Positions 1 to 64,000 of a stretch of 64,000 nt of DNA are shown here, piece by piece; within the stretch, counting starts at the first letter, position 1; the number at the start of each line of letters is the position of its first letter. The DNA lies in the NCBI RefSeq assembly GCF_001761365.1, contig NZ_CP017477.1:3090001-3154000 (forward strand), given 5' to 3'. Made by a program: the position numbers and the translations under genes. Below the pieces are notes generated by a model that had not been told where the DNA came from, did not search any database, and saw only the letters and a list, made by a program, of their open reading frames with translations. The stretch is from Polaribacter vadi (lineage in GTDB: Bacteria > Bacteroidota > Bacteroidia > Flavobacteriales > Flavobacteriaceae).

Positions 1-48
1 ATTATCAATCTCAAATAAAATTGCCAATAATTTATACATAAAAAAGTT

Positions 49-885
49 ATGAGTACATTCGATCAATTAGTAGATTATGCAAAAGAAAATCCAATTTGGG
101 CTGCATTATATGCCTCACTTTTTACTTGGGGGTTAACAGCTTTAGGAGCTGCATTAGTGTTCTTTTTTAGGAAATTAAATAGAGCAGTTTTAGATGGAAT
201 GCTAGGTTTTACTGGAGGAGTAATGGTTGCAGCAAGTTTTTGGAGTTTATTATCGCCAGCAATTGAAAACAGTCCTGGAGAAGGCTTTATAAAAGTTTTA
301 CCAGCAGCAATTGGTTTTGGTTTAGGAGCATTATCGCTCTTTGGAATGGATAAAATTTTACCACATTTACATATCAATTTCGAAAAAAACGAGGCAGAAG
401 GCGTAAAAACAGAATTACACAGATCTACATTATTAGTTTTGGCAATTACGTTACACAATATTCCTGAAGGTTTAGCTGTTGGTGTGCTTTTTGGAGCAGC
501 ATCAACGTTGGTTGGGGTTGAGCAAACAGAAATGATTATTGCTGCCATTTCTTTAGCAATCGGAATTGGAATTCAGAATTTTCCTGAAGGTTTTGCTGTA
601 GCAATGCCTTTAAGAAGACAAGGAGTTAGCAGGCTAAAAAGTTTTTGGTATGGTCAATTATCTGCAATTGTAGAGCCAATTGCAGCAGTTTTAGGAGCTT
701 TAGCAGTATCGTTTTTTACGCCAATTTTACCTTATGCTTTGGCATTTGCTGCTGGTGCAATGATTTTTGTGGTTGTTGAAGAAGTAATTCCAGAAACACA
801 AAGAGATAAATATACAGATATTGCTACACTTGGTTTTATTGGTGGTTTTATTGTAATGATGTCTTTGGATGTTGGTTTAGGATAG
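49..885 (+). CDS. ZIP-family divalent metal transporter
   Basis: Predicted inner-membrane importer of zinc or other divalent metals, 278 aa. About eight hydrophobic segments are visible. The two metal-site helices carry HNIPEG (residues 136-141) and QNFPEG (176-181), the hallmark motifs of ZIP transporters of the ZupT/GufA type, and a further acidic motif EEVIPE lies at 244-249. The His-rich loop near 104-110 (HLHIN) is short. The start is the ATG at 49, with little sequence upstream in the window. It stands alone on the plus strand; the region after it holds repeats and no gene. The family is clear; metal specificity cannot be read from the sequence. Confidence 0.9.
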   Translation: MSTFDQLVDYAKENPIWAALYASLFTWGLTALGAALVFFFRKLNRAVLDGMLGFTGGVMVAASFWSLLSPAIENSPGEGFIKVLPAAIGFGLGALSLFGMDKILPHLHINFEKNEAEGVKTELHRSTLLVLAITLHNIPEGLAVGVLFGAASTLVGVEQTEMIIAAISLAIGIGIQNFPEGFAVAMPLRRQGVSRLKSFWYGQLSAIVEPIAAVLGALAVSFFTPILPYALAFAAGAMIFVVVEEVIPETQRDKYTDIATLGFIGGFIVMMSLDVGLG

Positions 886-1005
886 AAAAGCCCATCTTAA
901 TCTTCCCAAAGGGAAGAAATACTCTTATGTTTTTTTCTGTGTGTCTTTTGTTGATTTCTATTAGTGAAAATCAGTGAAATTTTTTTATTTTTATTTTTTT
1001 TTTTG

Positions 1006-1286
1006 AGTAAAACTCTGTGAGCTTTTTTTCTCTGTAATTCTCTGCGAAAAACTCTGTGAAACTCTGCGTAATAATTTTGATATGTATCAGTGAAAATCCG
1101 TGAAATCTGTGTCAGAATTTATTTAAGTAAAACTCTGTTGGCTTTTTTTTCTCTGTAAATCTCTGTGAAAAAACTCTGTGTAACTCTGCGTAATAATTTT
1201 CCTCACCTTTATCATTTATCAGTGAAAATCCGTGAAATCTGTGTCAAAATTTTAAGTTTATTTGCGTAAATTCGTGCAATTCGAGT
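1006..1286. repeat. Degenerate tandem repeat of the 'ctctgtgaaactctgcgtaa' type
   Basis: The 416-bp gap between the ZIP transporter and the helicase contains no gene. It holds two diverged copies (about 1006-1125 and 1126-1252) of a block containing aaaactctgt, ctctctg, ctctgcgtaataatttt and cagtgaaaatccgtgaaatc. Part of a third copy (gcgtaaattcgtgcaattcg) runs to 1286. The period is about 120 bp. A related short stretch occurs at 60631-60680. The function is unknown; it looks like a dispersed intergenic repeat. Confidence 0.7.
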
Positions 1287-1301
1287 CTTAAAAATAACGC
1301 T

Positions 1302-4300
1302 GTGCAACAATCCTCAACTTTTCAAGTTTACAATGCTTCTGCAGGAAGTGGAAAAACATTCACATTAGTAAAAGAATTCTTAAAAGTTTTATTAAGTTCT
1401 AATGATGTTTTTACGTTTCAGAAAGTTTTGGCAATTACGTTTACCAACAAAGCTGCTGGTGAAATGAAAGAGCGAGTTCTCGCTAATTTAGAAGATTTTG
1501 CTGATGAAAAAGAGAATGATTTATTATTTTTAATAATCAAAGAAGCTAATCTTGAGAAAGAAATAATTCAGCAAAGAAGTAAGAGAATTTTGAGTGCTAT
1601 TTTACAAAATTACTCAGCTTTTTCAATAACTACGATTGATAGTTTTACGCACAAAATAATTAAAAGTTTTGCTCACGATTTAGGATTATCGCTCAACTTT
1701 GAGGTTGAAATGGATGCAATTTCTCTGCTAAATGAAGCTGTAGATGTTTTAATTTCCAAAATCGGAACTGATAAAAAACTCACAAAATTATTAATCGATT
1801 ATTCTTTAGATAAAACTGATGATGATAAATCTTGGGATATTTCTAGAGATTTAAATGATTTTGCTAGAATTCTTTTAAATGAAGATGATATTAAGCATTT
1901 CAGAGAATTATCAAAAAAGAGTTTAGAGGACTTTACCAATTTAAAGTCGAAGCTTTTTTTACATCAAAAGGAATTAAAAATCGAATTTAAAAAAGTTGGT
2001 GAAGATTGTTTGGGTTTAATTGCAAGTCACGATTTGGAACATAAAGATTTTATGCGAGCAACGATTCCGAAATTCTTTGCAGATATAAATTTTAAGGGTT
2101 TTAATTTCACGTATTTAACACGAAGTGAAACCATTCAAAAAGCAATTGATTCTCATCAGTATTATTCTAAATCTACCACAGATGCTATTGCACAAAGTAT
2201 AGAAAGTATTGTTCCAGAAATTATTAATTTATTTGAAAAATCAAAAGTGATTTATAGTCAGTTTTTGATGAATAAATTAACCTTGAAAAATATAATTCCA
2301 TTAGCGGTTTTAAATAATATCAACATTGAATTAGAAACGATAAAAGAAGAAAATAATATTAGATTAAATGCAGAGTTTAATCAGTTAATTTCTGACAATA
2401 TCAAAGAACAACCAGCTCCTTTTATTTATGAACGAATTGGACAGCGTTTTCAGCATTATTTTATTGATGAAATGCAAGATACATCTATGTTGCAATGGCG
2501 AAATTTAATTCCGTTAATTGATAATGCATTAGCCCAAGAAAATGGTAATTTGTTATTAGTTGGCGATGGAAAACAAGCAATTTATAGATGGAGAGGAGGA
2601 AAGGCAGAACAGTTTATTGAGTTAGGCTCTAGCAAAGAAAATCCCTTCGCAATTTCTAAAGAAATTAGAAGTTTAGAAACCAACTTTAGGAGTTATTCTG
2701 AGGTCATCAACTTTAATAATTCATTTTTTAAACACACTGCAAATTTTATTGAGAACGAATCTTATAAAAACTTGTTTTTAGAAGGGAATACGCAATTTGA
2801 AAATGCTAAAAAAGGCGGATTTGTTTCACTTTCATTTTTGGATAAAGAAGAAGAAAAGGAAGATGAAAAAGTAAAATATCCGAAGAAAGTTTTAGAAAAA
2901 ATACATGAATTAAAAGAGCATTTTTCATTAGGTGAAATATGCATTTTAACAAGAAAAAGAGCGGATGGAGTTGCGATTGCTAATTATCTATCAGAAAATG
3001 GCATCGATATTATTTCATCAGAAACTTTGTTGTTACAAAATAGCCCAAAAGTTTGTTTTATTGTTGATGTTCTAAAAGTGTTACAAAATCCGAATGATGA
3101 GGAAACACGATTTGAAATGTTATATTTTTTACATCAACATTTACAAATTGAAAGACCAAAACATATTTTTTTAAATGAATTTGCAAAATCCGATAACAAA
3201 ACCATTTTTGAAGCTTTAAAATCTTACGGAATTTCTTTTGATATTTTAACCTTTCATCAAATACCATTTTATGAAAAAATTGAAGAAATTATTAGAGGTT
3301 TTAATCTTGTAAATTCTTCTGATGCTTATGTTCAGTTCTTTTTAGATGTTGTTTTAGAAAAACAAAGAAAAAATATTGATGTTAGCGATTTTTTAGATTT
3401 TTGGGAAATCAAAAAAAATAGTTTGAGTATTGTTGCTCCAGAAAGTGCAAATGCAGTTCAAATAATGACAATTCATAAATCGAAAGGGTTGGAATTTCCT
3501 GTGGTAATTTTTCCTTGTGATGTAGATATTTATCGACAAATCAATCCAAAAGTTTGGGTAAATGAATTGCCAGAAAACTACGATAATTTTAAAGAATTAT
3601 TGCTTCCTTATAATAAGGAGTTGAGTCATGTAAATAATAGGGGTTTGCAAATTTATAATCAGCAAAGAGAAGAAATGGAATTAGATAATTTTAATTTATT
3701 ATATGTTTCTTTAACTAGGGCTGTAGAGCAATTGCATGTGATTACCGAAAATAAAATCTCATCAAAAGGAGAAGAAAATACCAATTTTTATTCGGGCGTT
3801 TTTATCAACTATTTAAAACAATTAAATCTTTGGGATGATGATTTGTTAGCATATTCTTTTGGTGATAAAAAAAGAGCAAGTAAAAGAGCAGAATTGAAAT
3901 CTGTAGCAGAAATTCATGAGAAATTTATTTCTACACCTTGGCAAGAACACAATGTTGTTTTATTGGCTGGCGCTTCTAAATTATGGGACACAACTCAAGG
4001 AGAGGCTATTAATTTCGGGAATTTAATTCACGAAATTTTATCCAAAATTATCACAATAGAAAATATTGATAATGTTGTTGCTCAATTTCATCAACAGGGT
4101 TTTATGAATGAGGAGCAATCCAAAGAAATAAAAGATAAGATTTATGCAGTTATTAATCATCAAAAGTTAAAGAGATATTTTTCAGATGATGTAACAATCT
4201 ATAATGAAAGAGAAATTGTAGATGTAGATAATCAAATTTTAATTCCTGATCGATTAGTTTTTAATGATGATAATCAAGTTGTAATTATTGATTATAAGAC

Positions 4301-4430
4301 AGGAAGCCCATCAAATGACCATCATCAACAAATCTTAAAATATGAAAGAGTTTTAAAGTCGATGGGTTTTAAAGTGATTAAAAAATTATTAATTTATATA
4401 AATCAAGAAATAGATGTTGTTGAAGTATAA
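1302..4430 (+). CDS. UvrD/AddA-like helicase with C-terminal PD-(D/E)XK nuclease motif
   Basis: Large 1042-aa superfamily 1A helicase, probably the AddA-like subunit of an AddAB/RecBCD-type double-strand break repair complex. Walker A ASAGSGKT is at residues 12-19, motif Ia ITFTNKAAGEM near 45, motif II DEMQDT near 390, motif III GDGKQAIYRWRGG near 422, NFRSY near 466, IHKSKGLEFP near 723 and YVSLTRA near 800. A RecB-type nuclease motif VIIDYKTG lies near 994. The start is GTG at 1302, directly before the conserved N-terminus. No AddB-like partner lies next to it. The gene ends 48 bp before kbl. Confidence 0.88.
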   Translation: MQQSSTFQVYNASAGSGKTFTLVKEFLKVLLSSNDVFTFQKVLAITFTNKAAGEMKERVLANLEDFADEKENDLLFLIIKEANLEKEIIQQRSKRILSAILQNYSAFSITTIDSFTHKIIKSFAHDLGLSLNFEVEMDAISLLNEAVDVLISKIGTDKKLTKLLIDYSLDKTDDDKSWDISRDLNDFARILLNEDDIKHFRELSKKSLEDFTNLKSKLFLHQKELKIEFKKVGEDCLGLIASHDLEHKDFMRATIPKFFADINFKGFNFTYLTRSETIQKAIDSHQYYSKSTTDAIAQSIESIVPEIINLFEKSKVIYSQFLMNKLTLKNIIPLAVLNNINIELETIKEENNIRLNAEFNQLISDNIKEQPAPFIYERIGQRFQHYFIDEMQDTSMLQWRNLIPLIDNALAQENGNLLLVGDGKQAIYRWRGGKAEQFIELGSSKENPFAISKEIRSLETNFRSYSEVINFNNSFFKHTANFIENESYKNLFLEGNTQFENAKKGGFVSLSFLDKEEEKEDEKVKYPKKVLEKIHELKEHFSLGEICILTRKRADGVAIANYLSENGIDIISSETLLLQNSPKVCFIVDVLKVLQNPNDEETRFEMLYFLHQHLQIERPKHIFLNEFAKSDNKTIFEALKSYGISFDILTFHQIPFYEKIEEIIRGFNLVNSSDAYVQFFLDVVLEKQRKNIDVSDFLDFWEIKKNSLSIVAPESANAVQIMTIHKSKGLEFPVVIFPCDVDIYRQINPKVWVNELPENYDNFKELLLPYNKELSHVNNRGLQIYNQQREEMELDNFNLLYVSLTRAVEQLHVITENKISSKGEENTNFYSGVFINYLKQLNLWDDDLLAYSFGDKKRASKRAELKSVAEIHEKFISTPWQEHNVVLLAGASKLWDTTQGEAINFGNLIHEILSKIITIENIDNVVAQFHQQGFMNEEQSKEIKDKIYAVINHQKLKRYFSDDVTIYNEREIVDVDNQILIPDRLVFNDDNQVVIIDYKTGSPSNDHHQQILKYERVLKSMGFKVIKKLLIYINQEIDVVEV

Positions 4431-4449
4431 GCAGAAAAATTAAACTTTG

Positions 4450-4457
4450 TAACTTTG
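4450..4457 (+). promoter_or_regulatory. Bacteroidota -7 element upstream of kbl
   Basis: TAACTTTG matches the TAnnTTTG consensus and lies 21 bp before the kbl start codon, so kbl may have its own promoter despite the short distance from the helicase gene. No good -33 TTTG is visible. Confidence 0.5.
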
Positions 4458-4478
4458 TATTTCTTAAATCGATAAAAA

Positions 4479-5672
4479 ATGTACGGAAAAATTAAAGATA
4501 CCTTAACAAAAGAACTTCAAGAAATAAAAGAAGCAGGTTTGTATAAATCTGAAAGAATTATAACATCTTCGCAAGATGCGATTATAAAAATTTCAACAGG
4601 AGAAGAAGTTATAAACTTTTGTGCTAACAATTATTTAGGATTGTCTAACCATCCAGAAGTAATTCAAGCTGCAAAAGATACGTTAGATACGCATGGATTT
4701 GGAATGTCTTCAGTTCGTTTTATTTGCGGAACACAAGATATCCATAAGCAATTAGAAGAGAAAATTGCAGAATTTTACACAACAGACGATACCATTTTAT
4801 ATGCTGCTTGTTTTGATGCTAATGGAGGGATTTTTGAACCCTTATTAACAAAAGATGATGCCATTATTTCTGATAGTCTAAATCACGCTTCTATTATTGA
4901 TGGTGTTCGTTTATGTAAAGCAGGACGTTATAGATATAATAACAATGATATGGCTTCTCTTGAAGAACAATTAATTGAAGCAAATAAAAATAATCATCGT
5001 TTTAAATTAATTGTAACAGATGGTGTTTTTTCTATGGATGGAATCGTAGCTAAATTAGATGAAATTTGCGATTTAGCAGATAAATACGATGCTTTAGTGA
5101 TGGTTGATGAATGCCATGCAACTGGCTTTATTGGTAAAACAGGAAGAGGTACTGTAGAGTTAAAAAATGTAATGGATAGAGTTGATATTGTTACTGGAAC
5201 TTTAGGGAAAGCTTTAGGTGGAGCAATGGGTGGTTATACTACAGGTAAAAAAGAAATTATTGAAATTTTACGTCAACGTTCAAGGCCATATTTGTTTTCA
5301 AATTCATTAGCGCCAGCAATAGTTGGTGCCTCTTTAAAAGTTTTCGATTTAATTGCAAATGACACAACTTTAAGAGATCAATTAGAATGGAATACTAATT
5401 ACTTTAGAACAGAAATGGAAAAGGCCGGGTTTGATTTGGTGGGTGCAGATGCAGCTATTGTGCCTGTTATGCTATATGATGCAAAATTATCTCAAACAAT
5501 GGCAAACAAATTATTAGAAAAAGGTATTTACGTAATTGGTTTCTTTTTTCCAGTAGTTCCAAAAGAAAAAGCTAGAATAAGAGTGCAATTGTCAGCAGCT
5601 CATACAAAAGAGCATTTAGATAAAGCGATTGCTGCGTTTATTGAGGTAGGTAAGGAGTTAAAAGTAATTTAG
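4479..5672 (+). CDS. kbl: Glycine C-acetyltransferase (2-amino-3-ketobutyrate CoA ligase)
   Basis: PLP-dependent alpha-oxoamine synthase, 397 aa, close to the usual ~398 aa. It cleaves 2-amino-3-ketobutyrate with CoA to glycine and acetyl-CoA in threonine breakdown. Visible signatures are [16 protein letters not shown] near residues 46-61, [13 protein letters not shown] near 73-87, [11 protein letters not shown] near 131-141, [16 protein letters not shown] near 211-226, and the cofactor lysine in [14 protein letters not shown] near 244. The N-terminus (MYGKIKDTL...E) fits Kbl better than the related KBL-like 8-amino-7-oxononanoate synthase. The matching threonine dehydrogenase is not in the window. 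Confidence 0.93.
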
Positions 5673-5717
5673 AATTAATAAAAACTTGTTTTTATATTAA
5701 TATTTCGTAGATTTGTC

Positions 5718-5748
5718 TTTGTTAATACGAAAGAAGACTTTACTTTTG
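5718..5748 (+). promoter_or_regulatory. Promoter of the OmpA-TSP3 gene
   Basis: TTTG at 5718-5721 and TACTTTTG at 5741-5748 are separated by exactly 19 bp, a full match to the Bacteroidota sigma-ABfr promoter pattern. It lies 39 bp before the start codon. Confidence 0.8.
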
Positions 5749-5787
5749 CGTATTAAAATAACGAACTTTTAATTTAAAAATTTGATA

Positions 5788-7140
5788 ATGAAACGATTAA
5801 AAATAGCTGTGATAGCTTTATTTGCGTTTGTAGCGGTTAGCAACGTAAACGCACAGGATGAAAACAACCCTTGGGCTGTTAGTTTTGGAGTAAATATTAT
5901 AGATTTCTACGGAAGTGATGATTTTAGCGATCAAGTTAAAGACTTACTTGGAAATAGTGATTGGAATTTTTTACCATCTATATCTAGGATAACTGGAGAG
6001 AAGTATTTGGATAAAGGGTTTACTTTACAGTTAGCTGGATCTTTGAGTAAGATTGAAACACTTAGAAGTAAAGATGACTCGGATTTTATGTATTACAATA
6101 TTGGAGCTAATGTTAAGTATGATGTGAATAATTTAATTGGAGAAACTGGTTGGTTTGATCCTTTTGTGTATTTAGGTGGTGCTTATGCATCTGCAGATTC
6201 TCAAGGCGAAGGAATGCTAAATGTTGGTATGGGTTTTAACACTTGGTTTAATGATAATTTAGGTTTAAGTTTTCAAACAGGTACTTTAAAAGGTTTTTCT
6301 GATAAAGTTAGAGCACACTATCAATCTACTTTAGGTTTAGTTATTAAATTTGGAGGTAAAGACACTGATGGAGATGGAGTATATGACAAGAATGATGAAT
6401 GTCCAAACGAAGCTGGTTTAGTAGAGTTTAATGGATGTCCGGATGCAGATAACGACGGAATTAAGGATTCTGAAGATGCTTGTCCTTATGTAGCTGGTTT
6501 AGCAGCTATGAATGGTTGTCCTGATGCTGATGGTGATGGTGTTGCTGATAAAGATGATATGTGTCCTAGTGAAAAAGGAACAAAAGCGAACAAAGGTTGT
6601 CCAGATTCAGATGGAGATGGAGTTGTAGATAAAGACGATAAATGTCCTTCTACTTCAGGTCCAGCTGCAAACAATGGATGTCCTTGGCCAGATACTGATG
6701 GAGATGGAGTTTTAGATAAAGATGATAAATGTATCAACGAAGCTGGTCCAGCATCTAATTCAGGATGTCCAGAACTAACATCTGCTGATACCTTAGCAAT
6801 GTTATCAGAATACACAAAAGGTATTTTATTTGATTTTGATAGAGCCGTAATTAAAGATGCTGCTGCTAAAAAATTAGATATGGTATATGATTTAATTAAT
6901 TCTACAGAAAACATTATATATGTTATTGAAGGTTATACAGATAGTGTTGGAACAACTGGTTATAACAAATATTTATCTGAAAGAAGAGCAGAGTCTGTAA
7001 AAACTTATTTAGTTAAAAAAGGTATGGCTGCTAGCAAATTAGAAACAGTTGGTTTTGGAGAGACTAATCCTACAGCAACTAATGCTACTGCTGATGGAAG
7101 AGCTAAAAATAGAAGAGTAGTTATAAAATTAAACGAATAG
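5788..7140 (+). CDS. OmpA-family outer membrane protein with thrombospondin type 3 repeats
   Basis: Abundant-type outer membrane protein, about 450 aa. A signal peptide (MKRLKIAVIALFAFVAVSNVNAQ) is followed by a beta-barrel-like region to about residue 190. Next come about five Ca-binding TSP3 repeats of the form DxDxDGVxDxxDxCP, to about 330. The C-terminal OmpA peptidoglycan-binding domain contains ILFDFDRAVIK, IEGYTDSVG and YLSERRAESVK. The ATG at 5788 is preferred over an in-frame TTG two codons upstream because it begins the signal peptide. A strong promoter lies upstream and a terminator downstream, so it is probably monocistronic. Confidence 0.9.
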   Translation: MKRLKIAVIALFAFVAVSNVNAQDENNPWAVSFGVNIIDFYGSDDFSDQVKDLLGNSDWNFLPSISRITGEKYLDKGFTLQLAGSLSKIETLRSKDDSDFMYYNIGANVKYDVNNLIGETGWFDPFVYLGGAYASADSQGEGMLNVGMGFNTWFNDNLGLSFQTGTLKGFSDKVRAHYQSTLGLVIKFGGKDTDGDGVYDKNDECPNEAGLVEFNGCPDADNDGIKDSEDACPYVAGLAAMNGCPDADGDGVADKDDMCPSEKGTKANKGCPDSDGDGVVDKDDKCPSTSGPAANNGCPWPDTDGDGVLDKDDKCINEAGPASNSGCPELTSADTLAMLSEYTKGILFDFDRAVIKDAAAKKLDMVYDLINSTENIIYVIEGYTDSVGTTGYNKYLSERRAESVKTYLVKKGMAASKLETVGFGETNPTATNATADGRAKNRRVVIKLNE

Positions 7141-7163
7141 TTTTAACTACCTGTAAATTATTA

Positions 7164-7196
7164 AAAACTCTGCTCAATTTGAGCAGAGTTTTTTTT
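7164..7196 (+). terminator. Rho-independent terminator after the OmpA-TSP3 gene
   Basis: Inverted repeat AACTCTGCTC...GAGCAGAGTT followed by a run of eight T. Confidence 0.85.
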
Positions 7197-7230
7197 GTAA
7201 AGAATGTTTTTTAAATCCAATCTAAAAAAG

Positions 7231-8808
<1,578 letters not shown>

Positions 8809-8879
8809 AATTTGTATATAGTTTGCAGTTTCAGTTTTTGTCTGATTCTTAAAACTACATATTAAAAACTATAAAAAAT

Positions 8880-9173
8880 ATGTTTTTAGAAATTGTAACA
8901 CCAGAGGCTATTTTGTTCTCATCTGAAGTGGATTCTATTACAGTTCCAGGAGTTGATGGAGATTTTCAAATGTTGAACAATCATGCACCAATTATTTCTA
9001 TTTTAAGAGAAGGAGTTGTTAAAGTTCATGTTCATTCTCAACAACATTTTGAGTTAGATGATTTACATGGTAAATTAATTCCTCATATTGATGACGATAA
9101 TGTTTTAACATTAGAGATAAATTCAGGAACATTAGAATTAAAGGATAACAAAGCTATTATATTAGCTGATTGA
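8880..9173 (+). CDS. atpC: ATP synthase F1 subunit epsilon, short form
   Basis: The 97-aa product covers only the N-terminal beta-sandwich of epsilon (FLEIVTPEAILFSSEVDSITVPGVDGDFQMLNNHAPIIS shows the family pattern). The C-terminal two-helix domain that inhibits ATP hydrolysis in other bacteria is absent, so the protein stops where the sandwich ends. This short form is common in Bacteroidota. It is co-transcribed with atpD and followed by a strong terminator. Confidence 0.93.
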   Translation: MFLEIVTPEAILFSSEVDSITVPGVDGDFQMLNNHAPIISILREGVVKVHVHSQQHFELDDLHGKLIPHIDDDNVLTLEINSGTLELKDNKAIILAD

Positions 9174-9194
9174 TATATCAAAAAGTTTTAAAAT

Positions 9195-9232
9195 AAAAAA
9201 TCTCAAAACAGTTATATGTTTTGAGATTTTTT
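9195..9232 (+). terminator. Terminator of the atpDC operon
   Basis: Long perfect stem AAAAAATCTCAAAACA / TGTTTTGAGATTTTTT with a six-base loop, T-rich on the exit side. Confidence 0.9.
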
Positions 9233-9482
9233 ATTTTAAATCATTTTTTGTTCAATTTTAATATAAACTAAAAAAACACCTTTAAATATAAAGATGTTTT
9301 TTAGCAATTTTCCCTTTCGAGATTTTCCTTTTTTCTTATTTCAAAGATGCAACTGTTTCTTCATATAATTACAAGTATAAAACCCTAAAAGTAAAGGGGA
9401 AAAACACCCTTTTCTACGTATAGGTTTATGAATTAGTTAATTATATTGTACTTTAGTCTTTATAAAATTAAATGTTTGTAAA
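9233..9482. other. Intergenic stretch without a gene
   Basis: Non-coding AT-rich DNA between the atpDC terminator and the lipoprotein operon. A weak -7-like TACTTTAG at about 9450 may belong to the operon promoter. Otherwise I see nothing. Confidence 0.5.
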
Positions 9483-10106
9483 ATGAAACTACAATTAACT
9501 AAATTATTTTCTTTATTAACAATACTATTATTTGCTTATTCATGTAAAACTGAATGTAACCACACAGATGATGGAAATGAATCTTGTTACCCTAATAATG
9601 AAAAACCATCTCAGGTAATCACTTATAACGATATGGCTGATATGATGGATGCTTATGATAATGGTGCAAAAAAAGAGTTGAATAAATATATTAATAAGAA
9701 ATCTAAAGGAAAAGACTCTATATCAACAGAATATAATTGGTATAATATTGATGATTTAAAACAATATATAGCTTACATAGAAAGAATTTCTAAAGAAAAA
9801 AATATTCCTGTAACTGGTTTTAGAATATATCCAACTCAATATCCTAAGAAATATAAAATAGAAAAATATCAAAATAGAAGTACATTAATTTTTACACCAA
9901 CAACTAAAATTAATGGTAAAATAGATGTTGCATTTGAACCTTTGTATTCCAAAAATGGGAAGCCTGTTGAAATATCTCAATTTTTAGAACAAGTTAGAGC
10001 TAATAAGAATGTTCAAAAGAGTGGTTTTTTATCATTCTCAACAACTATACAAGATTTGGAAAGCTCTTCTGCAAATAGAATACAAATAGTACCACCACCC
10101 CATTAA
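9483..10106 (+). CDS. Lipoprotein of unknown function, first gene of a two-component operon
   Basis: A 207-aa exported lipoprotein. Hydrophobic signal residues 8-19 are followed by the lipobox AYSC with the acylated Cys at 21. The mature part is hydrophilic and Lys/Tyr-rich, without a domain I recognise. The stop is two bases before the next start, and the following membrane protein, histidine kinase and response regulator overlap or nearly overlap. The four genes therefore very likely form one operon. The lipoprotein may be the periplasmic sensor or the target of the kinase; this is inference from context. Confidence 0.8.
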   Translation: MKLQLTKLFSLLTILLFAYSCKTECNHTDDGNESCYPNNEKPSQVITYNDMADMMDAYDNGAKKELNKYINKKSKGKDSISTEYNWYNIDDLKQYIAYIERISKEKNIPVTGFRIYPTQYPKKYKIEKYQNRSTLIFTPTTKINGKIDVAFEPLYSKNGKPVEISQFLEQVRANKNVQKSGFLSFSTTIQDLESSSANRIQIVPPPH

Positions 10107-10108
10107 AA

Positions 10109-10747
10109 ATGAATGATTTAAAGTTTGGAGATATCGTTTTTGTTATTGAAATCTTAAGTATAATTTTAAGTCTAAGGTACTTCCCTAAATTTAAAAAAAC
10201 TTATTATTACTTCTTTATTGCTTTTTTAGTATTTGCTGTTTTATTTGAAACACTTGGAATGCTTGTAAAAGGAAATAATAACTATTGGGTATATAATATT
10301 TATACCTTCTTTGAATTTTCATCTTTAATAGGTGTTTATTATTTTCTAAACACAAGCACAAAATCAAAAAAAATTATAATAGTTCTTTCTATAATTTATT
10401 ATATAATTTATTTTATTAGTTTTAAATACGTTGTACTTCAGAAATATACTGTAATAATTTTACCTTTTTTTGTAGTACCATTTATGTTTTTATATTTACA
10501 AAAATTATTAAATTCTAGTAAGATAATGAATTATAAAAAAGTGTTACCTTTTTGGTTAACAGTTGGTTTTTTAATTTATTATCTTGCAAGTGTTCCTTTT
10601 TTCTCATTACAATATTTGTTTGGTTTATATGATAGGTTGCTTTTTACACTTTTATCTGCGGTAGTTATAATTATGCACCTTATATTTATAGTTAGTTTAA
10701 TATGGATAAGACCAATACAGAAATCATCATCATCATATTTACAATAA
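10109..10747 (+). CDS. Polytopic membrane protein of unknown function
   Basis: A 212-aa protein with about seven hydrophobic helices spread over the whole length, short loops rich in Lys, and no recognisable catalytic motif. Its 3' end overlaps the histidine kinase start by 46 bp, a tight translational link. This suggests that it partners the kinase, for instance as a membrane sensor. The family is not recognised; the operon assignment is firm. Confidence 0.75.
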   Translation: MNDLKFGDIVFVIEILSIILSLRYFPKFKKTYYYFFIAFLVFAVLFETLGMLVKGNNNYWVYNIYTFFEFSSLIGVYYFLNTSTKSKKIIIVLSIIYYIIYFISFKYVVLQKYTVIILPFFVVPFMFLYLQKLLNSSKIMNYKKVLPFWLTVGFLIYYLASVPFFSLQYLFGLYDRLLFTLLSAVVIIMHLIFIVSLIWIRPIQKSSSSYLQ

Positions 10748-11451
10748 TAATATTATTTGTAACCATAGGTATTATTTTATTATTTACTATTTTTCAAAAA
10801 AGAAAAAACGAATTACTGAAGCAACAAAAATTAGCCAAAGAAGAATTTGAGAAAGAAATTGCAGAAACTCAAATTGAAATAAGAGAAGAAACTCTTAGAA
10901 ATATAAGTTGGGAATTACACGATAATATTGGACAACTTTTAACTTTAGCCAAAATTCAACTACAAAATACTACCAAAGAAAACGTTAAAGAAGTTTCTGA
11001 AACCATTACAAAAGGATTAAACGAAGTACGTGCATTATCAAAATTAATTAATCCTGAGGCTATCAACAATATCAATTTAAAAGAAGCTGTTCAATTAGAA
11101 GTAGATCGTTTTAATCGTTTAGAGTTTATAAAATCTAGCTTAACGATTACTGGTTCTGATATTGATATCGATAAAAAAGCAACCATTATAATTTTTCGAA
11201 TTTTACAGGAGTTTTTCTCTAATACAATTAAACATTCAAAAGCATCAGAGCTTAGTGTTTGTTTAAGTTATACTGAGTCTCACTTGAAAATTGTAGCCAA
11301 AGATAATGGTGTTGGTTTTTTATCCGAAGAAAAAAAAGAAGGTATAGGACTGATAAATATTAAAAATAGAGCAAAATTAATTGGTGCAGAAGCTTTATTT
11401 ACATCAGAAAAAAATAAGGGAACAACGCTAGAAATTAATTATAAATTATGA
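10702..11451 (+). CDS. Sensor histidine kinase, HisKA_3 (NarX/DesK-like) type
   Basis: A 249-aa kinase with one N-terminal transmembrane helix (residues 8-31), a coiled-coil linker (about 33-65), the phosphoacceptor His73 in ELHDNIGQ, and a HATPase_c domain with the N-box FFSNTIKH (Asn174) and G-box DNGVGF (201-206) plus GIGLINIKNRA. It has no periplasmic sensor domain of its own, so sensing probably depends on the upstream lipoprotein or membrane protein. It overlaps the response regulator by four bases (ATGA). Confidence 0.9.
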   Translation: MDKTNTEIIIIIFTIIILFVTIGIILLFTIFQKRKNELLKQQKLAKEEFEKEIAETQIEIREETLRNISWELHDNIGQLLTLAKIQLQNTTKENVKEVSETITKGLNEVRALSKLINPEAINNINLKEAVQLEVDRFNRLEFIKSSLTITGSDIDIDKKATIIIFRILQEFFSNTIKHSKASELSVCLSYTESHLKIVAKDNGVGFLSEEKKEGIGLINIKNRAKLIGAEALFTSEKNKGTTLEINYKL

Positions 11452-12092
11452 TAAAACATTCAGTAGTTATTGTCGATGATCACACATTATTATCTCAGGC
11501 AATTCAAACAATGGTGAATACTTTTGATAAATTTGAAGTGTTATATACTTGCAAAAATGGGCAAGAATTGGTTGAAAAATTCACAAACTCATCATCAAAT
11601 ATTCCAGAGGTTGTTTTAATGGATATTAACATGCCAATTATGAATGGTATCGAAACAACTGAATGGATTCATAAAACATATCCAAAAGTAAATATTATGG
11701 CTCTTTCTGTTGAAGATGATGACAAAACTGTGCTAAAAATGTTAAAAGCTGGTGCAGTTGGTTATTTATTAAAAGATACAGAGAAAACTATTTTAGAAAA
11801 AGCATTAATTGAAATTGTAGACAATGGTTTTTATCATACTAAAAACGTTACAAATTTACTTGTAAAATCGATTACTGGTGTTGTTGAAGAAGAAATAATT
11901 TTTAGAGATAAAGAAATTCAATTTATGAAACTTGCTTGTACTGAATATACATACAAAGAAATTGCAAATGAAATGAATTTGAGCCCAAAAACAATTGATG
12001 GTTATAGAGATACTTTATTTACAAAACTAAATGTAAAAAATAGAGTAGGTTTAGTTATGTATGCTATAAAAAATAAAATTTACACTCTCTAA
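11448..12092 (+). CDS. NarL/FixJ-family response regulator
   Basis: A 214-aa regulator. The receiver domain has the acidic pair D10-D11 and phosphoacceptor D59 in LMDINMP, the Ser in ALSVED and the Lys in LLKD. The C-terminal LuxR-type helix-turn-helix is EYTYKEIANEMNLSPKTIDGYR. It is the natural partner of the kinase encoded just upstream (4-bp overlap). Its targets cannot be deduced from the window. Confidence 0.93.
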   Translation: MIKHSVVIVDDHTLLSQAIQTMVNTFDKFEVLYTCKNGQELVEKFTNSSSNIPEVVLMDINMPIMNGIETTEWIHKTYPKVNIMALSVEDDDKTVLKMLKAGAVGYLLKDTEKTILEKALIEIVDNGFYHTKNVTNLLVKSITGVVEEEIIFRDKEIQFMKLACTEYTYKEIANEMNLSPKTIDGYRDTLFTKLNVKNRVGLVMYAIKNKIYTL

Positions 12093-12100
12093 AAATATCG

Positions 12101-12108
12101 TAAATTTG
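12101..12108 (+). promoter_or_regulatory. -7 element of rbfA placed for near-leaderless transcription
   Basis: TAAATTTG matches TAnnTTTG and ends only four bases before the rbfA ATG (12113). With normal spacing the transcript would start at or within a few bases of the start codon. Confidence 0.6.
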
Positions 12109-12112
12109 CAGC

Positions 12113-12508
12113 ATGGAAGAAACAAACAGACAAAGAAAAATTGCGGGAGTTCTGCAAAAAGATTTGGTAGATGTGCTACAAAAAGCAGCACAAGATGGTA
12201 TGAAGGGAGTTTTAATTTCTGTTTCTAAAGTACACGTTACTTCAGATTTGGGAGTTGCAAAAGTATATTTAAGCATTTTTCCTTCAGATAAAAGAGACGA
12301 AATTGTAAAAGGTGTGCAATCGAACACTGCTACAATTCGTTATGAAATGGCAAGAAGAACTAAAAATCAATTACGTAGAATGCCAGAATTATTATTTTTT
12401 GGTGATGATACTCTAGATTATTTAGAAGAAATTGACAAATCTTTAAATGGACAGGATGAAAACCCAATCAAAAATCCTGATGTGTTACCAAAACGTAAAA
12501 AAATATAA
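12113..12508 (+). CDS. rbfA: 30S ribosome-binding factor A
   Basis: A 131-aa KH-like fold protein for late 16S rRNA maturation and cold adaptation. Family features are the N-terminal RQ.KIAGVLQKDL helix, VTSDLGVAKVYLSIFP, and the C-terminal RYEMARRTKNQLRRMPELLFFGDDTLDY...EEIDKSL region. The usual length is 110-140 aa. It is followed after 15 bp by an ABC-type permease, a gene order I know from other Flavobacteriaceae. Confidence 0.93.
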   Translation: MEETNRQRKIAGVLQKDLVDVLQKAAQDGMKGVLISVSKVHVTSDLGVAKVYLSIFPSDKRDEIVKGVQSNTATIRYEMARRTKNQLRRMPELLFFGDDTLDYLEEIDKSLNGQDENPIKNPDVLPKRKKI

Positions 12509-12523
12509 ATTCAATTTACTTTA

Positions 12524-13726
12524 TTGAATTTCTCACTCTACATAGCCAAAAGATATTTATTTACTAAAACAAGCAATAATGCTATCAACATTATAACCAT
12601 TATTGCTTCTTTTGGAGTTATTGTAGGCTCTTTAGCGTTATTTATTATCCTTTCTGGCTTTTCTGGTTTAAGAACTTTTAGTTACAGTTTATTAGATGCT
12701 TCTGATCCTGATATTAAAATTACATCAGTAAAAGGAAAATCTTTTATTCTTACTGATGATGTTTACAAAATTATAACAGGAAATCAGGATGTAAAAGCAA
12801 GTTCTAAAATAATTGAAGAGCGTGTTTTTTTAGAACACAATGAAAAAAATGAAATAGCATACATTAAAGGAGTTGAAGAAAACTATGCTGAAATTACAAG
12901 TATAGATTCAGCATTAGAAATTGGTAATTGGTTAGATAAAGAATATACAAACACAGCTGTAATTGGTAGAACCATAGCAGCAAAATTATCTTTAGGAATT
13001 AGAAGTTTTGGAGAACCATTATCTATCTTAGTTCCAAAACCAGGAACAGGTTTTATAAACCCAAACAACGCTTTTTATAAAACAAATGTTCAGATTGTTG
13101 GTTTATATATTGGTACAGAAGATTTTGAAAGTAAATATGTATTTGTAAATTTAGAACAAGCAAAAGATTTATTAAAGTTCGATGAAAACCAAATTACTGG
13201 TATAGAACTAAAATTAGTAGATCCTTTAAATGCAGATGCTGTTGCAGAGGAGCTTCAAAATAATTTAGGGACAACTTTTAGAGTGCAAACAAAAGAACAA
13301 TTGAATGAAGTTTTTTATAAAGTAATAAATACGGAGAATTTTGTTTCTTATTTAATTTTTACACTCATTGTAATTATTGCTTTATTCAATGTAATTGGTA
13401 CTATAATTATGATGATTATAGACAAAAAAGAAAATCTAAAAACACTATATAATTTAGGAACAACCGTAAAAGAGATTAAAAAAATATTTGTTTTACAAGG
13501 TTTTTTACTTACTTTTTTTGGAATGATTATAGGGTTACTAATTGGAGTTATCGCAGTTTTTCTCCAGAGTAAATATGGTTTTTTTATGATTACAGAAAGT
13601 TTACCTTATCCTGTAGAATTTAGATTTTTAAATCTGTTGATTGTAATTTTAACGATTACAGTTTTAGGTTTTATAGCTGCTAAAATTGCAAGTAGTAGAA
13701 TTAATAAAGAGTTTATAGAAAGATAG
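12524..13726 (+). CDS. LolC/LolE-like ABC transporter permease (FtsX/MacB fold)
   Basis: A 400-aa inner-membrane protein with a first transmembrane helix at about residues 20-45, a large periplasmic MacB_PCD-like domain (about 50-245), and three C-terminal helices (about 270-295, 325-350, 365-390) forming an FtsX domain. The N-terminus SLYIAKRYLFTKTSNNAINIITIIA is typical of LolCE-type permeases, so a role in releasing lipoproteins from the inner membrane is likely. The start is TTG at 12524, 15 bp after rbfA. No ATPase gene is adjacent. Confidence 0.85.
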   Translation: MNFSLYIAKRYLFTKTSNNAINIITIIASFGVIVGSLALFIILSGFSGLRTFSYSLLDASDPDIKITSVKGKSFILTDDVYKIITGNQDVKASSKIIEERVFLEHNEKNEIAYIKGVEENYAEITSIDSALEIGNWLDKEYTNTAVIGRTIAAKLSLGIRSFGEPLSILVPKPGTGFINPNNAFYKTNVQIVGLYIGTEDFESKYVFVNLEQAKDLLKFDENQITGIELKLVDPLNADAVAEELQNNLGTTFRVQTKEQLNEVFYKVINTENFVSYLIFTLIVIIALFNVIGTIIMMIIDKKENLKTLYNLGTTVKEIKKIFVLQGFLLTFFGMIIGLLIGVIAVFLQSKYGFFMITESLPYPVEFRFLNLLIVILTITVLGFIAAKIASSRINKEFIER

Positions 13727-13736
13727 ATAAATTTAT

Positions 13737-14735
13737 CTAAAGTTCAGAAATAGCAACATTTCCAAACTTTTCTTCAACTTCATTAAAAGCATCAAAAACA
13801 TCTTTAGAATCGTCAGAAGTTACCATTTTCATTCTATATTCTTTAAAATGTGGAATTCCTTTAAAGTAATTCGTGTAATGTCTTCTTGTTTCTACAACTC
13901 CTAAATGTTCTCCTTTCCAATCAATGGCCATCTGTAAATGTCTTCTAGCCATTTCAGTACGTTCTGCAATTGTAGGTTTTGGTAAATGCTCACCAGTTTT
14001 AAAAAAGTGCTTTACTTCTTTAAAAAACCAAGGGTAACCAATAGAAGCTCTCCCAATCATAGCTCCATCCAAACCATATTCATCACGCATTTTCATGGCT
14101 CTTTCAGGAGTGGTAATATCACCATTTCCAAAAACAGGAATGTGCATTCTTTGGTTGTTTTTTACTTGAGCAATAGGCTTCCAATCTGCATCTCCTTTAT
14201 ACATTTGTGCTCTAGTTCTTCCATGAATAGAAATTGCTTTGCAGCCAACATCTTGCAAACGTTCTGCGACTTCTACAATTCGAATAGAATCATGGTCCCA
14301 GCCCAAACGTGTTTTTACAGTAATTGGTAAATTGGTATGTTTAACCATCGCTTCTGTAAGCGAAACCATTAAATCTATATCTTTTAAAATTCCTGCTCCA
14401 GCACCTTTTGAAACTACTTTTTTTACAGGACAACCAAAATTGATATCAATAATATCTGGATTTGATTTTTCTACAATTTCGATTGTTTGCAACATCGATT
14501 CTAAATTTGCACCAAAAATCTGAATTCCTACAGGTCTTTCTTTTTCGTATATATCTAGTTTCATGACGCTTTTTGCAGCGTCTCTAATTAATCCTTCAGA
14601 AGAAATAAATTCTGTATACACAACATCTGCACCATTTTCTTTGCACAAAGCTCTAAATGGAGGATCTGAAACATCTTCCATTGGTGCTAATAAAAGTGGA
14701 AAATCGGGTAATTCTATGTTGCCTATTTTTACCAA
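13737..14735 (-). CDS. dusB: tRNA-dihydrouridine synthase (DusB-like)
   Basis: A 332-aa FMN enzyme that reduces uridine to dihydrouridine in tRNA. It shows LAPMEDVSDPPFR near residues 15-27, the catalytic-cysteine segment NFGCPVKKVVSKGAGAGIL near 98-116, VKTRLGWD near 140, ISIHGRTRAQMYKGDADW near 168-185, and VFGNGDI and GAMIGRASIGYPWFF near 230. It is convergent with the permease, with ends 10 bp apart. The DusB subgroup is assigned from the motifs and length. Confidence 0.9.
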   Translation of the reverse strand: MVKIGNIELPDFPLLLAPMEDVSDPPFRALCKENGADVVYTEFISSEGLIRDAAKSVMKLDIYEKERPVGIQIFGANLESMLQTIEIVEKSNPDIIDINFGCPVKKVVSKGAGAGILKDIDLMVSLTEAMVKHTNLPITVKTRLGWDHDSIRIVEVAERLQDVGCKAISIHGRTRAQMYKGDADWKPIAQVKNNQRMHIPVFGNGDITTPERAMKMRDEYGLDGAMIGRASIGYPWFFKEVKHFFKTGEHLPKPTIAERTEMARRHLQMAIDWKGEHLGVVETRRHYTNYFKGIPHFKEYRMKMVTSDDSKDVFDAFNEVEEKFGNVAISEL

Positions 14736-14924
14736 AACTGATTATTTTTCTGCAAAATTAGTGATTTTTAATGAAACTAAATTTTGAAAAATAAGGAAGT
14801 TGTAAATTCAAAGAAATAAGTTGAATAACTCCATAATTTAGCTTTTTTCAAGACTCTAAATTACTCATTTAATTTGGGTTTTCCTCAAAACCCAACATCC
14901 ATAAAAACCTAAAAAAGTCAAAAT

Positions 14925-14981
14925 CACTCGAACTGGCAACAGACTTTTTAAAATGTTTTATTCATGCTGGCACTTCGAGTG
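14925..14981. repeat. Inverted repeat with CACTCGAA / TTCGAGTG arms
   Basis: Located between dusB and the M28 peptidase gene. CACTCGAA (14925-14932) pairs with TTCGAGTG (14974-14981), and CTGGCA / TGCTGGCA lie next to the arms. No T-run follows. It is possibly a dispersed palindromic repeat; no function can be assigned. Confidence 0.55.
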
Positions 14982-15018
14982 AAATTCTTTTTTCAAGAAT
15001 TTTGTATCGAGAAGTTTT

Positions 15019-16242
15019 TTAGAAATTAATTTCCTTTTCAACTTTCTCATTACCTCTTTTTACCACAACTTTTGTAGAACTTCCTTCTTCAAAAACAGAT
15101 AAAGCACGCATATAACTCATCATATTTGTTACTAAACTATCACCGAGTTTTATAACAATATCGCCTTTTTTAAGACCTGCTTTTTGTGCAGGTTTGTCTT
15201 CAGAAATTCCGTCAATTCGCATTCCTTTTCCGTCAAAAAGATAATCTGGAATTACACCTAAACCAACTTTAAAACGAGGAGTATCTTCACTTTCATTCTT
15301 CGTTTTTCTGAATGAAATTTTTCCATTATCATCCAAATCAGTAATAATATTAAAAATATAATCAGAAATTAAATGCATTCCATCATAATTCAGTTTTTCT
15401 GAATCATCTCCTGGTTTGTGATAATCTTCATGCTGACCCGTAAAAAAATGTAAAACAGGAATATCAGCTAAATAAAAACTTGTATGATCACTAGGACCCA
15501 CTCCAGATTCTTGTTGAACCAATCTGAAATTATCATTATGAGATTTTAAAACTTGCTTAAATATTGGCGAAGTTCCTGTGCCATAAACTGCCAAAGAAGA
15601 ATCTTTTTTCATTCTGCCAACCATATCCATATTTATCATATAAGATATTTTTTTAATGTCGATTGTTGGATTTTTCACAAAATAATTAGAACCTAAAAGC
15701 CCCATTTCTTCGCCAGAAAATCCCATAAAAAGGTAATTGTTATTGGTGTTTTTCGTTTTTAATTTTGCTGCTAAATTTAGTAAAACTGCAACTCCAGAAG
15801 CATTGTCATCAGCTCCATTATGTATTGCTTTAATAGAGTCTCTATACAAAGAACCTTCGCCACCAAAACCCAAATGATCATAATGTGCACCAATTATAAT
15901 GGTGTTTTCTGCATTATTATTCAAAAAACCAAGTATGTTATTTCCTGTAATAGTTCCATCTCCATTCACATCAAATTTAACTTCGTCATGAGGATTTGTT
16001 TTTGGTCTAAAAGAAAAAGGCTGTAAATAATTTTGAGTTCCTTTTGGTTGTAAACCCAATTCTTTGAAACGATTTGAAATATAAGCAGCAGCTTTTTTTT
16101 CGCCTTCAGTTCCTGTTTGTCTTCCTTCTAATTCATCCGAAGCCAAAAAAGTAACATCTTCTTTAATTCGGTTTTCTTGGTTTATTTCTGGTTTACAAGA
16201 AATTAAAATGCTCAAAAAGATAAAAAATAAGATGTTTTTCAT
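15019..16242 (-). CDS. M28-family aminopeptidase lipoprotein with C-terminal PDZ domain
   Basis: A 407-aa exported zinc peptidase. The signal MKNILFFIFLSILISC gives a lipobox Cys at 16. The M28 core shows the metal ligands in GAHYDHLGFGG, HNGADDNASGVAVLL, GFSGEEMGLLGS (catalytic Glu) and VGPSDHTSFYLADIPVLHFFTG. The last ~90 residues (GLGVIPDYLFDGKGMRIDGI..PAQKAGLKKGDIVIKLGD) form a PDZ domain. It probably trims peptides at the cell surface or in the periplasm. It is divergent from the TolB-like lipoprotein gene, with which it shares a 43-bp promoter region. Confidence 0.9.
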   Translation of the reverse strand: MKNILFFIFLSILISCKPEINQENRIKEDVTFLASDELEGRQTGTEGEKKAAAYISNRFKELGLQPKGTQNYLQPFSFRPKTNPHDEVKFDVNGDGTITGNNILGFLNNNAENTIIIGAHYDHLGFGGEGSLYRDSIKAIHNGADDNASGVAVLLNLAAKLKTKNTNNNYLFMGFSGEEMGLLGSNYFVKNPTIDIKKISYMINMDMVGRMKKDSSLAVYGTGTSPIFKQVLKSHNDNFRLVQQESGVGPSDHTSFYLADIPVLHFFTGQHEDYHKPGDDSEKLNYDGMHLISDYIFNIITDLDDNGKISFRKTKNESEDTPRFKVGLGVIPDYLFDGKGMRIDGISEDKPAQKAGLKKGDIVIKLGDSLVTNMMSYMRALSVFEEGSSTKVVVKRGNEKVEKEINF

Positions 16243-16253
16243 AATGATAATAT

Positions 16254-16261
16254 TATTTTTG
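16254..16261 (+). promoter_or_regulatory. -7 element of the TolB-like/EF-hand operon
   Basis: TATTTTTG matches TAnnTTTG, 24 bp before the start codon, in the short gap shared with the divergent M28 peptidase gene. Confidence 0.5.
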
Positions 16262-16285
16262 TAAAGTTAAAAAATATAAAACAAA

Positions 16286-17383
16286 ATGAGATTACTTTCT
16301 ATACTTGTATTGGCATTATTGATGTTTTCATGCAAAACTGATAAAAAACAATCTAAAAATAATTCAGCAGAAAATACAATTGTAAAAGATTCTTTAATTT
16401 ACCCTGAAGAAGTGCATTTTAAAAGTTTACGTCAAGTAACTTTTGGCGGCGATAATGCAGAAGCTTATTGGAGTTTTGATGATAAACAACTCGTTTTTCA
16501 GTCTAATTATAAAAATTGGAATGTAAGTTGTGATCAGATGTTTTTAATGAATGCTGATGAGAATTTTAAAGACAAAATGCCACCAATGATTTCTACAGGA
16601 AAAGGACGTACAACCTGTGCGTATTTTTTACCAGATAGCAAACATATTATTTACGCATCTACACACTTGGTAGATGATAATTGCCCAGATGTACCTTTGC
16701 GTAAAAACGGAAAATACATTTGGCCTGTGTATGATAGTTTCGATATTTTTATGGCAGATTTAGAAGGAAATATTGTAAAACAATTAACGAATGAAGTTGG
16801 TTATGATGCAGAACCTACAGTGTCTCCAAAAGGTGATAAAATTGTTTTTACATCAACCAGAAGTGGCGATTTAGAATTATATACTATGAATATTGATGGT
16901 TCTGATGTGAAACAAATAACAGACGAATTAGGGTATGATGGAGGTGCGTTTTTCTCTCCTGATGGAAGCAAAATTATCTTTAGATCTTCTAGACCAAAAA
17001 CTCCAGAAGCAATAAAAGCTTACAAAGATTTATTAGCAGAAGGTTTGGTAGAACCCACAGAAATGGAGCTTTATATTTGTAATGCTGATGGTTCTGAATT
17101 ACGACAATTAACAGATTTAGGAAACGCAAATTGGAGTCCGTTTTTTCATCCTTCAGGAAAAAAGATTTTATTTTCATCTAATTTTGAAGCAGAAAGAGGT
17201 TTTCCTTTCAATTTATATTTAATTGATATAGATGGTAAAAACCTAGAAAGAGTAACTCATGGAGAAACTTTTGATGCGTTTCCAGTTTTTTCTAATGATG
17301 GAAAAAAGTTGGCTTTTTCATCAAACAGAAACAATGGAGGTGGAAGAGATACCAATTTGTTTATTGCAGAATGGCAAGATTAA
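16286..17383 (+). CDS. TolB-like beta-propeller lipoprotein
   Basis: A 365-aa lipoprotein (MRLLSILVLALLMFSC, Cys16) built of PD40/WD40-like propeller blades. Repeated units such as DAEPTVSPKGDKIVFTSTRSG, DGGAFFSPDGSKIIFRSSR, NWSPFFHPSGKKILFSSN and DAFPVFSNDGKKLAFSSNR occur at intervals of 40-60 residues. It is related to the C-terminal domain of TolB and to the propellers of S9 peptidases, but no peptidase domain follows, so it probably binds proteins or glycans. The first EF-hand gene starts three bases after its stop, so they are co-transcribed. Confidence 0.85.
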   Translation: MRLLSILVLALLMFSCKTDKKQSKNNSAENTIVKDSLIYPEEVHFKSLRQVTFGGDNAEAYWSFDDKQLVFQSNYKNWNVSCDQMFLMNADENFKDKMPPMISTGKGRTTCAYFLPDSKHIIYASTHLVDDNCPDVPLRKNGKYIWPVYDSFDIFMADLEGNIVKQLTNEVGYDAEPTVSPKGDKIVFTSTRSGDLELYTMNIDGSDVKQITDELGYDGGAFFSPDGSKIIFRSSRPKTPEAIKAYKDLLAEGLVEPTEMELYICNADGSELRQLTDLGNANWSPFFHPSGKKILFSSNFEAERGFPFNLYLIDIDGKNLERVTHGETFDAFPVFSNDGKKLAFSSNRNNGGGRDTNLFIAEWQD

Positions 17384-17386
17384 AAA

Positions 17387-17665
17387 ATGGCTTGGACAAA
17401 AGAAAAAATACTCATAAATATTGAAAGTTTGATGCGTAGTAAATTTACGAATCCTAAAGATGCTTTTGATTATTATGATAATGATAAAGATGGTTTTTTA
17501 ACTAAAGCTGATTTTAAAATTTTATTAAAAGAAGCTGGAGTTAGTTTGTTAATAAGAGGTTTAGTTGCTGAATTCATGATGAAAAGCTTCGACCAAAATA
17601 ACGATAATTTAGTAAGTTGGTTTGAGTTTCAAAAAGCCATCAAAGAATCAGGAATAAAAGAGTAA
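17387..17665 (+). CDS. Small EF-hand protein, copy 1
   Basis: A 92-aa cytoplasmic-looking protein without a signal peptide. It has two EF-hands: loop 1 DNDKDGFLTKAD is canonical, and loop 2 DQNNDNLVSWFE has Asn at position 6 in place of the usual Gly. It starts three bases after the TolB-like gene and is paralogous to the next gene (shared pattern SKF.NPKDAFDYYDNDKDG, LLKEAG, RGLVAEFM). It is a likely calcium-binding modulator; its partner is unknown. Confidence 0.85.
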   Translation: MAWTKEKILINIESLMRSKFTNPKDAFDYYDNDKDGFLTKADFKILLKEAGVSLLIRGLVAEFMMKSFDQNNDNLVSWFEFQKAIKESGIKE

Positions 17666-17688
17666 AACAAAATTTAAAGAAATATAAA

Positions 17689-17964
17689 ATGGGTGCAAAA
17701 GAAAATATATTAAGAGATATTCACATATTAATTTCAACCAAATTTAAATCTCCAGAAGATGCATTTGCAGCTTTTGATAAAGACAAAGATGGTTCTTTAA
17801 ACAAAGATGAAATTAAAGATTTACTGAAAGAAGCAGGCGTAAATAGCTTTTTGAGAGGTTTGGTTGCTGGTGAAATGATAAAAGGATATGATAAATCTGG
17901 TGATGATAAAATAAATAAAGAAGAATTTAAAGTCGCTATTGCAGAATTGAATAGAGATTATTAA
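17689..17964 (+). CDS. Small EF-hand protein, copy 2
   Basis: A 91-aa paralogue of the preceding protein. EF loop 1 is DKDKDGSLNKDE and loop 2 is DKSGDDKINKEE, both with good calcium ligands. Conserved between the two copies are the N-terminal helix (sTKFKSPEDAFAAF), LLKEAGVN and RGLVAGEMIKGYD. It lies 23 bp downstream of copy 1 and is the last gene before a terminator. It probably arose by tandem duplication. Confidence 0.85.
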   Translation: MGAKENILRDIHILISTKFKSPEDAFAAFDKDKDGSLNKDEIKDLLKEAGVNSFLRGLVAGEMIKGYDKSGDDKINKEEFKVAIAELNRDY

Positions 17965-17973
17965 GAATTCAAA

Positions 17974-18018
17974 AAAATAAATAAGGTAGAGTCAAATTCA
18001 ATCTACCTTATTTATTTT
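17974..18018 (+). terminator. Terminator after the EF-hand genes
   Basis: Long stem AAATAAATAAGGTAGA / TCTACCTTATTTATTTT with a loop of about 11 bases. Confidence 0.85.
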
Positions 18019-18332
18019 AAAGCGTATTTTACAATTATTCTAAATCCGAAATTACTTCATCTTATAGGATTCAATTTTTTTTCTTTTCCAAACATCACAA
18101 CTTATAAAGGTGTTTTTTTTGATGATATTTCTCTATATCCATTAGAATTACCATTTGGTTTTTTAAGATTTTCTTTTAAAAATCGCCATATTTTTCAATA
18201 ATGTTGAAAGAAAAAAAGGTATTAAAATTCAAGTTTTAAAAATTTAGAATACTTTAACATCTTTAATTTATCGAGTTTATTTTTAAAATGTTTCTTTGTT
18301 CAAAATCGTAAAATATTCGATTTTTTTAACAG
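18019..18332. other. Intergenic stretch without a convincing gene
   Basis: About 310 bp of T-rich DNA with stops in all frames, between the EF-hand terminator and the PepSY gene. I see no gene remnant I can name. Confidence 0.5.
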
Positions 18333-19592
18333 ATGAAAAAACTTCAAAAGAAAGATTATTTTGCAATACATAGTTGGATAGGAGTTCAGCTAAGCATTAT
18401 TTTTTTTATTGTTTGTTTTTCTGGCACAGTAGCTGTTTTTAGTCATGAATTGGATTGGGTTTTTAATCCTGAAATGAGAGCAAGCCCACAAAAAGAGCTG
18501 GCTTCAAAAAATGAAATTTTAAAACAACTAAAAACAGATTTCCCTAATCAACAGATCACTTTTTGGGAAAAATCTAGAGAAGATTATTTAGTAGATATTA
18601 TTCATTTAGAAAATGAAAAAGGCGCTATTTTATATGTTTTTGCAAATCCTTATACAGGAAAAATACAAGGAAGTTCTTCTGGAACAATTCAGCGTTTTTT
18701 TAGAGATTTACATTATAATTTATTTATTCCTACAGATATAGGGAATTATATGGTGTTAATTTTTGGGTTTTTATTGTTGGGTTCTTTACTTAGTGGCTTA
18801 AAATTTATCAACAATAAAAGAAAACATTCTTTAAATATTGGTAAGAAAAATAACGCTTTGGCCTATACTAAAAATTTGCATAAAACTTTTGCAGTTTGGT
18901 CAATTCCATTTATCATACTGTTTTCGGTATCTGCAATTTGGTATTTTACAGAAAGAGCTAATTTATTTTCGATTGCAGATTTTATTGATGATAAAGAAAT
19001 TGAGAATATTTCAATGAGTTCTACTAAAGTTGAAAATTTCTCTTACAGTTTAGATTATGATGATGCTATTGAAATCGCTAAAAAAGAAATCCCAAATTTT
19101 ACATTTGGTTCTTTCGTGATTTCTGATAACTATAAAACACTAGAAGTTAGAGGGAATTCTGATGTACCATTAGCAAGATATAGAGCCAATAGAGTTGTCA
19201 TAGATGCAAAAACGAATGCAGTGTTATTTTTACAAAAAGCGACAGAAACCAATTCTTTAATGACCATAAATAATTTGATAGATCCAATTCATTTTGGATA
19301 TTTTGGAGGTTTATTTACAAAAGCAATTTGGTTTATTTTTGGAATCTTAATTTGTTATTTAGCTGCAAGTGGCATTTGGATTTATCTAAAAAGAATATCA
19401 AAAAATAAAAAAGGAACGTACACATTTAGATATCTGAATTGGTCCTTATTTGCAGTAATTCAGTTTTTTATGTATTCAAGACTTATTTTAGAACAACAAA
19501 TTTCATTAAAAAACCACGTTATAATTTTATGTTTCTGGTTATTGTTTTTATACTTAATGTATCATATTTTCTACAAAAAAATACGCGCTTAA
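18333..19592 (+). CDS. PepSY-associated TM helix domain protein
   Basis: A 419-aa membrane protein of the PepSY_TM family. The N-terminal helix (residues 13-36) has the typical HSWIGVQLSIIFFIVCFSGT pattern. It is followed by a PepSY region (ANPYTGKIQGSSSGTIQRFFRDLHYNLF), a second helix near 140-160, HKTFAVWSIPFIILFSVSAIWYF near 187-210, a second PepSY-like stretch, and three C-terminal helices. Such proteins often accompany TonB-dependent iron uptake and may act as ferric reductases. No receptor gene is adjacent here, so the substrate is open. Confidence 0.82.
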   Translation: MKKLQKKDYFAIHSWIGVQLSIIFFIVCFSGTVAVFSHELDWVFNPEMRASPQKELASKNEILKQLKTDFPNQQITFWEKSREDYLVDIIHLENEKGAILYVFANPYTGKIQGSSSGTIQRFFRDLHYNLFIPTDIGNYMVLIFGFLLLGSLLSGLKFINNKRKHSLNIGKKNNALAYTKNLHKTFAVWSIPFIILFSVSAIWYFTERANLFSIADFIDDKEIENISMSSTKVENFSYSLDYDDAIEIAKKEIPNFTFGSFVISDNYKTLEVRGNSDVPLARYRANRVVIDAKTNAVLFLQKATETNSLMTINNLIDPIHFGYFGGLFTKAIWFIFGILICYLAASGIWIYLKRISKNKKGTYTFRYLNWSLFAVIQFFMYSRLILEQQISLKNHVIILCFWLLFLYLMYHIFYKKIRA

Positions 19593-19680
19593 ATTTTATT
19601 ATAAACATAGCAATTGTGTTATAGTAACTTTTATCTAAAAAAACCAACTTAATACATTCTTAAACGATTACTTTATTAAC

Positions 19681-19688
19681 TATCTTTG
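19681..19688 (+). promoter_or_regulatory. -7 element of lepA
   Basis: TATCTTTG matches TAnnTTTG, 32 bp before the lepA ATG. The -33 position is poor. Confidence 0.55.
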
Positions 19689-19720
19689 CAAACCATTAGT
19701 GGTAAACGAAGTATAGAAGG

Positions 19721-21517
19721 ATGAAGAACATTAGAAATTTTTGCATTATTGCTCATATTGATCATGGTAAAAGTACATTAGCAGACAGGTTGCTAGATTT
19801 TACTGGAACTGTAACTGCTCGTGAAAAAAAAGAGCAACTATTAGATAGTATGGATTTGGAGCGTGAACGTGGAATTACCATAAAATCTCACGCAATTCAA
19901 ATGGATTACACACATAATGGAGAGCAATATATTTTAAATTTAATTGATACTCCAGGTCACGTAGATTTCTCTTACGAAGTTTCAAGATCTATTGCAGCTT
20001 GTGAAGGAGCTTTGCTAATTGTAGATGCAGCACAAAGTATTCAAGCACAAACAATTTCTAACTTATACTTAGCTTTAGAGAATGATTTAGAAATTATTCC
20101 TGTACTAAATAAAGTAGATTTACCTTCTGCAAATCCAGAAGAAGTAACAGATGATATTGTAGATTTATTAGGTTGTGACCCTGAAGAAGTTATTCATGCA
20201 AGTGGAAAAACTGGGTTTGGAGTTGATAATATTTTAAATGCAATTATTAATAGGATTCCTGCACCAAAAGGAGATCCTGATGCTCCATTACAAGCCTTAA
20301 TTTTCGATTCTGTATATAATTCTTATAGAGGAATTGAAACTTATTTTAGAGTTTTTAATGGTGAAATTAAAAAAGGACAAGAAATAAAATTTGTTGCAAC
20401 AGGTAAAAATTATTTTGCAGATGAAGTTGGTACTTTAAAACTAACACAAGTTGTTAAAAAATCTGTAAAAACAGGCGATGTTGGCTATTTAATTACAGGA
20501 ATAAAAACTGCAAAAGAAGTAAAAGTTGGTGATACTATTACCGATTTTGCCAATCCAACAAAAGAAATTATTGAAGGTTTTGAAGATGTAAAACCAATGG
20601 TTTTTGCAGGTATTTATCCTGTTGATACAGAAGATTATGAAGAATTGCGTAGTTCTATGGAAAAACTGCAATTAAATGATGCTTCTTTAGTATTTCAACC
20701 AGAAAGTTCTGCAGCTTTAGGTTTTGGTTTTAGATGTGGTTTTCTTGGAATGTTACACATGGAAATTATTCAAGAACGTTTGGAACGCGAGTTTAATATG
20801 ACTGTGATTACAACAGTTCCTAACGTATCTTATCATGCTTATACAAAGAAAAATCCAGAGGAATTAATCTTGTTGAACAACCCAACAGATTTACCTGATC
20901 CTTCTAGATTAGATAGAGTAGAGGAACCTTTTATAAAAGCAAGTATTATTACAAAATCCGATTTTGTTGGACAAGTAATGAGTTTGTGTATCGAAAAACG
21001 TGGGCAAATCATCAACCAAACGTATTTAACAACACAAAGAGTTGAGCTAATTTTTGAAATGCCTTTGGCAGAAATTGTGTTCGATTTTTACGATCGTTTA
21101 AAAACTGTTTCTAAAGGATATGCATCTTTCGATTATCATCCAATTGGAATGCGTGAATCGAAATTAGTAAGAGTAGATATTTTACTAAACGCACAACCTG
21201 TAGATGCACTTTCTGCTTTGTTGCATGCAGATAATGCCTATTCTATTGGTAAAAAAATAGTTGAGAAATTAAAAGAATTAATTCCAAGACAACAGTTTGA
21301 TATTCCTATTCAGGCTGCAATTGGTGCAAAAATTATTGCCAGAGAAACTACCAAAGCTTTGCGTAAAGATGTTACTGCAAAATGTTATGGAGGTGATATT
21401 TCTAGAAAACGTAAGTTATTAGAAAAGCAGAAAAAAGGTAAGAAAAGAATGCGTCAAGTTGGGAATGTAGAAATTCCTCAAGAAGCATTTATGGCTGTCT
21501 TAAAGTTGAATGATTAA
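19721..21517 (+). CDS. lepA: Elongation factor 4 (LepA)
   Basis: A 598-aa translational GTPase of normal length. G1 is AHIDHGKST near residues 10-18, G2 [14 protein letters not shown] near 48-61, G3 DTPGHVDF near 76-83 and G4 NKVDLPSA near 130-137. The LepA-specific C-terminal domain ends with [29 protein letters not shown]...PQEAF. It remobilises stalled ribosomes by back-translocation. A 58-codon membrane protein gene follows 33 bp downstream. Confidence 0.97.
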
Positions 21518-21550
21518 TCTTTTTGAGAGAAGAAACAAGATAAAACTAAC

Positions 21551-21727
21551 ATGAATAAAAGTCAAATAATAGGATTATTAATTGCAATTGTTGGAGTATC
21601 ATTAGGATTATTTTGGAAAAAATCTTTTAAATACGATGGTTTTTTTGATTTTTTAATGGGCGTTATTGGAGCAATTGGCATTAGTTTAGTCTTTAAAATT
21701 CTACCACCAAAAAGGAAAAGTAGCTAA
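21551..21727 (+). CDS. Small membrane protein (58 aa), unknown function
   Basis: ATG at 21551 opens a 58-codon frame encoding two hydrophobic helices (IIGLLIAIVGVSLGLFW and FFDFLMGVIGAIGISLVF) joined by KKSFKYDG, with a basic C-terminal tail PPKRKSS. It lies 33 bp after lepA and directly before a terminator, so it probably shares the lepA transcript. The composition (two glycine-rich helices, positive loop and tail) looks like a genuine small inner-membrane protein. The family is not recognised. Confidence 0.7.
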   Translation: MNKSQIIGLLIAIVGVSLGLFWKKSFKYDGFFDFLMGVIGAIGISLVFKILPPKRKSS

Positions 21728-21750
21728 TACAAATTATAAAAATAAATAAG

Positions 21751-21780
21751 AGCCTTTTTGAGAAATCAAGAAGGTTTTTT
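21751..21780 (+). terminator. Terminator downstream of lepA and the small membrane protein
   Basis: AGCCTTTTTGA / TCAAGAAGG stem followed by six T. Confidence 0.7.
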
Positions 21781-21789
21781 ATTTGAAGC

Positions 21790-21892
21790 TATTTCCTGCT
21801 TTCAGCACTCGCTTTTTTTATGCTGAAAAAGCATAAAAAAGAGCTCAAACAAATGCTTCAATCAGGGCTAGAATTGTTTGCTAGCTTTCAGA
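21790..21892. repeat. Dispersed intergenic repeat, copy 1
   Basis: Contains cactcgctttttttatgctg and the complementary cagcataaaaaagagc-type arm, then gagctcaaacaa, tgcttcaatcagggctag. It shares cactcgcttttttt, aaaaaagagctcaaacaa and tgcttcaatc/tgctcaatcc with the element at 26716-26813. No coding potential. Confidence 0.6.
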
Positions 21893-21903
21893 TTTCTAAG
21901 AAT

Positions 21904-22788
21904 TTATTTCTTCCCTAAAGGATACATTTCTTGTTCTAAAAATCCTTTTGGGAAATTTTCATCACCTTTAAAACCAATTTCTATATCTCTTCCAGAATGT
22001 GGAATGTAATTCGTTTTAAAAATATAATCCCAAATACTCAAAGTCAATCCGAAGTTTACACCGAATTTTCTTTCTGCTGGCAATTCTTTAGAGTGATGCC
22101 AAATATGCATTTTAGGGTTGTTAAAAATGTATTTCAACCAACCATAATCCCAATTAATATTTGCGTGGTTTAAGTGACCAATTGTAATATTAAAAAAGTG
22201 AACAAACGCAACATCTTTTGCAGAAAATCCGCCAATAATTGCCAAAGGAATATATCTTAAGGAATTGTAAACTACAGGTTCCATCCAATGATAACGCAAG
22301 TGTGCAGCAAAACCCATTTCTTTTACAGAGTGATGTACTTTATGAAAATTCCAAAGAAATTCAACTCTATGCAACAATCTGTGTGTCCACCATTGCACAA
22401 AATCAACCACAATAAAAAAGATAAATATTCTTATAAAAAATGGTAAAGAATTTAAGTCTAACAATTCAAAACTTGAAACTGATAAACCTACCAAACTTAA
22501 AATATCATTAAAAATTTCTGCAGCAGAATTTGATAAAGCAATCAATACAATTAAGTTCAATAAAAAGAAATTAAAGAACATGTAAAAAGTATCTAACCAA
22601 AAATCTTTACGAAACAAAGATTGATTTTTTCGCCAAGGAAAAATAGCTTCTAAACCCCAAACAACTAAAGAAATAATAATTAAACCGTAGAAATAATTCT
22701 CCCAGTTCAAATCCATCAAAACAGATTTTTGAATATAGTTCCAATAACTGGAATACGAGTTTTTTATGATGTCTATGTATTTATTCAT
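21904..22788 (-). CDS. Sterol desaturase / fatty acid hydroxylase family membrane protein
   Basis: A 294-aa membrane-bound di-iron enzyme. Histidine clusters characteristic of the family are present: WWTHRLLHR near residue 133, NFHKVHHS near 147, HFFNITIGHLNHAN near 203, and HIWHHSKE near 236. Four or five hydrophobic segments precede or flank them. It probably hydroxylates or desaturates a lipid, and the substrate is unknown. It is transcribed away from tig, alone on the minus strand. Confidence 0.87.
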   Translation of the reverse strand: MNKYIDIIKNSYSSYWNYIQKSVLMDLNWENYFYGLIIISLVVWGLEAIFPWRKNQSLFRKDFWLDTFYMFFNFFLLNLIVLIALSNSAAEIFNDILSLVGLSVSSFELLDLNSLPFFIRIFIFFIVVDFVQWWTHRLLHRVEFLWNFHKVHHSVKEMGFAAHLRYHWMEPVVYNSLRYIPLAIIGGFSAKDVAFVHFFNITIGHLNHANINWDYGWLKYIFNNPKMHIWHHSKELPAERKFGVNFGLTLSIWDYIFKTNYIPHSGRDIEIGFKGDENFPKGFLEQEMYPLGKK

Positions 22789-23102
22789 GGTTATTTATAA
22801 GCAAGATAGAAGTTACACTTCCGAATTTTTCAAATTCAAATGCACCATAAAAATAATGAAAGATTTTCATTTCTTTATTAATAGCATATAGAATTTTAAA
22901 CTATTACAATTGTTTTTTCTAATCAAAAAAAAATAGATTTATTCCATTATAGAACCCTTCAAGTAAGTATGAATTATTATGTATAATTTTTTTGGCTTAA
23001 AGTTTTTATTGAGTCTATTTATATATCAATTATAAATTTCGCTTTTATTGCTGTTTTTTTATATAATGAAACAAAATTAGCTGTAATTGAACAATTTAAA
23101 CT
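22789..23102. other. Intergenic stretch without a gene
   Basis: A divergent gap between the hydroxylase and tig genes, AT-rich, stops in all frames. The tig promoter lies at its right edge. Nothing else seen. Confidence 0.5.
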
Positions 23103-23133
23103 TTTGTAGGCTTAATAAAATTGATTAATTTTG
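23103..23133 (+). promoter_or_regulatory. Promoter of tig
   Basis: TTTG (23103-23106), 19 bp spacer, TAATTTTG (23126-23133): a full match to the Bacteroidota promoter pattern, 34 bp before the start codon. Confidence 0.8.
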
Positions 23134-23167
23134 CAGTCGATTTTTTAAGAACTAGAGATAATAACAA

Positions 23168-24493
23168 ATGAATATTACAAAAGAAAATGTAGATGCGTTA
23201 AACGCAGTTATTAAAATTGATATTGTTGCAGACGATTATCAAGCAAAAGTAACAGAAAAGTTAACAGATTATCGCAAAAAGGCAAACATACCTGGTTTTA
23301 GAAAAGGGCAAGTGCCAATGGGAATGATTAAAAAGCAGTATGGAAAATCTATAATGATAGATGAAGTAAATACACTTTTACAAGCTTCCTTAAATAAATT
23401 TTTACAAGAAGAAAAGTTAGACATTTTAGGAAATCCTATTCCAAGAATTAACGAAGATTTTAACTGGAATGCAGATACTTTTACATTTGAATTCGAAATT
23501 GGTTTAGCACCAGAATTTAAGGTAGATTTATCAGAAAAAAATAAAATTAAGCAATATAATATTGTTGCAACAGAGGAGTTAATTAACGAAGAAGTTAAGA
23601 ACATTCAAACTCGTTATGGAAAAGTTAGCCCAATTGAAGAAGCTACTAAAGATGCAAATGTTACAGGAACTTTTGTAAACGAGGAAAAAGAAATTAACAA
23701 AAAAGGAACTTTTTTAGTTACAGATTTAGAAGGTAAGAAAAACCAAAATAAAATTATTGGAGCTAAAGTTGGTGATGTTATTGAGTTAGAATCAAAGAAA
23801 TTATTTGAAAACGACCATAAATTACAACACATTTTAGGAGTTTCTCATGATGAAATTCACGATTTAGATATTAAACTAACATTTACTGTTGAAACTATTA
23901 CTGAAACAGAACCTGCAGAATTAGATCAAGAATTGTTTGATAAATTATTTGCTGATGGTAGTGTTACAACTGCAACTCAATTAAAAGATAAGATTAAAGA
24001 AGATGCTGAAAAGCAGTTTCAACAACAAGCAGATCAGTTTTTATTAACTGCTGTTCAAGAATATTTAATTGAAAATACAAAGTTCGATTTACCTGCAGAT
24101 TTCTTAAAGAAATGGTTAAAAACTGCTGGTGAAAAAGAATTAACTGCTGAAGAAGCTGCAGCTGAATTCGAAAAATCTGAAAAAGGATTACGTTACCAAT
24201 TAATTGAAGGAAAGTTGATGAAAGATAATGACATCAAACTAGACTATAAAGAATTGGTAGAGTATGCTAAAGTTTTTATCCGTCAGCAAATGGCGCAATT
24301 TGGTAACATGAATCCAGAAGAAAAAGAATTGGATGAAATTGCAGGTAGAATTTTACAAAATCAAGAAGAAGCTCAAAAATTACAGGGACAATTAATTAGT
24401 CAAAAATTAATTACGTTCTTTAAAGAAAATATCAACTTTAATACAGTAGAAGTTTCTTACGAAGAGTTTATTAAAGAAGCTTACAAACAATAA
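23168..24493 (+). CDS. tig: Trigger factor
   Basis: A 441-aa ribosome-associated chaperone. The ribosome-docking signature GFRKGQVPMGMIKKQYG is at about residues 42-58. The central region is diverged from the FKBP-type prolyl isomerase domain of E. coli, as is usual in Bacteroidota, and the C-terminal helical domain runs to the end. It precedes clpP and clpX, the classic tig-clpP-clpX order, but a terminator separates tig from clpP. Confidence 0.95.
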   Translation: MNITKENVDALNAVIKIDIVADDYQAKVTEKLTDYRKKANIPGFRKGQVPMGMIKKQYGKSIMIDEVNTLLQASLNKFLQEEKLDILGNPIPRINEDFNWNADTFTFEFEIGLAPEFKVDLSEKNKIKQYNIVATEELINEEVKNIQTRYGKVSPIEEATKDANVTGTFVNEEKEINKKGTFLVTDLEGKKNQNKIIGAKVGDVIELESKKLFENDHKLQHILGVSHDEIHDLDIKLTFTVETITETEPAELDQELFDKLFADGSVTTATQLKDKIKEDAEKQFQQQADQFLLTAVQEYLIENTKFDLPADFLKKWLKTAGEKELTAEEAAAEFEKSEKGLRYQLIEGKLMKDNDIKLDYKELVEYAKVFIRQQMAQFGNMNPEEKELDEIAGRILQNQEEAQKLQGQLISQKLITFFKENINFNTVEVSYEEFIKEAYKQ

Positions 24494-24579
24494 TTTTCTT
24501 TATTGAAAGAAAAGTAATTTGTTCCTTTAAAAAAAAGAGCAACTTCTTTAATTTTTGTTTCAAAAAAGATAAAAAGAAT

Positions 24580-24612
24580 AAAGAACCTGAATTGAAAAAT
24601 TCAGGTTCTTTG
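24580..24612 (+). terminator. Terminator between tig and clpP
   Basis: AAAGAACCTGAATT / AATTCAGGTTCTTT stem with a four-base loop. Confidence 0.85.
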
Positions 24613-24687
24613 GTTCAAAAACTCTAACAAAATATTAAGAGAATAGTTCTTACCTTTACATTATTAAACTTAAAATAGAATCACGAA

Positions 24688-25362
24688 ATGGATTACGGAA
24701 AAGAGTTCAAAAACTTCGCTATAAATCACCATGGAATTAATAGCTTACATTATGACACTTTAAAAAGTGCAGTTACTCCAACAGGATTAACGCCAAATAT
24801 TATGGAAGAGCGTCAAATGAACATCACCCAAATGGATGTTTTTTCACGTTTAATGATGGATAGAATTATATTTCTTGGTACAGGAATTAACGATCAAGTA
24901 GCAAATATTGTACAAGCACAATTGTTGTTTTTACAAAGTGCAGATTCAACAAAAGATATTTCAATTTATATAAATTCTCCTGGAGGAGGTGTTTATGCAG
25001 GTTTGGGTATTTACGATACAATGCAGTTTATAACACCAGATGTTGCAACAATTTGTACAGGAATGGCTGCTTCTATGGGTGCAGTTTTAATGTGTGCAGG
25101 AGCAAAAGGAAAACGTTCTGCTTTGCCACATTCTAGAATTATGATTCACCAACCTTTAGGTGGTGCACAAGGACAAGCGTCTGATATTGAAATTACTGCA
25201 AGAGAAATCTTAAAGTTAAAAGATGAATTATATGCAATTATTTCAAAGCATTCAGGACAATCAATAGAAAAAGTTCACAACGATTCTGATAGAGATTATT
25301 GGCTAAAAGCTGATGAAGCTAAAGCATATGGAATGATTGATGAAGTTTTAGTGAGAAAATAA
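24688..25362 (+). CDS. clpP: ATP-dependent Clp protease proteolytic subunit
   Basis: A 224-aa serine protease subunit. It shows [19 protein letters not shown] near residue 92, the nucleophile Ser in [10 protein letters not shown] (about 129), the catalytic His in [19 protein letters not shown] (about 154), and the Asp in the DRDYWL region. It forms the proteolytic barrel used by ClpX, whose gene starts 105 bp downstream. Confidence 0.96.
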
Positions 25363-25467
25363 TTTTTAGGCTTTTGGCTAATTTGCTATTCGCAATTGGC
25401 TAAAAATAGTTTAAAACATAAAGTTGAGAGCGAAAGGCGATTAGCGAAAAGCAAAAAGCGAAAGAAA

Positions 25468-26709
25468 ATGTCGAAAGAAGAGAATTTAGAGTGTTCGTTT
25501 TGCGGACGAAAAAAAGCAGAAACAGATTTACTAATTGCAGGAATGGATGCCCATATTTGCGATAAATGTATAGAACAAGCTCATGGAATTGTAGAAGAAG
25601 AAATTTCTGAAGCAAAAACAGATGGCTTGTCTAAAGATTTAATTCTAAAAAAGCCACAAGAAATTAAAGCTTTTTTAGATCAATATATTATTGGGCAAGT
25701 AGAAACAAAAAGAGCAATGTCAGTGGCAGTTTATAATCACTATAAACGTTTATTGCAAACTAAAGACAATGACGATGATGATGTAGAAATCGAAAAATCG
25801 AACATTATTTTGGTAGGTGAAACTGGTACAGGAAAAACATTGGTTGCAAAAACAATTGCAAAGATGTTAAATGTTCCTTTTTCAATTGTTGATGCTACAG
25901 TTTTAACACAAGCAGGTTATGTTGGTGAAGATGTAGAAAGTATTTTAAGTAGGTTGTTGCAAGTCGCAGATTATGATGTTGCAAAAGCTGAAAAAGGAAT
26001 CGTTTTTATTGATGAAATTGATAAAATTGCCAGAAAAGGAGATAATCCATCAATCACTAGAGATGTTTCTGGTGAAGGAGTTCAGCAAGCTTTATTAAAA
26101 TTATTAGAAGGAACTGTTGTAAATGTGGCACCAAAAGGTGGTAGAAAACATCCAGAGCAAAAATTTATTGAGGTTAATACCAAAGAGATTTTATTTATTG
26201 CTGGAGGTGCATTTTCAGGAATTGAAAGAATTATCAGCAAACGTTTAAACAGACAAGCAGTTGGTTTTGCAGCTTCTTTAGAAGATGACAAAATAGATGA
26301 AGGTAATTTGTTGCAATATATTATTCCATCAGATTTAAAAGCCTTTGGTCTAATTCCAGAAATTATTGGACGTTTACCAGTGTTGAGTTACATGAATCCT
26401 TTAGATGCAGATACTTTACGAGCAATTTTAACAGAGCCAAAAAATTCAATTATTAAACAATATGCAAAATTGTTTAAAATGGATGATGTTGATTTTACAA
26501 TCGAAGAAGAGGCTTTAAATTACATTGTTGGTAAAGCAGTGGAGTATAAATTAGGTGCAAGAGGTTTACGTTCTTTATGTGAAGCTATTTTTACAGATGC
26601 CATGTTCGATTTACCAAGTTCTGATGATAAAGAATTAAATGTTACCAAAGAATATGCAGAAGCAAAATTAACAAATACAACGTTAAAGAAGTTAAAAGCA
26701 GCTTCTTAG
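25468..26709 (+). CDS. clpX: ATP-dependent Clp protease ATP-binding subunit ClpX
   Basis: A 413-aa AAA+ unfoldase. An intact four-cysteine zinc finger (ECSFCGRK and HICDKCIEQ), Walker A GETGTGKT, Walker [13 protein letters not shown], the pore loop GYVGEDVE and [11 protein letters not shown] near the end are all present. The start at 25468 ([13 protein letters not shown]) is chosen. The in-frame extension back to 25396 has a TTG start and reads through low-complexity sequence (gcgaaaagc repeats), so it is probably not translated. Confidence 0.95.
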
Positions 26710-26715
26710 TGTTTT

Positions 26716-26813
26716 TTGGGCGTTCCCTAAAGGTCAGGCTTTCACACTCGCTTTTTTTGTGAAAAACAAAAAAGAGCTCAAACAATTGCTCAATCCTTAA
26801 CGCAAAAGGCAAA
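26716..26813. repeat. Dispersed intergenic repeat, copy 2
   Basis: Begins gggcgttccctaaaggtcag and ends caatccttaacgc. The middle has cactcgctttttttgtg and aaaaaagagctcaaacaa, shared with the element at 21790-21892. I recall gggcgt...ttcaatcc...aacgc elements as common between genes in Flavobacteriaceae; the role is unknown. Confidence 0.65.
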
Positions 26814-26844
26814 CCCAAAAATAAAGTTATAAAATATATTTTTA

Positions 26845-26885
26845 GACCTCACAAGTTTTCAAAACCTGTGAGGTCTTTGTTTTTA
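26845..26885 (+). terminator. Terminator downstream of clpX
   Basis: GACCTCACA (26845) pairs with TGTGAGGTC (26867-26875), followed by TTTGTTTTTAT. Confidence 0.7.
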
Positions 26886-26902
26886 TAAGACGAACTTCTT
26901 AC

Positions 26903-26910
26903 TATATTTG
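26903..26910 (+). promoter_or_regulatory. -7 element of dnaG
   Basis: TATATTTG matches TAnnTTTG, 24 bp before the dnaG start. A TTTG occurs at 26876-26879 with a 23-bp spacer. Confidence 0.5.
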
Positions 26911-26934
26911 TATTCTTTAATAAATTAAATTTAA

Positions 26935-28989
26935 ATGATATCTAGAAGTACCATAGACCGAGTTTTTGAATCTGCGAGAGTGGAAGAGGTAATAGGTGAA
27001 TTTGTACAACTAAAAAAAGCAGGAAGTAATTTTAAAGGATTAAGTCCGTTTACGGACGAAAAATCACCTTCTTTTATGGTATCTCCAGTAAAACAAATCT
27101 GGAAAGATTTTTCAACAGGAAAAGGTGGGAACTCTGTTTCCTTTTTAATGGAACATGAACATTTTTCATATCCAGAAGCCTTAAAATGGCTGGCAAAAAA
27201 GTACAATATTGAGATTGAAGAAACTGAACAAACAGATGAGCAGAAAGCGCAACTAAATGAGCGCGAAAGTATGTATTTGGTTTCTAATTTTGCCAAAGAT
27301 TATTTTCATAATTTAATGCTGAATACCAATCAAGGGAAAGCAATTGGATTAAGCTATTTTAAAGAACGTGGTTTTACAGACGAAACTATTCAAAAATTCG
27401 ATTTAGGATATTGTTTAGATGAGTGGGATAATTTTACAAAAGCAGCTCTAGAAAAAGGCTATGATTTAAAATATTTAGCTTCTACAGGTTTATCAATTGT
27501 AAAAGAAAACAGGCAGTTTGATCGTTTTAAAGGACGTGTTATGTTTCCTATACATTCTATGTCTGGTAGGATTTTAGGTTTTGGTGGACGAATATTAAAG
27601 GTCGATAAAAAAGCTGCAAAATATTTAAATTCACCCGAAAGCGATATTTATCATAAGAGTAAGATTCTTTACGGAATTTATCAAGCTAAAAAAGAAATTG
27701 CAAAACAGGATAATTGTTTTTTAGTAGAAGGGTATACAGATGTTATTTCTTTTAATCAATCTGGAGTTGAGAATGTTGTTGCTTCTTCAGGAACTGCATT
27801 AACTTCAGATCAAATTAGATTAGTAAACAGATTAACAAAAAATATTACTGTTTTATTTGATGGAGATGCAGCAGGAATTAGAGCTTCCATTCGTGGAATC
27901 GATTTAATTTTAGAGCAAGGAATGAACGTAAAAGTGGTTCAGTTTCCTGATGGTGAAGATCCAGATAGTTTTGCAAAAGCACACTCAAAAACAGAGTTAA
28001 AAGAATTTCTAGAAACGGCTGCTCAAGATTTTATAAACTTTAAAGTGTCTTTATTATTAAAGGATTCTAATAACGATCCTATAAAAAAAGCAACTGTAAT
28101 TAGAGAAATTGTTGCTAGTATTTCTAAAATTCCAGATTCTATTCAACGTGAAGTTTATGTGCAAGAATGTTCTAGAATTATGGAAATTTCAGAACGTGTT
28201 TTGTTTAGTGAATTAGCGCAAATTTTAAAGAAAGACGCTACACAAAAAAATAAAACAAGTTCTTATAATAATGCAAATAGCAATTCTAAACCTAGTTCGA
28301 ATTCAAATCCAAATCCTAACGTAGATCCAAATGAACCACCTCCAGAATATTTTTATGAACAGGAGCAAGCAGCAATGGGATTGGTTAAAGGTGGGCAAGG
28401 ATTACTTGCTAACAAAATAGATCAGCTTACTATTTTAGAACAAGAAATTATTAGAATTTTATTGTTGTATGGTAATGAAGAAGTAGATTTTACTGAGGAA
28501 ATTACAAATGTTGATGATAATGGAAGGGAAAAAATTACCTTAAGAAAATATCAAAACACAGTTTCATCAGAAATTTATTTGCATTTGCAAGATGATGAAA
28601 TTGAGTTTTCAAATACTATTTTTCAAGAAATTTATACGGATATTATTCATCAGTTAAACCAATCTCAAAAGTTAGAAATTGACAAACTAATTCACAGTAA
28701 AAACCCAAATATTGCAAATACAGTGACTTCTATTTTAATGGATGAAGAAAAGCATCAATTAAGTAATTGGGAGGCACAAAATATTTTTGTAACGCAAGCC
28801 ATAGAGGTTTTAAGCAAAGCTGTTAATGATGCCGTTTTTAATTTACGTAGAATTTTAATTGGCAAAAAAATCGATGAGCTCATGAAAGAAGCAACAGAAG
28901 ATGCTTCAATTGCAATTGATTTAGAGACGATTAAGAATTATACGAGTCTTAAAATTCGTCTTTTCGAAAAACTGAATAGAGTAGTATAA
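26935..28989 (+). CDS. dnaG: DNA primase without zinc ligands
   Basis: A 684-aa replication primase. The N-terminal CHC2 zinc-ribbon region is recognisable (GLSPFTDEKSPSFMVSP and KQIWKDFSTGKGG), but the four expected ligands read Ser37, Thr40, Asp58 and Thr61, so zinc binding is lost. The Toprim core is intact (LVEGYTDVISF near 265, LFDGDAAGIRA near 305, DGEDPDSF near 342). A low-complexity Asn/Ser/Pro linker (about 445-470) precedes the C-terminal helicase-binding region. I recall the loss of zinc ligands as usual in Flavobacteria, so the gene is probably functional. Confidence 0.93.
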   Translation: MISRSTIDRVFESARVEEVIGEFVQLKKAGSNFKGLSPFTDEKSPSFMVSPVKQIWKDFSTGKGGNSVSFLMEHEHFSYPEALKWLAKKYNIEIEETEQTDEQKAQLNERESMYLVSNFAKDYFHNLMLNTNQGKAIGLSYFKERGFTDETIQKFDLGYCLDEWDNFTKAALEKGYDLKYLASTGLSIVKENRQFDRFKGRVMFPIHSMSGRILGFGGRILKVDKKAAKYLNSPESDIYHKSKILYGIYQAKKEIAKQDNCFLVEGYTDVISFNQSGVENVVASSGTALTSDQIRLVNRLTKNITVLFDGDAAGIRASIRGIDLILEQGMNVKVVQFPDGEDPDSFAKAHSKTELKEFLETAAQDFINFKVSLLLKDSNNDPIKKATVIREIVASISKIPDSIQREVYVQECSRIMEISERVLFSELAQILKKDATQKNKTSSYNNANSNSKPSSNSNPNPNVDPNEPPPEYFYEQEQAAMGLVKGGQGLLANKIDQLTILEQEIIRILLLYGNEEVDFTEEITNVDDNGREKITLRKYQNTVSSEIYLHLQDDEIEFSNTIFQEIYTDIIHQLNQSQKLEIDKLIHSKNPNIANTVTSILMDEEKHQLSNWEAQNIFVTQAIEVLSKAVNDAVFNLRRILIGKKIDELMKEATEDASIAIDLETIKNYTSLKIRLFEKLNRVV

Positions 28990-29161
28990 TTAGTCTTAAA
29001 ATTATCAAATTAAATGGAATATCAGTTGATTTCAGCAAACCCTATAATTTATTAATAAAAATATTGCTGTATCTATAAAAATATACCTGAATTGATTTTT
29101 ATTTAAAATATATCTTACTATTTGACTATTTTTGCACTTGAAAAGGAATTAAAAAAAAATC

Positions 29162-29293
29162 ATGGAAAAAGTACTTAAAATCTTAAAAATTGTTCATTTA
29201 TTTATCAAGTTGCCATTTGATATCTCTAATGGTTATAAAAAAAGAGCTTCTCTAAAAATTAAAAAATTGATGATTTCAGCTAATTTATTATAG
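29162..29293 (+). CDS. 43-residue small protein, copy 1 of 3
   Basis: ATG at 29162 encodes 43 aa: an amphipathic or hydrophobic N-terminal half (KVLKILKIVHLFIKLPFDIS) and a basic C-terminal half (YKKRASLKIKKLMI) ending SANLL. Two further genes of identical length and the same pattern follow at 29443 and 29717. A TATTTTTG -7 element lies at 29127-29134. Conserved positions across the three are IL.I.KI..LFI.LP.EI, KK.A.LRIKK and the terminal ANLL. It is a likely membrane-associated peptide; no known family recognised. Confidence 0.75.
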   Translation: MEKVLKILKIVHLFIKLPFDISNGYKKRASLKIKKLMISANLL

Positions 29294-29442
29294 CTTCAAG
29301 CATCATATTTTAATTTTTGTATTAAAAAACCATATAAATAGTATTAATTTTTAATTAGGGTGTTTTTCCTATGTACTCAGAAAGAGGTGTTTATTTCTTT
29401 TTTTGTATATTTACAGTGCTAGAAAAAATAAAAAAAAGAATT

Positions 29443-29574
29443 ATGAAAAGAGTCTTACAAATTTTAAAAATCATTCAATTATTTATTTTCTTGCCTTTCG
29501 AAATTTCAAAAGGATCTAAAAGAAGAGCATATATGAGAATAAAAAAATTGATGATTTCAGCTAATTTATTGTAA
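29443..29574 (+). CDS. 43-residue small protein, copy 2 of 3
   Basis: Paralogue of the gene at 29162, again exactly 43 aa, starting MKRVLQILKIIQLFIFLPF and ending IKKLMISANLL. An in-frame upstream ATG at 29371 would give 67 aa, but that extension is not shared by the other two copies, so the ATG at 29443 is chosen. A separate upstream region of ~150 bp suggests its own transcription. A strong terminator follows at 29601. The last 12 residues are identical to copy 1 except at one or two positions. Confidence 0.75.
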   Translation: MKRVLQILKIIQLFIFLPFEISKGSKRRAYMRIKKLMISANLL

Positions 29575-29600
29575 AGATTAGCAAACAAAAACTTAATCAA

Positions 29601-29634
29601 AATGCCTTAACAACTGTTGTTAAGGCATTTTTTT
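29601..29634 (+). terminator. Terminator after small-protein copy 2
   Basis: AATGCCTTAACAA / TTGTTAAGGCATT perfect stem followed by seven T. Confidence 0.88.
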
Positions 29635-29716
29635 ATTCCATTAAACTGGTAAAATTATAATTATTAAATGTGACATTTATTTAAAATAGCGTCTAATAAA
29701 TAGACAACAACTTAAA

Positions 29717-29848
29717 ATGACACAAATTTTAAATATCATAAAGATTATAGTTCTTTTTATACTATTGCCCATAGAAATTTATAGAAGCACTAAAAAAAAA
29801 GCGTACTTAAGAATAAAAAAATCGATGGTTGCTGCAAATTTATTGTAA
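29717..29848 (+). CDS. 43-residue small protein, copy 3 of 3
   Basis: Third paralogue, 43 aa: MTQILNIIKIIVLFILLPI, then a basic stretch (STKKKAYLRIKK) and the conserved end AANLL. It is more diverged than copies 1 and 2, which argues for an old duplication kept under selection. Its last nine bases overlap the 3' end of nadE on the other strand (convergent). Confidence 0.72.
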   Translation: MTQILNIIKIIVLFILLPIEIYRSTKKKAYLRIKKSMVAANLL

Positions 29849-30628
29849 TTCGTCAGGAATTTCACAAACAGGAATGGGCACCATTTTATGTTGATTTATT
29901 CGATTTAATCTTGTATAAATTTTAAAAACTTCTAAATTTCGTCCAGAAAATTCATCAGCAGTTTTACCTTCATTTTGCTTTTTCATTGCCCATTCTAACT
30001 CATCATAAGAAGCGCCAATTTGGTCTTCATCTGTTCTGCTATCACCAAACAAACCATCTGTAGGAGCCGCTTTTTGAATCGAATTTGGAACCCCTAAATA
30101 CGCAGCTAATTCGTACACTTCAGATTTCATTAAATCTGCAATTGGGCTTAAATCTACACCTCCATCACCATATTTTGTGTAAAAACCAACGCCAAAATCT
30201 TCAACTTTATTTCCTGTTCCTGCAACCAATAAACCATGGATGCCTGCCAAATAATATAAACTCGTCATTCTTAAACGAGCTCTTGTGTTTGCTAAAGATA
30301 AGTCAACTTTTGCTGTATCTTCAACAACAGGAACTTCACTTTTAAAATTTTCAAAAGTGGCAGTTAAATCAACTCTAACTTCGCTCACATTTTCAAAACG
30401 GTTTTTTAGTTGTTTAATATGCTCTTTAGCTCTAGATACTTGGCTTGCTGCTTGATGAATTGGCATTTCTACACACAACGTTTTTAAACCTGTTTTTGCG
30501 CATAAAGTAGAGGTTAAGGCAGAATCAATTCCACCAGAAACACCTACAACAAAACCATTTACATTGGCTTTTGTTGCATATTCTTTTAACCAATTTATAA
30601 TATATTCAGATACTTTTTCGGTGTTCAT
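29840..30628 (-). CDS. nadE: NAD synthase, ammonia-dependent
   Basis: A 262-aa amidotransferase-type ligase making NAD from deamido-NAD, ATP and ammonia. The PP-loop VSGGIDSAL is near residues 29-37, GTGNKVEDFGVGFYTKYGDGGVDLSPIADLMK near 135-167, and PTDGLFGDSRTDEDQIG near 186-202. There is no N-terminal nitrilase (glutaminase) domain, so it uses free ammonia. It is divergent from gldB, an arrangement conserved in Flavobacteriaceae. Confidence 0.94.
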   Translation of the reverse strand: MNTEKVSEYIINWLKEYATKANVNGFVVGVSGGIDSALTSTLCAKTGLKTLCVEMPIHQAASQVSRAKEHIKQLKNRFENVSEVRVDLTATFENFKSEVPVVEDTAKVDLSLANTRARLRMTSLYYLAGIHGLLVAGTGNKVEDFGVGFYTKYGDGGVDLSPIADLMKSEVYELAAYLGVPNSIQKAAPTDGLFGDSRTDEDQIGASYDELEWAMKKQNEGKTADEFSGRNLEVFKIYTRLNRINQHKMVPIPVCEIPDELQ

Positions 30629-30687
30629 TTATAAACTATTTTAGTATTTTTATCGTTCTTAAACTGAGTTACTAAGATACAAATATT

Positions 30688-31647
30688 ATGAGATTTCCTT
30701 TTGCTGTATTAATTGTTTTATGTCTAATTTTTTCTTGTTCTGATAAAAATAAACCTAAAATTGATGTTTCCAAAATAAATGTCGATTTTTCTATCAACAG
30801 ATATGATGTAGATTTTTACAATGCAAACAAACAAACCTTGCCATCTGTAAAGCTAAAATATCCATATTTGTTTCCAGAAGTATTTACAGACAGTTTATCA
30901 TTTGCAAAAATTAATGATCCTGAAGAGCAAGAATTATTTGCTGAATCACAAAAAATATATCAAGATTTTTCGAAGGAAGAAGAACAATTAACGTCACTTT
31001 TTAAACATGTAAAATATTACAATCCAAAGTTTAAAGAACCCAATGTAGTAACGATATTAAGTAATATCGATTATGAGAGTAGAGTTATTTATGCTGATAG
31101 TTTATTGCTAATTTCGTTGGATGTTTATCTTGAAAAAAATCATCCTTTTTATGGAGATTATCCAGCCTATATTAAAGAAAATAATACACAAGAACATATT
31201 ATTGTAGATGTTGCAAATGCTATTATAGAAAAACAATTGTACTCAAATACGAACAGAAATTTTATTTCAAAAATAATATTCGAAGGGAAAAAGATGTATT
31301 TGTTAGATGCGTATTTACCAGAAGTTTCTGAAAGGCAAAAAATAGGATATTCAGAAGATAAATTAAACTGGGCAAAAGCAAATGAAGAAGAAGTTTGGAT
31401 GTATTTTATAGACCGAAAAATTTTATTTAGTACAGATACAAAGTTGAATCAAAGATTTATAGAAATTGCACCTTTTTCTAAATTTTATATGAATCAAGAT
31501 GATCTTTCTCCAGGAAGAATTGGAGTTTGGATGGGTTGGCAAATTGTGAATTCTTTCATGAAACATAATGATGTATCTTTGCAAGAATTATTAAAAATGG
31601 AAGAAGAGGAAATCTTCAAAAAATCTAAATACAAACCGAAAAAGTAA
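30688..31647 (+). CDS. gldB: Gliding motility lipoprotein GldB
   Basis: A 319-aa lipoprotein (MRFPFAVLIVLCLIFSC, Cys17) with the GldB pattern: VDFSINRYDVDFYN, FPEVFTDSLS, the central YYNPKFKEPNVVTILSNIDYESRV, and PGRIGVWMGWQIVNSFMKHNDVSLQELL near the C-terminus. It is needed for gliding motility in Flavobacterium johnsoniae as part of the Gld/type IX secretion apparatus. The stop overlaps the gldC start (TAATG), so the two are translationally coupled. Confidence 0.93.
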   Translation: MRFPFAVLIVLCLIFSCSDKNKPKIDVSKINVDFSINRYDVDFYNANKQTLPSVKLKYPYLFPEVFTDSLSFAKINDPEEQELFAESQKIYQDFSKEEEQLTSLFKHVKYYNPKFKEPNVVTILSNIDYESRVIYADSLLLISLDVYLEKNHPFYGDYPAYIKENNTQEHIIVDVANAIIEKQLYSNTNRNFISKIIFEGKKMYLLDAYLPEVSERQKIGYSEDKLNWAKANEEEVWMYFIDRKILFSTDTKLNQRFIEIAPFSKFYMNQDDLSPGRIGVWMGWQIVNSFMKHNDVSLQELLKMEEEEIFKKSKYKPKK

Positions 31648-31982
31648 TGTCAGTAAAGCATAATTCAGAAGTAAAATTTAAAATTGGTTTAGACGAAAAT
31701 AAAGTTCCAGAAGAAATTTCTTGGAGTGCAATTGATGGTGGAATTAATCAAGAACCCTCTAAAGCAGTGATGATTTCTGTTTGGGATCACAAGAAAAAAG
31801 ATACCTTACGTATGGATTTGTGGACCAAAGATATGCCTGTAGATGAAATGAAACAGTTTTATCATCAAACCTTAGTTTCTATGGCAGAATCTTTTGAGAG
31901 AGCTACAGATGATGCAAAAATGGGAGCAACAATGAAAGATTTTTGTGATTATTTTGCAGAAAAATTAGAACTTAAAAAATAA
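31647..31982 (+). CDS. gldC: Gliding motility protein GldC
   Basis: A 111-aa soluble protein. The sequence KFKIGLDENKVPEEISWSA, KAVMISVWDHKKKDTLRMDLWTKDMPVDEMK and MKDFCDYFAEKL is typical GldC. It shares one base with gldB and ends five bases from the convergent folK-fusion gene. It supports gliding in F. johnsoniae; the biochemical role is unknown. Confidence 0.93.
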   Translation: MSVKHNSEVKFKIGLDENKVPEEISWSAIDGGINQEPSKAVMISVWDHKKKDTLRMDLWTKDMPVDEMKQFYHQTLVSMAESFERATDDAKMGATMKDFCDYFAEKLELKK

Positions 31983-31986
31983 ATTT

Positions 31987-33111
31987 TTACGCCTTTTTTA
32001 TTTGATTAATAACATCTTCATAATCCTCTGGATTGTGAACAAAATCAATTTCTGAAACATCAATAATTAAGGCGTTCAAGTTTTGCTGTGTGCTTATAAA
32101 ACTTTTATAACCATCGTGAATTTTTTGCAAATAATCTGGTTGAATATTTTGCTCATAATCTCTACCACGATTTTTAATATTCTCTAAAAGACGATCTGTG
32201 TTTTGATACAAATACACATATAAATCGGGTTTTGTAATTTCTTTATACATTAAATCGAACATTTTCCTGTACAATTTATATTCTTCTTTCTGCAATGTAA
32301 TTTGAGCAAAAATTAACGATTTAAAAATATAATAATCAGAAACCACAAAGTTTTTAAACAAATCTAATTGAGCTAAATCATCAGACAATTGTTGATAACG
32401 ATCTGCCAGAAAACTCATTTCTAAAGGAAATGCATAACGCTCTTTATCTTCGTAAAATTTTGGTAAAAAAGGATTGTCTGCAAAACGTTCTAAAATCAAT
32501 TTTGCATTAAACTCTTCTGAAACTAAATTTGCTAACGATGTTTTTCCTGCACCAATATTCCCTTCAATAGCAATATAATTATACTTTTCAGTTATAGGAA
32601 TTGGTCTTTTTAGTTTTTCATTCACCAAAGAAATTTCTGAAGCATCAGTACAATTTAGCAAACAAACAGCCAATTCTTTTTTTTCTATGGGATGAATTAC
32701 AGCACTTGCAATTTCAGCCAAAGGAACTAATACAAACTTACGCTCCAACATTTTTGAATGTGGCACAATTAAATTTTTAGAAAAGATAACTTGATCTTCA
32801 ATAAGTAAAATATCAATATCAATATTTCTATCAGCATATGCTTTAGTATCTTTTCTTTGTCTACCTAATGCTTTTTCAATATGTAAAAGGAGTTGCATTA
32901 ATTTTTCTGGTGGATGAATGGTCGTTACTTTAATACAAATATTAAAGAAATCATCGCTATCAAAACCCCAAGAAGCCGTTTTGTAAACAGAAGACACTTT
33001 TAAAATAGAACCAACTTTATCAGCAATTAAATCAATTGCATTTTGTAGGTTTTCCAATTTATTGCCTTGGTTTGTACCTAATGATAAATATGTAGTTCTT
33101 TGAATATTCAA
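31987..33111 (-). CDS. folK: HPPK (FolK) fused to a deoxynucleoside kinase domain
   Basis: A 374-aa two-domain protein. Residues 1-~165 are 6-hydroxymethyl-7,8-dihydropterin pyrophosphokinase (YLSLGTNQGN near 8-17, YADRNIDIDILL near 92-103, VPHSKMLERKFVLVPLAEI near 116-134) of folate synthesis. Residues ~178-374 are a deoxynucleoside kinase (P-loop GNIGAGKT 184-191, ERFADNPFLPKFY, SFLADRYQQL, NRGRDYEQNI) for nucleotide salvage. There is no stop or frameshift between the parts. I recall this length as usual for FolK in flavobacteria. It borders the cassette array on its left. Confidence 0.9.
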   Translation of the reverse strand: MNIQRTTYLSLGTNQGNKLENLQNAIDLIADKVGSILKVSSVYKTASWGFDSDDFFNICIKVTTIHPPEKLMQLLLHIEKALGRQRKDTKAYADRNIDIDILLIEDQVIFSKNLIVPHSKMLERKFVLVPLAEIASAVIHPIEKKELAVCLLNCTDASEISLVNEKLKRPIPITEKYNYIAIEGNIGAGKTSLANLVSEEFNAKLILERFADNPFLPKFYEDKERYAFPLEMSFLADRYQQLSDDLAQLDLFKNFVVSDYYIFKSLIFAQITLQKEEYKLYRKMFDLMYKEITKPDLYVYLYQNTDRLLENIKNRGRDYEQNIQPDYLQKIHDGYKSFISTQQNLNALIIDVSEIDFVHNPEDYEDVINQIKKA

Positions 33112-33277
33112 TTAAGATGTCGATTAGAAAACCTTAAAACTGTTGAAGTTTGTAAAGTTTATTTTATGGATTACAAAGAAACAAAAAAGCATAAAAAAAT
33201 CGCCAACTTATAGTAACGATTTTAGTATCATTTTTAAAATATATTTTGGTTTGCGTATTGAGTAATTATTAAAATTA

Positions 33278-33546
33278 TTTCGGGATGTCTATTTTTATAT
33301 ACGCCCAAGAATTAGTGAAATAGGAAAACAAAAACTAATGAACCTACTATTTATGTGCTGTTTTAAGGCTTGTTAATATAACAAAGCTTGCAAAGCAATT
33401 TATGATCGAATTGTTGCCAAAGGAAAGAGTAAAAAAAACTGGTATTAAAAGCAGTATGTAATAAGCTACTAAAACAAGTTTTTACAATTGCTAAATCAGG
33501 ATTAATCTATGATAATAACTATAAAAGTATTTTAGTGAAAAATTAA
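33278..33546 (+). pseudogene. Decayed C-terminal remnant of an IS110-family transposase
   Basis: Conceptual translation gives MNLLFMCCFKAC, a TAA stop, then YNKACKAIYDRIVAKGKSKK. After a frameshift in an A8 run near 33430 it continues LVLKAVCNKLLKQVF and AKSGLIYDNNYKS, ending at 33546. This is the conserved C-terminal transposase domain of IS110/IS1111 elements. The N-terminal DEDD domain is absent from the window. It lies just outside the last cassette boundary (33580). Some IS1111-type elements target integron attC sites, which makes the location notable. Confidence 0.8.
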
Positions 33547-33586
33547 TGAGTTTTTACTTGTTTTTTACCACAGTACTTTGTTGGGC

Positions 33587-34126
33587 TTAGTACTTATGTT
33601 CAATGTTAATTATTGTATTTATTAATTCTATTATGAAAACTGTAGACTGATTTTTTAATTTTTTTATATGTTCTATGTCATCGTTAATGCTCCTAAATTC
33701 AGGTATACCTAAAGAATAATCGGTAAAATTAAATCCACCTCTGTGCTTTAATCCGTTTACAGAATTCTTTATAATCTCTACTTCATCATAACCTTGCATG
33801 TTTTTCAATTCTAATGAATACTTTTTTTCAATAATACTAATTGAATTAGTTCTAGTACGTTTTAAATTTTTGTTGTCAAAAAATTCGCCATAGGGAGACG
33901 AAGCAATTAATAACCAGTGTTCTATCATAGCATTTAATTCATAGAGTATAGATCGGCGAAAGTATTGGAATGATCCAATTACTTTATCCATTTCACTGAA
34001 AGGCTCGTTTTTATCAATCAATGATTTCTTTTGTATCAAGTTTTGAAAATATAAATGCGAATTTTGAAAATAGAATTCAATAGTGTCTATTTCGAATTGA
34101 AGTAAAATGTTTGCTTTTTTATGCAC
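33587..34126 (-). CDS. Cassette 1 protein, unknown function
   Basis: The last, recombinase-distal cassette (33580-34148, borders GTTGGGC / GCCCAAC). The open frame extends to an ATG at 34183, but that lies inside the palindrome. Within the cassette the possible starts are TTG at 34147 and GTG at 34126; I chose GTG (about 179 aa). The protein is helical and Lys/Asn/Ile-rich without a signal peptide. ELNAMIEHWLL and SVNGLKHRGG vaguely recall HEPN/Cthe_2314-like helical proteins, but the evidence is too weak to assign. The stop codon directly follows the GTTGGGC border. Confidence 0.6.
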   Translation of the reverse strand: MHKKANILLQFEIDTIEFYFQNSHLYFQNLIQKKSLIDKNEPFSEMDKVIGSFQYFRRSILYELNAMIEHWLLIASSPYGEFFDNKNLKRTRTNSISIIEKKYSLELKNMQGYDEVEIIKNSVNGLKHRGGFNFTDYSLGIPEFRSINDDIEHIKKLKNQSTVFIIELINTIINIEHKY

Positions 34127-34248
34127 ATTCTTTCGTATTAAGCCCAACGTTGTTGTATATGGTTTGTTGCGTGTTTCAAGCACCTAATTTAGCAAATACA
34201 AACCAAATAGAAAATGAAGTGCACCCAAAAGTTTAGACAAATTTATAA

Positions 34249-35031
34249 TTAATTTTGATAATAATGATTTCGATATTCAGTCGGACTCATCCCATTTAAA
34301 TTTCCTTTAATTCTCTCGTTATTGTAATATTTTATATATTCTTTAATATCCTTTTTTAATTGAGATATTGAGTTGTATTTATTTAGATAAAACAACTCAG
34401 ATTTCAGAATACCAAAGAAGTTTTCTATCACAGCATTGTCTAAACAATTTCCTTTTCGAGACATACTCTGAGTAATGCCTTTCTCTTTTAATAATCTTTG
34501 ATACTGTCTCATTTGATATTGCCATCCCTGATCTGAATGTAATATTAAATTTGTTTGATCAGGTATCTTTTTAAAAGACTTTTTCAACATTATAGCTACT
34601 TGTTTAAAATCAGGTTTTTCAGATAATTGATAACTTATTATTTCCCTATTAAATAGATCAATTATTGGAGATAAATATAATTTATTTCCTAAGATTTTAA
34701 ACTCAGTAATATCGGTAGCCCACTTTTTATTTGGTCTAATAGCTTTAAAATTGCGTTGTAATATATTAGGAGCTGTTTCTCCTATATGTCCTTTATAAGA
34801 CTTGTATCTTTTAGCTCTGACTAAACTTTTCAACCCTAATTCACGCATTAACTTGAGTACTGTTTTATGATTTATTAAAGTGTCTCTTTTATTGATTTCT
34901 AAAGTGATTCTTCTATAGCCCAATCTTCCTTTGTGATGATGGTATATTTGATGAATCAACAGTTTTGTCTCTTTATATTTATCAACTAAAAGACTTCTTT
35001 TTTGATGATAATAATAACTACTTCTTGCCAT
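34249..35031 (-). CDS. IS3-family transposase OrfB (DDE catalytic subunit)
   Basis: 260 aa from the internal ATG. It contains the HTH_21 region (YHHHKGRLGYRRITLEIN) and the rve/DDE integrase core: first Asp in WATDITEFKI (about 105), second in LHSDQGWQYQ (about 165), Glu in NAVIENFFGILKSE (about 202). In the -1 frame relative to OrfA the reading continues upstream of the ATG without a stop (AEAITELRHKYDLDILLYHTN), the usual start of OrfB. The active product is therefore probably the OrfAB fusion. Confidence 0.92.
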   Translation of the reverse strand: MARSSYYYHQKRSLLVDKYKETKLLIHQIYHHHKGRLGYRRITLEINKRDTLINHKTVLKLMRELGLKSLVRAKRYKSYKGHIGETAPNILQRNFKAIRPNKKWATDITEFKILGNKLYLSPIIDLFNREIISYQLSEKPDFKQVAIMLKKSFKKIPDQTNLILHSDQGWQYQMRQYQRLLKEKGITQSMSRKGNCLDNAVIENFFGILKSELFYLNKYNSISQLKKDIKEYIKYYNNERIKGNLNGMSPTEYRNHYYQN

Positions 35032-35081
35032 GTTTGTATGATATAATAAAATATCTAAATCATACTTATGCCTTAATTCTG

Positions 35082-35603
35082 TTATGGCTTCTGCTTTTTG
35101 TTTTGCTCTTGTTGAATTAAGGCCTGTAACTTTTTTAGCAAGTCTAGTTCTGCACGTAATGATTCATTTTCTAATAAAAGTTGCTCTTCTCTTGTTAAAG
35201 GTTTATTAGACTTCTTTTTAGCTCTTTTAAATTGCATAGATTTTGGTTTACCTCTAGGTTTATGGTTTAAGCCTATAATACCCTCTTTTTTATAATTACG
35301 TTGCCATTTCATAATTACAGATTTGGTAGGAATATTAAACTCTAAACACGCTTGACTGAAAGATAATGAATCCTTGTCAATAGCTTCTAAAACTTTAATT
35401 TTAAAAGGTATGCTGTAAACTTTAGTTTCTCTAGGTAATAAGGCCTTTTTACCATATTTTTCATAAAATCGAATCCAATCATGCAGGGTAGTATGATGAC
35501 AACCTTGTAGCTTAGAAACATCTTCAACTGTTTGGTGATTATTTAAAACTTGCTTTACACAGCGAAGTTTAAATTCGTAAGTATACTTGACTTTTCTCCC
35601 CAT
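35082..35603 (-). CDS. IS3-family transposase OrfA (DNA-binding subunit)
   Basis: 173 aa with two helix-turn-helix units (YTYEFKLRCVKQVLNNHQTVEDVSKLQGC and FKIKVLEAIDKDSLSFSQACLEFNIP). A basic linker follows (KSMQFKRAKKKSNK), then a C-terminal leucine-zipper coiled coil (LLLENESLRAELDLLKKLQALIQQEQ). The gene ends in a C-AAA-AAG slippery stretch (35094-35100) at which a -1 shift joins it to OrfB. The length and double HTH fit the IS150 subgroup. Confidence 0.92.
   Translation of the reverse strand: MGRKVKYTYEFKLRCVKQVLNNHQTVEDVSKLQGCHHTTLHDWIRFYEKYGKKALLPRETKVYSIPFKIKVLEAIDKDSLSFSQACLEFNIPTKSVIMKWQRNYKKEGIIGLNHKPRGKPKSMQFKRAKKKSNKPLTREEQLLLENESLRAELDLLKKLQALIQQEQNKKQKP
35094..35100 (-). promoter_or_regulatory. 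Programmed -1 frameshift site of the IS3 element
   Basis: On the minus strand the OrfA end reads aac aaa aag cag aag cca taa. A one-base slip on AAAAAG leads into gca gaa gcc ata aca gaa tta, the OrfB frame (AEAITEL), which stays open into OrfB. Confidence 0.75.
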
Positions 35604-35715
35604 AAAAATACCCTCAAATAGTGTCTAACTTTTTGGGGGCAGTTCAAAATCCGCGAGGATTTTCGTAAGTAGGCTAGAACTAGCAATAAATTATATACGG
35701 TGTTAGCAGCTGAAC

Positions 35716-36354
35716 TTATACTAATAATTCTAAATCCGTTTTAAAAGAATTAAAATCAGTCCAGCCTAATATTTTGATTATCTCAAATGCCATATCTCGT
35801 TTGGTATAATCGGAAAAAATTTCGTTAATATCATTTTTTAAAAGCTCAAAACAATTATCAATTTTATTATTTCTAAATTTCCCCTTTTTTATTGCTTCGT
35901 CAATATGAGCAGATTGATTTCTTGATTGTATAATAATTTCACTCAAACATTGATTTCCTATTTTTCTACCACAAGGCCATTTTTTCGGGTTTCCGTAAAC
36001 AATAGATAATCCTTTCTTTGCGTGTTCTAATAAATTTCCGCATAAAGAAATAATTGAAAATTCGTGAGCAGTTAATCGTTGCTGTAAATCAGTCAGTTTT
36101 TCATTCTTGTGATAAACATCTTTGTCTGCACCAAAGTAATTATCCCAATACATTCCAACTCCAAGCATAACATCATCTGGGTCTTCAGCGTAATTTTGTA
36201 AAGCAATAGCTCTCTGATATTCGTTTTCTACTATTTTTGCTTCTTGTTCAATTTCAGTTTTTAATTTTTCAGCTCGTTTGTTATCTGTCCAGATAGCCTC
36301 CAAAACATTTGAAGCTGCAAATTCGATTTCATTAATATAATCTGATAAAGTCAT
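35716..36354 (-). CDS. Cassette 2 protein with HEPN-like RX4H motif
   Basis: A 212-aa soluble, helical protein in a cassette with borders GTTAGCAGC / GCTGCTAAC. Residues near 145 read SRNQSAHID, which fits the R-polar-X3-H motif of HEPN-domain RNases, and the surrounding helices (LTAHEFSIISLCGNLLEHAKKG and the C-terminal EIFSDYTKRDMAFEIIKILGW) fit a HEPN-type bundle. HEPN proteins are frequent in toxin-antitoxin and defence systems. The assignment rests on the motif alone. The start is 19 bp inside the cassette border. Confidence 0.6.
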   Translation of the reverse strand: MTLSDYINEIEFAASNVLEAIWTDNKRAEKLKTEIEQEAKIVENEYQRAIALQNYAEDPDDVMLGVGMYWDNYFGADKDVYHKNEKLTDLQQRLTAHEFSIISLCGNLLEHAKKGLSIVYGNPKKWPCGRKIGNQCLSEIIIQSRNQSAHIDEAIKKGKFRNNKIDNCFELLKNDINEIFSDYTKRDMAFEIIKILGWTDFNSFKTDLELLV

Positions 36355-36372
36355 TTTCTTGGTTTTGCTGCT

Positions 36373-36497
36373 AACGTTGTTGTATAAGCTTTGTTGCGTT
36401 GTTTAAGCAGTGAATTTAGTAAATAAAACACGAACGGCGAAATTCCGGAGGAATTTCCTAAGTGAGCCAAAACCAGCAATAAAGTTTATACGGTGTT
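36373..36497. repeat. attC-like palindromic site 2
   Basis: 125 bp from AAC (36373) to GTT (36495). Arms AACGTTGTTGTATAAGC.TTTGTTGC and GCAATAAA.GTTTATACGGTGTT pair; the inner hairpin is GAAATTCC..GGAATTTC. The left border pairs with that of cassette 2, the right with that of cassette 3. Confidence 0.82.
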
Positions 36498-36508
36498 GGC
36501 AACTGGCT

Positions 36509-36874
36509 TTAATTTTTCCAATGTTCAATTTTATACTTTTTCACTAAAGAATCTTTTGTCAATTCAATTTTTAGAATTTTTGTCTCAATTGGGTCAATAT
36601 TCCAACCATAATTTTCCATAATTCTATAAGCGACTGTGTTATCTTTTAAATTTGCATAATTTTCAGGTTCTCCAATTAATTCAGTTAGTTGTGAATATTT
36701 CATTCCTTTTGTTAAATGATTCTTCAAAAGGTCTTTTACCATATTCTTACGATTTTCATAAAAACCATCTGTTTGATCATTCCATTTTTGCTTATTAAAT
36801 TCCGTTTCTTTAATTCCGCAATTTGTTGACAGAAATAGAATTCCAACAGCTACTATTTTGATTATTTTTTTCAA
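36509..36874 (-). CDS. Cassette 3 lipoprotein, second gene
   Basis: A 121-aa lipoprotein with signal MKKIIKIVAVGILFLSTNC (Cys19). The mature part has a BamE/SmpA-like layout (LTKGMKYSQLTELIGEPENYANLKDNTVAYRI...IDPIETKILKIELTKDSLV). I recall this pattern from small lipoproteins, but no function is established. It begins directly after the stop of the 80-aa membrane protein, so this is a two-gene cassette. Cassette borders are GTTGGCAAC / GTTGCCAAC. Confidence 0.7.
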   Translation of the reverse strand: MKKIIKIVAVGILFLSTNCGIKETEFNKQKWNDQTDGFYENRKNMVKDLLKNHLTKGMKYSQLTELIGEPENYANLKDNTVAYRIMENYGWNIDPIETKILKIELTKDSLVKKYKIEHWKN

Positions 36875-37117
36875 TTACTTTAAAATTCGTTTTTTATAAA
36901 TTAAAATTCCGATGAAAGAAATTCCGCAAATAATAGCTAAAATGTGAAATTTTTTAATCGCTTTGCACAAGTCAATTCCAGATGTAAGTGAAATACAGTT
37001 ATTCAATTCGTTTGTTTCGTATTTTAGACTAACTTTTGAATTAAAAGCCATAAATTCAAATAATGGAATTCCAATGAAGAGTAAAGTCAAGATTATAATG
37101 TAAATTCTTCTCTTCAA
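36875..37117 (-). CDS. Cassette 3 small membrane protein, first gene
   Basis: 80 aa with two hydrophobic helices (residues 3-25 and 58-75). The intervening periplasmic segment holds two cysteines (NNCISLTSGIDLCKA) that could form a disulphide. It starts 26 bp inside the cassette border and abuts the lipoprotein gene, suggesting that the two act together. The family is not recognised. Confidence 0.65.
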   Translation of the reverse strand: MKRRIYIIILTLLFIGIPLFEFMAFNSKVSLKYETNELNNCISLTSGIDLCKAIKKFHILAIICGISFIGILIYKKRILK

Positions 37118-37142
37118 TTATTTTCGATTTTTGCTTGTTGCC

Positions 37143-37267
37143 AACGGTCTCGTATAACCGTCAGTTACGGGTTAATATGCGTTAATTTTCGGTTAAGCAC
37201 TGGCGTTAGCAATTCCGAGTGGATTCGGACGTAGTCGAATCCGCCGTAATTGCGGTTATATATTGTT
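37143..37267. repeat. attC-like palindromic site 3 (divergent sequence)
   Basis: 125 bp. AACGGTCTCGTATAACCG pairs with CGGTTATATATTGTT although both differ from other sites, a compensatory change. Inner arms are ATTCCGAGTGGATTCGGAC-like. Core AAC 37143, GTT 37265. Confidence 0.78.
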
Positions 37268-37670
37268 ACCTGCTGGCTTTTTTTAATTCAATACCTCTCA
37301 CTTTTTTCATTTTTCCATTCTTTTTTAATTCATAACCATAAACGATTAATTTTTTGCTCCGAATTTTGACCATCATCCAATTCTTTCGGTTTCCAATTTC
37401 AGTCAGAATGTAAAATCCGCCATCCTTTTTTATTTTTCCTTTATGGACTATTTGTTCAATTTGATTTTCATTATTTTTAAAATCCGACTTATAACCGATT
37501 AAATCCGTTTGTGTATATGTGGAATCCGATGTTATTTCTATTACAACAGTTCCATAATCCGATTTAGGTCCTTTCACTTCTCCGCTCCACGAATAAGTTC
37601 CGTTCAAATTTTGTCCAAATGCAAATACTTGAGAAAACATCAGAACTATTATGTAAGTTAAATTTGGCAT
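37266..37670 (-). CDS. Cassette 4 secreted protein, unknown function
   Basis: 134 aa with a cleavable signal peptide (MPNLTYIIVLMFSQVFAFGQ). The mature part is a small beta-rich domain (NGTYSWSGEVKGP, GTVVIEITSDSTYTQT, GGFYILTEIG, KLIVYGYEL) of lipocalin-like appearance. The stop codon TAA overlaps the GTT core of the downstream site. Cassette borders are GTTACCTGC / GCAGGTAAC. A 550-bp unit lies directly upstream. Confidence 0.65.
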   Translation of the reverse strand: MPNLTYIIVLMFSQVFAFGQNLNGTYSWSGEVKGPKSDYGTVVIEITSDSTYTQTDLIGYKSDFKNNENQIEQIVHKGKIKKDGGFYILTEIGNRKNWMMVKIRSKKLIVYGYELKKNGKMKKVRGIELKKASR

Positions 37671-37688
37671 TTTTTTCAGCTTGCAGGT

Positions 37689-38241
37689 AACTAGTACCTA
37701 TATGAAAAGTAGCGTTTTTAAAGCTATGATTTTATAGATATTCTATTGGTTCTTAAAAATACTTAAATTTTTTAAATAATAACTCAAGCAGCTATTTTTT
37801 ATATGGGCTGTTGTGTTTAGTATTTTCCATAATCCATCATATGAATAGTTTCGAGGATCATCTAAAAGATATCATCACTGACAGGTCTAGCAAATAGATG
37901 AAAATACGGAGTCTCGAAGACGCTACAATAGAACGCTTTTCAATTCACTTTTTTACTCTAATATGTTTTATATGCGTTTTATATGGAACGTCTTAGAGTG
38001 AAAGAATATTCAAGTTAAAGGCCAGATAATTAACAGAATACTTGACTTTCTCGTTTTTTTTAACTATCTTCAAACTGTAAAACGTTTCAATGTTTTGAGA
38101 GTGAACTCTCAACGATTTCAATCGTACAGTTTGATTTTCAAAAATCCTAAGTCAAAACCTTTAAAATTCTGCACTATAAACGCTTGAAAATTCGACAAAG
38201 TGTATTGAAAATTCCAAAAGTCTATCGATATTAAATACAAC
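37689..38241. repeat. 550-bp core-site unit, copy 1
   Basis: Runs from AACTAGTACC to AAATACAAC and lies between the AAC border of cassette 4 and the body of site 4. By eye it is identical to the other five copies. Internal features: a 63-nt palindrome (CAAACTGTA 38071..TACAGTTTG 38133, with TTGAGAGT-GA-ACTCTCAA inside at 38095-38112); on the plus strand short frames of 18 codons (37841-37897) and, in frame after a TAG, 32 codons (37898-37996); then a stem GAAAG..CAAGT/ACTTG.CTTTC ending in GTTTTTTTT (about 38001-38063). No frame of 60 codons or more. Confidence 0.9.
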
Positions 38242-38362
38242 GGTCTTGTATAAGAATAGTGCGGTTTTGTGTGCGAGGATTTTCCGAAGGAAAATCAGAC
38301 GTAACAAAATTGCACGAACTCTTGATTAAGCACTAAACTACGCATTATTTTTATACGTTGTT
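38239..38362. repeat. attC-like palindromic site 4
   Basis: 124 bp from the AAC shared with unit copy 1 to GTT 38360. Arms AACGGTCTTGTATAA and TTTTTATACGTTGTT; inner hairpin GATTTTCC..GGAAAATC. The closest relative is site 9. Confidence 0.8.
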
Positions 38363-39463
38363 GGGCATAGTTTTTTTTCTTTCGTATTCTCTTACTTCAA
38401 TTACTTTTGGTCTTAATTGAACAATTTTGTCATCCAATTTCAGGCGTTGAGATTTAGAATGCATATTTACTTTCTGTAATGATAAATTAATTTTTAAATC
38501 TGTTATTCCGAGAAATATTAATTCTTCATTTTCTTTATCACTTTTTTCAGGTGTATAGACCTCTTTATAGCTTTCATTCGGTTTTTGATATTTACTAGCT
38601 GAATTGGCAATATATTCAGCATATTCTTTTGTAGTTTTATGATTAAAGAAAATGTTATTAGTTGAATTTAAATACTGTAATATGTTCAGCTGGTCTATGC
38701 TTTTTACATCATTAATTTCGACAATTTTTTCTTTTCTATTTCCAGCTTTGTAAATGTTTTCGTCATAGAAAAACAATAAATATTCGGCATTTAATGGAAT
38801 CATCCATTGTGCTCCTAATGAGCCAAAACCATTGTGACTTCCGTGTCGCCATTTTCTCTTTTCTAAAAATTGGTTGTATTTCACAAGAGGATTGTCTGAT
38901 GTTATAAATGGTTTTTCAGATGAGTTTCTGATTAATTTATATTGTAAGTCCATACAATGCGAAATTAATCTTCTGGATTTTATTATCATTCTTTGAAAAC
39001 TCACGTCCTGCTTTTCAGAATCTTCAATCTGTTTGATAATATCCGAATTTTTATCAGCTCCTTTAGAAAGTAAATGTTCTTTAATTAATTTAGTACTATT
39101 TTGAAAATGAGTTTTTCTATTAGGATTTCTCAAATCCAAAAGAATTAAAAAGAACAGCATATCAACTTGGTCTGTTGACATATATTTTGGTAGAACTTGC
39201 TCATTTTTTATCTTTGAAAAGATAGGTGCTACTATTGATTCAATTTCTCCAAGCCAATCTTCTATTAATCCATCTTTTCCATAGAAAAATTTTTTCGATG
39301 CTTGAGTTTTTAGTTTAGAATCTCGTTTAAAATATTTGCTTTTTTTATTAAAAACTCCGATTTGGTTTTGATTGTCTTGATAAGAAAAATATCTTAAAAG
39401 AAATTTTGGAATGTAATGTTGATTTTTCTTCTCTGTATTCTCCAATCTCGTAGTTTTTCTCAA
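38351..39463 (-). CDS. Cassette 5 protein, DUF4238 family
   Basis: A 370-aa soluble protein with the DUF4238 signature: NQHYIPKFLLRYFSY near residues 14-28, then a GVFNKKSKYF motif, ...FITSDNPLVKYN near 190, and MIPLNAEYLLFFY near 225. The family is of unknown biochemistry; I recall it near defence genes. The C-terminus reads MPNNV: the codons pass through the CCCAAC border and the stop TAA is supplied by the GTATAA arm of site 4. Borders are GTTGGGC / GCCCAAC. Confidence 0.8.
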   Translation of the reverse strand: MRKTTRLENTEKKNQHYIPKFLLRYFSYQDNQNQIGVFNKKSKYFKRDSKLKTQASKKFFYGKDGLIEDWLGEIESIVAPIFSKIKNEQVLPKYMSTDQVDMLFFLILLDLRNPNRKTHFQNSTKLIKEHLLSKGADKNSDIIKQIEDSEKQDVSFQRMIIKSRRLISHCMDLQYKLIRNSSEKPFITSDNPLVKYNQFLEKRKWRHGSHNGFGSLGAQWMIPLNAEYLLFFYDENIYKAGNRKEKIVEINDVKSIDQLNILQYLNSTNNIFFNHKTTKEYAEYIANSASKYQKPNESYKEVYTPEKSDKENEELIFLGITDLKINLSLQKVNMHSKSQRLKLDDKIVQLRPKVIEVREYERKKTMPNNV

Positions 39464-39472
39464 ATTATGCCC

Positions 39473-39595
39473 AACGTTGAGTGTATGGTGTCGTAAGGGA
39501 TTGCGGGCTTCAAATTTATCAAGTTACCACCCAAAGTTGATGCGGGTGTTGCCGCTCGAAAACCTCTGAAACCCTTATGCACTATACACATTGTT
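39473..39595. repeat. attC-like palindromic site 5 (most divergent)
   Basis: 123 bp. AACGTTGAGTGTATGGTGTCGTAAGGG-type left arm pairs with CCCTTATGCACTATACACATTGTT on the right. The sequence between differs from the common inner hairpin, but the outer pairing is kept. Confidence 0.75.
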
Positions 39596-39611
39596 ATGGG
39601 GCGTATTTTGT

Positions 39612-40349
39612 TCATTTATGTATTTGAATAGAACTTTGAGTTAAAAGTGTCTCAAATTTTAAATCTTTGTCGTTAGGGTTTTTGATGAAAACTATTTTAG
39701 GCATTTGAGATTCTAGTTCAATAAAATCAAGTACACCATTTTTAATGACAATTGAAAATAGTTCACTGTATGAACTATTTGCTGGTAGATTTTTTCCTAA
39801 AAGTAAGCTTATAGCATAATTAGGTTTTAAGTCTTCAATTGATTCAAGTCTTGATATATTCCTATCATTAGCCAACAGCCATTTTCCTTCACAATCTTTT
39901 AAGGTTATGACCGTAATGTATGAAGTGATTGAACTATCTCCATAAGTCCCCATACAAATAGAAGCATGATTTTGTCCTTTATATACAAAGTACAATGTGT
40001 AATAAATATCTAGAAAAAGATTCTCTCTAAATTCTTTTTTATTTCTGTTTTCCAAAGTTCTTTCACTAGGAAAACCATCATAATAATCATCTGATATTAA
40101 TGCATGGCCGACTTCATATGTAGTGAAGGAAGTAAACAACTGAATCGCTTTCTCTGGTGTTTCTATTTGTTCGGGTGTAAACTTTTTTATATCTAAAATT
40201 TCTAGCTCCAATACTGGCTGATAGAAGTCTACAGAATCAATAGTTATATTAATATCTTTGGATAGAATAGCTTGTAAAGGTTTATCCAGTTGAGCAACAA
40301 TATTTACTGAAATCAAAAGAGTTGCAAATAGTTGTATTATCCTTTTCAT
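39612..40349 (-). CDS. Cassette 6 secreted protein, unknown function
   Basis: 245 aa with a signal peptide (MKRIIQLFATLLISVNIVAQ). The mature part shows no recognised domain; there is a mixed alpha/beta pattern with Tyr-rich YFVYKGQNHASICMGTYGDSS and a C-terminal strand MPKIVFIKNPNDKDLKFETLL. Cassette borders are GTTATGGGGC / GCCCCATAAC, one of the longest border pairs in the array. Confidence 0.62.
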   Translation of the reverse strand: MKRIIQLFATLLISVNIVAQLDKPLQAILSKDINITIDSVDFYQPVLELEILDIKKFTPEQIETPEKAIQLFTSFTTYEVGHALISDDYYDGFPSERTLENRNKKEFRENLFLDIYYTLYFVYKGQNHASICMGTYGDSSITSYITVITLKDCEGKWLLANDRNISRLESIEDLKPNYAISLLLGKNLPANSSYSELFSIVIKNGVLDFIELESQMPKIVFIKNPNDKDLKFETLLTQSSIQIHK

Positions 40350-40394
40350 ATTTTTTCTTTAGTATTCCTTCTGTGAGTTTTATTTATGCCCCAT

Positions 40395-40520
40395 AACGTG
40401 TTTGTGTAGGAAAAGTTGCGTTGTTTAAGCAATAAAGTTAGTAAATAAAACACGAACCAAGAAAATCCGTGAGGATTTTCGTAAGTAGGCTTTTACTAGC
40501 AATTTTTTTTACACGGTGTT
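40395..40520. repeat. attC-like palindromic site 6
   Basis: 126 bp. AACGTGTTTGTGTAGG and TTTACACGGTGTT arms; inner hairpin GAAAATCCGTGAGGATTTTC followed by gtaagtaggc. Confidence 0.82.
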
Positions 40521-40533
40521 GTAAGCAGTTTTT

Positions 40534-41058
40534 TTAAATCATTCTTGTCAAGTAAATTAAAAAAAATATTCCAATACTTAAAAGCCAAGATTGCTTATTT
40601 ATATTATTCATAATTCTTATTGGTTTTAATGAAAGAAAAACGATAAAAGTTAAACTCAAAATAAGTCCAATTCCACTATAGATTTGGATCCAATATTCTG
40701 ACCCAATTACTGTCACAGTTACATCTCGAATTCCATAAATTGTTATTGGAATTAAAATCAAAGCTGTTATAATCCAACTAATATAGCTTAAATTCCAGCC
40801 AATTTTTTTCTTCAAGACAATTAAAATTCCAGATGTAATAAATAAAATTCCTATTATGAAGGGAAACCGATTACTATTATGTAAAAGCAAATCAATCAAA
40901 GAAATATCATATTTTGGAAATCCACTTTGTTCAGATAGTTTTTCCATATGGGAAATTTGACTTTGCGTAAATTCAAAAATTTTATAAATAATAATCAAAC
41001 CAAAAATTAGATTAATTATTCCAAGTATTTTATATGTTTTATTCCAGGTTTTGTTCAT
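40534..41058 (-). CDS. Cassette 7 membrane protein, unknown function
   Basis: 174 aa with four or five hydrophobic helices (about residues 9-27, 50-72, 82-103, 118-145, 155-172) and short loops. No family recognised. The start lies 124 bp from the cassette border, the longest leader in the array. Borders are GTTGTAAGC / GCTTACAAC. A 550-bp unit lies upstream. Confidence 0.62.
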   Translation of the reverse strand: MNKTWNKTYKILGIINLIFGLIIIYKIFEFTQSQISHMEKLSEQSGFPKYDISLIDLLLHNSNRFPFIIGILFITSGILIVLKKKIGWNLSYISWIITALILIPITIYGIRDVTVTVIGSEYWIQIYSGIGLILSLTFIVFLSLKPIRIMNNINKQSWLLSIGIFFLIYLTRMI

Positions 41059-41181
41059 TCATTCTCGACAAAAGTCAAATTTTATTATTTATATTCAGTT
41101 AATTATGGTTTTTCAAGTTTTAGAATCTTTTTTCTTTTGTTAGTTCGAAAAATTAATCGGATTCTGATTTTAATTGCTTAC

Positions 41182-41734
41182 AACTAGTACCTATATGAAA
41201 AGTAGCGTTTTTAAAGCTATGATTTTATAGATATTCTATTGGTTCTTAAAAATACTTAAATTTTTTAAATAATAACTCAAGCAGCTATTTTTTATATGGG
41301 CTGTTGTGTTTAGTATTTTCCATAATCCATCATATGAATAGTTTCGAGGATCATCTAAAAGATATCATCACTGACAGGTCTAGCAAATAGATGAAAATAC
41401 GGAGTCTCGAAGACGCTACAATAGAACGCTTTTCAATTCACTTTTTTACTCTAATATGTTTTATATGCGTTTTATATGGAACGTCTTAGAGTGAAAGAAT
41501 ATTCAAGTTAAAGGCCAGATAATTAACAGAATACTTGACTTTCTCGTTTTTTTTAACTATCTTCAAACTGTAAAACGTTTCAATGTTTTGAGAGTGAACT
41601 CTCAACGATTTCAATCGTACAGTTTGATTTTCAAAAATCCTAAGTCAAAACCTTTAAAATTCTGCACTATAAACGCTTGAAAATTCGACAAAGTGTATTG
41701 AAAATTCCAAAAGTCTATCGATATTAAATACAAC
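41182..41734. repeat. 550-bp core-site unit, copy 2
   Basis: Same length (553 bp with both AAC ends) and, by eye, same sequence as copy 1. It joins the TTACAAC border of cassette 7 to the CGTG start of site 7. Confidence 0.9.
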
Positions 41735-41853
41735 GTGTTGTGTATGGTTAGTTGCGTTGGCAGGAACTAAGTTACTAAAAGAAAACGAACCAGAGGAAAA
41801 TCCGTAGGATTTTCCGAGTACACACAGACTAGCAATTGATTATACACGTTGTT
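41732..41853. repeat. attC-like palindromic site 7
   Basis: 122 bp, shortest of the set. AACGTGTTGTGTATGGTTAGTTGCG and AGCAATTGATTATACACGTTGTT arms; inner hairpin GAAAATCCGTAGGATTTTC. Confidence 0.82.
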
Positions 41854-41864
41854 GTACGCAGTAT

Positions 41865-42695
41865 TTATTTTCTTTTTTTTCTATTCATATTGAATTTCGT
41901 GTCGCTTATTTTGCTTTCATATAATTCTATATTATTTTCAATGCAAAATTGGTTTATTTTCTCATAGTCATTTTTCGAAATATTTGCACCAGTAACTATT
42001 TCTTTTATTATTTTATGTGGGACTCTAAATAGAAAAATGTCAAAAGGTTCATTTTTTATTCGCTTATCCGATTTATCTAATGAAGCTAAAACTCTTTCTT
42101 CTTCTTCATATTTCCAATCTAATGATTTCGTTAGAAGCACGTTCGGATTAATTTTCACTCCTCTTTCAATTGGTATTTTAATTCTGTTTTCATCGTAAAT
42201 GACTGGTTGAAAAATATAGTTTGGGTCAATTGATTTAGAATCTCGCATAAAAAAATCTGCTGTTCTGTCAAATCCAACACAAAAACCTTTATGAGAATTA
42301 GTATAGTGTGACCACATAAGAGTGCTATTCCATCTGCGAGATAAAGAGAAAATTCCAAGTTTAGAATTAATGTTAATATTCGAGTCTTTATAAAAATCTT
42401 TTCTTAAATTTTTAGGACTGTCCTTTTTTATATCAGTTATAATAGTTTTATATTTCCTTATTAATTTGTTTTTATAATCTATTCGCTCACTTTTAGATAG
42501 TTTCATTTTCTTTAAACTATCAATTTCCATTTTTGAAACTTTATTAATAATTTCTATTGTTTCTTCAACTGTCGGATAAACAGGAAGACATTCAAAAGGG
42601 TCATTTAAATCTCCAGGTTGCGTAAATCTCAATAATTCATTTTCTAAATATGTTATTCTTTCAGAAGGTAGATATTTATAAATGATGTTCGACAT
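41865..42695 (-). CDS. Cassette 8 protein, DUF2971 family
   Basis: 276 aa from the ATG at 42695 (MSNIIYKYLPSERITYLEN). The frame is open further upstream into site 8, but that part would lie in the palindrome. DUF2971 hallmarks: LRFTQPGDLNDPFEC near residues 20-34, SLSRRWNSTLMWSHYTNSHKGFCVGF near 115-140, and LDWKYEEEERV near 195. Function unknown; I recall family members near defence islands. Borders are GTTGTACGC / GCGTACAAC. Confidence 0.82.
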   Translation of the reverse strand: MSNIIYKYLPSERITYLENELLRFTQPGDLNDPFECLPVYPTVEETIEIINKVSKMEIDSLKKMKLSKSERIDYKNKLIRKYKTIITDIKKDSPKNLRKDFYKDSNININSKLGIFSLSRRWNSTLMWSHYTNSHKGFCVGFDRTADFFMRDSKSIDPNYIFQPVIYDENRIKIPIERGVKINPNVLLTKSLDWKYEEEERVLASLDKSDKRIKNEPFDIFLFRVPHKIIKEIVTGANISKNDYEKINQFCIENNIELYESKISDTKFNMNRKKRK

Positions 42696-42721
42696 AAAGT
42701 TGGTGTGGTTATATTGCGTAC

Positions 42722-42847
42722 AACGTGTTTTTGTATGGTTTGTTGCGGATTTAAGCACTAAAGTTAATGAATAAAACACGAACCAAGAAAATCCGCGAGG
42801 ATTTTCGTAAGTAAGCAATTTGCAAGCAATAAATTATACAAGGTGTT
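42722..42847. repeat. attC-like palindromic site 8
   Basis: 126 bp. AACGTGTTTTTGTATGGTTTGTTGCG and AGCAATAAATTATACAAGGTGTT arms; inner hairpin GAAAATCCGCGAGGATTTTC then gtaagtaagc. Confidence 0.82.
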
Positions 42848-42901
42848 GGCAACTGGCTTTTATTCTTTTTTCAATTCGTTCAAGTTCTTTTTCTACTAAT
42901 T

Positions 42902-43204
42902 CTATTTTAATTTTCTCTTTATTTTTTTCCAAAATTCAGTTGGTATTTTTAAAACAGAATCTAATAAATCTCCTTCATATAAATTCCCTTCTGCTAATAT
43001 ATTCAGCTCAAGTTTTTTTAATGCAATTCCAATTAAAAACTCAATTCCGATTTTTTGGGAAATCATAAGTCTAATTTGTTCAACTGTCAATTCAGAAAGT
43101 TTGATTTTTCTATATTCAAAGCATTTCTCAATTAAATTAGTTGGAAATTCAGATTCTTTTTTCCAATAATTCTTTTCTAATTGTTCGATTGATTTTTCTA
43201 ACAT
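42902..43204 (-). CDS. Cassette 9 CdiI-type immunity protein
   Basis: A 100-aa protein matching the contact-dependent growth inhibition immunity family (CdiI_2 type): SIEQLEKNYWKKESEFPTNLIEKCFEYRKIKLSELTVEQIRLMI-like N-terminus, QKIGIEFLIGIALKKLELNI in the middle, and the typical NLYEGDLLDSVLKIPTEFWKK end. Such proteins neutralise a specific toxin delivered by neighbours. No toxin gene is in the array, so it would be an orphan immunity gene. It is the second gene of a two-gene cassette, one base after the membrane protein stop. Confidence 0.75.
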   Translation of the reverse strand: MLEKSIEQLEKNYWKKESEFPTNLIEKCFEYRKIKLSELTVEQIRLMISQKIGIEFLIGIALKKLELNILAEGNLYEGDLLDSVLKIPTEFWKKIKRKLK

Positions 43205-43205
43205 T

Positions 43206-43631
43206 TTAATTCATTTTTTGATATTTTCTAAATATTAGAAAAATAGAATTTAAAGATGAAATTAAAAATGGAATACTTGTCCAAAAAGCTATTTCGTAAA
43301 CAGAATTATGACTCCAATTTCCAGATGATAGAAAATAGACTGAAGTCCACAAAAGTAAAATTCCAGCAATTTCAAGTATTCGTTTATAGAATTCAGGTTT
43401 TAGAAAAATACTTATAATTAAAAATACTTTTCCAATTAGTGAGATAAATCCAATTGACATAATTTTATCGTTGAATTCTCCACTCAAAGTAAATCCATAA
43501 TCGTCAATTAAATTTGGAATACTTGCGATATCTATAATTCCCATTATTCCAATTCCGTGACCAACTCCAAGAATTATAAATGAATGCAGAATTATTGTAA
43601 TTATTATAGATTTCGTTTTAATTTTTTTCAA
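43206..43631 (-). CDS. Cassette 9 membrane protein, first gene
   Basis: 141 aa with four hydrophobic helices (about 8-30, 55-78, 83-103, 112-133), small loops and a Lys-rich N-terminus. No family recognised. It starts 40 bp inside the border (GTTGGCAAC / GTTGCCAAC) and is directly followed by the immunity-type gene, so the two are co-transcribed. Confidence 0.62.
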   Translation of the reverse strand: MKKIKTKSIIITIILHSFIILGVGHGIGIMGIIDIASIPNLIDDYGFTLSGEFNDKIMSIGFISLIGKVFLIISIFLKPEFYKRILEIAGILLLWTSVYFLSSGNWSHNSVYEIAFWTSIPFLISSLNSIFLIFRKYQKMN

Positions 43632-43670
43632 GGTTATTATTTTTCAACGTGCTGATTTTTGCTTGTTGCC

Positions 43671-43795
43671 AACGGTCTTGTGTATGGAAAGTTGCGGTTT
43701 TGTATGCGAGGATTTTCCGCAGGAAAATCAGACGTAACAAAAATGCAACTACCTTTGTTTAAGCACTAATTTAGCAATTTTTTATACACGTTGTT
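43671..43795. repeat. attC-like palindromic site 9
   Basis: 125 bp. AACGGTCTTGTGTATGGAAAGTTGCG and AGCAATTTTTTATACACGTTGTT arms; inner hairpin GATTTTCC..GGAAAATC as in site 4. Confidence 0.82.
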
Positions 43796-44351
43796 GTAAC
43801 ACGTTTTTTATTCCGCTAAATATTTCATTCAGTTCTATTTCTCTTTTTTCAATTCCGTCCATTTTGTCAATCTTTTGTCCGAATATTTTATTCCAAAAAC
43901 CTCTTTTTGTAAAGTTATATGAATAGTTAAAGTTCGAGTCAGATTCCGCAATATATAGTTTGGATTTCAGGATTTTGTTATTTTTCACGAATTGAACTTC
44001 TTTTCCTTTTAATCCGCTTTTGAGTATTGAGAGAATTCCGTTTCTATTTCGCTCATTAAATTCCAATGCAGGATTTCCATATTCAGCAGGTTCGTTAAAT
44101 TGGTATTGATAAAAATATTCTCCTTCTACATATTTGTTATAACCAGGAACAGTCGGATTGAAAATATGCAAATAGATAAGTAAATTTTCTTTTAAATATC
44201 CAAATCGAATTTCAGTCAAAGAATTTTTGTCAGTCGATTTAAATGTCTCAATTTCCGCTTCTCCTTTGAATTCAGTTATTGGATTTTCAAATTGTCCACT
44301 GTCAATTAAAATTTGGTTAATAAACTCTTTCCAATCTTTAAATTCCTGCAT
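43782..44351 (-). CDS. Cassette 10 protein, unknown function
   Basis: 189-aa soluble protein. N-terminal helix (FKDWKEFINQILIDSGQ), a beta-rich centre (EAEIETFKSTDKNSLTEIRFGYLKENLLIYLHIFNP) and a C-terminal helix. No family recognised. It ends LQQRV: the codons cross the TTACAAC border and the stop TAA is provided by the GTATAA arm of site 9, like the DUF4238 gene. Borders are GTTGTAACACG / GTGTTACAAC. A 550-bp unit lies upstream. Confidence 0.62.
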   Translation of the reverse strand: MQEFKDWKEFINQILIDSGQFENPITEFKGEAEIETFKSTDKNSLTEIRFGYLKENLLIYLHIFNPTVPGYNKYVEGEYFYQYQFNEPAEYGNPALEFNERNRNGILSILKSGLKGKEVQFVKNNKILKSKLYIAESDSNFNYSYNFTKRGFWNKIFGQKIDKMDGIEKREIELNEIFSGIKNVLQQRV

Positions 44352-44377
44352 TTTATTGATTTGGTCAAATGTGTTAC

Positions 44378-44930
44378 AACTAGTACCTATATGAAAAGTA
44401 GCGTTTTTAAAGCTATGATTTTATAGATATTCTATTGGTTCTTAAAAATACTTAAATTTTTTAAATAATAACTCAAGCAGCTATTTTTTATATGGGCTGT
44501 TGTGTTTAGTATTTTCCATAATCCATCATATGAATAGTTTCGAGGATCATCTAAAAGATATCATCACTGACAGGTCTAGCAAATAGATGAAAATACGGAG
44601 TCTCGAAGACGCTACAATAGAACGCTTTTCAATTCACTTTTTTACTCTAATATGTTTTATATGCGTTTTATATGGAACGTCTTAGAGTGAAAGAATATTC
44701 AAGTTAAAGGCCAGATAATTAACAGAATACTTGACTTTCTCGTTTTTTTTAACTATCTTCAAACTGTAAAACGTTTCAATGTTTTGAGAGTGAACTCTCA
44801 ACGATTTCAATCGTACAGTTTGATTTTCAAAAATCCTAAGTCAAAACCTTTAAAATTCTGCACTATAAACGCTTGAAAATTCGACAAAGTGTATTGAAAA
44901 TTCCAAAAGTCTATCGATATTAAATACAAC
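44378..44930. repeat. 550-bp core-site unit, copy 3
   Basis: 553 bp including both AAC ends, identical by eye to copy 1, between cassette 10 and site 10. Confidence 0.9.
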
Positions 44931-45051
44931 GGTTTTGTATATGATACGTTGCGTGTGTAAGCAACTAATTTAGCAAATAAAAACCGAATAGAATATTCCG
45001 AAGGAATATTCGTAAGTAGGCTAGAACTAGCAATGGATTATATACCTTGTT
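44928..45051. repeat. attC-like palindromic site 10
   Basis: 124 bp. AACGGTTTTGTATATGATACGTTGCG and AGCAATGGATTATATACCTTGTT arms; the inner hairpin is changed to GAATATTCC..GGAATATTC on both sides, a compensated variant. Confidence 0.82.
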
Positions 45052-45063
45052 GCCACACGTTTT

Positions 45064-46038
45064 TTATTTCCAATAACTTATTTTTCTTGAATCAACATAA
45101 ATTGGAATGAATTCCTTTGAATTATTAAAATGTTCTTTCATTGATACATTTTTCTTAATCCAATTCCCATTTTCATCAAATTCATAGTCAAATTTCAATT
45201 CACGATGTAATTTTGAATCTTCATATTCTTTTGAGTTGATTACATTGTAAAGTATGTCAAACTCTGTAACATTATTTAAATGCTTTTTTAAATCGGCTGA
45301 TATTGTATAAGAAGTTTGTTTAGAAATTCGTCCGTTTTTCCATTCAGTTTCGCTTATCATTTCAACCCATTCTGTCTTATGTGAAGACTCAATTAAATTG
45401 TCGTTGTCGTCATACTTGTTGCGAATAGTTATTGCTGATTTGTCATTTCCTTTTTCTTTTTGAGTTGCAAGTACAAGTTTATTATTATCATTAAAGGTTT
45501 GTTCGCTGTTTACTACAGTCGTATCATTTCCTTTAACAGAAATTCGTTTTATTTGATAATCATTTTTTCCATAATAAAAAGTTGTTTTATGGTCAATTGT
45601 ATCATTAACGAAAACACTCAATTCACTCGTGTTTTTGATAGTATCATATTTCGAAATTTGAACAATATTCGATTCGTTTAATTTGTTAATAGAAACACTT
45701 TTTATGAACTCTTGGTTTTTGTTATAATCAATAACATTGGTTTGTGTAATTTCTCCATAATTATCGAAGTATTCTACTTTTTTCAATTCCCCAAAATCGG
45801 TATATTCTTCTATTTTGTTCAGAATAGGTTTATCCTCATTTTCTGTGTTCTGAAAAGTTGTTTTGTAATATTCAATTTTTTTAACTTTTCCATACAGATT
45901 GTTTCCTTGTAAAGCGTTTTTCGAATCTGAATAAATTGGCTGTAAATCAGTTCTCAATTCCGTTTTATTTTGGCAATTAAATAAAATAATTGACAGTAAA
46001 GTCAGTAAGTGAATTTTTCTCAATGTTCTTATTTTCAA
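45064..46038 (-). CDS. Cassette 11 lipoprotein, unknown function
   Basis: About 324 aa from a TTG start at 46038 that gives the signal KIRTLRKIHLLTLLSIILFNC. A second TTG at 46023 is possible, and the frame's ATG at 46083 lies inside site 11. The mature part is rich in short repeated units of the RHS/YD or MORN-like style (KKIEYYKTTFQNTENEDK, GELKKVEYFDNYGEITQ, DDNDNLIESSHK, DENGNWIKK), suggesting a surface beta structure. Borders are GTTGCCACACG / GTGTGGCAAC (partly complementary). Confidence 0.65.
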   Translation of the reverse strand: MKIRTLRKIHLLTLLSIILFNCQNKTELRTDLQPIYSDSKNALQGNNLYGKVKKIEYYKTTFQNTENEDKPILNKIEEYTDFGELKKVEYFDNYGEITQTNVIDYNKNQEFIKSVSINKLNESNIVQISKYDTIKNTSELSVFVNDTIDHKTTFYYGKNDYQIKRISVKGNDTTVVNSEQTFNDNNKLVLATQKEKGNDKSAITIRNKYDDNDNLIESSHKTEWVEMISETEWKNGRISKQTSYTISADLKKHLNNVTEFDILYNVINSKEYEDSKLHRELKFDYEFDENGNWIKKNVSMKEHFNNSKEFIPIYVDSRKISYWK

Positions 46039-46047
46039 ATGTGTGGC

Positions 46048-46173
46048 AACGTTAGGTGTATGGTTAGTTGCGTGGTTAAGCAACTAATTTAGTAAACAAA
46101 AACGAACGCGAGAAAATTCCGAAGGAATTTTCCAAATAAGCACTTGCCAAAGCAATTAATTATACACGGTGTT
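46048..46173. repeat. attC-like palindromic site 11
   Basis: 126 bp. AACGTTAGGTGTATGGTTAGTTGCG and AGCAATTAATTATACACGGTGTT arms; inner hairpin GAAAATTCC..GGAATTTTC. Confidence 0.82.
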
Positions 46174-46181
46174 GGCAATAG

Positions 46182-46757
46182 TTATTTTATTTTCTTTCCG
46201 TTTCGATATTCCTTTTTGGTTTCAGTTCCGTCGTCATTCAGGCAATATTCCGTTCCGTTTTTCTTTCCGTTAATAAATTCACATCGATAAGTCATTTTCT
46301 CTCCGTTTTCTCCATAACCCAACTGAAGTCCGTGTTTCTTTTTTCCTAAATATTGACAACTATAAATCAAATTCCCATTTTCAAATTGTTCTACAAGAAT
46401 TTTGATTCCATCGTCATTATAGGTTATAGTTTCATAAATTTCACCATTTAAACGGTACTTAATTTCTTTTGAAAGAACTAATGGTCTATTCGGATTATAA
46501 ATCGTTTTATTGGAAACTCTTATTTCTTTTCCATTATAATATAAATTACTCGACAGAATAATACCATTTTTATATTCCTCTTCATAAACTAAATGTCCAT
46601 TTGTTCGTTTGCTTTGAGCAATTCCAGAATAGAGTTCGTCAGTTGCGTTTTTATAAACCAAATTATTCTCAATGTAAACTTCTTTCATTCCGATTATTTC
46701 TTGGGAAATAAGTTCGTTGAAAGTAAAAAACATTAATAAAATCAATAGGTTTCTCAT
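46182..46757 (-). CDS. Cassette 12 secreted protein with MORN-like/YwqK-type repeats
   Basis: 191 aa with a signal peptide (MRNLLILLMFFTFNELISQ). It is followed by repeats of the toxin-antitoxin YwqK/MORN-variant type: GHLVYEEEYKNGIIL, GEIYETITYNDDGIKILVEQFENGNLIYSCQYLGKKKHGLQ, EKMTYRCEFINGKKNGTEYCLNDDGTETKKEYRNGKK. YwqK-like proteins are described as antitoxins of some polymorphic toxins, but exported MORN proteins are widespread, so the role is open. Borders are GTTGGCAATA / TATTGCCAAC. Two tandem 550-bp units lie upstream. Confidence 0.72.
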   Translation of the reverse strand: MRNLLILLMFFTFNELISQEIIGMKEVYIENNLVYKNATDELYSGIAQSKRTNGHLVYEEEYKNGIILSSNLYYNGKEIRVSNKTIYNPNRPLVLSKEIKYRLNGEIYETITYNDDGIKILVEQFENGNLIYSCQYLGKKKHGLQLGYGENGEKMTYRCEFINGKKNGTEYCLNDDGTETKKEYRNGKKIK

Positions 46758-46775
46758 TTGGTTTTAATTATTGCC

Positions 46776-47328
46776 AACTAGTACCTATATGAAAAGTAGC
46801 GTTTTTAAAGCTATGATTTTATAGATATTCTATTGGTTCTTAAAAATACTTAAATTTTTTAAATAATAACTCAAGCAGCTATTTTTTATATGGGCTGTTG
46901 TGTTTAGTATTTTCCATAATCCATCATATGAATAGTTTCGAGGATCATCTAAAAGATATCATCACTGACAGGTCTAGCAAATAGATGAAAATACGGAGTC
47001 TCGAAGACGCTACAATAGAACGCTTTTCAATTCACTTTTTTACTCTAATATGTTTTATATGCGTTTTATATGGAACGTCTTAGAGTGAAAGAATATTCAA
47101 GTTAAAGGCCAGATAATTAACAGAATACTTGACTTTCTCGTTTTTTTTAACTATCTTCAAACTGTAAAACGTTTCAATGTTTTGAGAGTGAACTCTCAAC
47201 GATTTCAATCGTACAGTTTGATTTTCAAAAATCCTAAGTCAAAACCTTTAAAATTCTGCACTATAAACGCTTGAAAATTCGACAAAGTGTATTGAAAATT
47301 CCAAAAGTCTATCGATATTAAATACAAC
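46776..47328. repeat. 550-bp core-site unit, copy 4 (tandem with copy 5)
   Basis: Starts at the CCAAC border of cassette 12. Its right AAC (47326-47328) is also the left AAC of copy 5, giving an exact 550-bp period. Confidence 0.9.
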
Positions 47329-47878
47329 TAGTACCTATATGAAAAGTAGCGTTTTTAAAGCTATGATTTTATAGATATTCTATTGGTTCTTAAAAATACT
47401 TAAATTTTTTAAATAATAACTCAAGCAGCTATTTTTTATATGGGCTGTTGTGTTTAGTATTTTCCATAATCCATCATATGAATAGTTTCGAGGATCATCT
47501 AAAAGATATCATCACTGACAGGTCTAGCAAATAGATGAAAATACGGAGTCTCGAAGACGCTACAATAGAACGCTTTTCAATTCACTTTTTTACTCTAATA
47601 TGTTTTATATGCGTTTTATATGGAACGTCTTAGAGTGAAAGAATATTCAAGTTAAAGGCCAGATAATTAACAGAATACTTGACTTTCTCGTTTTTTTTAA
47701 CTATCTTCAAACTGTAAAACGTTTCAATGTTTTGAGAGTGAACTCTCAACGATTTCAATCGTACAGTTTGATTTTCAAAAATCCTAAGTCAAAACCTTTA
47801 AAATTCTGCACTATAAACGCTTGAAAATTCGACAAAGTGTATTGAAAATTCCAAAAGTCTATCGATATTAAATACAAC
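47326..47878. repeat. 550-bp core-site unit, copy 5
   Basis: Direct tandem copy of unit 4, identical by eye. It ends at the AAC that starts site 12. Confidence 0.9.
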
Positions 47879-48000
47879 GGTCTCGTATAAGATTAGTTGC
47901 GTGGTTTAAACAACTAATTTAGCAAATAAAAACCGAATAGAAAATCCGCGAGGATTTTCGTAAGTAAGCTGGAAGCAAGCAATTAATTTTGTACGGTGTT
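47876..48000. repeat. attC-like palindromic site 12
   Basis: 125 bp. AACGGTCTCGTATAAGATTAGTTGCG and AGCAATTAATTTTGTACGGTGTT arms; inner hairpin GAAAATCCGCGAGGATTTTC. Confidence 0.82.
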
Positions 48001-48022
48001 GGCAACTGGCTTTTTTCAAATG

Positions 48023-48553
48023 CTACCAATCGTCTTTTTTTTCAGTAATTGTAAATTTTTCAGAAAAGTGTTGATTCAAAAAGCCTAAACCTCTGATGAT
48101 AATTTTTTTGTTTTTTATTTGTTCTTTACGAACAACAACATCACTAAACTCAACAAAACCTAGTTGCATTCCATAATTTGCTTTTATTGATTTTACTGTT
48201 ACTCGATATTTATTTTCTTTAAAGTCTATTAGGACTAAATAGTGTAAAGGATATTTTAATGGTATTAAGGTATTTCCCCAAGTTCCCCCATATTTTTTTG
48301 TGTTAACATTGTCTTCTCTTATTTCAAACGATAATCTATTTTCCACTTCTTGTAAATTGTCTGTTTTCAGATTACTTATTACAGTTTTTTTGAAATAGGT
48401 TAAAAGTTTATCATTTTCTTGATTGTAAACTTTATTCCATATTAAACTATTTTCAGTTACTTTAAAATTCAAAGTGTCTGTTATTTGACCTGATATGTTC
48501 CAACAAGATATAAGTCCAATTATAATTACAAAGTTTATTTTTAGTTTATTCAT
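48023..48553 (-). CDS. Cassette 13 secreted protein, second gene
   Basis: 176 aa with a hydrophobic signal sequence (INFVIIIGLISCWNISGQ, possible lipobox at ISC). The mature part contains ENSLIWNKVYNQENDKLL and NRLSFEIRED...KYGGTWGNTLIPLKYPLHYLVLIDFKENKYRVTVKSI, a pattern I recall from DUF4468-like secreted proteins of Bacteroidota (weak). It overlaps the upstream gene by eight bases, so the cassette carries two coupled genes. Confidence 0.62.
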   Translation of the reverse strand: MNKLKINFVIIIGLISCWNISGQITDTLNFKVTENSLIWNKVYNQENDKLLTYFKKTVISNLKTDNLQEVENRLSFEIREDNVNTKKYGGTWGNTLIPLKYPLHYLVLIDFKENKYRVTVKSIKANYGMQLGFVEFSDVVVRKEQIKNKKIIIRGLGFLNQHFSEKFTITEKKDDW

Positions 48554-49103
48554 TTTTTTTCCAAATTAAATTTCCTTTTTCGTCTCTTTTAGGTTTTAAG
48601 CCCATTAAACAAACACAACCTTGTTTTCTTGTGCATTTTTCGTAAGGTATAGTTTTGTTCTCAATTGCTTGTTTTATTGTGATAGTCTTTTCAGATATTT
48701 TTTTGCTTTCTTCACAATCATTTGTACCAATAATAATAAATTCCATTTCTAAATTTGAATGAAGATTAGATTCTAAATCTAAATTCACTTTATTTTCGTT
48801 ATATAATTTTTGAATTTCATTCGCTTTTTTTTGCTCAAACTTTCTTCTAAAATGAAGCATTTCAGAGTATATTCTGTCATTTCTTTTTAAAAGGTCAATA
48901 TAATTTTCTGATTGTTTAGCATTTTCATTCAACAAGTGATTAAAAATAAACCATAAGTAGTCTTCAATAATTTCAGGTCTATCTTTTTTCCAAGTCTGAA
49001 AATATGAAACAATGTTGTACTTATTCATTCCAAATTCTTCAAAGAATTCCAAATAATTTTTAAACAACCAGTCTAAATCTTTTTTTTTCCTATTTCTAGC
49101 CAT
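48546..49103 (-). CDS. Cassette 13 soluble protein, first gene
   Basis: 185-aa protein without a signal, helical in the first two thirds (NRKKKDLDWLFKNYLEFFEEFG...FRRKFEQKKANEIQKLYNEN). It has a C-terminal cysteine-containing part (NDCEESKKI, YEKCTRKQGCVCLMGLKPKRDEKGNLIWKK) that could bind metal. It is the first gene of the recombinase-proximal cassette, 32 bp from the border GTTGCCAAC. Family not recognised. Confidence 0.62.
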   Translation of the reverse strand: MARNRKKKDLDWLFKNYLEFFEEFGMNKYNIVSYFQTWKKDRPEIIEDYLWFIFNHLLNENAKQSENYIDLLKRNDRIYSEMLHFRRKFEQKKANEIQKLYNENKVNLDLESNLHSNLEMEFIIIGTNDCEESKKISEKTITIKQAIENKTIPYEKCTRKQGCVCLMGLKPKRDEKGNLIWKKNE

Positions 49104-49134
49104 TTATAAATTGTGTTCACTCTTGCTTGTTGCC

Positions 49135-49687
49135 AACTAGTACCTATATGAAAAGTAGCGTTTTTAAAGCTATGATTTTATAGATATTCTATTGGTTCTT
49201 AAAAATACTTAAATTTTTTAAATAATAACTCAAGCAGCTATTTTTTATATGGGCTGTTGTGTTTAGTATTTTCCATAATCCATCATATGAATAGTTTCGA
49301 GGATCATCTAAAAGATATCATCACTGACAGGTCTAGCAAATAGATGAAAATACGGAGTCTCGAAGACGCTACAATAGAACGCTTTTCAATTCACTTTTTT
49401 ACTCTAATATGTTTTATATGCGTTTTATATGGAACGTCTTAGAGTGAAAGAATATTCAAGTTAAAGGCCAGATAATTAACAGAATACTTGACTTTCTCGT
49501 TTTTTTTAACTATCTTCAAACTGTAAAACGTTTCAATGTTTTGAGAGTGAACTCTCAACGATTTCAATCGTACAGTTTGATTTTCAAAAATCCTAAGTCA
49601 AAACCTTTAAAATTCTGCACTATAAACGCTTGAAAATTCGACAAAGTGTATTGAAAATTCCAAAAGTCTATCGATATTAAATACAAC
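49135..49687. repeat. 550-bp core-site unit, copy 6 (recombinase-proximal)
   Basis: Identical by eye to the others. It occupies the first position of the array, between cassette 13 and the recombinase gene. Its right AAC (49685-49687) is followed by TGGTTATATGGAG, not by a palindromic site. Confidence 0.9.
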
Positions 49688-49714
49688 TGGTTATATGGAG
49701 AACAAAGGTCCTTT
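49685..49714. other. Possible attI-like junction beside the recombinase gene
   Basis: AACTGGTTATATGGAG follows the last unit and resembles only the outer arm of the palindromic sites (for example AACGGTTTTGTATATGAT at site 10), without the rest of the hairpin. The recombinase stop codon is at 49715. A simple, non-palindromic site next to the integrase is what an attI site would look like; this is inference from position and partial similarity. Confidence 0.45.
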
Positions 49715-50878
49715 TTATATCGTATTATTTCCGGATAATAGGAAGTTTTGTTCTTCTTTATTATTTTGGTTTAAAGTTAATAAAATAGTATCTAATGGAC
49801 TCGTAATATCTAATAAATCTTTCTTGGCAACATGTGTATAAATCATCGTAGTCTCTGGTTTTGCATGACCTAATAACTCCTGAATATGTCTTAACCCAAC
49901 ACCATTTTCCAGTAAATGAGTTGCATAACTATGTCGTAATGTATGCGGAGTTACTCTTTTTAAAACCTTAGCTAAAATAACACTCTTACCTAAAAATTTA
50001 CGAATACTACTTTCTGAATATCGATGTCCTTCTAATCCTTCTATAAAATAAACTTTCGGTGTGTATGTGGTTAAATAATTCAGTAAAAGAGGTAAAAATG
50101 ACGAAGCCAATACAACAAAACGATCTTTACGTCCTTTTCCACTTTCTATTTTTACTTGTTTTCGCTCAATATCAATATTCTTTAATTGTAAACTAGTAAT
50201 TTCTCCAATGCGCAATCCTGATGAATACAACAAAACAATAATAGCTCTATGTTTTAAGTTTTTAGTAACCTGCACAATGCGTAAAACTTCTTCTTGAGAT
50301 AAAACATTGGGCAATTTTCTAGATTTTTTAGGTCGTTCTAATACCAGATCATTAATTTTTGTTTTTGGACAAAAAATAATAAAAATCTTTAAGGCACTTA
50401 TAAATTGTCTTTGAGTGCTAACAGAATACTCTCTTTCTATAAAAACTTTTTCAATAAATAACTCAACACTCCTGTTGGTAAGTTCTTCTAAAGGTGTCTT
50501 TGTATGAAAATTTACAAAATCAGCAACAAAAAAAGTATACGTCTGTATGGTACTTTTACTGTATCTTTTACCTTTTAAATACAAGTAAAAATTATTTAAA
50601 ATCGTTTTTTGTTCGTTTGTTAACTTTCTTTTAAATGGTATTGTTTTGCTAATTTTGCTAGAGTTAATAATTGTTATTCCTTTAAAAGTTGTAATAACTT
50701 TATCGTAATTCTCTTTAGTGTTTTCTACGTGCCAAGCTGCTAAAGTTTTACTCCATGTAGCGCCACTAATACTTCTTATGATAGAAATGAGACCATTATC
50801 AAATTTAAATTTAATTAATAGTTTAGATGAATTGCGATGAACTTGTTGTTCTAAATAAATTGTAGGATACTTTTTCAT
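49715..50878 (-). CDS. Tyrosine recombinase of the cassette array (not classical IntI)
   Basis: 387 aa. The N-terminal segment to ~80 is an extra domain seen in many Bacteroidota integrases (KFKFDNGLISIIRSISGATWSKTLAAWHV-type), followed by a SAM-like core-binding domain (~95-175). The catalytic domain has R223 (SGLRIGE), K248 (SGKGRKDR), H312/R315 (HTLRHSYATH), H338 (LLGH) and Y347 (TTMIYTHV). The tail TTMIYTHV...SPLD resembles IntI, but the IntI-specific insertion before box II (the ALERKYP...W.W region) is missing. The gene reads toward the array, the same direction as the cassettes. Confidence 0.9.
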   Translation of the reverse strand: MKKYPTIYLEQQVHRNSSKLLIKFKFDNGLISIIRSISGATWSKTLAAWHVENTKENYDKVITTFKGITIINSSKISKTIPFKRKLTNEQKTILNNFYLYLKGKRYSKSTIQTYTFFVADFVNFHTKTPLEELTNRSVELFIEKVFIEREYSVSTQRQFISALKIFIIFCPKTKINDLVLERPKKSRKLPNVLSQEEVLRIVQVTKNLKHRAIIVLLYSSGLRIGEITSLQLKNIDIERKQVKIESGKGRKDRFVVLASSFLPLLLNYLTTYTPKVYFIEGLEGHRYSESSIRKFLGKSVILAKVLKRVTPHTLRHSYATHLLENGVGLRHIQELLGHAKPETTMIYTHVAKKDLLDITSPLDTILLTLNQNNKEEQNFLLSGNNTI

Positions 50879-51351
50879 ACGTTTTCAATAGCACTTAAAA
50901 GTAGTAAAAATAAATTAAATATTTTGAGTCTTTTTTATTTACTTTATCATAATAGTTGTAAGGCATTAAGTATTTAGCTTTTTTTAGAAACAAAATGTAG
51001 GAGTTGATATTTAATTATTAGGTAAATTTCTGTTGTAGATATAATTAATATTAAAAATTAAGCTAACAGAGTACCTCTAAAACTAGTAAAAGTCTAAATA
51101 TAATGGTTGTTTAAAAATATAGATATAATTGTGTAAAACATAAGGGAGTTTTTTAGCATTTTCCCTTAAGTTTTAGGACATTCTTAAGTAAGTTATTTAA
51201 CAAAATACTAGTATATTCTGTTAAATATTGTAGTATATGTTTTTAAATATAGTAGGATAGTTTTTGTAAAATAGTAGAATAATGTAAGACGATAGTGTTT
51301 TTTGGTAGAAAAAAAGTTATTTTTAAAGATACAAAAAACAAACCATACAAT
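50879..51351. other. Divergent intergenic region between recombinase and HU-like gene
   Basis: About 470 bp without a gene, very AT-rich, with clustered short motifs (tactagtata, gtagtatatg, atatagtaggatag, aatagtagaataatg) between about 51205 and 51285. It must hold the promoters of both divergent genes; no exact TAnnTTTG element could be placed with confidence. Confidence 0.5.
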
Positions 51352-51753
51352 ATGTCTTTACGCTACAGAATTACCAAAAGAAATAATTCCATAAATAATA
51401 ATAAAGAACAATATATTTTACAGGCTGTAAATACGGGGACTGTAGATTTAGAGTATATTGCTAAGCTAATAAGCAATGAGTCTAGTTTACATGAGGTAGA
51501 TGTTAGAGCTGTACTAATTGCGCTTGGTATGAAACTGGAGTTTTTTCTTACCGATGGCAAAATTGTAGACCTTGGCGAAATGGGGCGTTTTAAAATGGGT
51601 TTTTCTGGTGTTGCTAGCAATACCGAAAACGATTTAACCCCAAAAAGGAATATAAAAAAGTACCATGTAAACTACCAACCTTCCAGAAAAATGAAGCGTC
51701 TGTTAAAAGCGGGTGTTAAAACATACAAAGAGGGCAGAAGGGCTATAGATTAG
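51352..51753 (+). CDS. HU-family DNA-binding protein
   Basis: 133 aa from ATG 51352 (MSLRYRITKRNN...). An in-frame upstream start at 51295 adds 19 unconserved residues. The Bacteroidota HU-like layout is visible: helices (DLEYIAKLISNESSLHEVDVRAVLIALGMKLEFFLTDGKIVDLGEMGRFKMGFSG) and the arm region with a basic C-terminus (KKYHVNYQPSRKMKRLLKAGVKTYKEGRR). It bends or compacts DNA. It is divergent from the array recombinase, so a role as recombination cofactor is possible but unproven. Confidence 0.85.
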   Translation: MSLRYRITKRNNSINNNKEQYILQAVNTGTVDLEYIAKLISNESSLHEVDVRAVLIALGMKLEFFLTDGKIVDLGEMGRFKMGFSGVASNTENDLTPKRNIKKYHVNYQPSRKMKRLLKAGVKTYKEGRRAID

Positions 51754-51775
51754 TTATACTAGCTATTTTTTTACC

Positions 51776-51813
51776 ATAAAAAAACCTGTTTCACATAATG
51801 AAACAGGTTTTTA
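51776..51813. terminator. Bidirectional terminator between the HU-like gene and pnp
   Basis: AAAAAACCTGTTTCA / TGAAACAGGTTTTT stem with A- and T-runs on both sides, serving two convergent genes. Confidence 0.88.
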
Positions 51814-51835
51814 TTTGTATTCTTAAAAAAGAAAA

Positions 51836-54085
51836 TTATTCTTCTTTTCTAGGTTCTCTTGGCGCTCTTGGCTTTCTGTCATCACGTCCACGATTATTGC
51901 TACTTCCTCTACTGTCTCTTCCTCCAGAAGAACGTTTGTCGTCTCTTGGTGGTCTTGCTACATAACCTTCTGGTTTTGGTAACAATGCTTTTCTAGAAAC
52001 TTTTTCTTTACGAGTTCTTGGGTCTAAACCAAAGTATTTCACATCAAAAACATCACCCATATTTACAACATCGGTTACGTTTTCTGTACGTTCCCAAGCT
52101 AATTCAGATACGTGTAATAAAACTTCGTTTCCTGGTGCTTCTACGTATTCTACTACAGCTCCAAAATCTAACATTTTTATGACTTTCACTTCGTAAGCGC
52201 TACCAACTTCTGGCTTGAATAACATCGATTCAATTCTAGCAATTACTTGTTCTATTCCAGCTGGATCTGTTCCTAAAATTTCGATAATTCCTTCTTCAGT
52301 TACAGCATCTTCAGTAATAACAATTGTTGTACCTGTTTCTTTCTGTAATTCTTGGATATGTTTTCCTCCTGGTCCAATAAATGCACCAATCATATCATTT
52401 GGAATTCTTCTGTTTATCATTTTAGGAGCATGCGCTTTAACTTCTTCGTTTGCAGAAGGAATAGTATCCGTCAATTTCTCTAAAATGTGTAAACGACCAC
52501 TTCTTGCTTGTTTTAGTGCATTCACTAAAATCTCATAAGAAAGTCCTTTTACTTTAATATCCATTTGGCAAGCTGTAATTCCTTCCGAAGTTCCAGTTAC
52601 TTTAAAATCCATATCACCTAAATGATCTTCATCTCCTAGAATATCAGATAATACTGCATACCTGTCTCCATCAGAAATTAAACCCATTGCAATACCAGAT
52701 ACTGGTCTTATCATTTTTACACCTGCATCCATTAAAGCCATTGTACCAGCACAAACAGTTGCCATAGAAGAAGAACCATTAGATTCTAACACTTCAGAAA
52801 CTACTCTTACTGTATATGGGCAGTCTGCAGGAATCATTCCTTTTAAACCACGTTGAGCCAAATTACCATGACCAACTTCTCTTCTAGAAGTTCCTCTTAA
52901 TGGTCTTGCTTCACCTGTACAAAAAGGAGGGAAGTTATAATGTAAATAGAAATTTTCTTCACCTTCGTAAGATGGCATATCTATTTTGTTTGCATCTCTT
53001 GATGTTCCTAAAGTTACAGTTGCTAATGCTTGTGTTTCTCCACGAGTAAAGATGGATGAACCATGTACTGATGGTAAGTAATCTACCTCACACCAAATTG
53101 GTCTAATTTCATCAGTTTTACGTCCATCTAAACGTAAACCTTCTGCTAAAGTTAATTCTCTAACTGCTGCTTTTTGAGCTTTATTGAAATATTTTCCAAT
53201 TAATTCTGCATAATCAACTAATTCTTCTTCTGTAAATGAAGCTTTTAATTCTTCTTTTACTTCATCAAAAGCTGCAGAACGTTCTGCTTTAGAAGTTCCT
53301 TTTTTAGCAATTGCATAACATTTGTCATAACAAAAGTCTTGTATTCTTGCTGCTAATTCTTCATCTTCTCTTTCTCCTTGATATTCTCTAGTTTCTTTTT
53401 TACCAAAAGCTTCAGCTAAACGAACTTGTGCAGCACATTGTACTTTAATAGCTTCGTGTGCAAATTTAATTGCGTCTGCCATTTCTTCTTCAGAAATTTC
53501 ATCCATTTCACCTTCCACCATCATTACAGAATCTGCAGAAGCTCCAATCATCATATCAATGTCAGATTCTGCTAATTGTGCTCTTGTTGGGTTGATAACG
53601 AATTCGCCATTTACTCTAGCAACTCTTGCTTCAGAAATTGGGCATTCGAAAGGAAAATCAGATAATTGAATAGCTGCTGATGCTGCTAAACCTGCTAATG
53701 CATCTGGCATAACATCTTCATCATGAGACATTAATTGGATCATTACTTGAACTTCTGAATGGTAATCTTTTGGGAATAATGGACGTAAAACACGGTCTAC
53801 AAGACGCATTGTTAAAACTTCGCCATCACTTGGTCTTGCTTCTCTTTTAAAGAATCCTCCAGGATAACGTCCTGCAGCTGCAAATTTTTCTCTATAATCT
53901 ACTGTTAAGGGTAAAAAGTCTACTGTACCAGCTTTATAGCTAGATACAACTGTACATAACAACATTGCTTTTCCCATTTGAACAACAACTGAACCATGAG
54001 CTTGTTTGGCTAATTTACCAGTTTCTAATGAGATGGTTCTTCCATCTCCAAGGTCTATAACCTCTCTAAATACTTTTGGAATCAT
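51836..54085 (-). CDS. pnp: Polyribonucleotide nucleotidyltransferase (PNPase)
   Basis: 749-aa 3'-5' exoribonuclease. First RNase PH-like domain (~15-150), helical linker, catalytic second RNase PH domain ([36 protein letters not shown] near 320 and [19 protein letters not shown] near 485), KH domain with GPGGKHIQ near 575 and an S1 domain near 630-700. The C-terminal tail is rich in Arg, Gly, Asp and Ser ([24 protein letters not shown]), probably a flexible RNA-binding extension. rpsO lies upstream on the same strand, the usual rpsO-pnp order. Confidence 0.97.
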
Positions 54086-54299
54086 AAATGAATTCTAAAT
54101 TTTTAATTACTAATTTTTTGTTGTTGTGTTGTAGTTGTTGTGTGTTTTTCCAATGGAAATTCAGAATTATTGTTGGTAATTCTGATTTTTTTGTTTCTTT
54201 GAAGTTTGTTAGTCTTAAAGAAGTTATTGCTTTTAGATTCCTGTTTTCACAGGAATGACAAGTTTTTGAAATGAAACAAGTTTCAAAACATTTTTTTAA

Positions 54300-54334
54300 T
54301 AAAAAAGAGGCACGTTTATAGAGCCTCTTTTTTG
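54300..54334 (-). terminator. Terminator downstream of rpsO
   Basis: AAAAAAGAGGC / GCCTCTTTTTT stem; on the minus strand it ends in a T-run just after the rpsO stop, so rpsO and pnp are probably separate transcripts. Confidence 0.85.
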
Positions 54335-54340
54335 TGAGAA

Positions 54341-54610
54341 TTATTTTCTAATTCCTAATTCTGCGATAATTGCACGATATCTTGTAATATCAGATTTTTT
54401 TAAATAATCTAATAAACTTCTACGCTTACCTACCATCATTACTAAAGAACGCTCTGTGTTGTAATCTTTACGATTTTTCTTTAAGTGTCCAGTTAAATGG
54501 TTAATTCTGTGCGTAAATAACGCAATTTGTCCTTCTGAAGTTCCAGTATCGTTTTTTCCTTTACCGTGTTTTTCGAAGATTCCTTCCTTTACTTCTTTAG
54601 TCAAGTACAT
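54341..54610 (-). CDS. rpsO: 30S ribosomal protein S15
   Basis: 89 aa, the standard S15 length. It shows YLTKEVKEGIFEKHG, GTSEGQIALFTHRINHLTGHLKKNRKDYNTERSLVMMVGKRRSLLDYLKK, and the typical RYRAIIAELGIRK end. It binds 16S rRNA in the 30S platform. A TATATTTG element on the minus strand (54666-54673) is probably its -7 box. Confidence 0.97.
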   Translation of the reverse strand: MYLTKEVKEGIFEKHGKGKNDTGTSEGQIALFTHRINHLTGHLKKNRKDYNTERSLVMMVGKRRSLLDYLKKSDITRYRAIIAELGIRK

Positions 54611-54665
54611 GCCAATATTATTTAAATGATTTTTATGTATTTCAATGATGTTTTCATTGAAGCTG

Positions 54666-54673
54666 CAAATATA
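54666..54673 (-). promoter_or_regulatory. -7 element of rpsO
   Basis: Minus-strand TATATTTG matches TAnnTTTG, 55 bp before the rpsO start. No exact -33 TTTG at 19 bp. Confidence 0.5.
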
Positions 54674-54753
54674 GTGTTATTTTTAAAAAGAAAACCAACA
54701 AAAAAATAGTTCTTTTGTTGGTTTTGAATTGTTTATAAATTATTGATGATTTT

Positions 54754-55623
54754 CTAAACTGCTTCCTCTTTTCTAACTGGAATATTTTGTATTAAATCAA
54801 TATATAAATTTACTTGTTTTTTTAAGTCTTTACGCTCATAAATAGCATCTAAGAAACCATGTTCTAAAACAAATTCAGATTTTTGAAAACCTTCTGGTAA
54901 TTCTTTACCTGTGGTATCTTTTACAACTCTTGGCCCAGCAAACGCAATTAATGCATTTGGTTCTGCAATATTTATATCGCCCAACATTGCATAAGAAGCT
55001 GTTGTACCTCCAGTTGTTGGATCTGTACATAAAGAAATATATGGAATTTTAACTTCTGCTAATTGTGCTAATTTTGCTGATGTTTTTACCAATTGCATCA
55101 AAGAAAGTGATGCTTCCATCATTCTTGCTCCTCCAGATTTTGAGACCATTAAAAATGGAATCTTATTTTCGATAGAATAATTAATTGCACGTGCAATTTT
55201 TTCTCCTACTACAGAACCCATAGATCCACCAATAAATGCAAAATCCATAGCTGCAATTACAATGTCTTTTCCTAAAGATTTACCTACAGCAGTTCTAACA
55301 GCATCTTTTAATTTTGTTTTTTCTTGTGCTGCTTTTAATCTGTCTGGATATTTTTTTGTGTCTTCAAATTTTAAAGGATCTTTAGACGTTAAGCCTTCAT
55401 TTAATTCTTTAAACTCATTGTTGTCAAAAAATAATTCGAAGTATTCTTTACTACCAATTCTTACATGATAGCCATCTTCTGGACTTACATATAAGTTCTT
55501 TTTTAACTCTTCTGTGTCAATAACTTTTCCACTAGGAGTTTTGTACCACAGCCCTTTTGGTGTGTCTTTCTTATCCTCTGTTGCAGTTTGTATTCCTTTA
55601 TCAGTTCTTTTAAACCAAGCCAT
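54754..55623 (-). CDS. accD: Acetyl-CoA carboxylase carboxyltransferase subunit beta, without zinc ribbon cysteines
   Basis: 289 aa, fatty acid synthesis. The carboxyltransferase core is intact ([66 protein letters not shown]). The N-terminal region that normally holds a C4 zinc ribbon aligns as [29 protein letters not shown]: the cysteine positions read Thr29, Ser/Gly31-32, Ser47 and Asp50. Zinc binding is therefore lost while the fold seems kept. I recall this as normal in Flavobacteriaceae. Confidence 0.94.
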
Positions 55624-55744
55624 AATGTTAGTTTATTTAATTTAATGTTATTTACTTTTAAAATAAAAAGCAAGTTACAAATGTAAAAGATTTTTGCGAA
55701 CTTTTAATTTGGTTTGATTAATTCTTTTTTATCAATCTTAAAAA

Positions 55745-55781
55745 CAAAAAAAAGCATCTTGAATTTCTTCAAAATGCTTTT
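55745..55781 (-). terminator. Terminator downstream of fba
   Basis: AAAAGCATCTTGAA / TTCAAAATGCTTTT imperfect stem just after the fba stop codon (minus strand), with A/T runs at both ends. Confidence 0.7.
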
Positions 55782-55800
55782 ATAAAAAGTATTGTAAATC

Positions 55801-56868
55801 TTATAAAGTATCTACGTTATTTAAATCTGCAAATGCTTGCTTTAAACGTGCTTTAAAAGTTTCTTCACCTAAACGTAACCAACCTCTTGGATCGTAATAT
55901 TTTTTGTTTGGCTTGTCAGCTCCTTCAGGATTCCCAATTTGGGTTGCTAAATACTCTGCTTTACCTTGCATATAATCTCTAATTCCTTCTGTAAAAGCAA
56001 ATTGTAAATCAGTATCAATATTCATTTTGATAACTCCATAACCAATAGCTTCTCTAATTTCTTCTAAAGTAGAACCAGAACCACCATGAAAAACAAAATC
56101 GATATGATTTTCCTCAACACCATATTTTTTAGTTACATATTCTTGAGAATTCTTTAAAATTTTTGGTGTTAACTTTACGTTTCCTGGCTTGTAAACTCCA
56201 TGTACATTTCCAAAAGCTGCAGCAATTGTAAACTGTGGAGAAACTTTTAATAATTCTTCATAAGCATACGCAACTTCTTCTGGTTGTGTGTATAATTTAG
56301 ATGCATCTACATCAGAATTATCAACTCCATCTTCTTCACCACCTGTAATTCCTAATTCAATTTCTAAAGTCATACCCATTTTGCTCATTCTAGCAAGGTA
56401 TTCTTTACAAATTTCTATGTTTTCTTCAATTGGTTCTTCACTTAAATCAATCATGTGAGAACTATATAAAGGCTTGCCAGTTTCTTTAAAGTGAACTTCA
56501 CTTGCGTCTAACAATCCATCAATCCAAGGTAATAATTTTTTTGCACAATGGTCTGTATGTAAAATTACAGGTACTCCATATGCTTCTGCTAATGCATGAA
56601 TATGTTTTGCACCTGCTATACCACCTGCAATTGCTGCTTTTTGATTTTCGTTAGATAATCCTTTACCTGCGTTAAATTGAGCACCACCATTAGAAAATTG
56701 AATGATTACTGGCGCATTTAATTCTTTTGCAGTTTCTAAAACACCATTAATTGTGTTAGAACCTACAACATTAACTGCTGGTAATGCAAACCCTTTTTCT
56801 TTTGCGTAGTTAAAAATTTCTTGAACTTCTTTTCCTGTTGCTACACCAGGTTTAATATTATGACTCAT
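55801..56868 (-). CDS. fbaA: Class II fructose-bisphosphate aldolase
   Basis: 355 aa, zinc-dependent aldolase of glycolysis and gluconeogenesis. It shows FALPAVNVVGSNTINGVLETAKE near 32, VPVILHTDHCAKKLLPWIDG with the zinc-ligand His near 108-127, SSHMIDLSEEPIEENI near 152, ELGITGGEEDGVDN near 187-200, AAAFGNVHGVYKPGNVKL near 233, and FVFHGGSGSTLEEI near 280. The length fits the class IIA (E. coli FbaA) type. Confidence 0.96.
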   Translation of the reverse strand: MSHNIKPGVATGKEVQEIFNYAKEKGFALPAVNVVGSNTINGVLETAKELNAPVIIQFSNGGAQFNAGKGLSNENQKAAIAGGIAGAKHIHALAEAYGVPVILHTDHCAKKLLPWIDGLLDASEVHFKETGKPLYSSHMIDLSEEPIEENIEICKEYLARMSKMGMTLEIELGITGGEEDGVDNSDVDASKLYTQPEEVAYAYEELLKVSPQFTIAAAFGNVHGVYKPGNVKLTPKILKNSQEYVTKKYGVEENHIDFVFHGGSGSTLEEIREAIGYGVIKMNIDTDLQFAFTEGIRDYMQGKAEYLATQIGNPEGADKPNKKYYDPRGWLRLGEETFKARLKQAFADLNNVDTL

Positions 56869-56967
56869 TTTATGTGTGTTTTAATTGATATTATGCATCA
56901 AAAATAACAAAAAATAGTAGGTTTTAAGACAAAGTAGCTATTTTAAATAACGAAAACGTTACCTTTT

Positions 56968-59481
56968 TTAGAATGGATAGTTGATACCAATATTGTAAAC
57001 TGCAGAATTAAAGTTATAATTTTTAAACCATTTACTATCTTGTAAATAAGGTTCGTAGGTTTTAAAACCAACATCGAAACGTATTATAAGGAAATTAAAA
57101 TCTAATCTTGCTCCAAAACCAGAACCCACTGCAATATTTTTTAAGGATGATAAACCCGTGAATTTTGCATCCTCTTCTACAAAATCAGAACCAGAAATAT
57201 CCCAAATGTTACCAGCATCAACAAATAAAGCCCCTTTTAACCTACCAACAACATCGAATCTATATTCTGCACTTGTTAAAAATTTAAAATCGCCAATGTT
57301 AAATTCTAAGCCAGATTTTCTGCTTCCAGGTCCTAATTCGTAAGTTTGCCAAGCTCTAATATCATTAGAACCACCAGCAAAATAACTTTTTGTAAAAGGA
57401 ACATCAGAATTATCATAAGTTAAAATGGCACCTAAAAATGTTCTAAAAGCAAAAACGGAATTATTAGAACCAATACTCCAAAATTTCTTAAACTCAATAT
57501 CCGTTTTAAAATATTGAGCCAAAGGAATGTTTAAAATAGTTTTTTTATCATTATCATTTCTTTTATCTGATAATAAACCTAAAATGTTTCCTGAATTGGC
57601 AAGACGTATTCTAAAAAAAGAAAAATTACTATTCTTAAAATTAGTTTGGCCATTATAAGTATAGGTGTAAGCCAAAGTAGGAATCAAAAAATCTGATGTG
57701 ATAATATTATATCGATCTAAGATATTTACGCTAGTATTGTATTCGTCTGGATTTGTATTTTGAAAATTAGTATCATTAGCTACTAAATTCATAAATCGCA
57801 AAGCATCTTCTGATTGTGAACTAATATTTTCATCATTTAAAGGAAAATTATCATTTGTGTTTTTGGCTAAATCATAGGCTTCTGCAACCGTATTTAAATT
57901 ATCAAATTCTGATGAATAAATATTAAAAAAACTTTCAACATTTAAATTTTGAATGTATTGAGTATTTAAAACCTCTAATTGAATCGTCTTTTTGGGTGTG
58001 GATTGCCATTTGTAATCTGTTAATATGGTAAAAGTCTGCCTGTCTAAACCAATGTTTTTTTGAAAACTAGAACCTATTGAAAATAAAGTTCTTGGAGACA
58101 TTTCTTTGGGTACAAATTTACCAAGACCAAATGGAGCAACAAATCTTGGAATCTCTAAAGAAGCATCTGCTCCAATTTCCCAACCAGGACCATTGTTAGA
58201 GTTGAACCAAGAACCTAAAAGGGACATTTTTAACAATTCTGCTCCTCTAAAAATATTTCTATCTGTAATAGAAAACTTGCCAGAAATTCCTAAGTTTCTA
58301 ATATTTGAGTGTGTTAATTCCGATTCTAAACCCAGCGTATATTTTTCTAATGGAGATAATAAAACATCCATTCTTAACTCACTATCAGAACCATCAATAG
58401 GTGTAAATTTTATATTTGTTGATTTAAAATTTTGTAAAGATTTTAAATGTGTTCTGGTTAAATTTGTTAACGTATCACTATAAATTTCGCCAGGTTTTAA
58501 GAAAATAGATTGCGATAAATATTTAGGATTGTAAAGTAATTTATCAAACGCAGAAAATTGAATACCATTATAGGTTACAGTGTCTGAAATTTTTTCATCC
58601 TTTTGTGTAAAAGAGTAATCTGTGGTTACATGTACTTCTTTGATTGTTTGTACTTTGTAAGGTTTTTCTATATAAACACCTTCTTTTTCTTCTAATCTGT
58701 TAGATGATATTAAAAAATCTACATTTGTCTTATAGTCAGTTCTTGTAGAATCTACATAAAAAGCTAAAGCAGATTCTGTAAAATTATAAATACCATTATT
58801 TCTAAAGAGTTTTACTACTTTACTAGCTTCATTTCTAAAAACTTGATCTTTATAACGATCTCCTGATTTTAATAAAGACGTTAAACCAGAATTCACATAA
58901 ATAGAATCTAAAATAGGCGATTTTATCTCGATGTTTACAGTGTCTAATACTGTTGGTTTTCCTTTTTGAATTCTATAAGTTACAGTGGCTTTTTTACTTG
59001 CAGAATTTCTTTTAATGTTAGAGGTTACAGACGATTTAAAATAGCCTTGCGTTTTATAATAGGCAGATAAATTATCTTCGGTTCTTTTAACTTTTAGCTC
59101 GCTTATAATTGCTGGTTCATCATAACTTAAGAACCATTTATTTAAGTTTATAAAAGAATTTGCATAAGCAATACTTTGTTTTTCGGAAAAAATTCTTTTT
59201 ACAAAGTTATAAGACCTTTTATTTTCATTAGCCCATTCAATAGGAGTTTTTGGTTTATCGTGATTTCCTAAATTATGAAAATACAATCCTAAAGGCAATC
59301 CTAAAAAACGAGGATTTCTTTTTTGTAAAATATATTTTTGAAGATCTGCTCCATTCGTTTTTGTGCTATCAATAAAAATATTGGTTTTTGAAAGCATAAA
59401 CTGACCATCTATTACATGTTCTGTAGAATTACATGAAATTAGAAAGATGATGAATAAAAAATAAAACGAGAGTTTTTTCAT
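56968..59481 (-). CDS. BamA/TamA-family outer membrane lipoprotein (TamL-like)
   Basis: 837 aa from the ATG at 59481, which starts a lipoprotein signal (MKKLSFYFLFIIFLISC, Cys17). An in-frame ATG at 59523 adds 14 residues. The N-terminal half contains POTRA-like repeats (YFKSSVTSNIKRNSASKKATVTYRIQKGKP, YKVQTIKEVHVTTDY). The C-terminal half is a 16-strand Omp85-type barrel (SYFAGGSNDIRAWQTYELGPGSRK, LKGALFVDAGNIWDISG) ending in a C-terminal aromatic strand (NIGINYPF). A lipidated BamA relative is the TamL arrangement of Bacteroidota. It is divergent from the RNA methyltransferase gene. Confidence 0.87.
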   Translation of the reverse strand: MKKLSFYFLFIIFLISCNSTEHVIDGQFMLSKTNIFIDSTKTNGADLQKYILQKRNPRFLGLPLGLYFHNLGNHDKPKTPIEWANENKRSYNFVKRIFSEKQSIAYANSFINLNKWFLSYDEPAIISELKVKRTEDNLSAYYKTQGYFKSSVTSNIKRNSASKKATVTYRIQKGKPTVLDTVNIEIKSPILDSIYVNSGLTSLLKSGDRYKDQVFRNEASKVVKLFRNNGIYNFTESALAFYVDSTRTDYKTNVDFLISSNRLEEKEGVYIEKPYKVQTIKEVHVTTDYSFTQKDEKISDTVTYNGIQFSAFDKLLYNPKYLSQSIFLKPGEIYSDTLTNLTRTHLKSLQNFKSTNIKFTPIDGSDSELRMDVLLSPLEKYTLGLESELTHSNIRNLGISGKFSITDRNIFRGAELLKMSLLGSWFNSNNGPGWEIGADASLEIPRFVAPFGLGKFVPKEMSPRTLFSIGSSFQKNIGLDRQTFTILTDYKWQSTPKKTIQLEVLNTQYIQNLNVESFFNIYSSEFDNLNTVAEAYDLAKNTNDNFPLNDENISSQSEDALRFMNLVANDTNFQNTNPDEYNTSVNILDRYNIITSDFLIPTLAYTYTYNGQTNFKNSNFSFFRIRLANSGNILGLLSDKRNDNDKKTILNIPLAQYFKTDIEFKKFWSIGSNNSVFAFRTFLGAILTYDNSDVPFTKSYFAGGSNDIRAWQTYELGPGSRKSGLEFNIGDFKFLTSAEYRFDVVGRLKGALFVDAGNIWDISGSDFVEEDAKFTGLSSLKNIAVGSGFGARLDFNFLIIRFDVGFKTYEPYLQDSKWFKNYNFNSAVYNIGINYPF

Positions 59482-59551
59482 TATTTTAGCACTCCAAAGA
59501 ATATCAAAAATAGTATTTTTCAACGGTATATTTATATTTATAAATTAATTA

Positions 59552-60289
59552 ATGAGCATCTCAAAAAATCAACTAAAATTAATAACAAGTTTATCGCAAA
59601 AAAAGTATAGACAAAAAAATAGTTTATTTATTGCTGAAGGTATAAAAGTAGTAAATGAACTTTTAAATTCATCTTTTCAAGTTGATATTTTATTTGCAAC
59701 TGATGATTTTGAAACTACGATTTCTTCGGATAAAATTGTGAGAGTTTCTGAAAAGGATTTACAGAAAATCAGCAACTTAAAATCGCCAAACAAAGTTTTA
59801 GGGCTGTTTAAAATTCCTGATGAAAAACCTTTGCAACAAAAAGGGCTTACTATTGTTTTAGATGCCATAAACGATCCTGGAAATTTAGGAACTATTATTC
59901 GTTTGTGTGATTGGTTTGGAGTAACGCAATTAATTTGCTCTAAAGATACTGTAGATTGTTACAATCCAAAAGTTGTGCAAGCAAGTATGGGTTCTTTAAC
60001 AAGGATTTCTATACAATATATAGCTTTAGAAAACTATCTACAAGAAACGAATTTACCAACTTTTATTGCGGATATGAATGGTGAAAATGTCTATAAATCA
60101 ACTTTACCAAAAGAGGCTCTTTTAGTGATGGGAAATGAGGCAAATGGTGTTTCTGATGAAATTAGAGCATTGATAAAAAATAAAATATCAATTCCAAGAT
60201 TTGGAGAAACGCAAGAAACAGAAAGCTTAAATGTGGCAACTGCAACCGCTATTTTGTTAAGCGAGTTTAAACGTAGTATTTGTAGGTAG
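59552..60289 (+). CDS. TrmH/SpoU-family RNA 2'-O-methyltransferase
   Basis: 245 aa. The N-terminal substrate-binding part (SKNQLKLITSLSQKKYRQKNSLFIAEGIKVVNELL) precedes a SPOUT methyltransferase domain with a trefoil knot: LDAINDPGNLGTIIRLCDWFGV near 108, QASMGSLTRI near 149, LLVMGNEANGVSDEI near 190, and IPRFGETQETESLNVATATAILLSEFKR near 215. It methylates rRNA or tRNA ribose; the exact target is not readable. Confidence 0.92.
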   Translation: MSISKNQLKLITSLSQKKYRQKNSLFIAEGIKVVNELLNSSFQVDILFATDDFETTISSDKIVRVSEKDLQKISNLKSPNKVLGLFKIPDEKPLQQKGLTIVLDAINDPGNLGTIIRLCDWFGVTQLICSKDTVDCYNPKVVQASMGSLTRISIQYIALENYLQETNLPTFIADMNGENVYKSTLPKEALLVMGNEANGVSDEIRALIKNKISIPRFGETQETESLNVATATAILLSEFKRSICR

Positions 60290-60387
60290 TTTTTAGTTGG
60301 CAGTAATCAGTAGCAGTTTTCAGTGAGCGAGTTTGAGAGGTTCCTATTATATTTAAAAGTATAGTTTTAAAAAAGATTTTTGATTAA

Positions 60388-60531
60388 ATTTCGCTCCTAT
60401 GGAGCTTTGTCTTTCTTGCGCTATTTTTTTATGAATATTTCGCTCTTACAGAGCTGAAAATCCCAGAGGGATGAAATATTAATAGAAAATTATTTCAAAA
60501 TTAAGTTTAGCCCTAGAAGGGCGATATATTA
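60388..60531. repeat. Cluster of short palindromic intergenic repeats
   Basis: Three related palindromes: cgctcctatggagc, cgctcttacagagctg with cccagagggatgaaatatt, and agccctagaagggcgatatat. Each is followed or preceded by the gaaatatt/gatatatt motif. REP-like; I recall similar gagggatgaaatatt units in many Bacteroidota genomes. The surrounding gap (60290-60688) has no gene; 60631-60680 carries gaatctccgcgaaaaacctctgtgaatttctgtgtaa, related to the repeat at 1006-1286. Confidence 0.65.
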
Positions 60532-60688
60532 AAAATTTGGTTATTTAGTAAGAGTTTTTTGGAGTTTATAAAGGTTTAATCTAATAACAATATTAAAAAA
60601 TAATTCTAGATTCTAAAGGAGTTAGGTATTTTGTCTCTTTGAATCTCCGCGAAAAACCTCTGTGAATTTCTGTGTAATAGGAAAGTTA

Positions 60689-61396
60689 CTACTCAAAAGC
60701 AAAATTCAAGAAAATACCACGAGTTCCCATAAAATTAATAGGAGCTGTCCATCTACTATTTGGATCATCATCGTATTTTATCTCGTTATTAATGGCAAAA
60801 ACTCCACGAATGGAAGGAGAGAATTTAAAGAACGCTAAATAAATATCAATTCCTACACCAACTTCGTACATAAAATTGGTTGTTTTCATCCTAAATTGTC
60901 CAGCAGAATTATCATCTTGATTGGCTTCATTACTAGAAAAATTATAATCTAAAGAAACACCTCCTAATAAATAAGGACGAATATTTTTATACCTGTCAGT
61001 ACTAAATTTAAAAACTACAGGAAAGTGCAAATATGTAGAGCCAATTTCTCTGATACTATCTTGTGGATTGGCAGAAGTATTTAAATGATTAAAAATAATG
61101 TTTTTGGAATTACTTACTAAGCCTGGTTCTAAACGTACACTTAAATTTTTGTGCAAACGCAATTCAGCAATTAAACCAACATTAAAACCATAGGTTGGTT
61201 CTACAGAAATATCAGCATTAAAAACATTGCTGTTTTTTAAATTTAGTTTAAAATCATTTTGATTGATTCCCAAATAAAAACCATAATGAATTTTTCTATC
61301 ATCGAATGTTGGTAGGTTTTCTACACGTTCTCTTTGGGCAAAAAACGTTGCAGAAATCATCAATAAAAAACCAAAAAGAAATCCTTTTTTAATCAT
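60689..61396 (-). CDS. porT: PorT-like outer membrane beta-barrel protein (type IX secretion)
   Basis: 235 aa with a signal peptide (MIKKGFLFGFLLMISATFFAQ) and an eight-strand barrel of the outer membrane protein beta-barrel_2/PorT family: IHYGFYLGINQNDFKL, PTYGFNVGLIAELRLHKNLSVRLEPGLV, STYLHFPVVFKFST, RPYLLGGVSLDYNF. PorT (SprT in F. johnsoniae) is required for type IX secretion. The location next to ubiE is the conserved flavobacterial context and supports the call. The start is four bases before the ubiE stop. Confidence 0.85.
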   Translation of the reverse strand: MIKKGFLFGFLLMISATFFAQRERVENLPTFDDRKIHYGFYLGINQNDFKLNLKNSNVFNADISVEPTYGFNVGLIAELRLHKNLSVRLEPGLVSNSKNIIFNHLNTSANPQDSIREIGSTYLHFPVVFKFSTDRYKNIRPYLLGGVSLDYNFSSNEANQDDNSAGQFRMKTTNFMYEVGVGIDIYLAFFKFSPSIRGVFAINNEIKYDDDPNSRWTAPINFMGTRGIFLNFAFE

Positions 61397-61398
61397 TT

Positions 61399-62130
61399 TT
61401 ATAAACTTGCAGTGTAAATTGTGGCCACTCCAAAAGTTACAGGAGTAGCTTCTGTATGTGTAAACCCATTTTTTTGTAAAATATTGTTGAAAGCTTCTCC
61501 AAAAGGAAAAGAATTTGCAGATTCAGATAAATACGAATAGGCAACTTTATCTTTAGAAAGTAATTTACCAACTGCTGGTAAAAATAGGTTTGTATATAAT
61601 TTATAACCTTGTTTAAAAGGAAATTTTACTGGGTTTGAAGTTTCTAAAATAACCAAAACTCCAGTGGGTTTTAAAACTCTTGCAATTTCTGTTAAACCTT
61701 TGTTTAGGTTTGCAAAATTACGCACACCAAAAGAAACTGTAATTGCATCGAAAGTATTATCATCAAAAGGCATTTCTTCAGAATCGCCTACAATCATTTC
61801 TATTTTATCAGAAAGATTTGCTTTGGCAATTTTCTGTTTTCCAACGTCTAACATTCCTGCAGAAATATCTAAACCTACAATTCTATCTGGTTTTAAAGCA
61901 GCCATCATTAAAGCTAAATCTCCTGTTCCTGTTGCAATGTCTAAAATTTGCTTTGGATTATTTTTACCAACAATCTCAACAACTTTTTTACGCCATTTTA
62001 CATCGATTCCTAAAGAAATAACTCTGTTTAAACCATCGTAATTGCCAGAAATAGTGTCAAACATTTTAGCAACTTGCTCTTTTTTTCCTAAAGTTGAATC
62101 TTTGTAAGGATTAATTTTTTCTGCTGACAT
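61399..62130 (-). CDS. ubiE: Demethylmenaquinone / 2-polyprenyl-benzoquinol methyltransferase
   Basis: 243-aa SAM-dependent C-methyltransferase, here most likely for menaquinone (MenG role). Motifs: [30 protein letters not shown] near 20-49, SAM motif [16 protein letters not shown] near 61-75, [44 protein letters not shown] near 108-151, and the C-terminal [12 protein letters not shown]. It is tightly linked to porT (two-base gap) and Nfu on the same strand. Confidence 0.95.
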
Positions 62131-62174
62131 CTATGTTTGATTTATACTAAATATAATTATTTTTCTGCTAACTT

Positions 62175-63080
62175 CTAACCATTAATGGCTATAACTTCGT
62201 TTACTTGATTTGGCAACATGTCTTTTAACAACGCTTCAATTCCGTTTTTTAAAGTTGCTGTAGAAGATGGACAACCACTACAAGCGCCTTGTAAAACTAC
62301 GCTCACAACCTTATTCTTTTCATCATAAGATCTAAAAGCAATATTACCTCCATCACCAGCTACAGCAGGTTTTATATATTCGTCTAAAATATCTGAAATT
62401 TGAGCAGGAATTCCTTCTAACTCAATAACTGGAGCAATTGTTTCTTTGTTTGTTACAGTTTCTAAAGTTGGTAATTCTTTAATGATGGTTTTTCCTTCCA
62501 CTAAATACTCGCGAATAAACGTTCTTACTTCAGCAAAAACCTCTTTCCATTCCACCATATCGTATTTGGTTACAGAAACATAATTATCAGAAATAAAAAC
62601 TTCTTTTACGAAAGGAAAATTAAAAATTGCTTGTGCTAAAGGAGAAGATTTACTTGCTTCTTCTATATTTTTAAACTCAACATCTGTTTGTGTTAAATTC
62701 TTGTTTGTACCAAACTTCATTACTCCAGGGTTTGGGGTAACTTCTGCATATACTTCTATGGCTTCTTTTTTTGTTGATGAGGTTTGTTCGTTTACAACCA
62801 CATTTCCATCATTTAAATAAGCTTGAATTTGTTCTGCAACTTCTTCTTGTACATCTTGCCATTCCACAATATCAAATCGTTGAATTGCAATAAAATTAGC
62901 GGTAACAAATATCTTTTTTACAAAAGGTAAATAAAATAATTGTTGCGCTAAAGGAGAGTTTTTTGCTTCGTCTATATTTGCGAATTCATAACTACCTCCA
63001 TTTATTAAAACTTGTGTGCTATTAAATTTTAAAATGGTTTCGTTTGTAGTTTCTTGAATAGTAATTTTTGTCTCTTGCAT
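62175..63080 (-). CDS. Nfu-type iron-sulphur scaffold with duplicated N-terminal domain
   Basis: 301 aa. Two Nfu_N domains in tandem, residues ~10-95 (SPLAQQLFYLPFVKKIFVTANFIAIQRFDIVEWQDV) and ~112-195 (TPNPGVMKFGTNKN, SPLAQAIFNFPFVKEVFISDNYVSVTKYDMVEWKEV). They are followed by a C-terminal NifU domain with CSGC (VVLQGACSGCPSSTATLKNGIEALLKDMLP). Its role is assembly or delivery of Fe-S clusters. The first N domain has lost the PNP motif (ETTNETILKF). The sequence AGDGGNIAF marks the NifU domain start. Confidence 0.92.
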   Translation of the reverse strand: MQETKITIQETTNETILKFNSTQVLINGGSYEFANIDEAKNSPLAQQLFYLPFVKKIFVTANFIAIQRFDIVEWQDVQEEVAEQIQAYLNDGNVVVNEQTSSTKKEAIEVYAEVTPNPGVMKFGTNKNLTQTDVEFKNIEEASKSSPLAQAIFNFPFVKEVFISDNYVSVTKYDMVEWKEVFAEVRTFIREYLVEGKTIIKELPTLETVTNKETIAPVIELEGIPAQISDILDEYIKPAVAGDGGNIAFRSYDEKNKVVSVVLQGACSGCPSSTATLKNGIEALLKDMLPNQVNEVIAING

Positions 63081-63131
63081 GTTCTAAAGTATAAGTTGCA
63101 AAATTAAGGGAAAAAACTGAATTCCAACAAA

Positions 63132-63164
63132 AAAGACCTTGCATATTTATATATACAAGGTCTT
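63132..63164 (-). terminator. Terminator of the FadL-type porin gene
   Basis: AAAGACCTTG / CAAGGTCTTT stem flanked by A- and T-runs, just after the stop codon of the minus-strand gene at 63183. Confidence 0.8.
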
Positions 63165-63182
63165 TATTATAGAGAAAATTTA

Positions 63183-64000
63183 TTATAAACTTATAGAAAC
63201 GGTTCCTGTAAAAAATCTGTTATCTAAAGTTAATTTTGTTGCATCAACATTAAAACCAGAATAGAAATTATAAGCACCAGTTCTGTTGCTATTACTGTAG
63301 GCAAAATCTACTTTAAAATTCCCGAAATTATAACCAGCTCCAAACGAATAGCCAGTAACGTCATCTAATTGTAAAGCACTACCAGGATTAAAATTATTAT
63401 TTTCAAAAGGAGTTTGCTCATAAGAATAACCACCTCTAACACTAAATTTGTCTAAACGCCATTCTGTACCAATGTTCAGATTATGCGTATTTCTAAAATC
63501 GTTTTGAAAAGCTTGGTTTTCAGCGGAAAAATCATCTTCAGAAAGTGTAATTCCTTTATAATTTTTATTGCTATAATCTAAGCTTAATAAGCCGTTTTTA
63601 CCAAAAATAAATGCAGTACTCGCTGTTAATTTACTTGGGGTTCTTAATCTATAAAATAATTGTTGCGAAGGGAAAAAACCATCAGCTGTATTATCATATA
63701 TTAAGTTATCATTACTAACAATAATTTCTGTATCACCGAAAAAACCTTCATTATTTACAATATTACTATCTTCAATAATTTCTGAAAACCAAGTTGGTGT
63801 TTGGTAAGACAAACCAAATCTAAAACTTTGGTTAGCTCTATAAATAAAACCTAAATTAGCAGAAAAGCCAGTTGCAGTTGTAAAGTTTTCTTGGTATAAA
63901 TTAGCATCTAATTCATTTCCATCAACATCACTATTAAATTCAGTTAAAGTAGATTGCTGGTTAAAATTTAAATCATAAAAATTAAGTCCTAATCCAACAT
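63183..64000 (-). CDS. FadL/OmpP1/TodX-family outer membrane porin, 5' end outside the window
   Basis: At least 272 residues of the C-terminal part; the frame is open to the window edge, so the Met at 63812 is internal. Signatures are GLNFYDLNFNQQSTLTEFNSD, GFSANLGFIYRANQSFRFGLSYQTPTWFSEI, the strand-rich LDYSNKNYKGITL and RGGYSYEQTPFE, and the final strand FTGTVSISL. The barrel family transports hydrophobic molecules across the outer membrane. It is partial because the window ends. Confidence 0.85.
   Translation of the reverse strand, partial: VGLGLNFYDLNFNQQSTLTEFNSDVDGNELDANLYQENFTTATGFSANLGFIYRANQSFRFGLSYQTPTWFSEIIEDSNIVNNEGFFGDTEIIVSNDNLIYDNTADGFFPSQQLFYRLRTPSKLTASTAFIFGKNGLLSLDYSNKNYKGITLSEDDFSAENQAFQNDFRNTHNLNIGTEWRLDKFSVRGGYSYEQTPFENNNFNPGSALQLDDVTGYSFGAGYNFGNFKVDFAYSNSNRTGAYNFYSGFNVDATKLTLDNRFFTGTVSISL

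Follow-up and report, generated by a model that had tools for sequence, protein, structure and literature searches.

A chromosomal cassette array of Polaribacter vadi as a probable integron of a second kind, with an IntI-related recombinase that lacks the IntI insertion

The window analysed here is a 64,000-nucleotide stretch of the Polaribacter vadi genome (contig NZ_CP017477.1), and its positions 33580..50878 hold an array of 13 gene cassettes, six identical geneless cassettes of 550 bp and 18 attC-like sites (Table 1). All cassettes lie on the minus strand and the gene cassettes carry one or two genes each, bearing out the initial annotation, which described 13 such cassettes in a single direction. 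Every gene cassette starts at G|TT, and an attC-like site then follows all of them except the last. The total of sites rises from the 12 first counted to 18, because each of the six 550-bp units carries an attC-like site in addition to those 12, one of which is split by an insertion sequence. These 12 had been described as AAC...GTT palindromes of 122-126 bp; eleven of them do have this length and are full length to our covariance model, and the twelfth is split by an element that we take to belong to the IS3 family, with model matches at 34146-34244 (37 bits) and 35646-35682 (14 bits, E 0.32). The model gave no match behind cassette 13.

Table 1. Features of the cassette array, in window coordinates and in the order in which they follow the recombinase gene.
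Feature	Position	Strand	Description
Recombinase, 387 aa	49715..50878	-	Extra N-terminal domain of ~90 residues, SAM-like core-binding domain, catalytic domain R-K-H-R-H-Y
attI-like site	49686..49760	-	TATTATCC ... ATATAACCAG|TT, behind recombinase gene
Geneless cassette copy 1	49137..49686	-	At attI; own attC-like site 49135-49258
Cassette 1	47878..49136	-	ORFs 48546-49103, 48023-48553; attC-like site 47876-48000
Geneless cassette copy 2	47328..47877	-	attC-like site 47326-47449
Geneless cassette copy 3	46778..47327	-	Tandem with copy 2; attC-like site 46776-46899
Cassette 2	46050..46777	-	ORF 46182-46757, MORN_2 match under its cut-off; attC-like site 46048-46173
Cassette 3	44930..46049	-	ORF listed 45064-46083, listed start precedes cassette start; attC-like site 44928-45051
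Geneless cassette copy 4	44380..44929	-	attC-like site 44378-44501
Cassette 4	43673..44379	-	ORF 43782-44351; attC-like site 43671-43795
Cassette 5	42724..43672	-	ORF 43206-43631 and CdiI_3 immunity protein ORF 42902-43204; attC-like site 42722-42847
Cassette 6	41734..42723	-	ORF listed 41865-42818, DUF2971, PADLOC PDC-S31 candidate; attC-like site 41732-41853
Geneless cassette copy 5	41184..41733	-	attC-like site 41182-41305
Cassette 7	40397..41183	-	ORF 40534-41058; attC-like site 40395-40520
Cassette 8	39475..40396	-	ORF 39612-40349; attC-like site 39473-39595
Cassette 9	38241..39474	-	ORF 38351-39463, DUF4238; attC-like site 38239-38362
Geneless cassette copy 6	37691..38240	-	attC-like site 37689-37812
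Cassette 10	37145..37690	-	ORF 37266-37670; attC-like site 37143-37267
Cassette 11	36375..37144	-	ORFs 36875-37117, 36509-36874; attC-like site 36373-36497
Cassette 12	34148..36374	-	ORF 35716-36354; attC-like site 34146 to about 35704, split by IS3-like element
IS3-like element	34249..35603	-	Two ORFs with HTH_28 and rve domains
Cassette 13, last	33580..34147	-	ORF listed 33587-34183; own R'' at 33580

The 550-bp repeat, which had been regarded as interrupting the array from outside, is a geneless cassette, because, as in the gene cassettes, its start is at G|TT, and it has its own attC-like site at its end (56.0 bits and E 1.1e-11 in each copy, with a covariance model whose training set contained none of the sites of the 550-bp units). 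No difference separates the six copies (100% identity over 553 bp). Of 65 candidates in the 3.81-Mb genome, 40 were scored, and the sole other match among these spans 25 bp; a plasmid DNA search with the unit gave no match, and homology to it in arrays outside the window came to only 33 bp, in locus L011. A promoter role of the 550-bp unit was considered and rejected: the pattern TTG-N17-23-TAnnTTTG is absent from both strands of the unit, and the search of geneless cassettes gave six sense and six antisense matches in 36,314 bases, somewhat denser per base than in gene cassettes (44 sense and 35 antisense in 372,146 bases) and with no sense bias.

At the attI-like site behind the recombinase gene, crossover would fall between 49687 (G) and 49686 (T). 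Of 52 loci, 35 have the exact form ATATAACNNG|TT within 220 bp of the recombinase stop codon and 9 have a looser form, and no attI-like site was found in the other 8. The sequence behind the TT varies among most loci, and we infer that cassettes are inserted at this conserved site. Upstream of attI, 20 of 41 loci have the -7-like element TAnnTTT[G/A], where 4.2 would be expected, and 18 of these 20 have it at 15-16 nt; the window's own candidate -7 element is an imperfect match. The attI-like site had been absent from the initial annotation, as had the complementarity between the starts and ends of cassettes.

This complementarity is found in all 13 gene cassettes of the window, in which the first 9-10 bases (the G counted) are the reverse complement of the cassette's own R'' box, as would be expected if circles had been closed at G|TT. 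In 12 other loci, 109 of 134 cassettes paired their start with their own R'' at 9 or more bases, whereas the start of the neighbouring cassette did so in 7 of 134 and randomly chosen starts in 2%. The sites in these loci were located by a model blind to the cassette-start bases, 150 of its 159 matches were aligned and used (9 were not aligned), and all sites used lie on one strand within each locus. Linked chains of start, R'' and next start numbered 441 in 52 loci, compared with 27 in Markov-resampled sequence (mean of three); the count of chains on the opposite strand was unusable as a control, because the test is symmetric under reverse complement. The circle form was computed to be more stable than the array form, a difference partly built in because the sites were picked for start/R'' pairing. 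In IntI loci, too, G|TT marks the cassette start, which pairs with the R'' of the same cassette.

The bottom strand of the attC-like sites folded more stably in 280 of 288 cases, by a mean of -3.7 kcal/mol, after an end-pattern filter had dropped 6 of 294 sites; an interior-resampled control favoured the bottom strand in 218 of 288 (mean -1.4), so that base composition alone yields some of this bias. Near-pairs in the arms, read on the top strand, comprised 590 A.C, 9 G.T and 394 other mismatches (26 of the 288 sites were dropped for poor arms), and thus form wobbles only on the bottom strand. Of the aligned cells, 97.9% were paired on the bottom strand and 85.6% on the top, with 149 G.T against 4 A.C; in shuffles, 79.6% of cells were paired rather than 97.9%, and 44.5 cells rather than 166 had changed on both sides. 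One G.T pair is present, and the G after AAC is invariant, in 62 of 62 aligned sites; this G is also described for attC (PMC2727003). Within the 16-bp L stem, none of the 62 sites had an insertion on the R''-L'' side, 11 had one extra base on the other arm, and the extrahelical bases that classical attC carries on its R''-L'' arm are missing from this stem. With a looser arm alignment that reaches the terminal part, 49 of 150 sites had extra bases on the R''-L'' arm, compared with 38 of 38 in the canonical control, and 89 of the 150 had them on the other arm. The longest ungapped arm helix had a median of 16 in 238 sites and 9 in 46 canonical candidates, some of them decoys, and the R' box GTTRRRY, which does not tell the two groups apart, was seen in 23 of 288 sites and 9 of 46 canonical controls, GTT being required by both scans. 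A single-bulge count (8 left and 81 right of 238, compared with 4 and 1 of 39 in the control) was discarded as badly posed. The canonical control for that count and for the looser arm alignment omits locus L224, whose sites resemble the new type; the control for helix length and the R' box includes it.

The tyrosine recombinase bounds the array, runs in the direction of the cassettes and lacks the IntI insertion, all of which had been recognized in the initial annotation. Its catalytic residues R, K, H, R, H and Y are kept in all 68 aligned members of the family, and the insertion (the I2 domain near patch III) is absent from all 68; in the alignment, the catalytic K and H are 64-66 residues apart in every member, compared with 106 in 41 of 41 IntI proteins. 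The TIGR02249 score was 208 bits, under the cut-off of 265, and the N-terminal domain has no Pfam match. A phylogeny with IntI and XerC/D, proposed earlier as a check, grouped the new clade with true IntI (49 rows) against XerC, XerD and one Moranbacteria protein (29 rows) with support of 100/100. In this tree and in a second one with archaeal XerA added (31 and 29 of the 68 new rows and 18 and 14 of the 41 IntI rows, after removal of duplicates and rows of odd length), the new clade (92/54 and 92/80) adjoins the IntI clade (100/100 in both) and falls outside it; its apartness from XerA is less sure than that from XerC and XerD, as a grouping with XerA was not clearly rejected (p-AU 0.054). 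A tail, TT.IYTHV...P.D, is common to the four new and two IntI rows listed and missing from the Xer rows listed. The fold, the catalytic residues and the lack of the insertion are shared with XerC, XerD and XerA, and databases name some relatives XerD or XerA; unlike Xer recombinases, the new recombinase occurs mostly once per genome and beside cassette arrays, and the window's genome has two separate Xer-like genes besides it. A structure model (mean pLDDT 72, pTM 0.45, with residues 338-386, including the catalytic tyrosine, below 50) had XerA and IntI4 as best fold matches, which we weighed as no evidence.

With IntI integrons the system has in common a tyrosine recombinase, an adjoining attI-like site, one-directional cassettes with attC-like R''/L''/L'/R' hairpins, the predicted G|TT crossover, cassette starts complementary to their own R'', the better bottom-strand hairpin and the G after AAC. 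It differs from them in the missing insertion with its shorter K-to-H spacing, the extra N-terminal domain, the longer arm helix, the strand signature by G.T wobble, the repeated geneless cassettes, and a co-directional recombinase gene with the array downstream. Chains were found in 13 IntI loci; the first ones listed lie upstream of intI in 11 of these and downstream in two (L225 and L227). Co-directional intI occurs in Treponema, and a divergent intI is therefore not strictly defining.

The best surviving alternative is a classical IntI integron whose integrase, perhaps degraded, lost the insertion secondarily. It would suit the position of the clade beside IntI in both trees, and the G after AAC and G|TT junction common to the new sites and attC. 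Polaribacter phage P12002L may be counted on the same side: its CALINs match the new site model (five matches, four at E<=1.3e-7), and it comes from a study in which IntI1 reportedly joined one of two tested phage sites to attI1 by the bottom strand, with no recombinants from the top strand (PMC9892861). No integrase is reported there for the phage, unlike at our array, and the site tested there is not equated with any of the model matches. Nevertheless, we consider this explanation unlikely, since none of the 68 members has the insertion while the six catalytic residues are intact in every one, both the N-terminal domain and the attI sequence are the clade's own, and an extra loss step would be needed if Xer proteins should be the outgroup. 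Cassettes are moreover shared across genera, at 95.7% over 996 bp and 93.1% over 810 bp between loci whose integrases are 46% and 38% identical, and within one genus at 97.3% over 857 bp (integrases 77% identical); these shared cassettes end at or near G|TT. Cassette 3 has a homologue in a different genus (88.9% over 1252 bp).

Of 397 genomes of the family, 117 hold a homologue of the recombinase (E<=1e-70). In the loci analysed, arrays lie downstream of the gene and are co-directional with it. AttC-like sites occur in 106 of 120 genomes, namely in 34 of 35 with a homologue at this threshold and in 72 of 85 without one. These latter genomes, and sites that occur singly elsewhere in a genome, would be expected if the recombinase were a passenger and another enzyme moved the hairpins; we think this improbable, as in most of the loci retrieved a conserved site directly behind the gene is where the array starts, and 13 of 20 further loci have linked cassettes behind a diverged homologue (a raw count, uncorrected for chance). 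Of the 36 sites in the window's genome, 19 are found outside the array described here; eight matches at 484-508 kb form a second, partly degraded cluster that would fit the term CALIN, from which the window's array differs in having a recombinase. We rate as still less probable that an integration array of phage or plasmid type only resembles an integron here. The model-positive sites of P12002L could be read in this way, as could 63 plasmid records with relatives of the recombinase (all <60% identical, several in Bacteroidota), but the window's array is chromosomal, a phage structural Pfam match was absent from the 19 window proteins scanned, and all but two of the 117 genomes have a single match (E<=1e-70, four candidates scored per genome). 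Least probable are transcription terminators or inter-operon RNA hairpins, multiplied by homologous recombination without site-specific recombination, although palindromes do come after genes and such recombination could yield six identical 550-bp copies, because pairing favours the bottom strand rather than the sense transcript, starts pair with their own ends hundreds of bases away, which a terminator does not need, and none of eleven Rfam matches (E<=1) in 31500-52500 reached its gathering score.

These comparisons suggest that the chromosomal cassette array is probably an integron of a second kind, whose recombinase is related to IntI without its insert and is predicted to join circular cassettes to attI. 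The system is likely an insert-less sister branch of integrons in Bacteroidia, which fits the original proposal of a separate Bacteroidota cassette-capture system that had converged on, or split early from, integrons; of these two, sequence comparison favours an early split over convergence because the recombinase clade and IntI group together against Xer, and the two systems have G|TT and R'' pairing in common. In the mechanism that we propose, the attC-like site of a cassette circle would be exposed as single-stranded DNA, for example in replication or transfer, and its bottom strand would fold by pairing R'' with R' and then through the 16-bp L stem. The recombinase would pair this hairpin with double-stranded attI and exchange one strand at G|TT, the junction would be resolved by replication as in classical integrons, and transcription of the cassettes would start from a promoter inside attI. 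According to PMC7790495, cassette capture requires the I2 insert, and therefore an insert-less enzyme might fail on folded sites. We lean slightly towards a broader account, in which the Bacteroidia branch split from the IntI line before I2 was gained, folded single-stranded attC was already recombined before I2 arose, strand choice is made by invariant G.T wobbles and not by extrahelical bases, and this is among the commonest flavobacterial cassette systems, overlooked because integron searches require the insert.

PMC7790495 and PMC4792948 describe the I2 helix as found in no other protein and studies of integrase origin as hampered by missing intermediates. If our reading is right, an intermediate of this sort would exist in a living I2-less sister clade that has attI, attC-like sites and shared cassettes, so that the steps of integron evolution would become separable and the origin of integrons testable, and insert-based surveys would have missed a gene-exchange system with sites in 106 of 120 genomes of the family. 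Excerpts of open-licence full-text literature on integrons in Bacteroidota or on the extra domain do not describe the system, which is weak evidence of novelty. Most cassette proteins of the window have no Pfam match above cut-off; one immunity protein and one defence candidate are among the cassette proteins.

In the window, the sequence CCATATAACCAG|TT follows the tyrosine recombinase gene, and from there the array runs down to position 33580 on the minus strand. The initial annotation had placed 13 one- or two-gene cassettes next to this recombinase, and we found them there, on the minus strand, together with six 550-bp units without a gene. These units are identical over 553 bp, and the sole other match to them in the 3.81-Mb genome was 25 bp long (40 of 65 candidates scored). 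A covariance model of attC-like sites (the new model), trained on 62 sites, among them five of the window's but none belonging to the 550-bp unit, located eleven full sites behind gene cassettes and a twelfth that is split by an IS3-like element, one half of it still being model-positive and the other a weak match only. Each 550-bp unit, too, ended in a model-positive site (E 1.1e-11), so that the repeat is present in the array as initially annotated, but as a geneless cassette with its own site and not as an interruption from outside. The six identical copies speak for recent copying. The cassette partner of the CdiI_3 gene had no match in Pfam.

Features of the array and its recombinase (window positions)
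Feature	Position	Strand	Remarks
Tyrosine recombinase, 387 aa	49715-50878	minus	followed by attI-like site, then array
Recombinase residues 1-85	50624-50878		N-terminal domain, predicted beta-rich
CdiI_3 immunity protein gene, in cassette	42902-43204		Pfam, 91 bits
Cassette gene, DUF2971	41865-42818		matches PADLOC candidate PDC-S31, 128 bits
IS3-like element	34249-35603		within attC-like site of cassette 12

Integron cassettes are circles closed at G|TT. Each gene cassette of the window starts with TT directly 3' of a G. In all 13 of them, the first 9-10 bases (that G counted) are exactly complementary, in reverse, to the last bases of the cassette's own R'' box. As this pairing spans the whole cassette, it makes sense if the cassette once existed in such a circular form. 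We applied the same test in relatives to model-found sites, in which the variable bases lie outside the model, using 134 adjacent site pairs from 12 loci. Pairing of at least 9 bases linked R'' to the start of its own cassette in 109 of the 134, as against 7 of 134 for the start of the next cassette and 2% for random starts. A model-free chain search of 52 loci yielded 441 linked chains, compared with 27 in resampled sequence. On the sequence tests made, the array would work like an integron; neither the window's enzyme nor its sites fall within the definition of an IntI integron, and we regard the system as a probable second kind of integron.

The L stem of the attC-like sites is 16 pairs long, and the longest ungapped arm helix differed from that of IntI integrons, with a median of 16 here (238 sites) versus 9 there (46 candidate sites, some of them decoys). 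When 62 sites were aligned, 97.9% of the bottom-strand cells were paired, compared with 79.6% in shuffles, and 166 cells had changed on both sides, compared with 44.5; on the top strand 85.6% were paired. The bottom-strand cells included 149 G.T and 4 A.C, and one pair was G.T in all 62 sites. Reading the top strand of 262 of the 288 sites gave 590 A.C, 9 G.T and 394 other mismatches in the arms, so that nearly all near-pairs wobble on the bottom strand only. Predicted DNA folds were stabler for the bottom strand in 280 of 288 sites (mean -3.7 kcal/mol), the interior-resampled control giving 218 of 288 (mean -1.4 kcal/mol). We infer that strand choice is made by these wobbles. The circle form was stabler than the array form in 272 of the 288 sites and equal in 12, partly because the sites had been preselected for start/R'' pairing. 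Classical extrahelical bases lie, as defined in PMC2727003, on the R''-L'' arm; on that side of the L stem no base was inserted in any of the 62 aligned sites, whose L stem thus lacks them, while the other arm carried one extra base in 11 and more than one in 2. When the alignment was widened so as to extend into the terminal part, 49 of 150 sites had extra bases on the R''-L'' arm and 89 of 150 had them on the opposite one; the corresponding counts for canonical attC sites were 38 of 38 and 16 of 38.

Against the NCBIfam models the window recombinase scored 208 bits for integron integrase (cut-off 265) and 203 bits for XerA (cut-off 220). In an alignment of 140 sequences, the span from catalytic K to H was 64-66 residues in all 68 aligned members of the new family (homologues of this recombinase) but 106 in 41 of 41 IntI, which bears out the earlier view that the IntI-specific insertion is lacking; it was 71-75 in XerD-like (n=14), 65-75 in XerC-like (n=14) and 66-68 in XerA proteins (n=2). 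A survey of tyrosine recombinases (PMC8138268) describes the insertion as essential for integron function, yet as not fully conserved in an integron-like subgroup. Ahead of the core, the new family has a median of about 96 residues and IntI about 3. The predicted N-terminal domain of the window recombinase (pLDDT mostly 84-90 over residues 1-70) had no match in Pfam and is possibly an attI-binding part. The first tree (78 rows, with the new family's first 75 residues removed and columns filled in less than half of the rows dropped) set the new family and IntI together apart from XerC, XerD and a single Moranbacteria protein (100/100), with IntI (100/100) and the new family (92/54) as single clades; support for the latter was 92/80 in a tree with two XerA. 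A grouping of the new family with XerA was not clearly rejected (p-AU 0.054), and one of IntI with XerA was rejected (p-AU 0.030). Were Xer proteins the outgroup, a gain of the insert in the IntI line, once the two families had separated, would be the simplest history; this depends on the root.

Bacteroidota are listed as integron carriers in a review (PMC8618304). Across 395 genomes from the phylum, we found true IntI above cut-off in 105, one of them marked as the same class and none as the same family. Homologues of the window recombinase were present in 117 of 397 genomes of Flavobacteriaceae (E<=1e-70) and 113 of 395 of Bacteroidia (E<=1e-60), and at E<=1e-20 at least 6892 proteins matched (of 7999 scored), the names among the best 120 being XerD, integrase or tyrosine-type recombinase. 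AttC-like sites (E<=1e-6) occurred in 106 of 120 Flavobacteriaceae genomes, with at most 29 candidates scored per genome. By-hand comparison of the lists placed them in 34 of the 35 genomes that carry the recombinase and in 72 of the 85 that lack one at E<=1e-70, so that either the sites outlast or outrun the enzyme, like CALINs, or more distant homologues serve them. New-model matches (E<=0.01, best 51 bits) were found in 5 of 14 IntI-bearing genomes of other classes. In work on Polaribacter phage P12002L (PMC9892861), IntI1 joined one attC to attI1, and the top strand gave no recombinants. The phage genome holds five new-model matches. A site from this neighbourhood, though not necessarily one of these five, may thus be usable by a classical integrase. 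At one locus, L224 (genome G401), weak new-model matches (34-48 bits) adjoin a true IntI and by eye lie in the opposite orientation to the classical one; mixed or captured arrays may exist.

The attI-like site was surveyed in 52 loci, comprising the window, 11 flavobacterial loci (a twelfth, from Moranbacteria, was excluded) and 40 further ones. No more than 220 bp from the stop codon, ATATAACNNG|TT was found exactly in 35, in a looser form in 9 and not at all in 8, and the sequence 3' of the TT was unlike between most loci. A TATCC...GGATA motif pair was seen by eye upstream in many loci. The Bacteroidota-type -7 promoter element has the consensus TAnnTTTG; searched as TAnnTTT[G/A], it occurred upstream in 20 of 41 loci versus 4.2 expected, 18 of these 15-16 nt from the crossover, and the window's own copy is imperfect. 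Behind 20 more distant homologues, from Flavobacteriaceae and other families of the class, linked cassettes were counted in 13 (without a resampled control), and several others end at contig edges; their site is often TATAAACAAG|TT, or a palindrome ending TTATCC or TTAGCC just 5' of the crossover. Loci L176, L175 and L082 have a different attI layout, a near-perfect palindrome just before G|TT. Draft contigs such as G334:C2 and G128:C11 stop 129 and 136 bp past the recombinase stop codon, as repeated cassette sites would cause, and draft array sizes are underestimates.

Different loci have cassettes in common, the shared stretches ending at or near G|TT. Inter-locus matches of at least 350 bp numbered only 24, with several ends inside attC-like sites or off any junction.

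Cassettes shared between loci
Loci	Relation	Cassette identity	Integrase identity
L062/L076	between genera	95.7% over 996 bp	46%
L061/L076	between genera	94.2% over 1006 bp	47%
L062/L089	between genera	93.1% over 810 bp	38%
Window cassette 3/L054	between genera	88.9% over 1252 bp	59%
L070/L073	one genus	97.3% over 857 bp	77%

Among 376 catalogued cassettes, 55 were without a sense ORF of 60 aa, chain-finder artefacts accounting for part of them. Several geneless kinds are repeated within one array (in L065, L074 and L083 by the repeat list, in L062 and L070 by eye), and the one recurring in L083 also lies directly behind the recombinase. We found no support for geneless cassettes as promoters. 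The window's genome has no close recombinase match besides the window's own and contains 36 model sites, 17 in the window array and 19 elsewhere. As 7 of these 19 have their own start of at least 9 bases upstream, single cassettes seem to lie elsewhere in the genome too. Eight matches form another cluster, itself partly degraded, at C1:484058-507710 (L208, L209), and eleven more are scattered at other places; 35 of the 36 are on the same strand.
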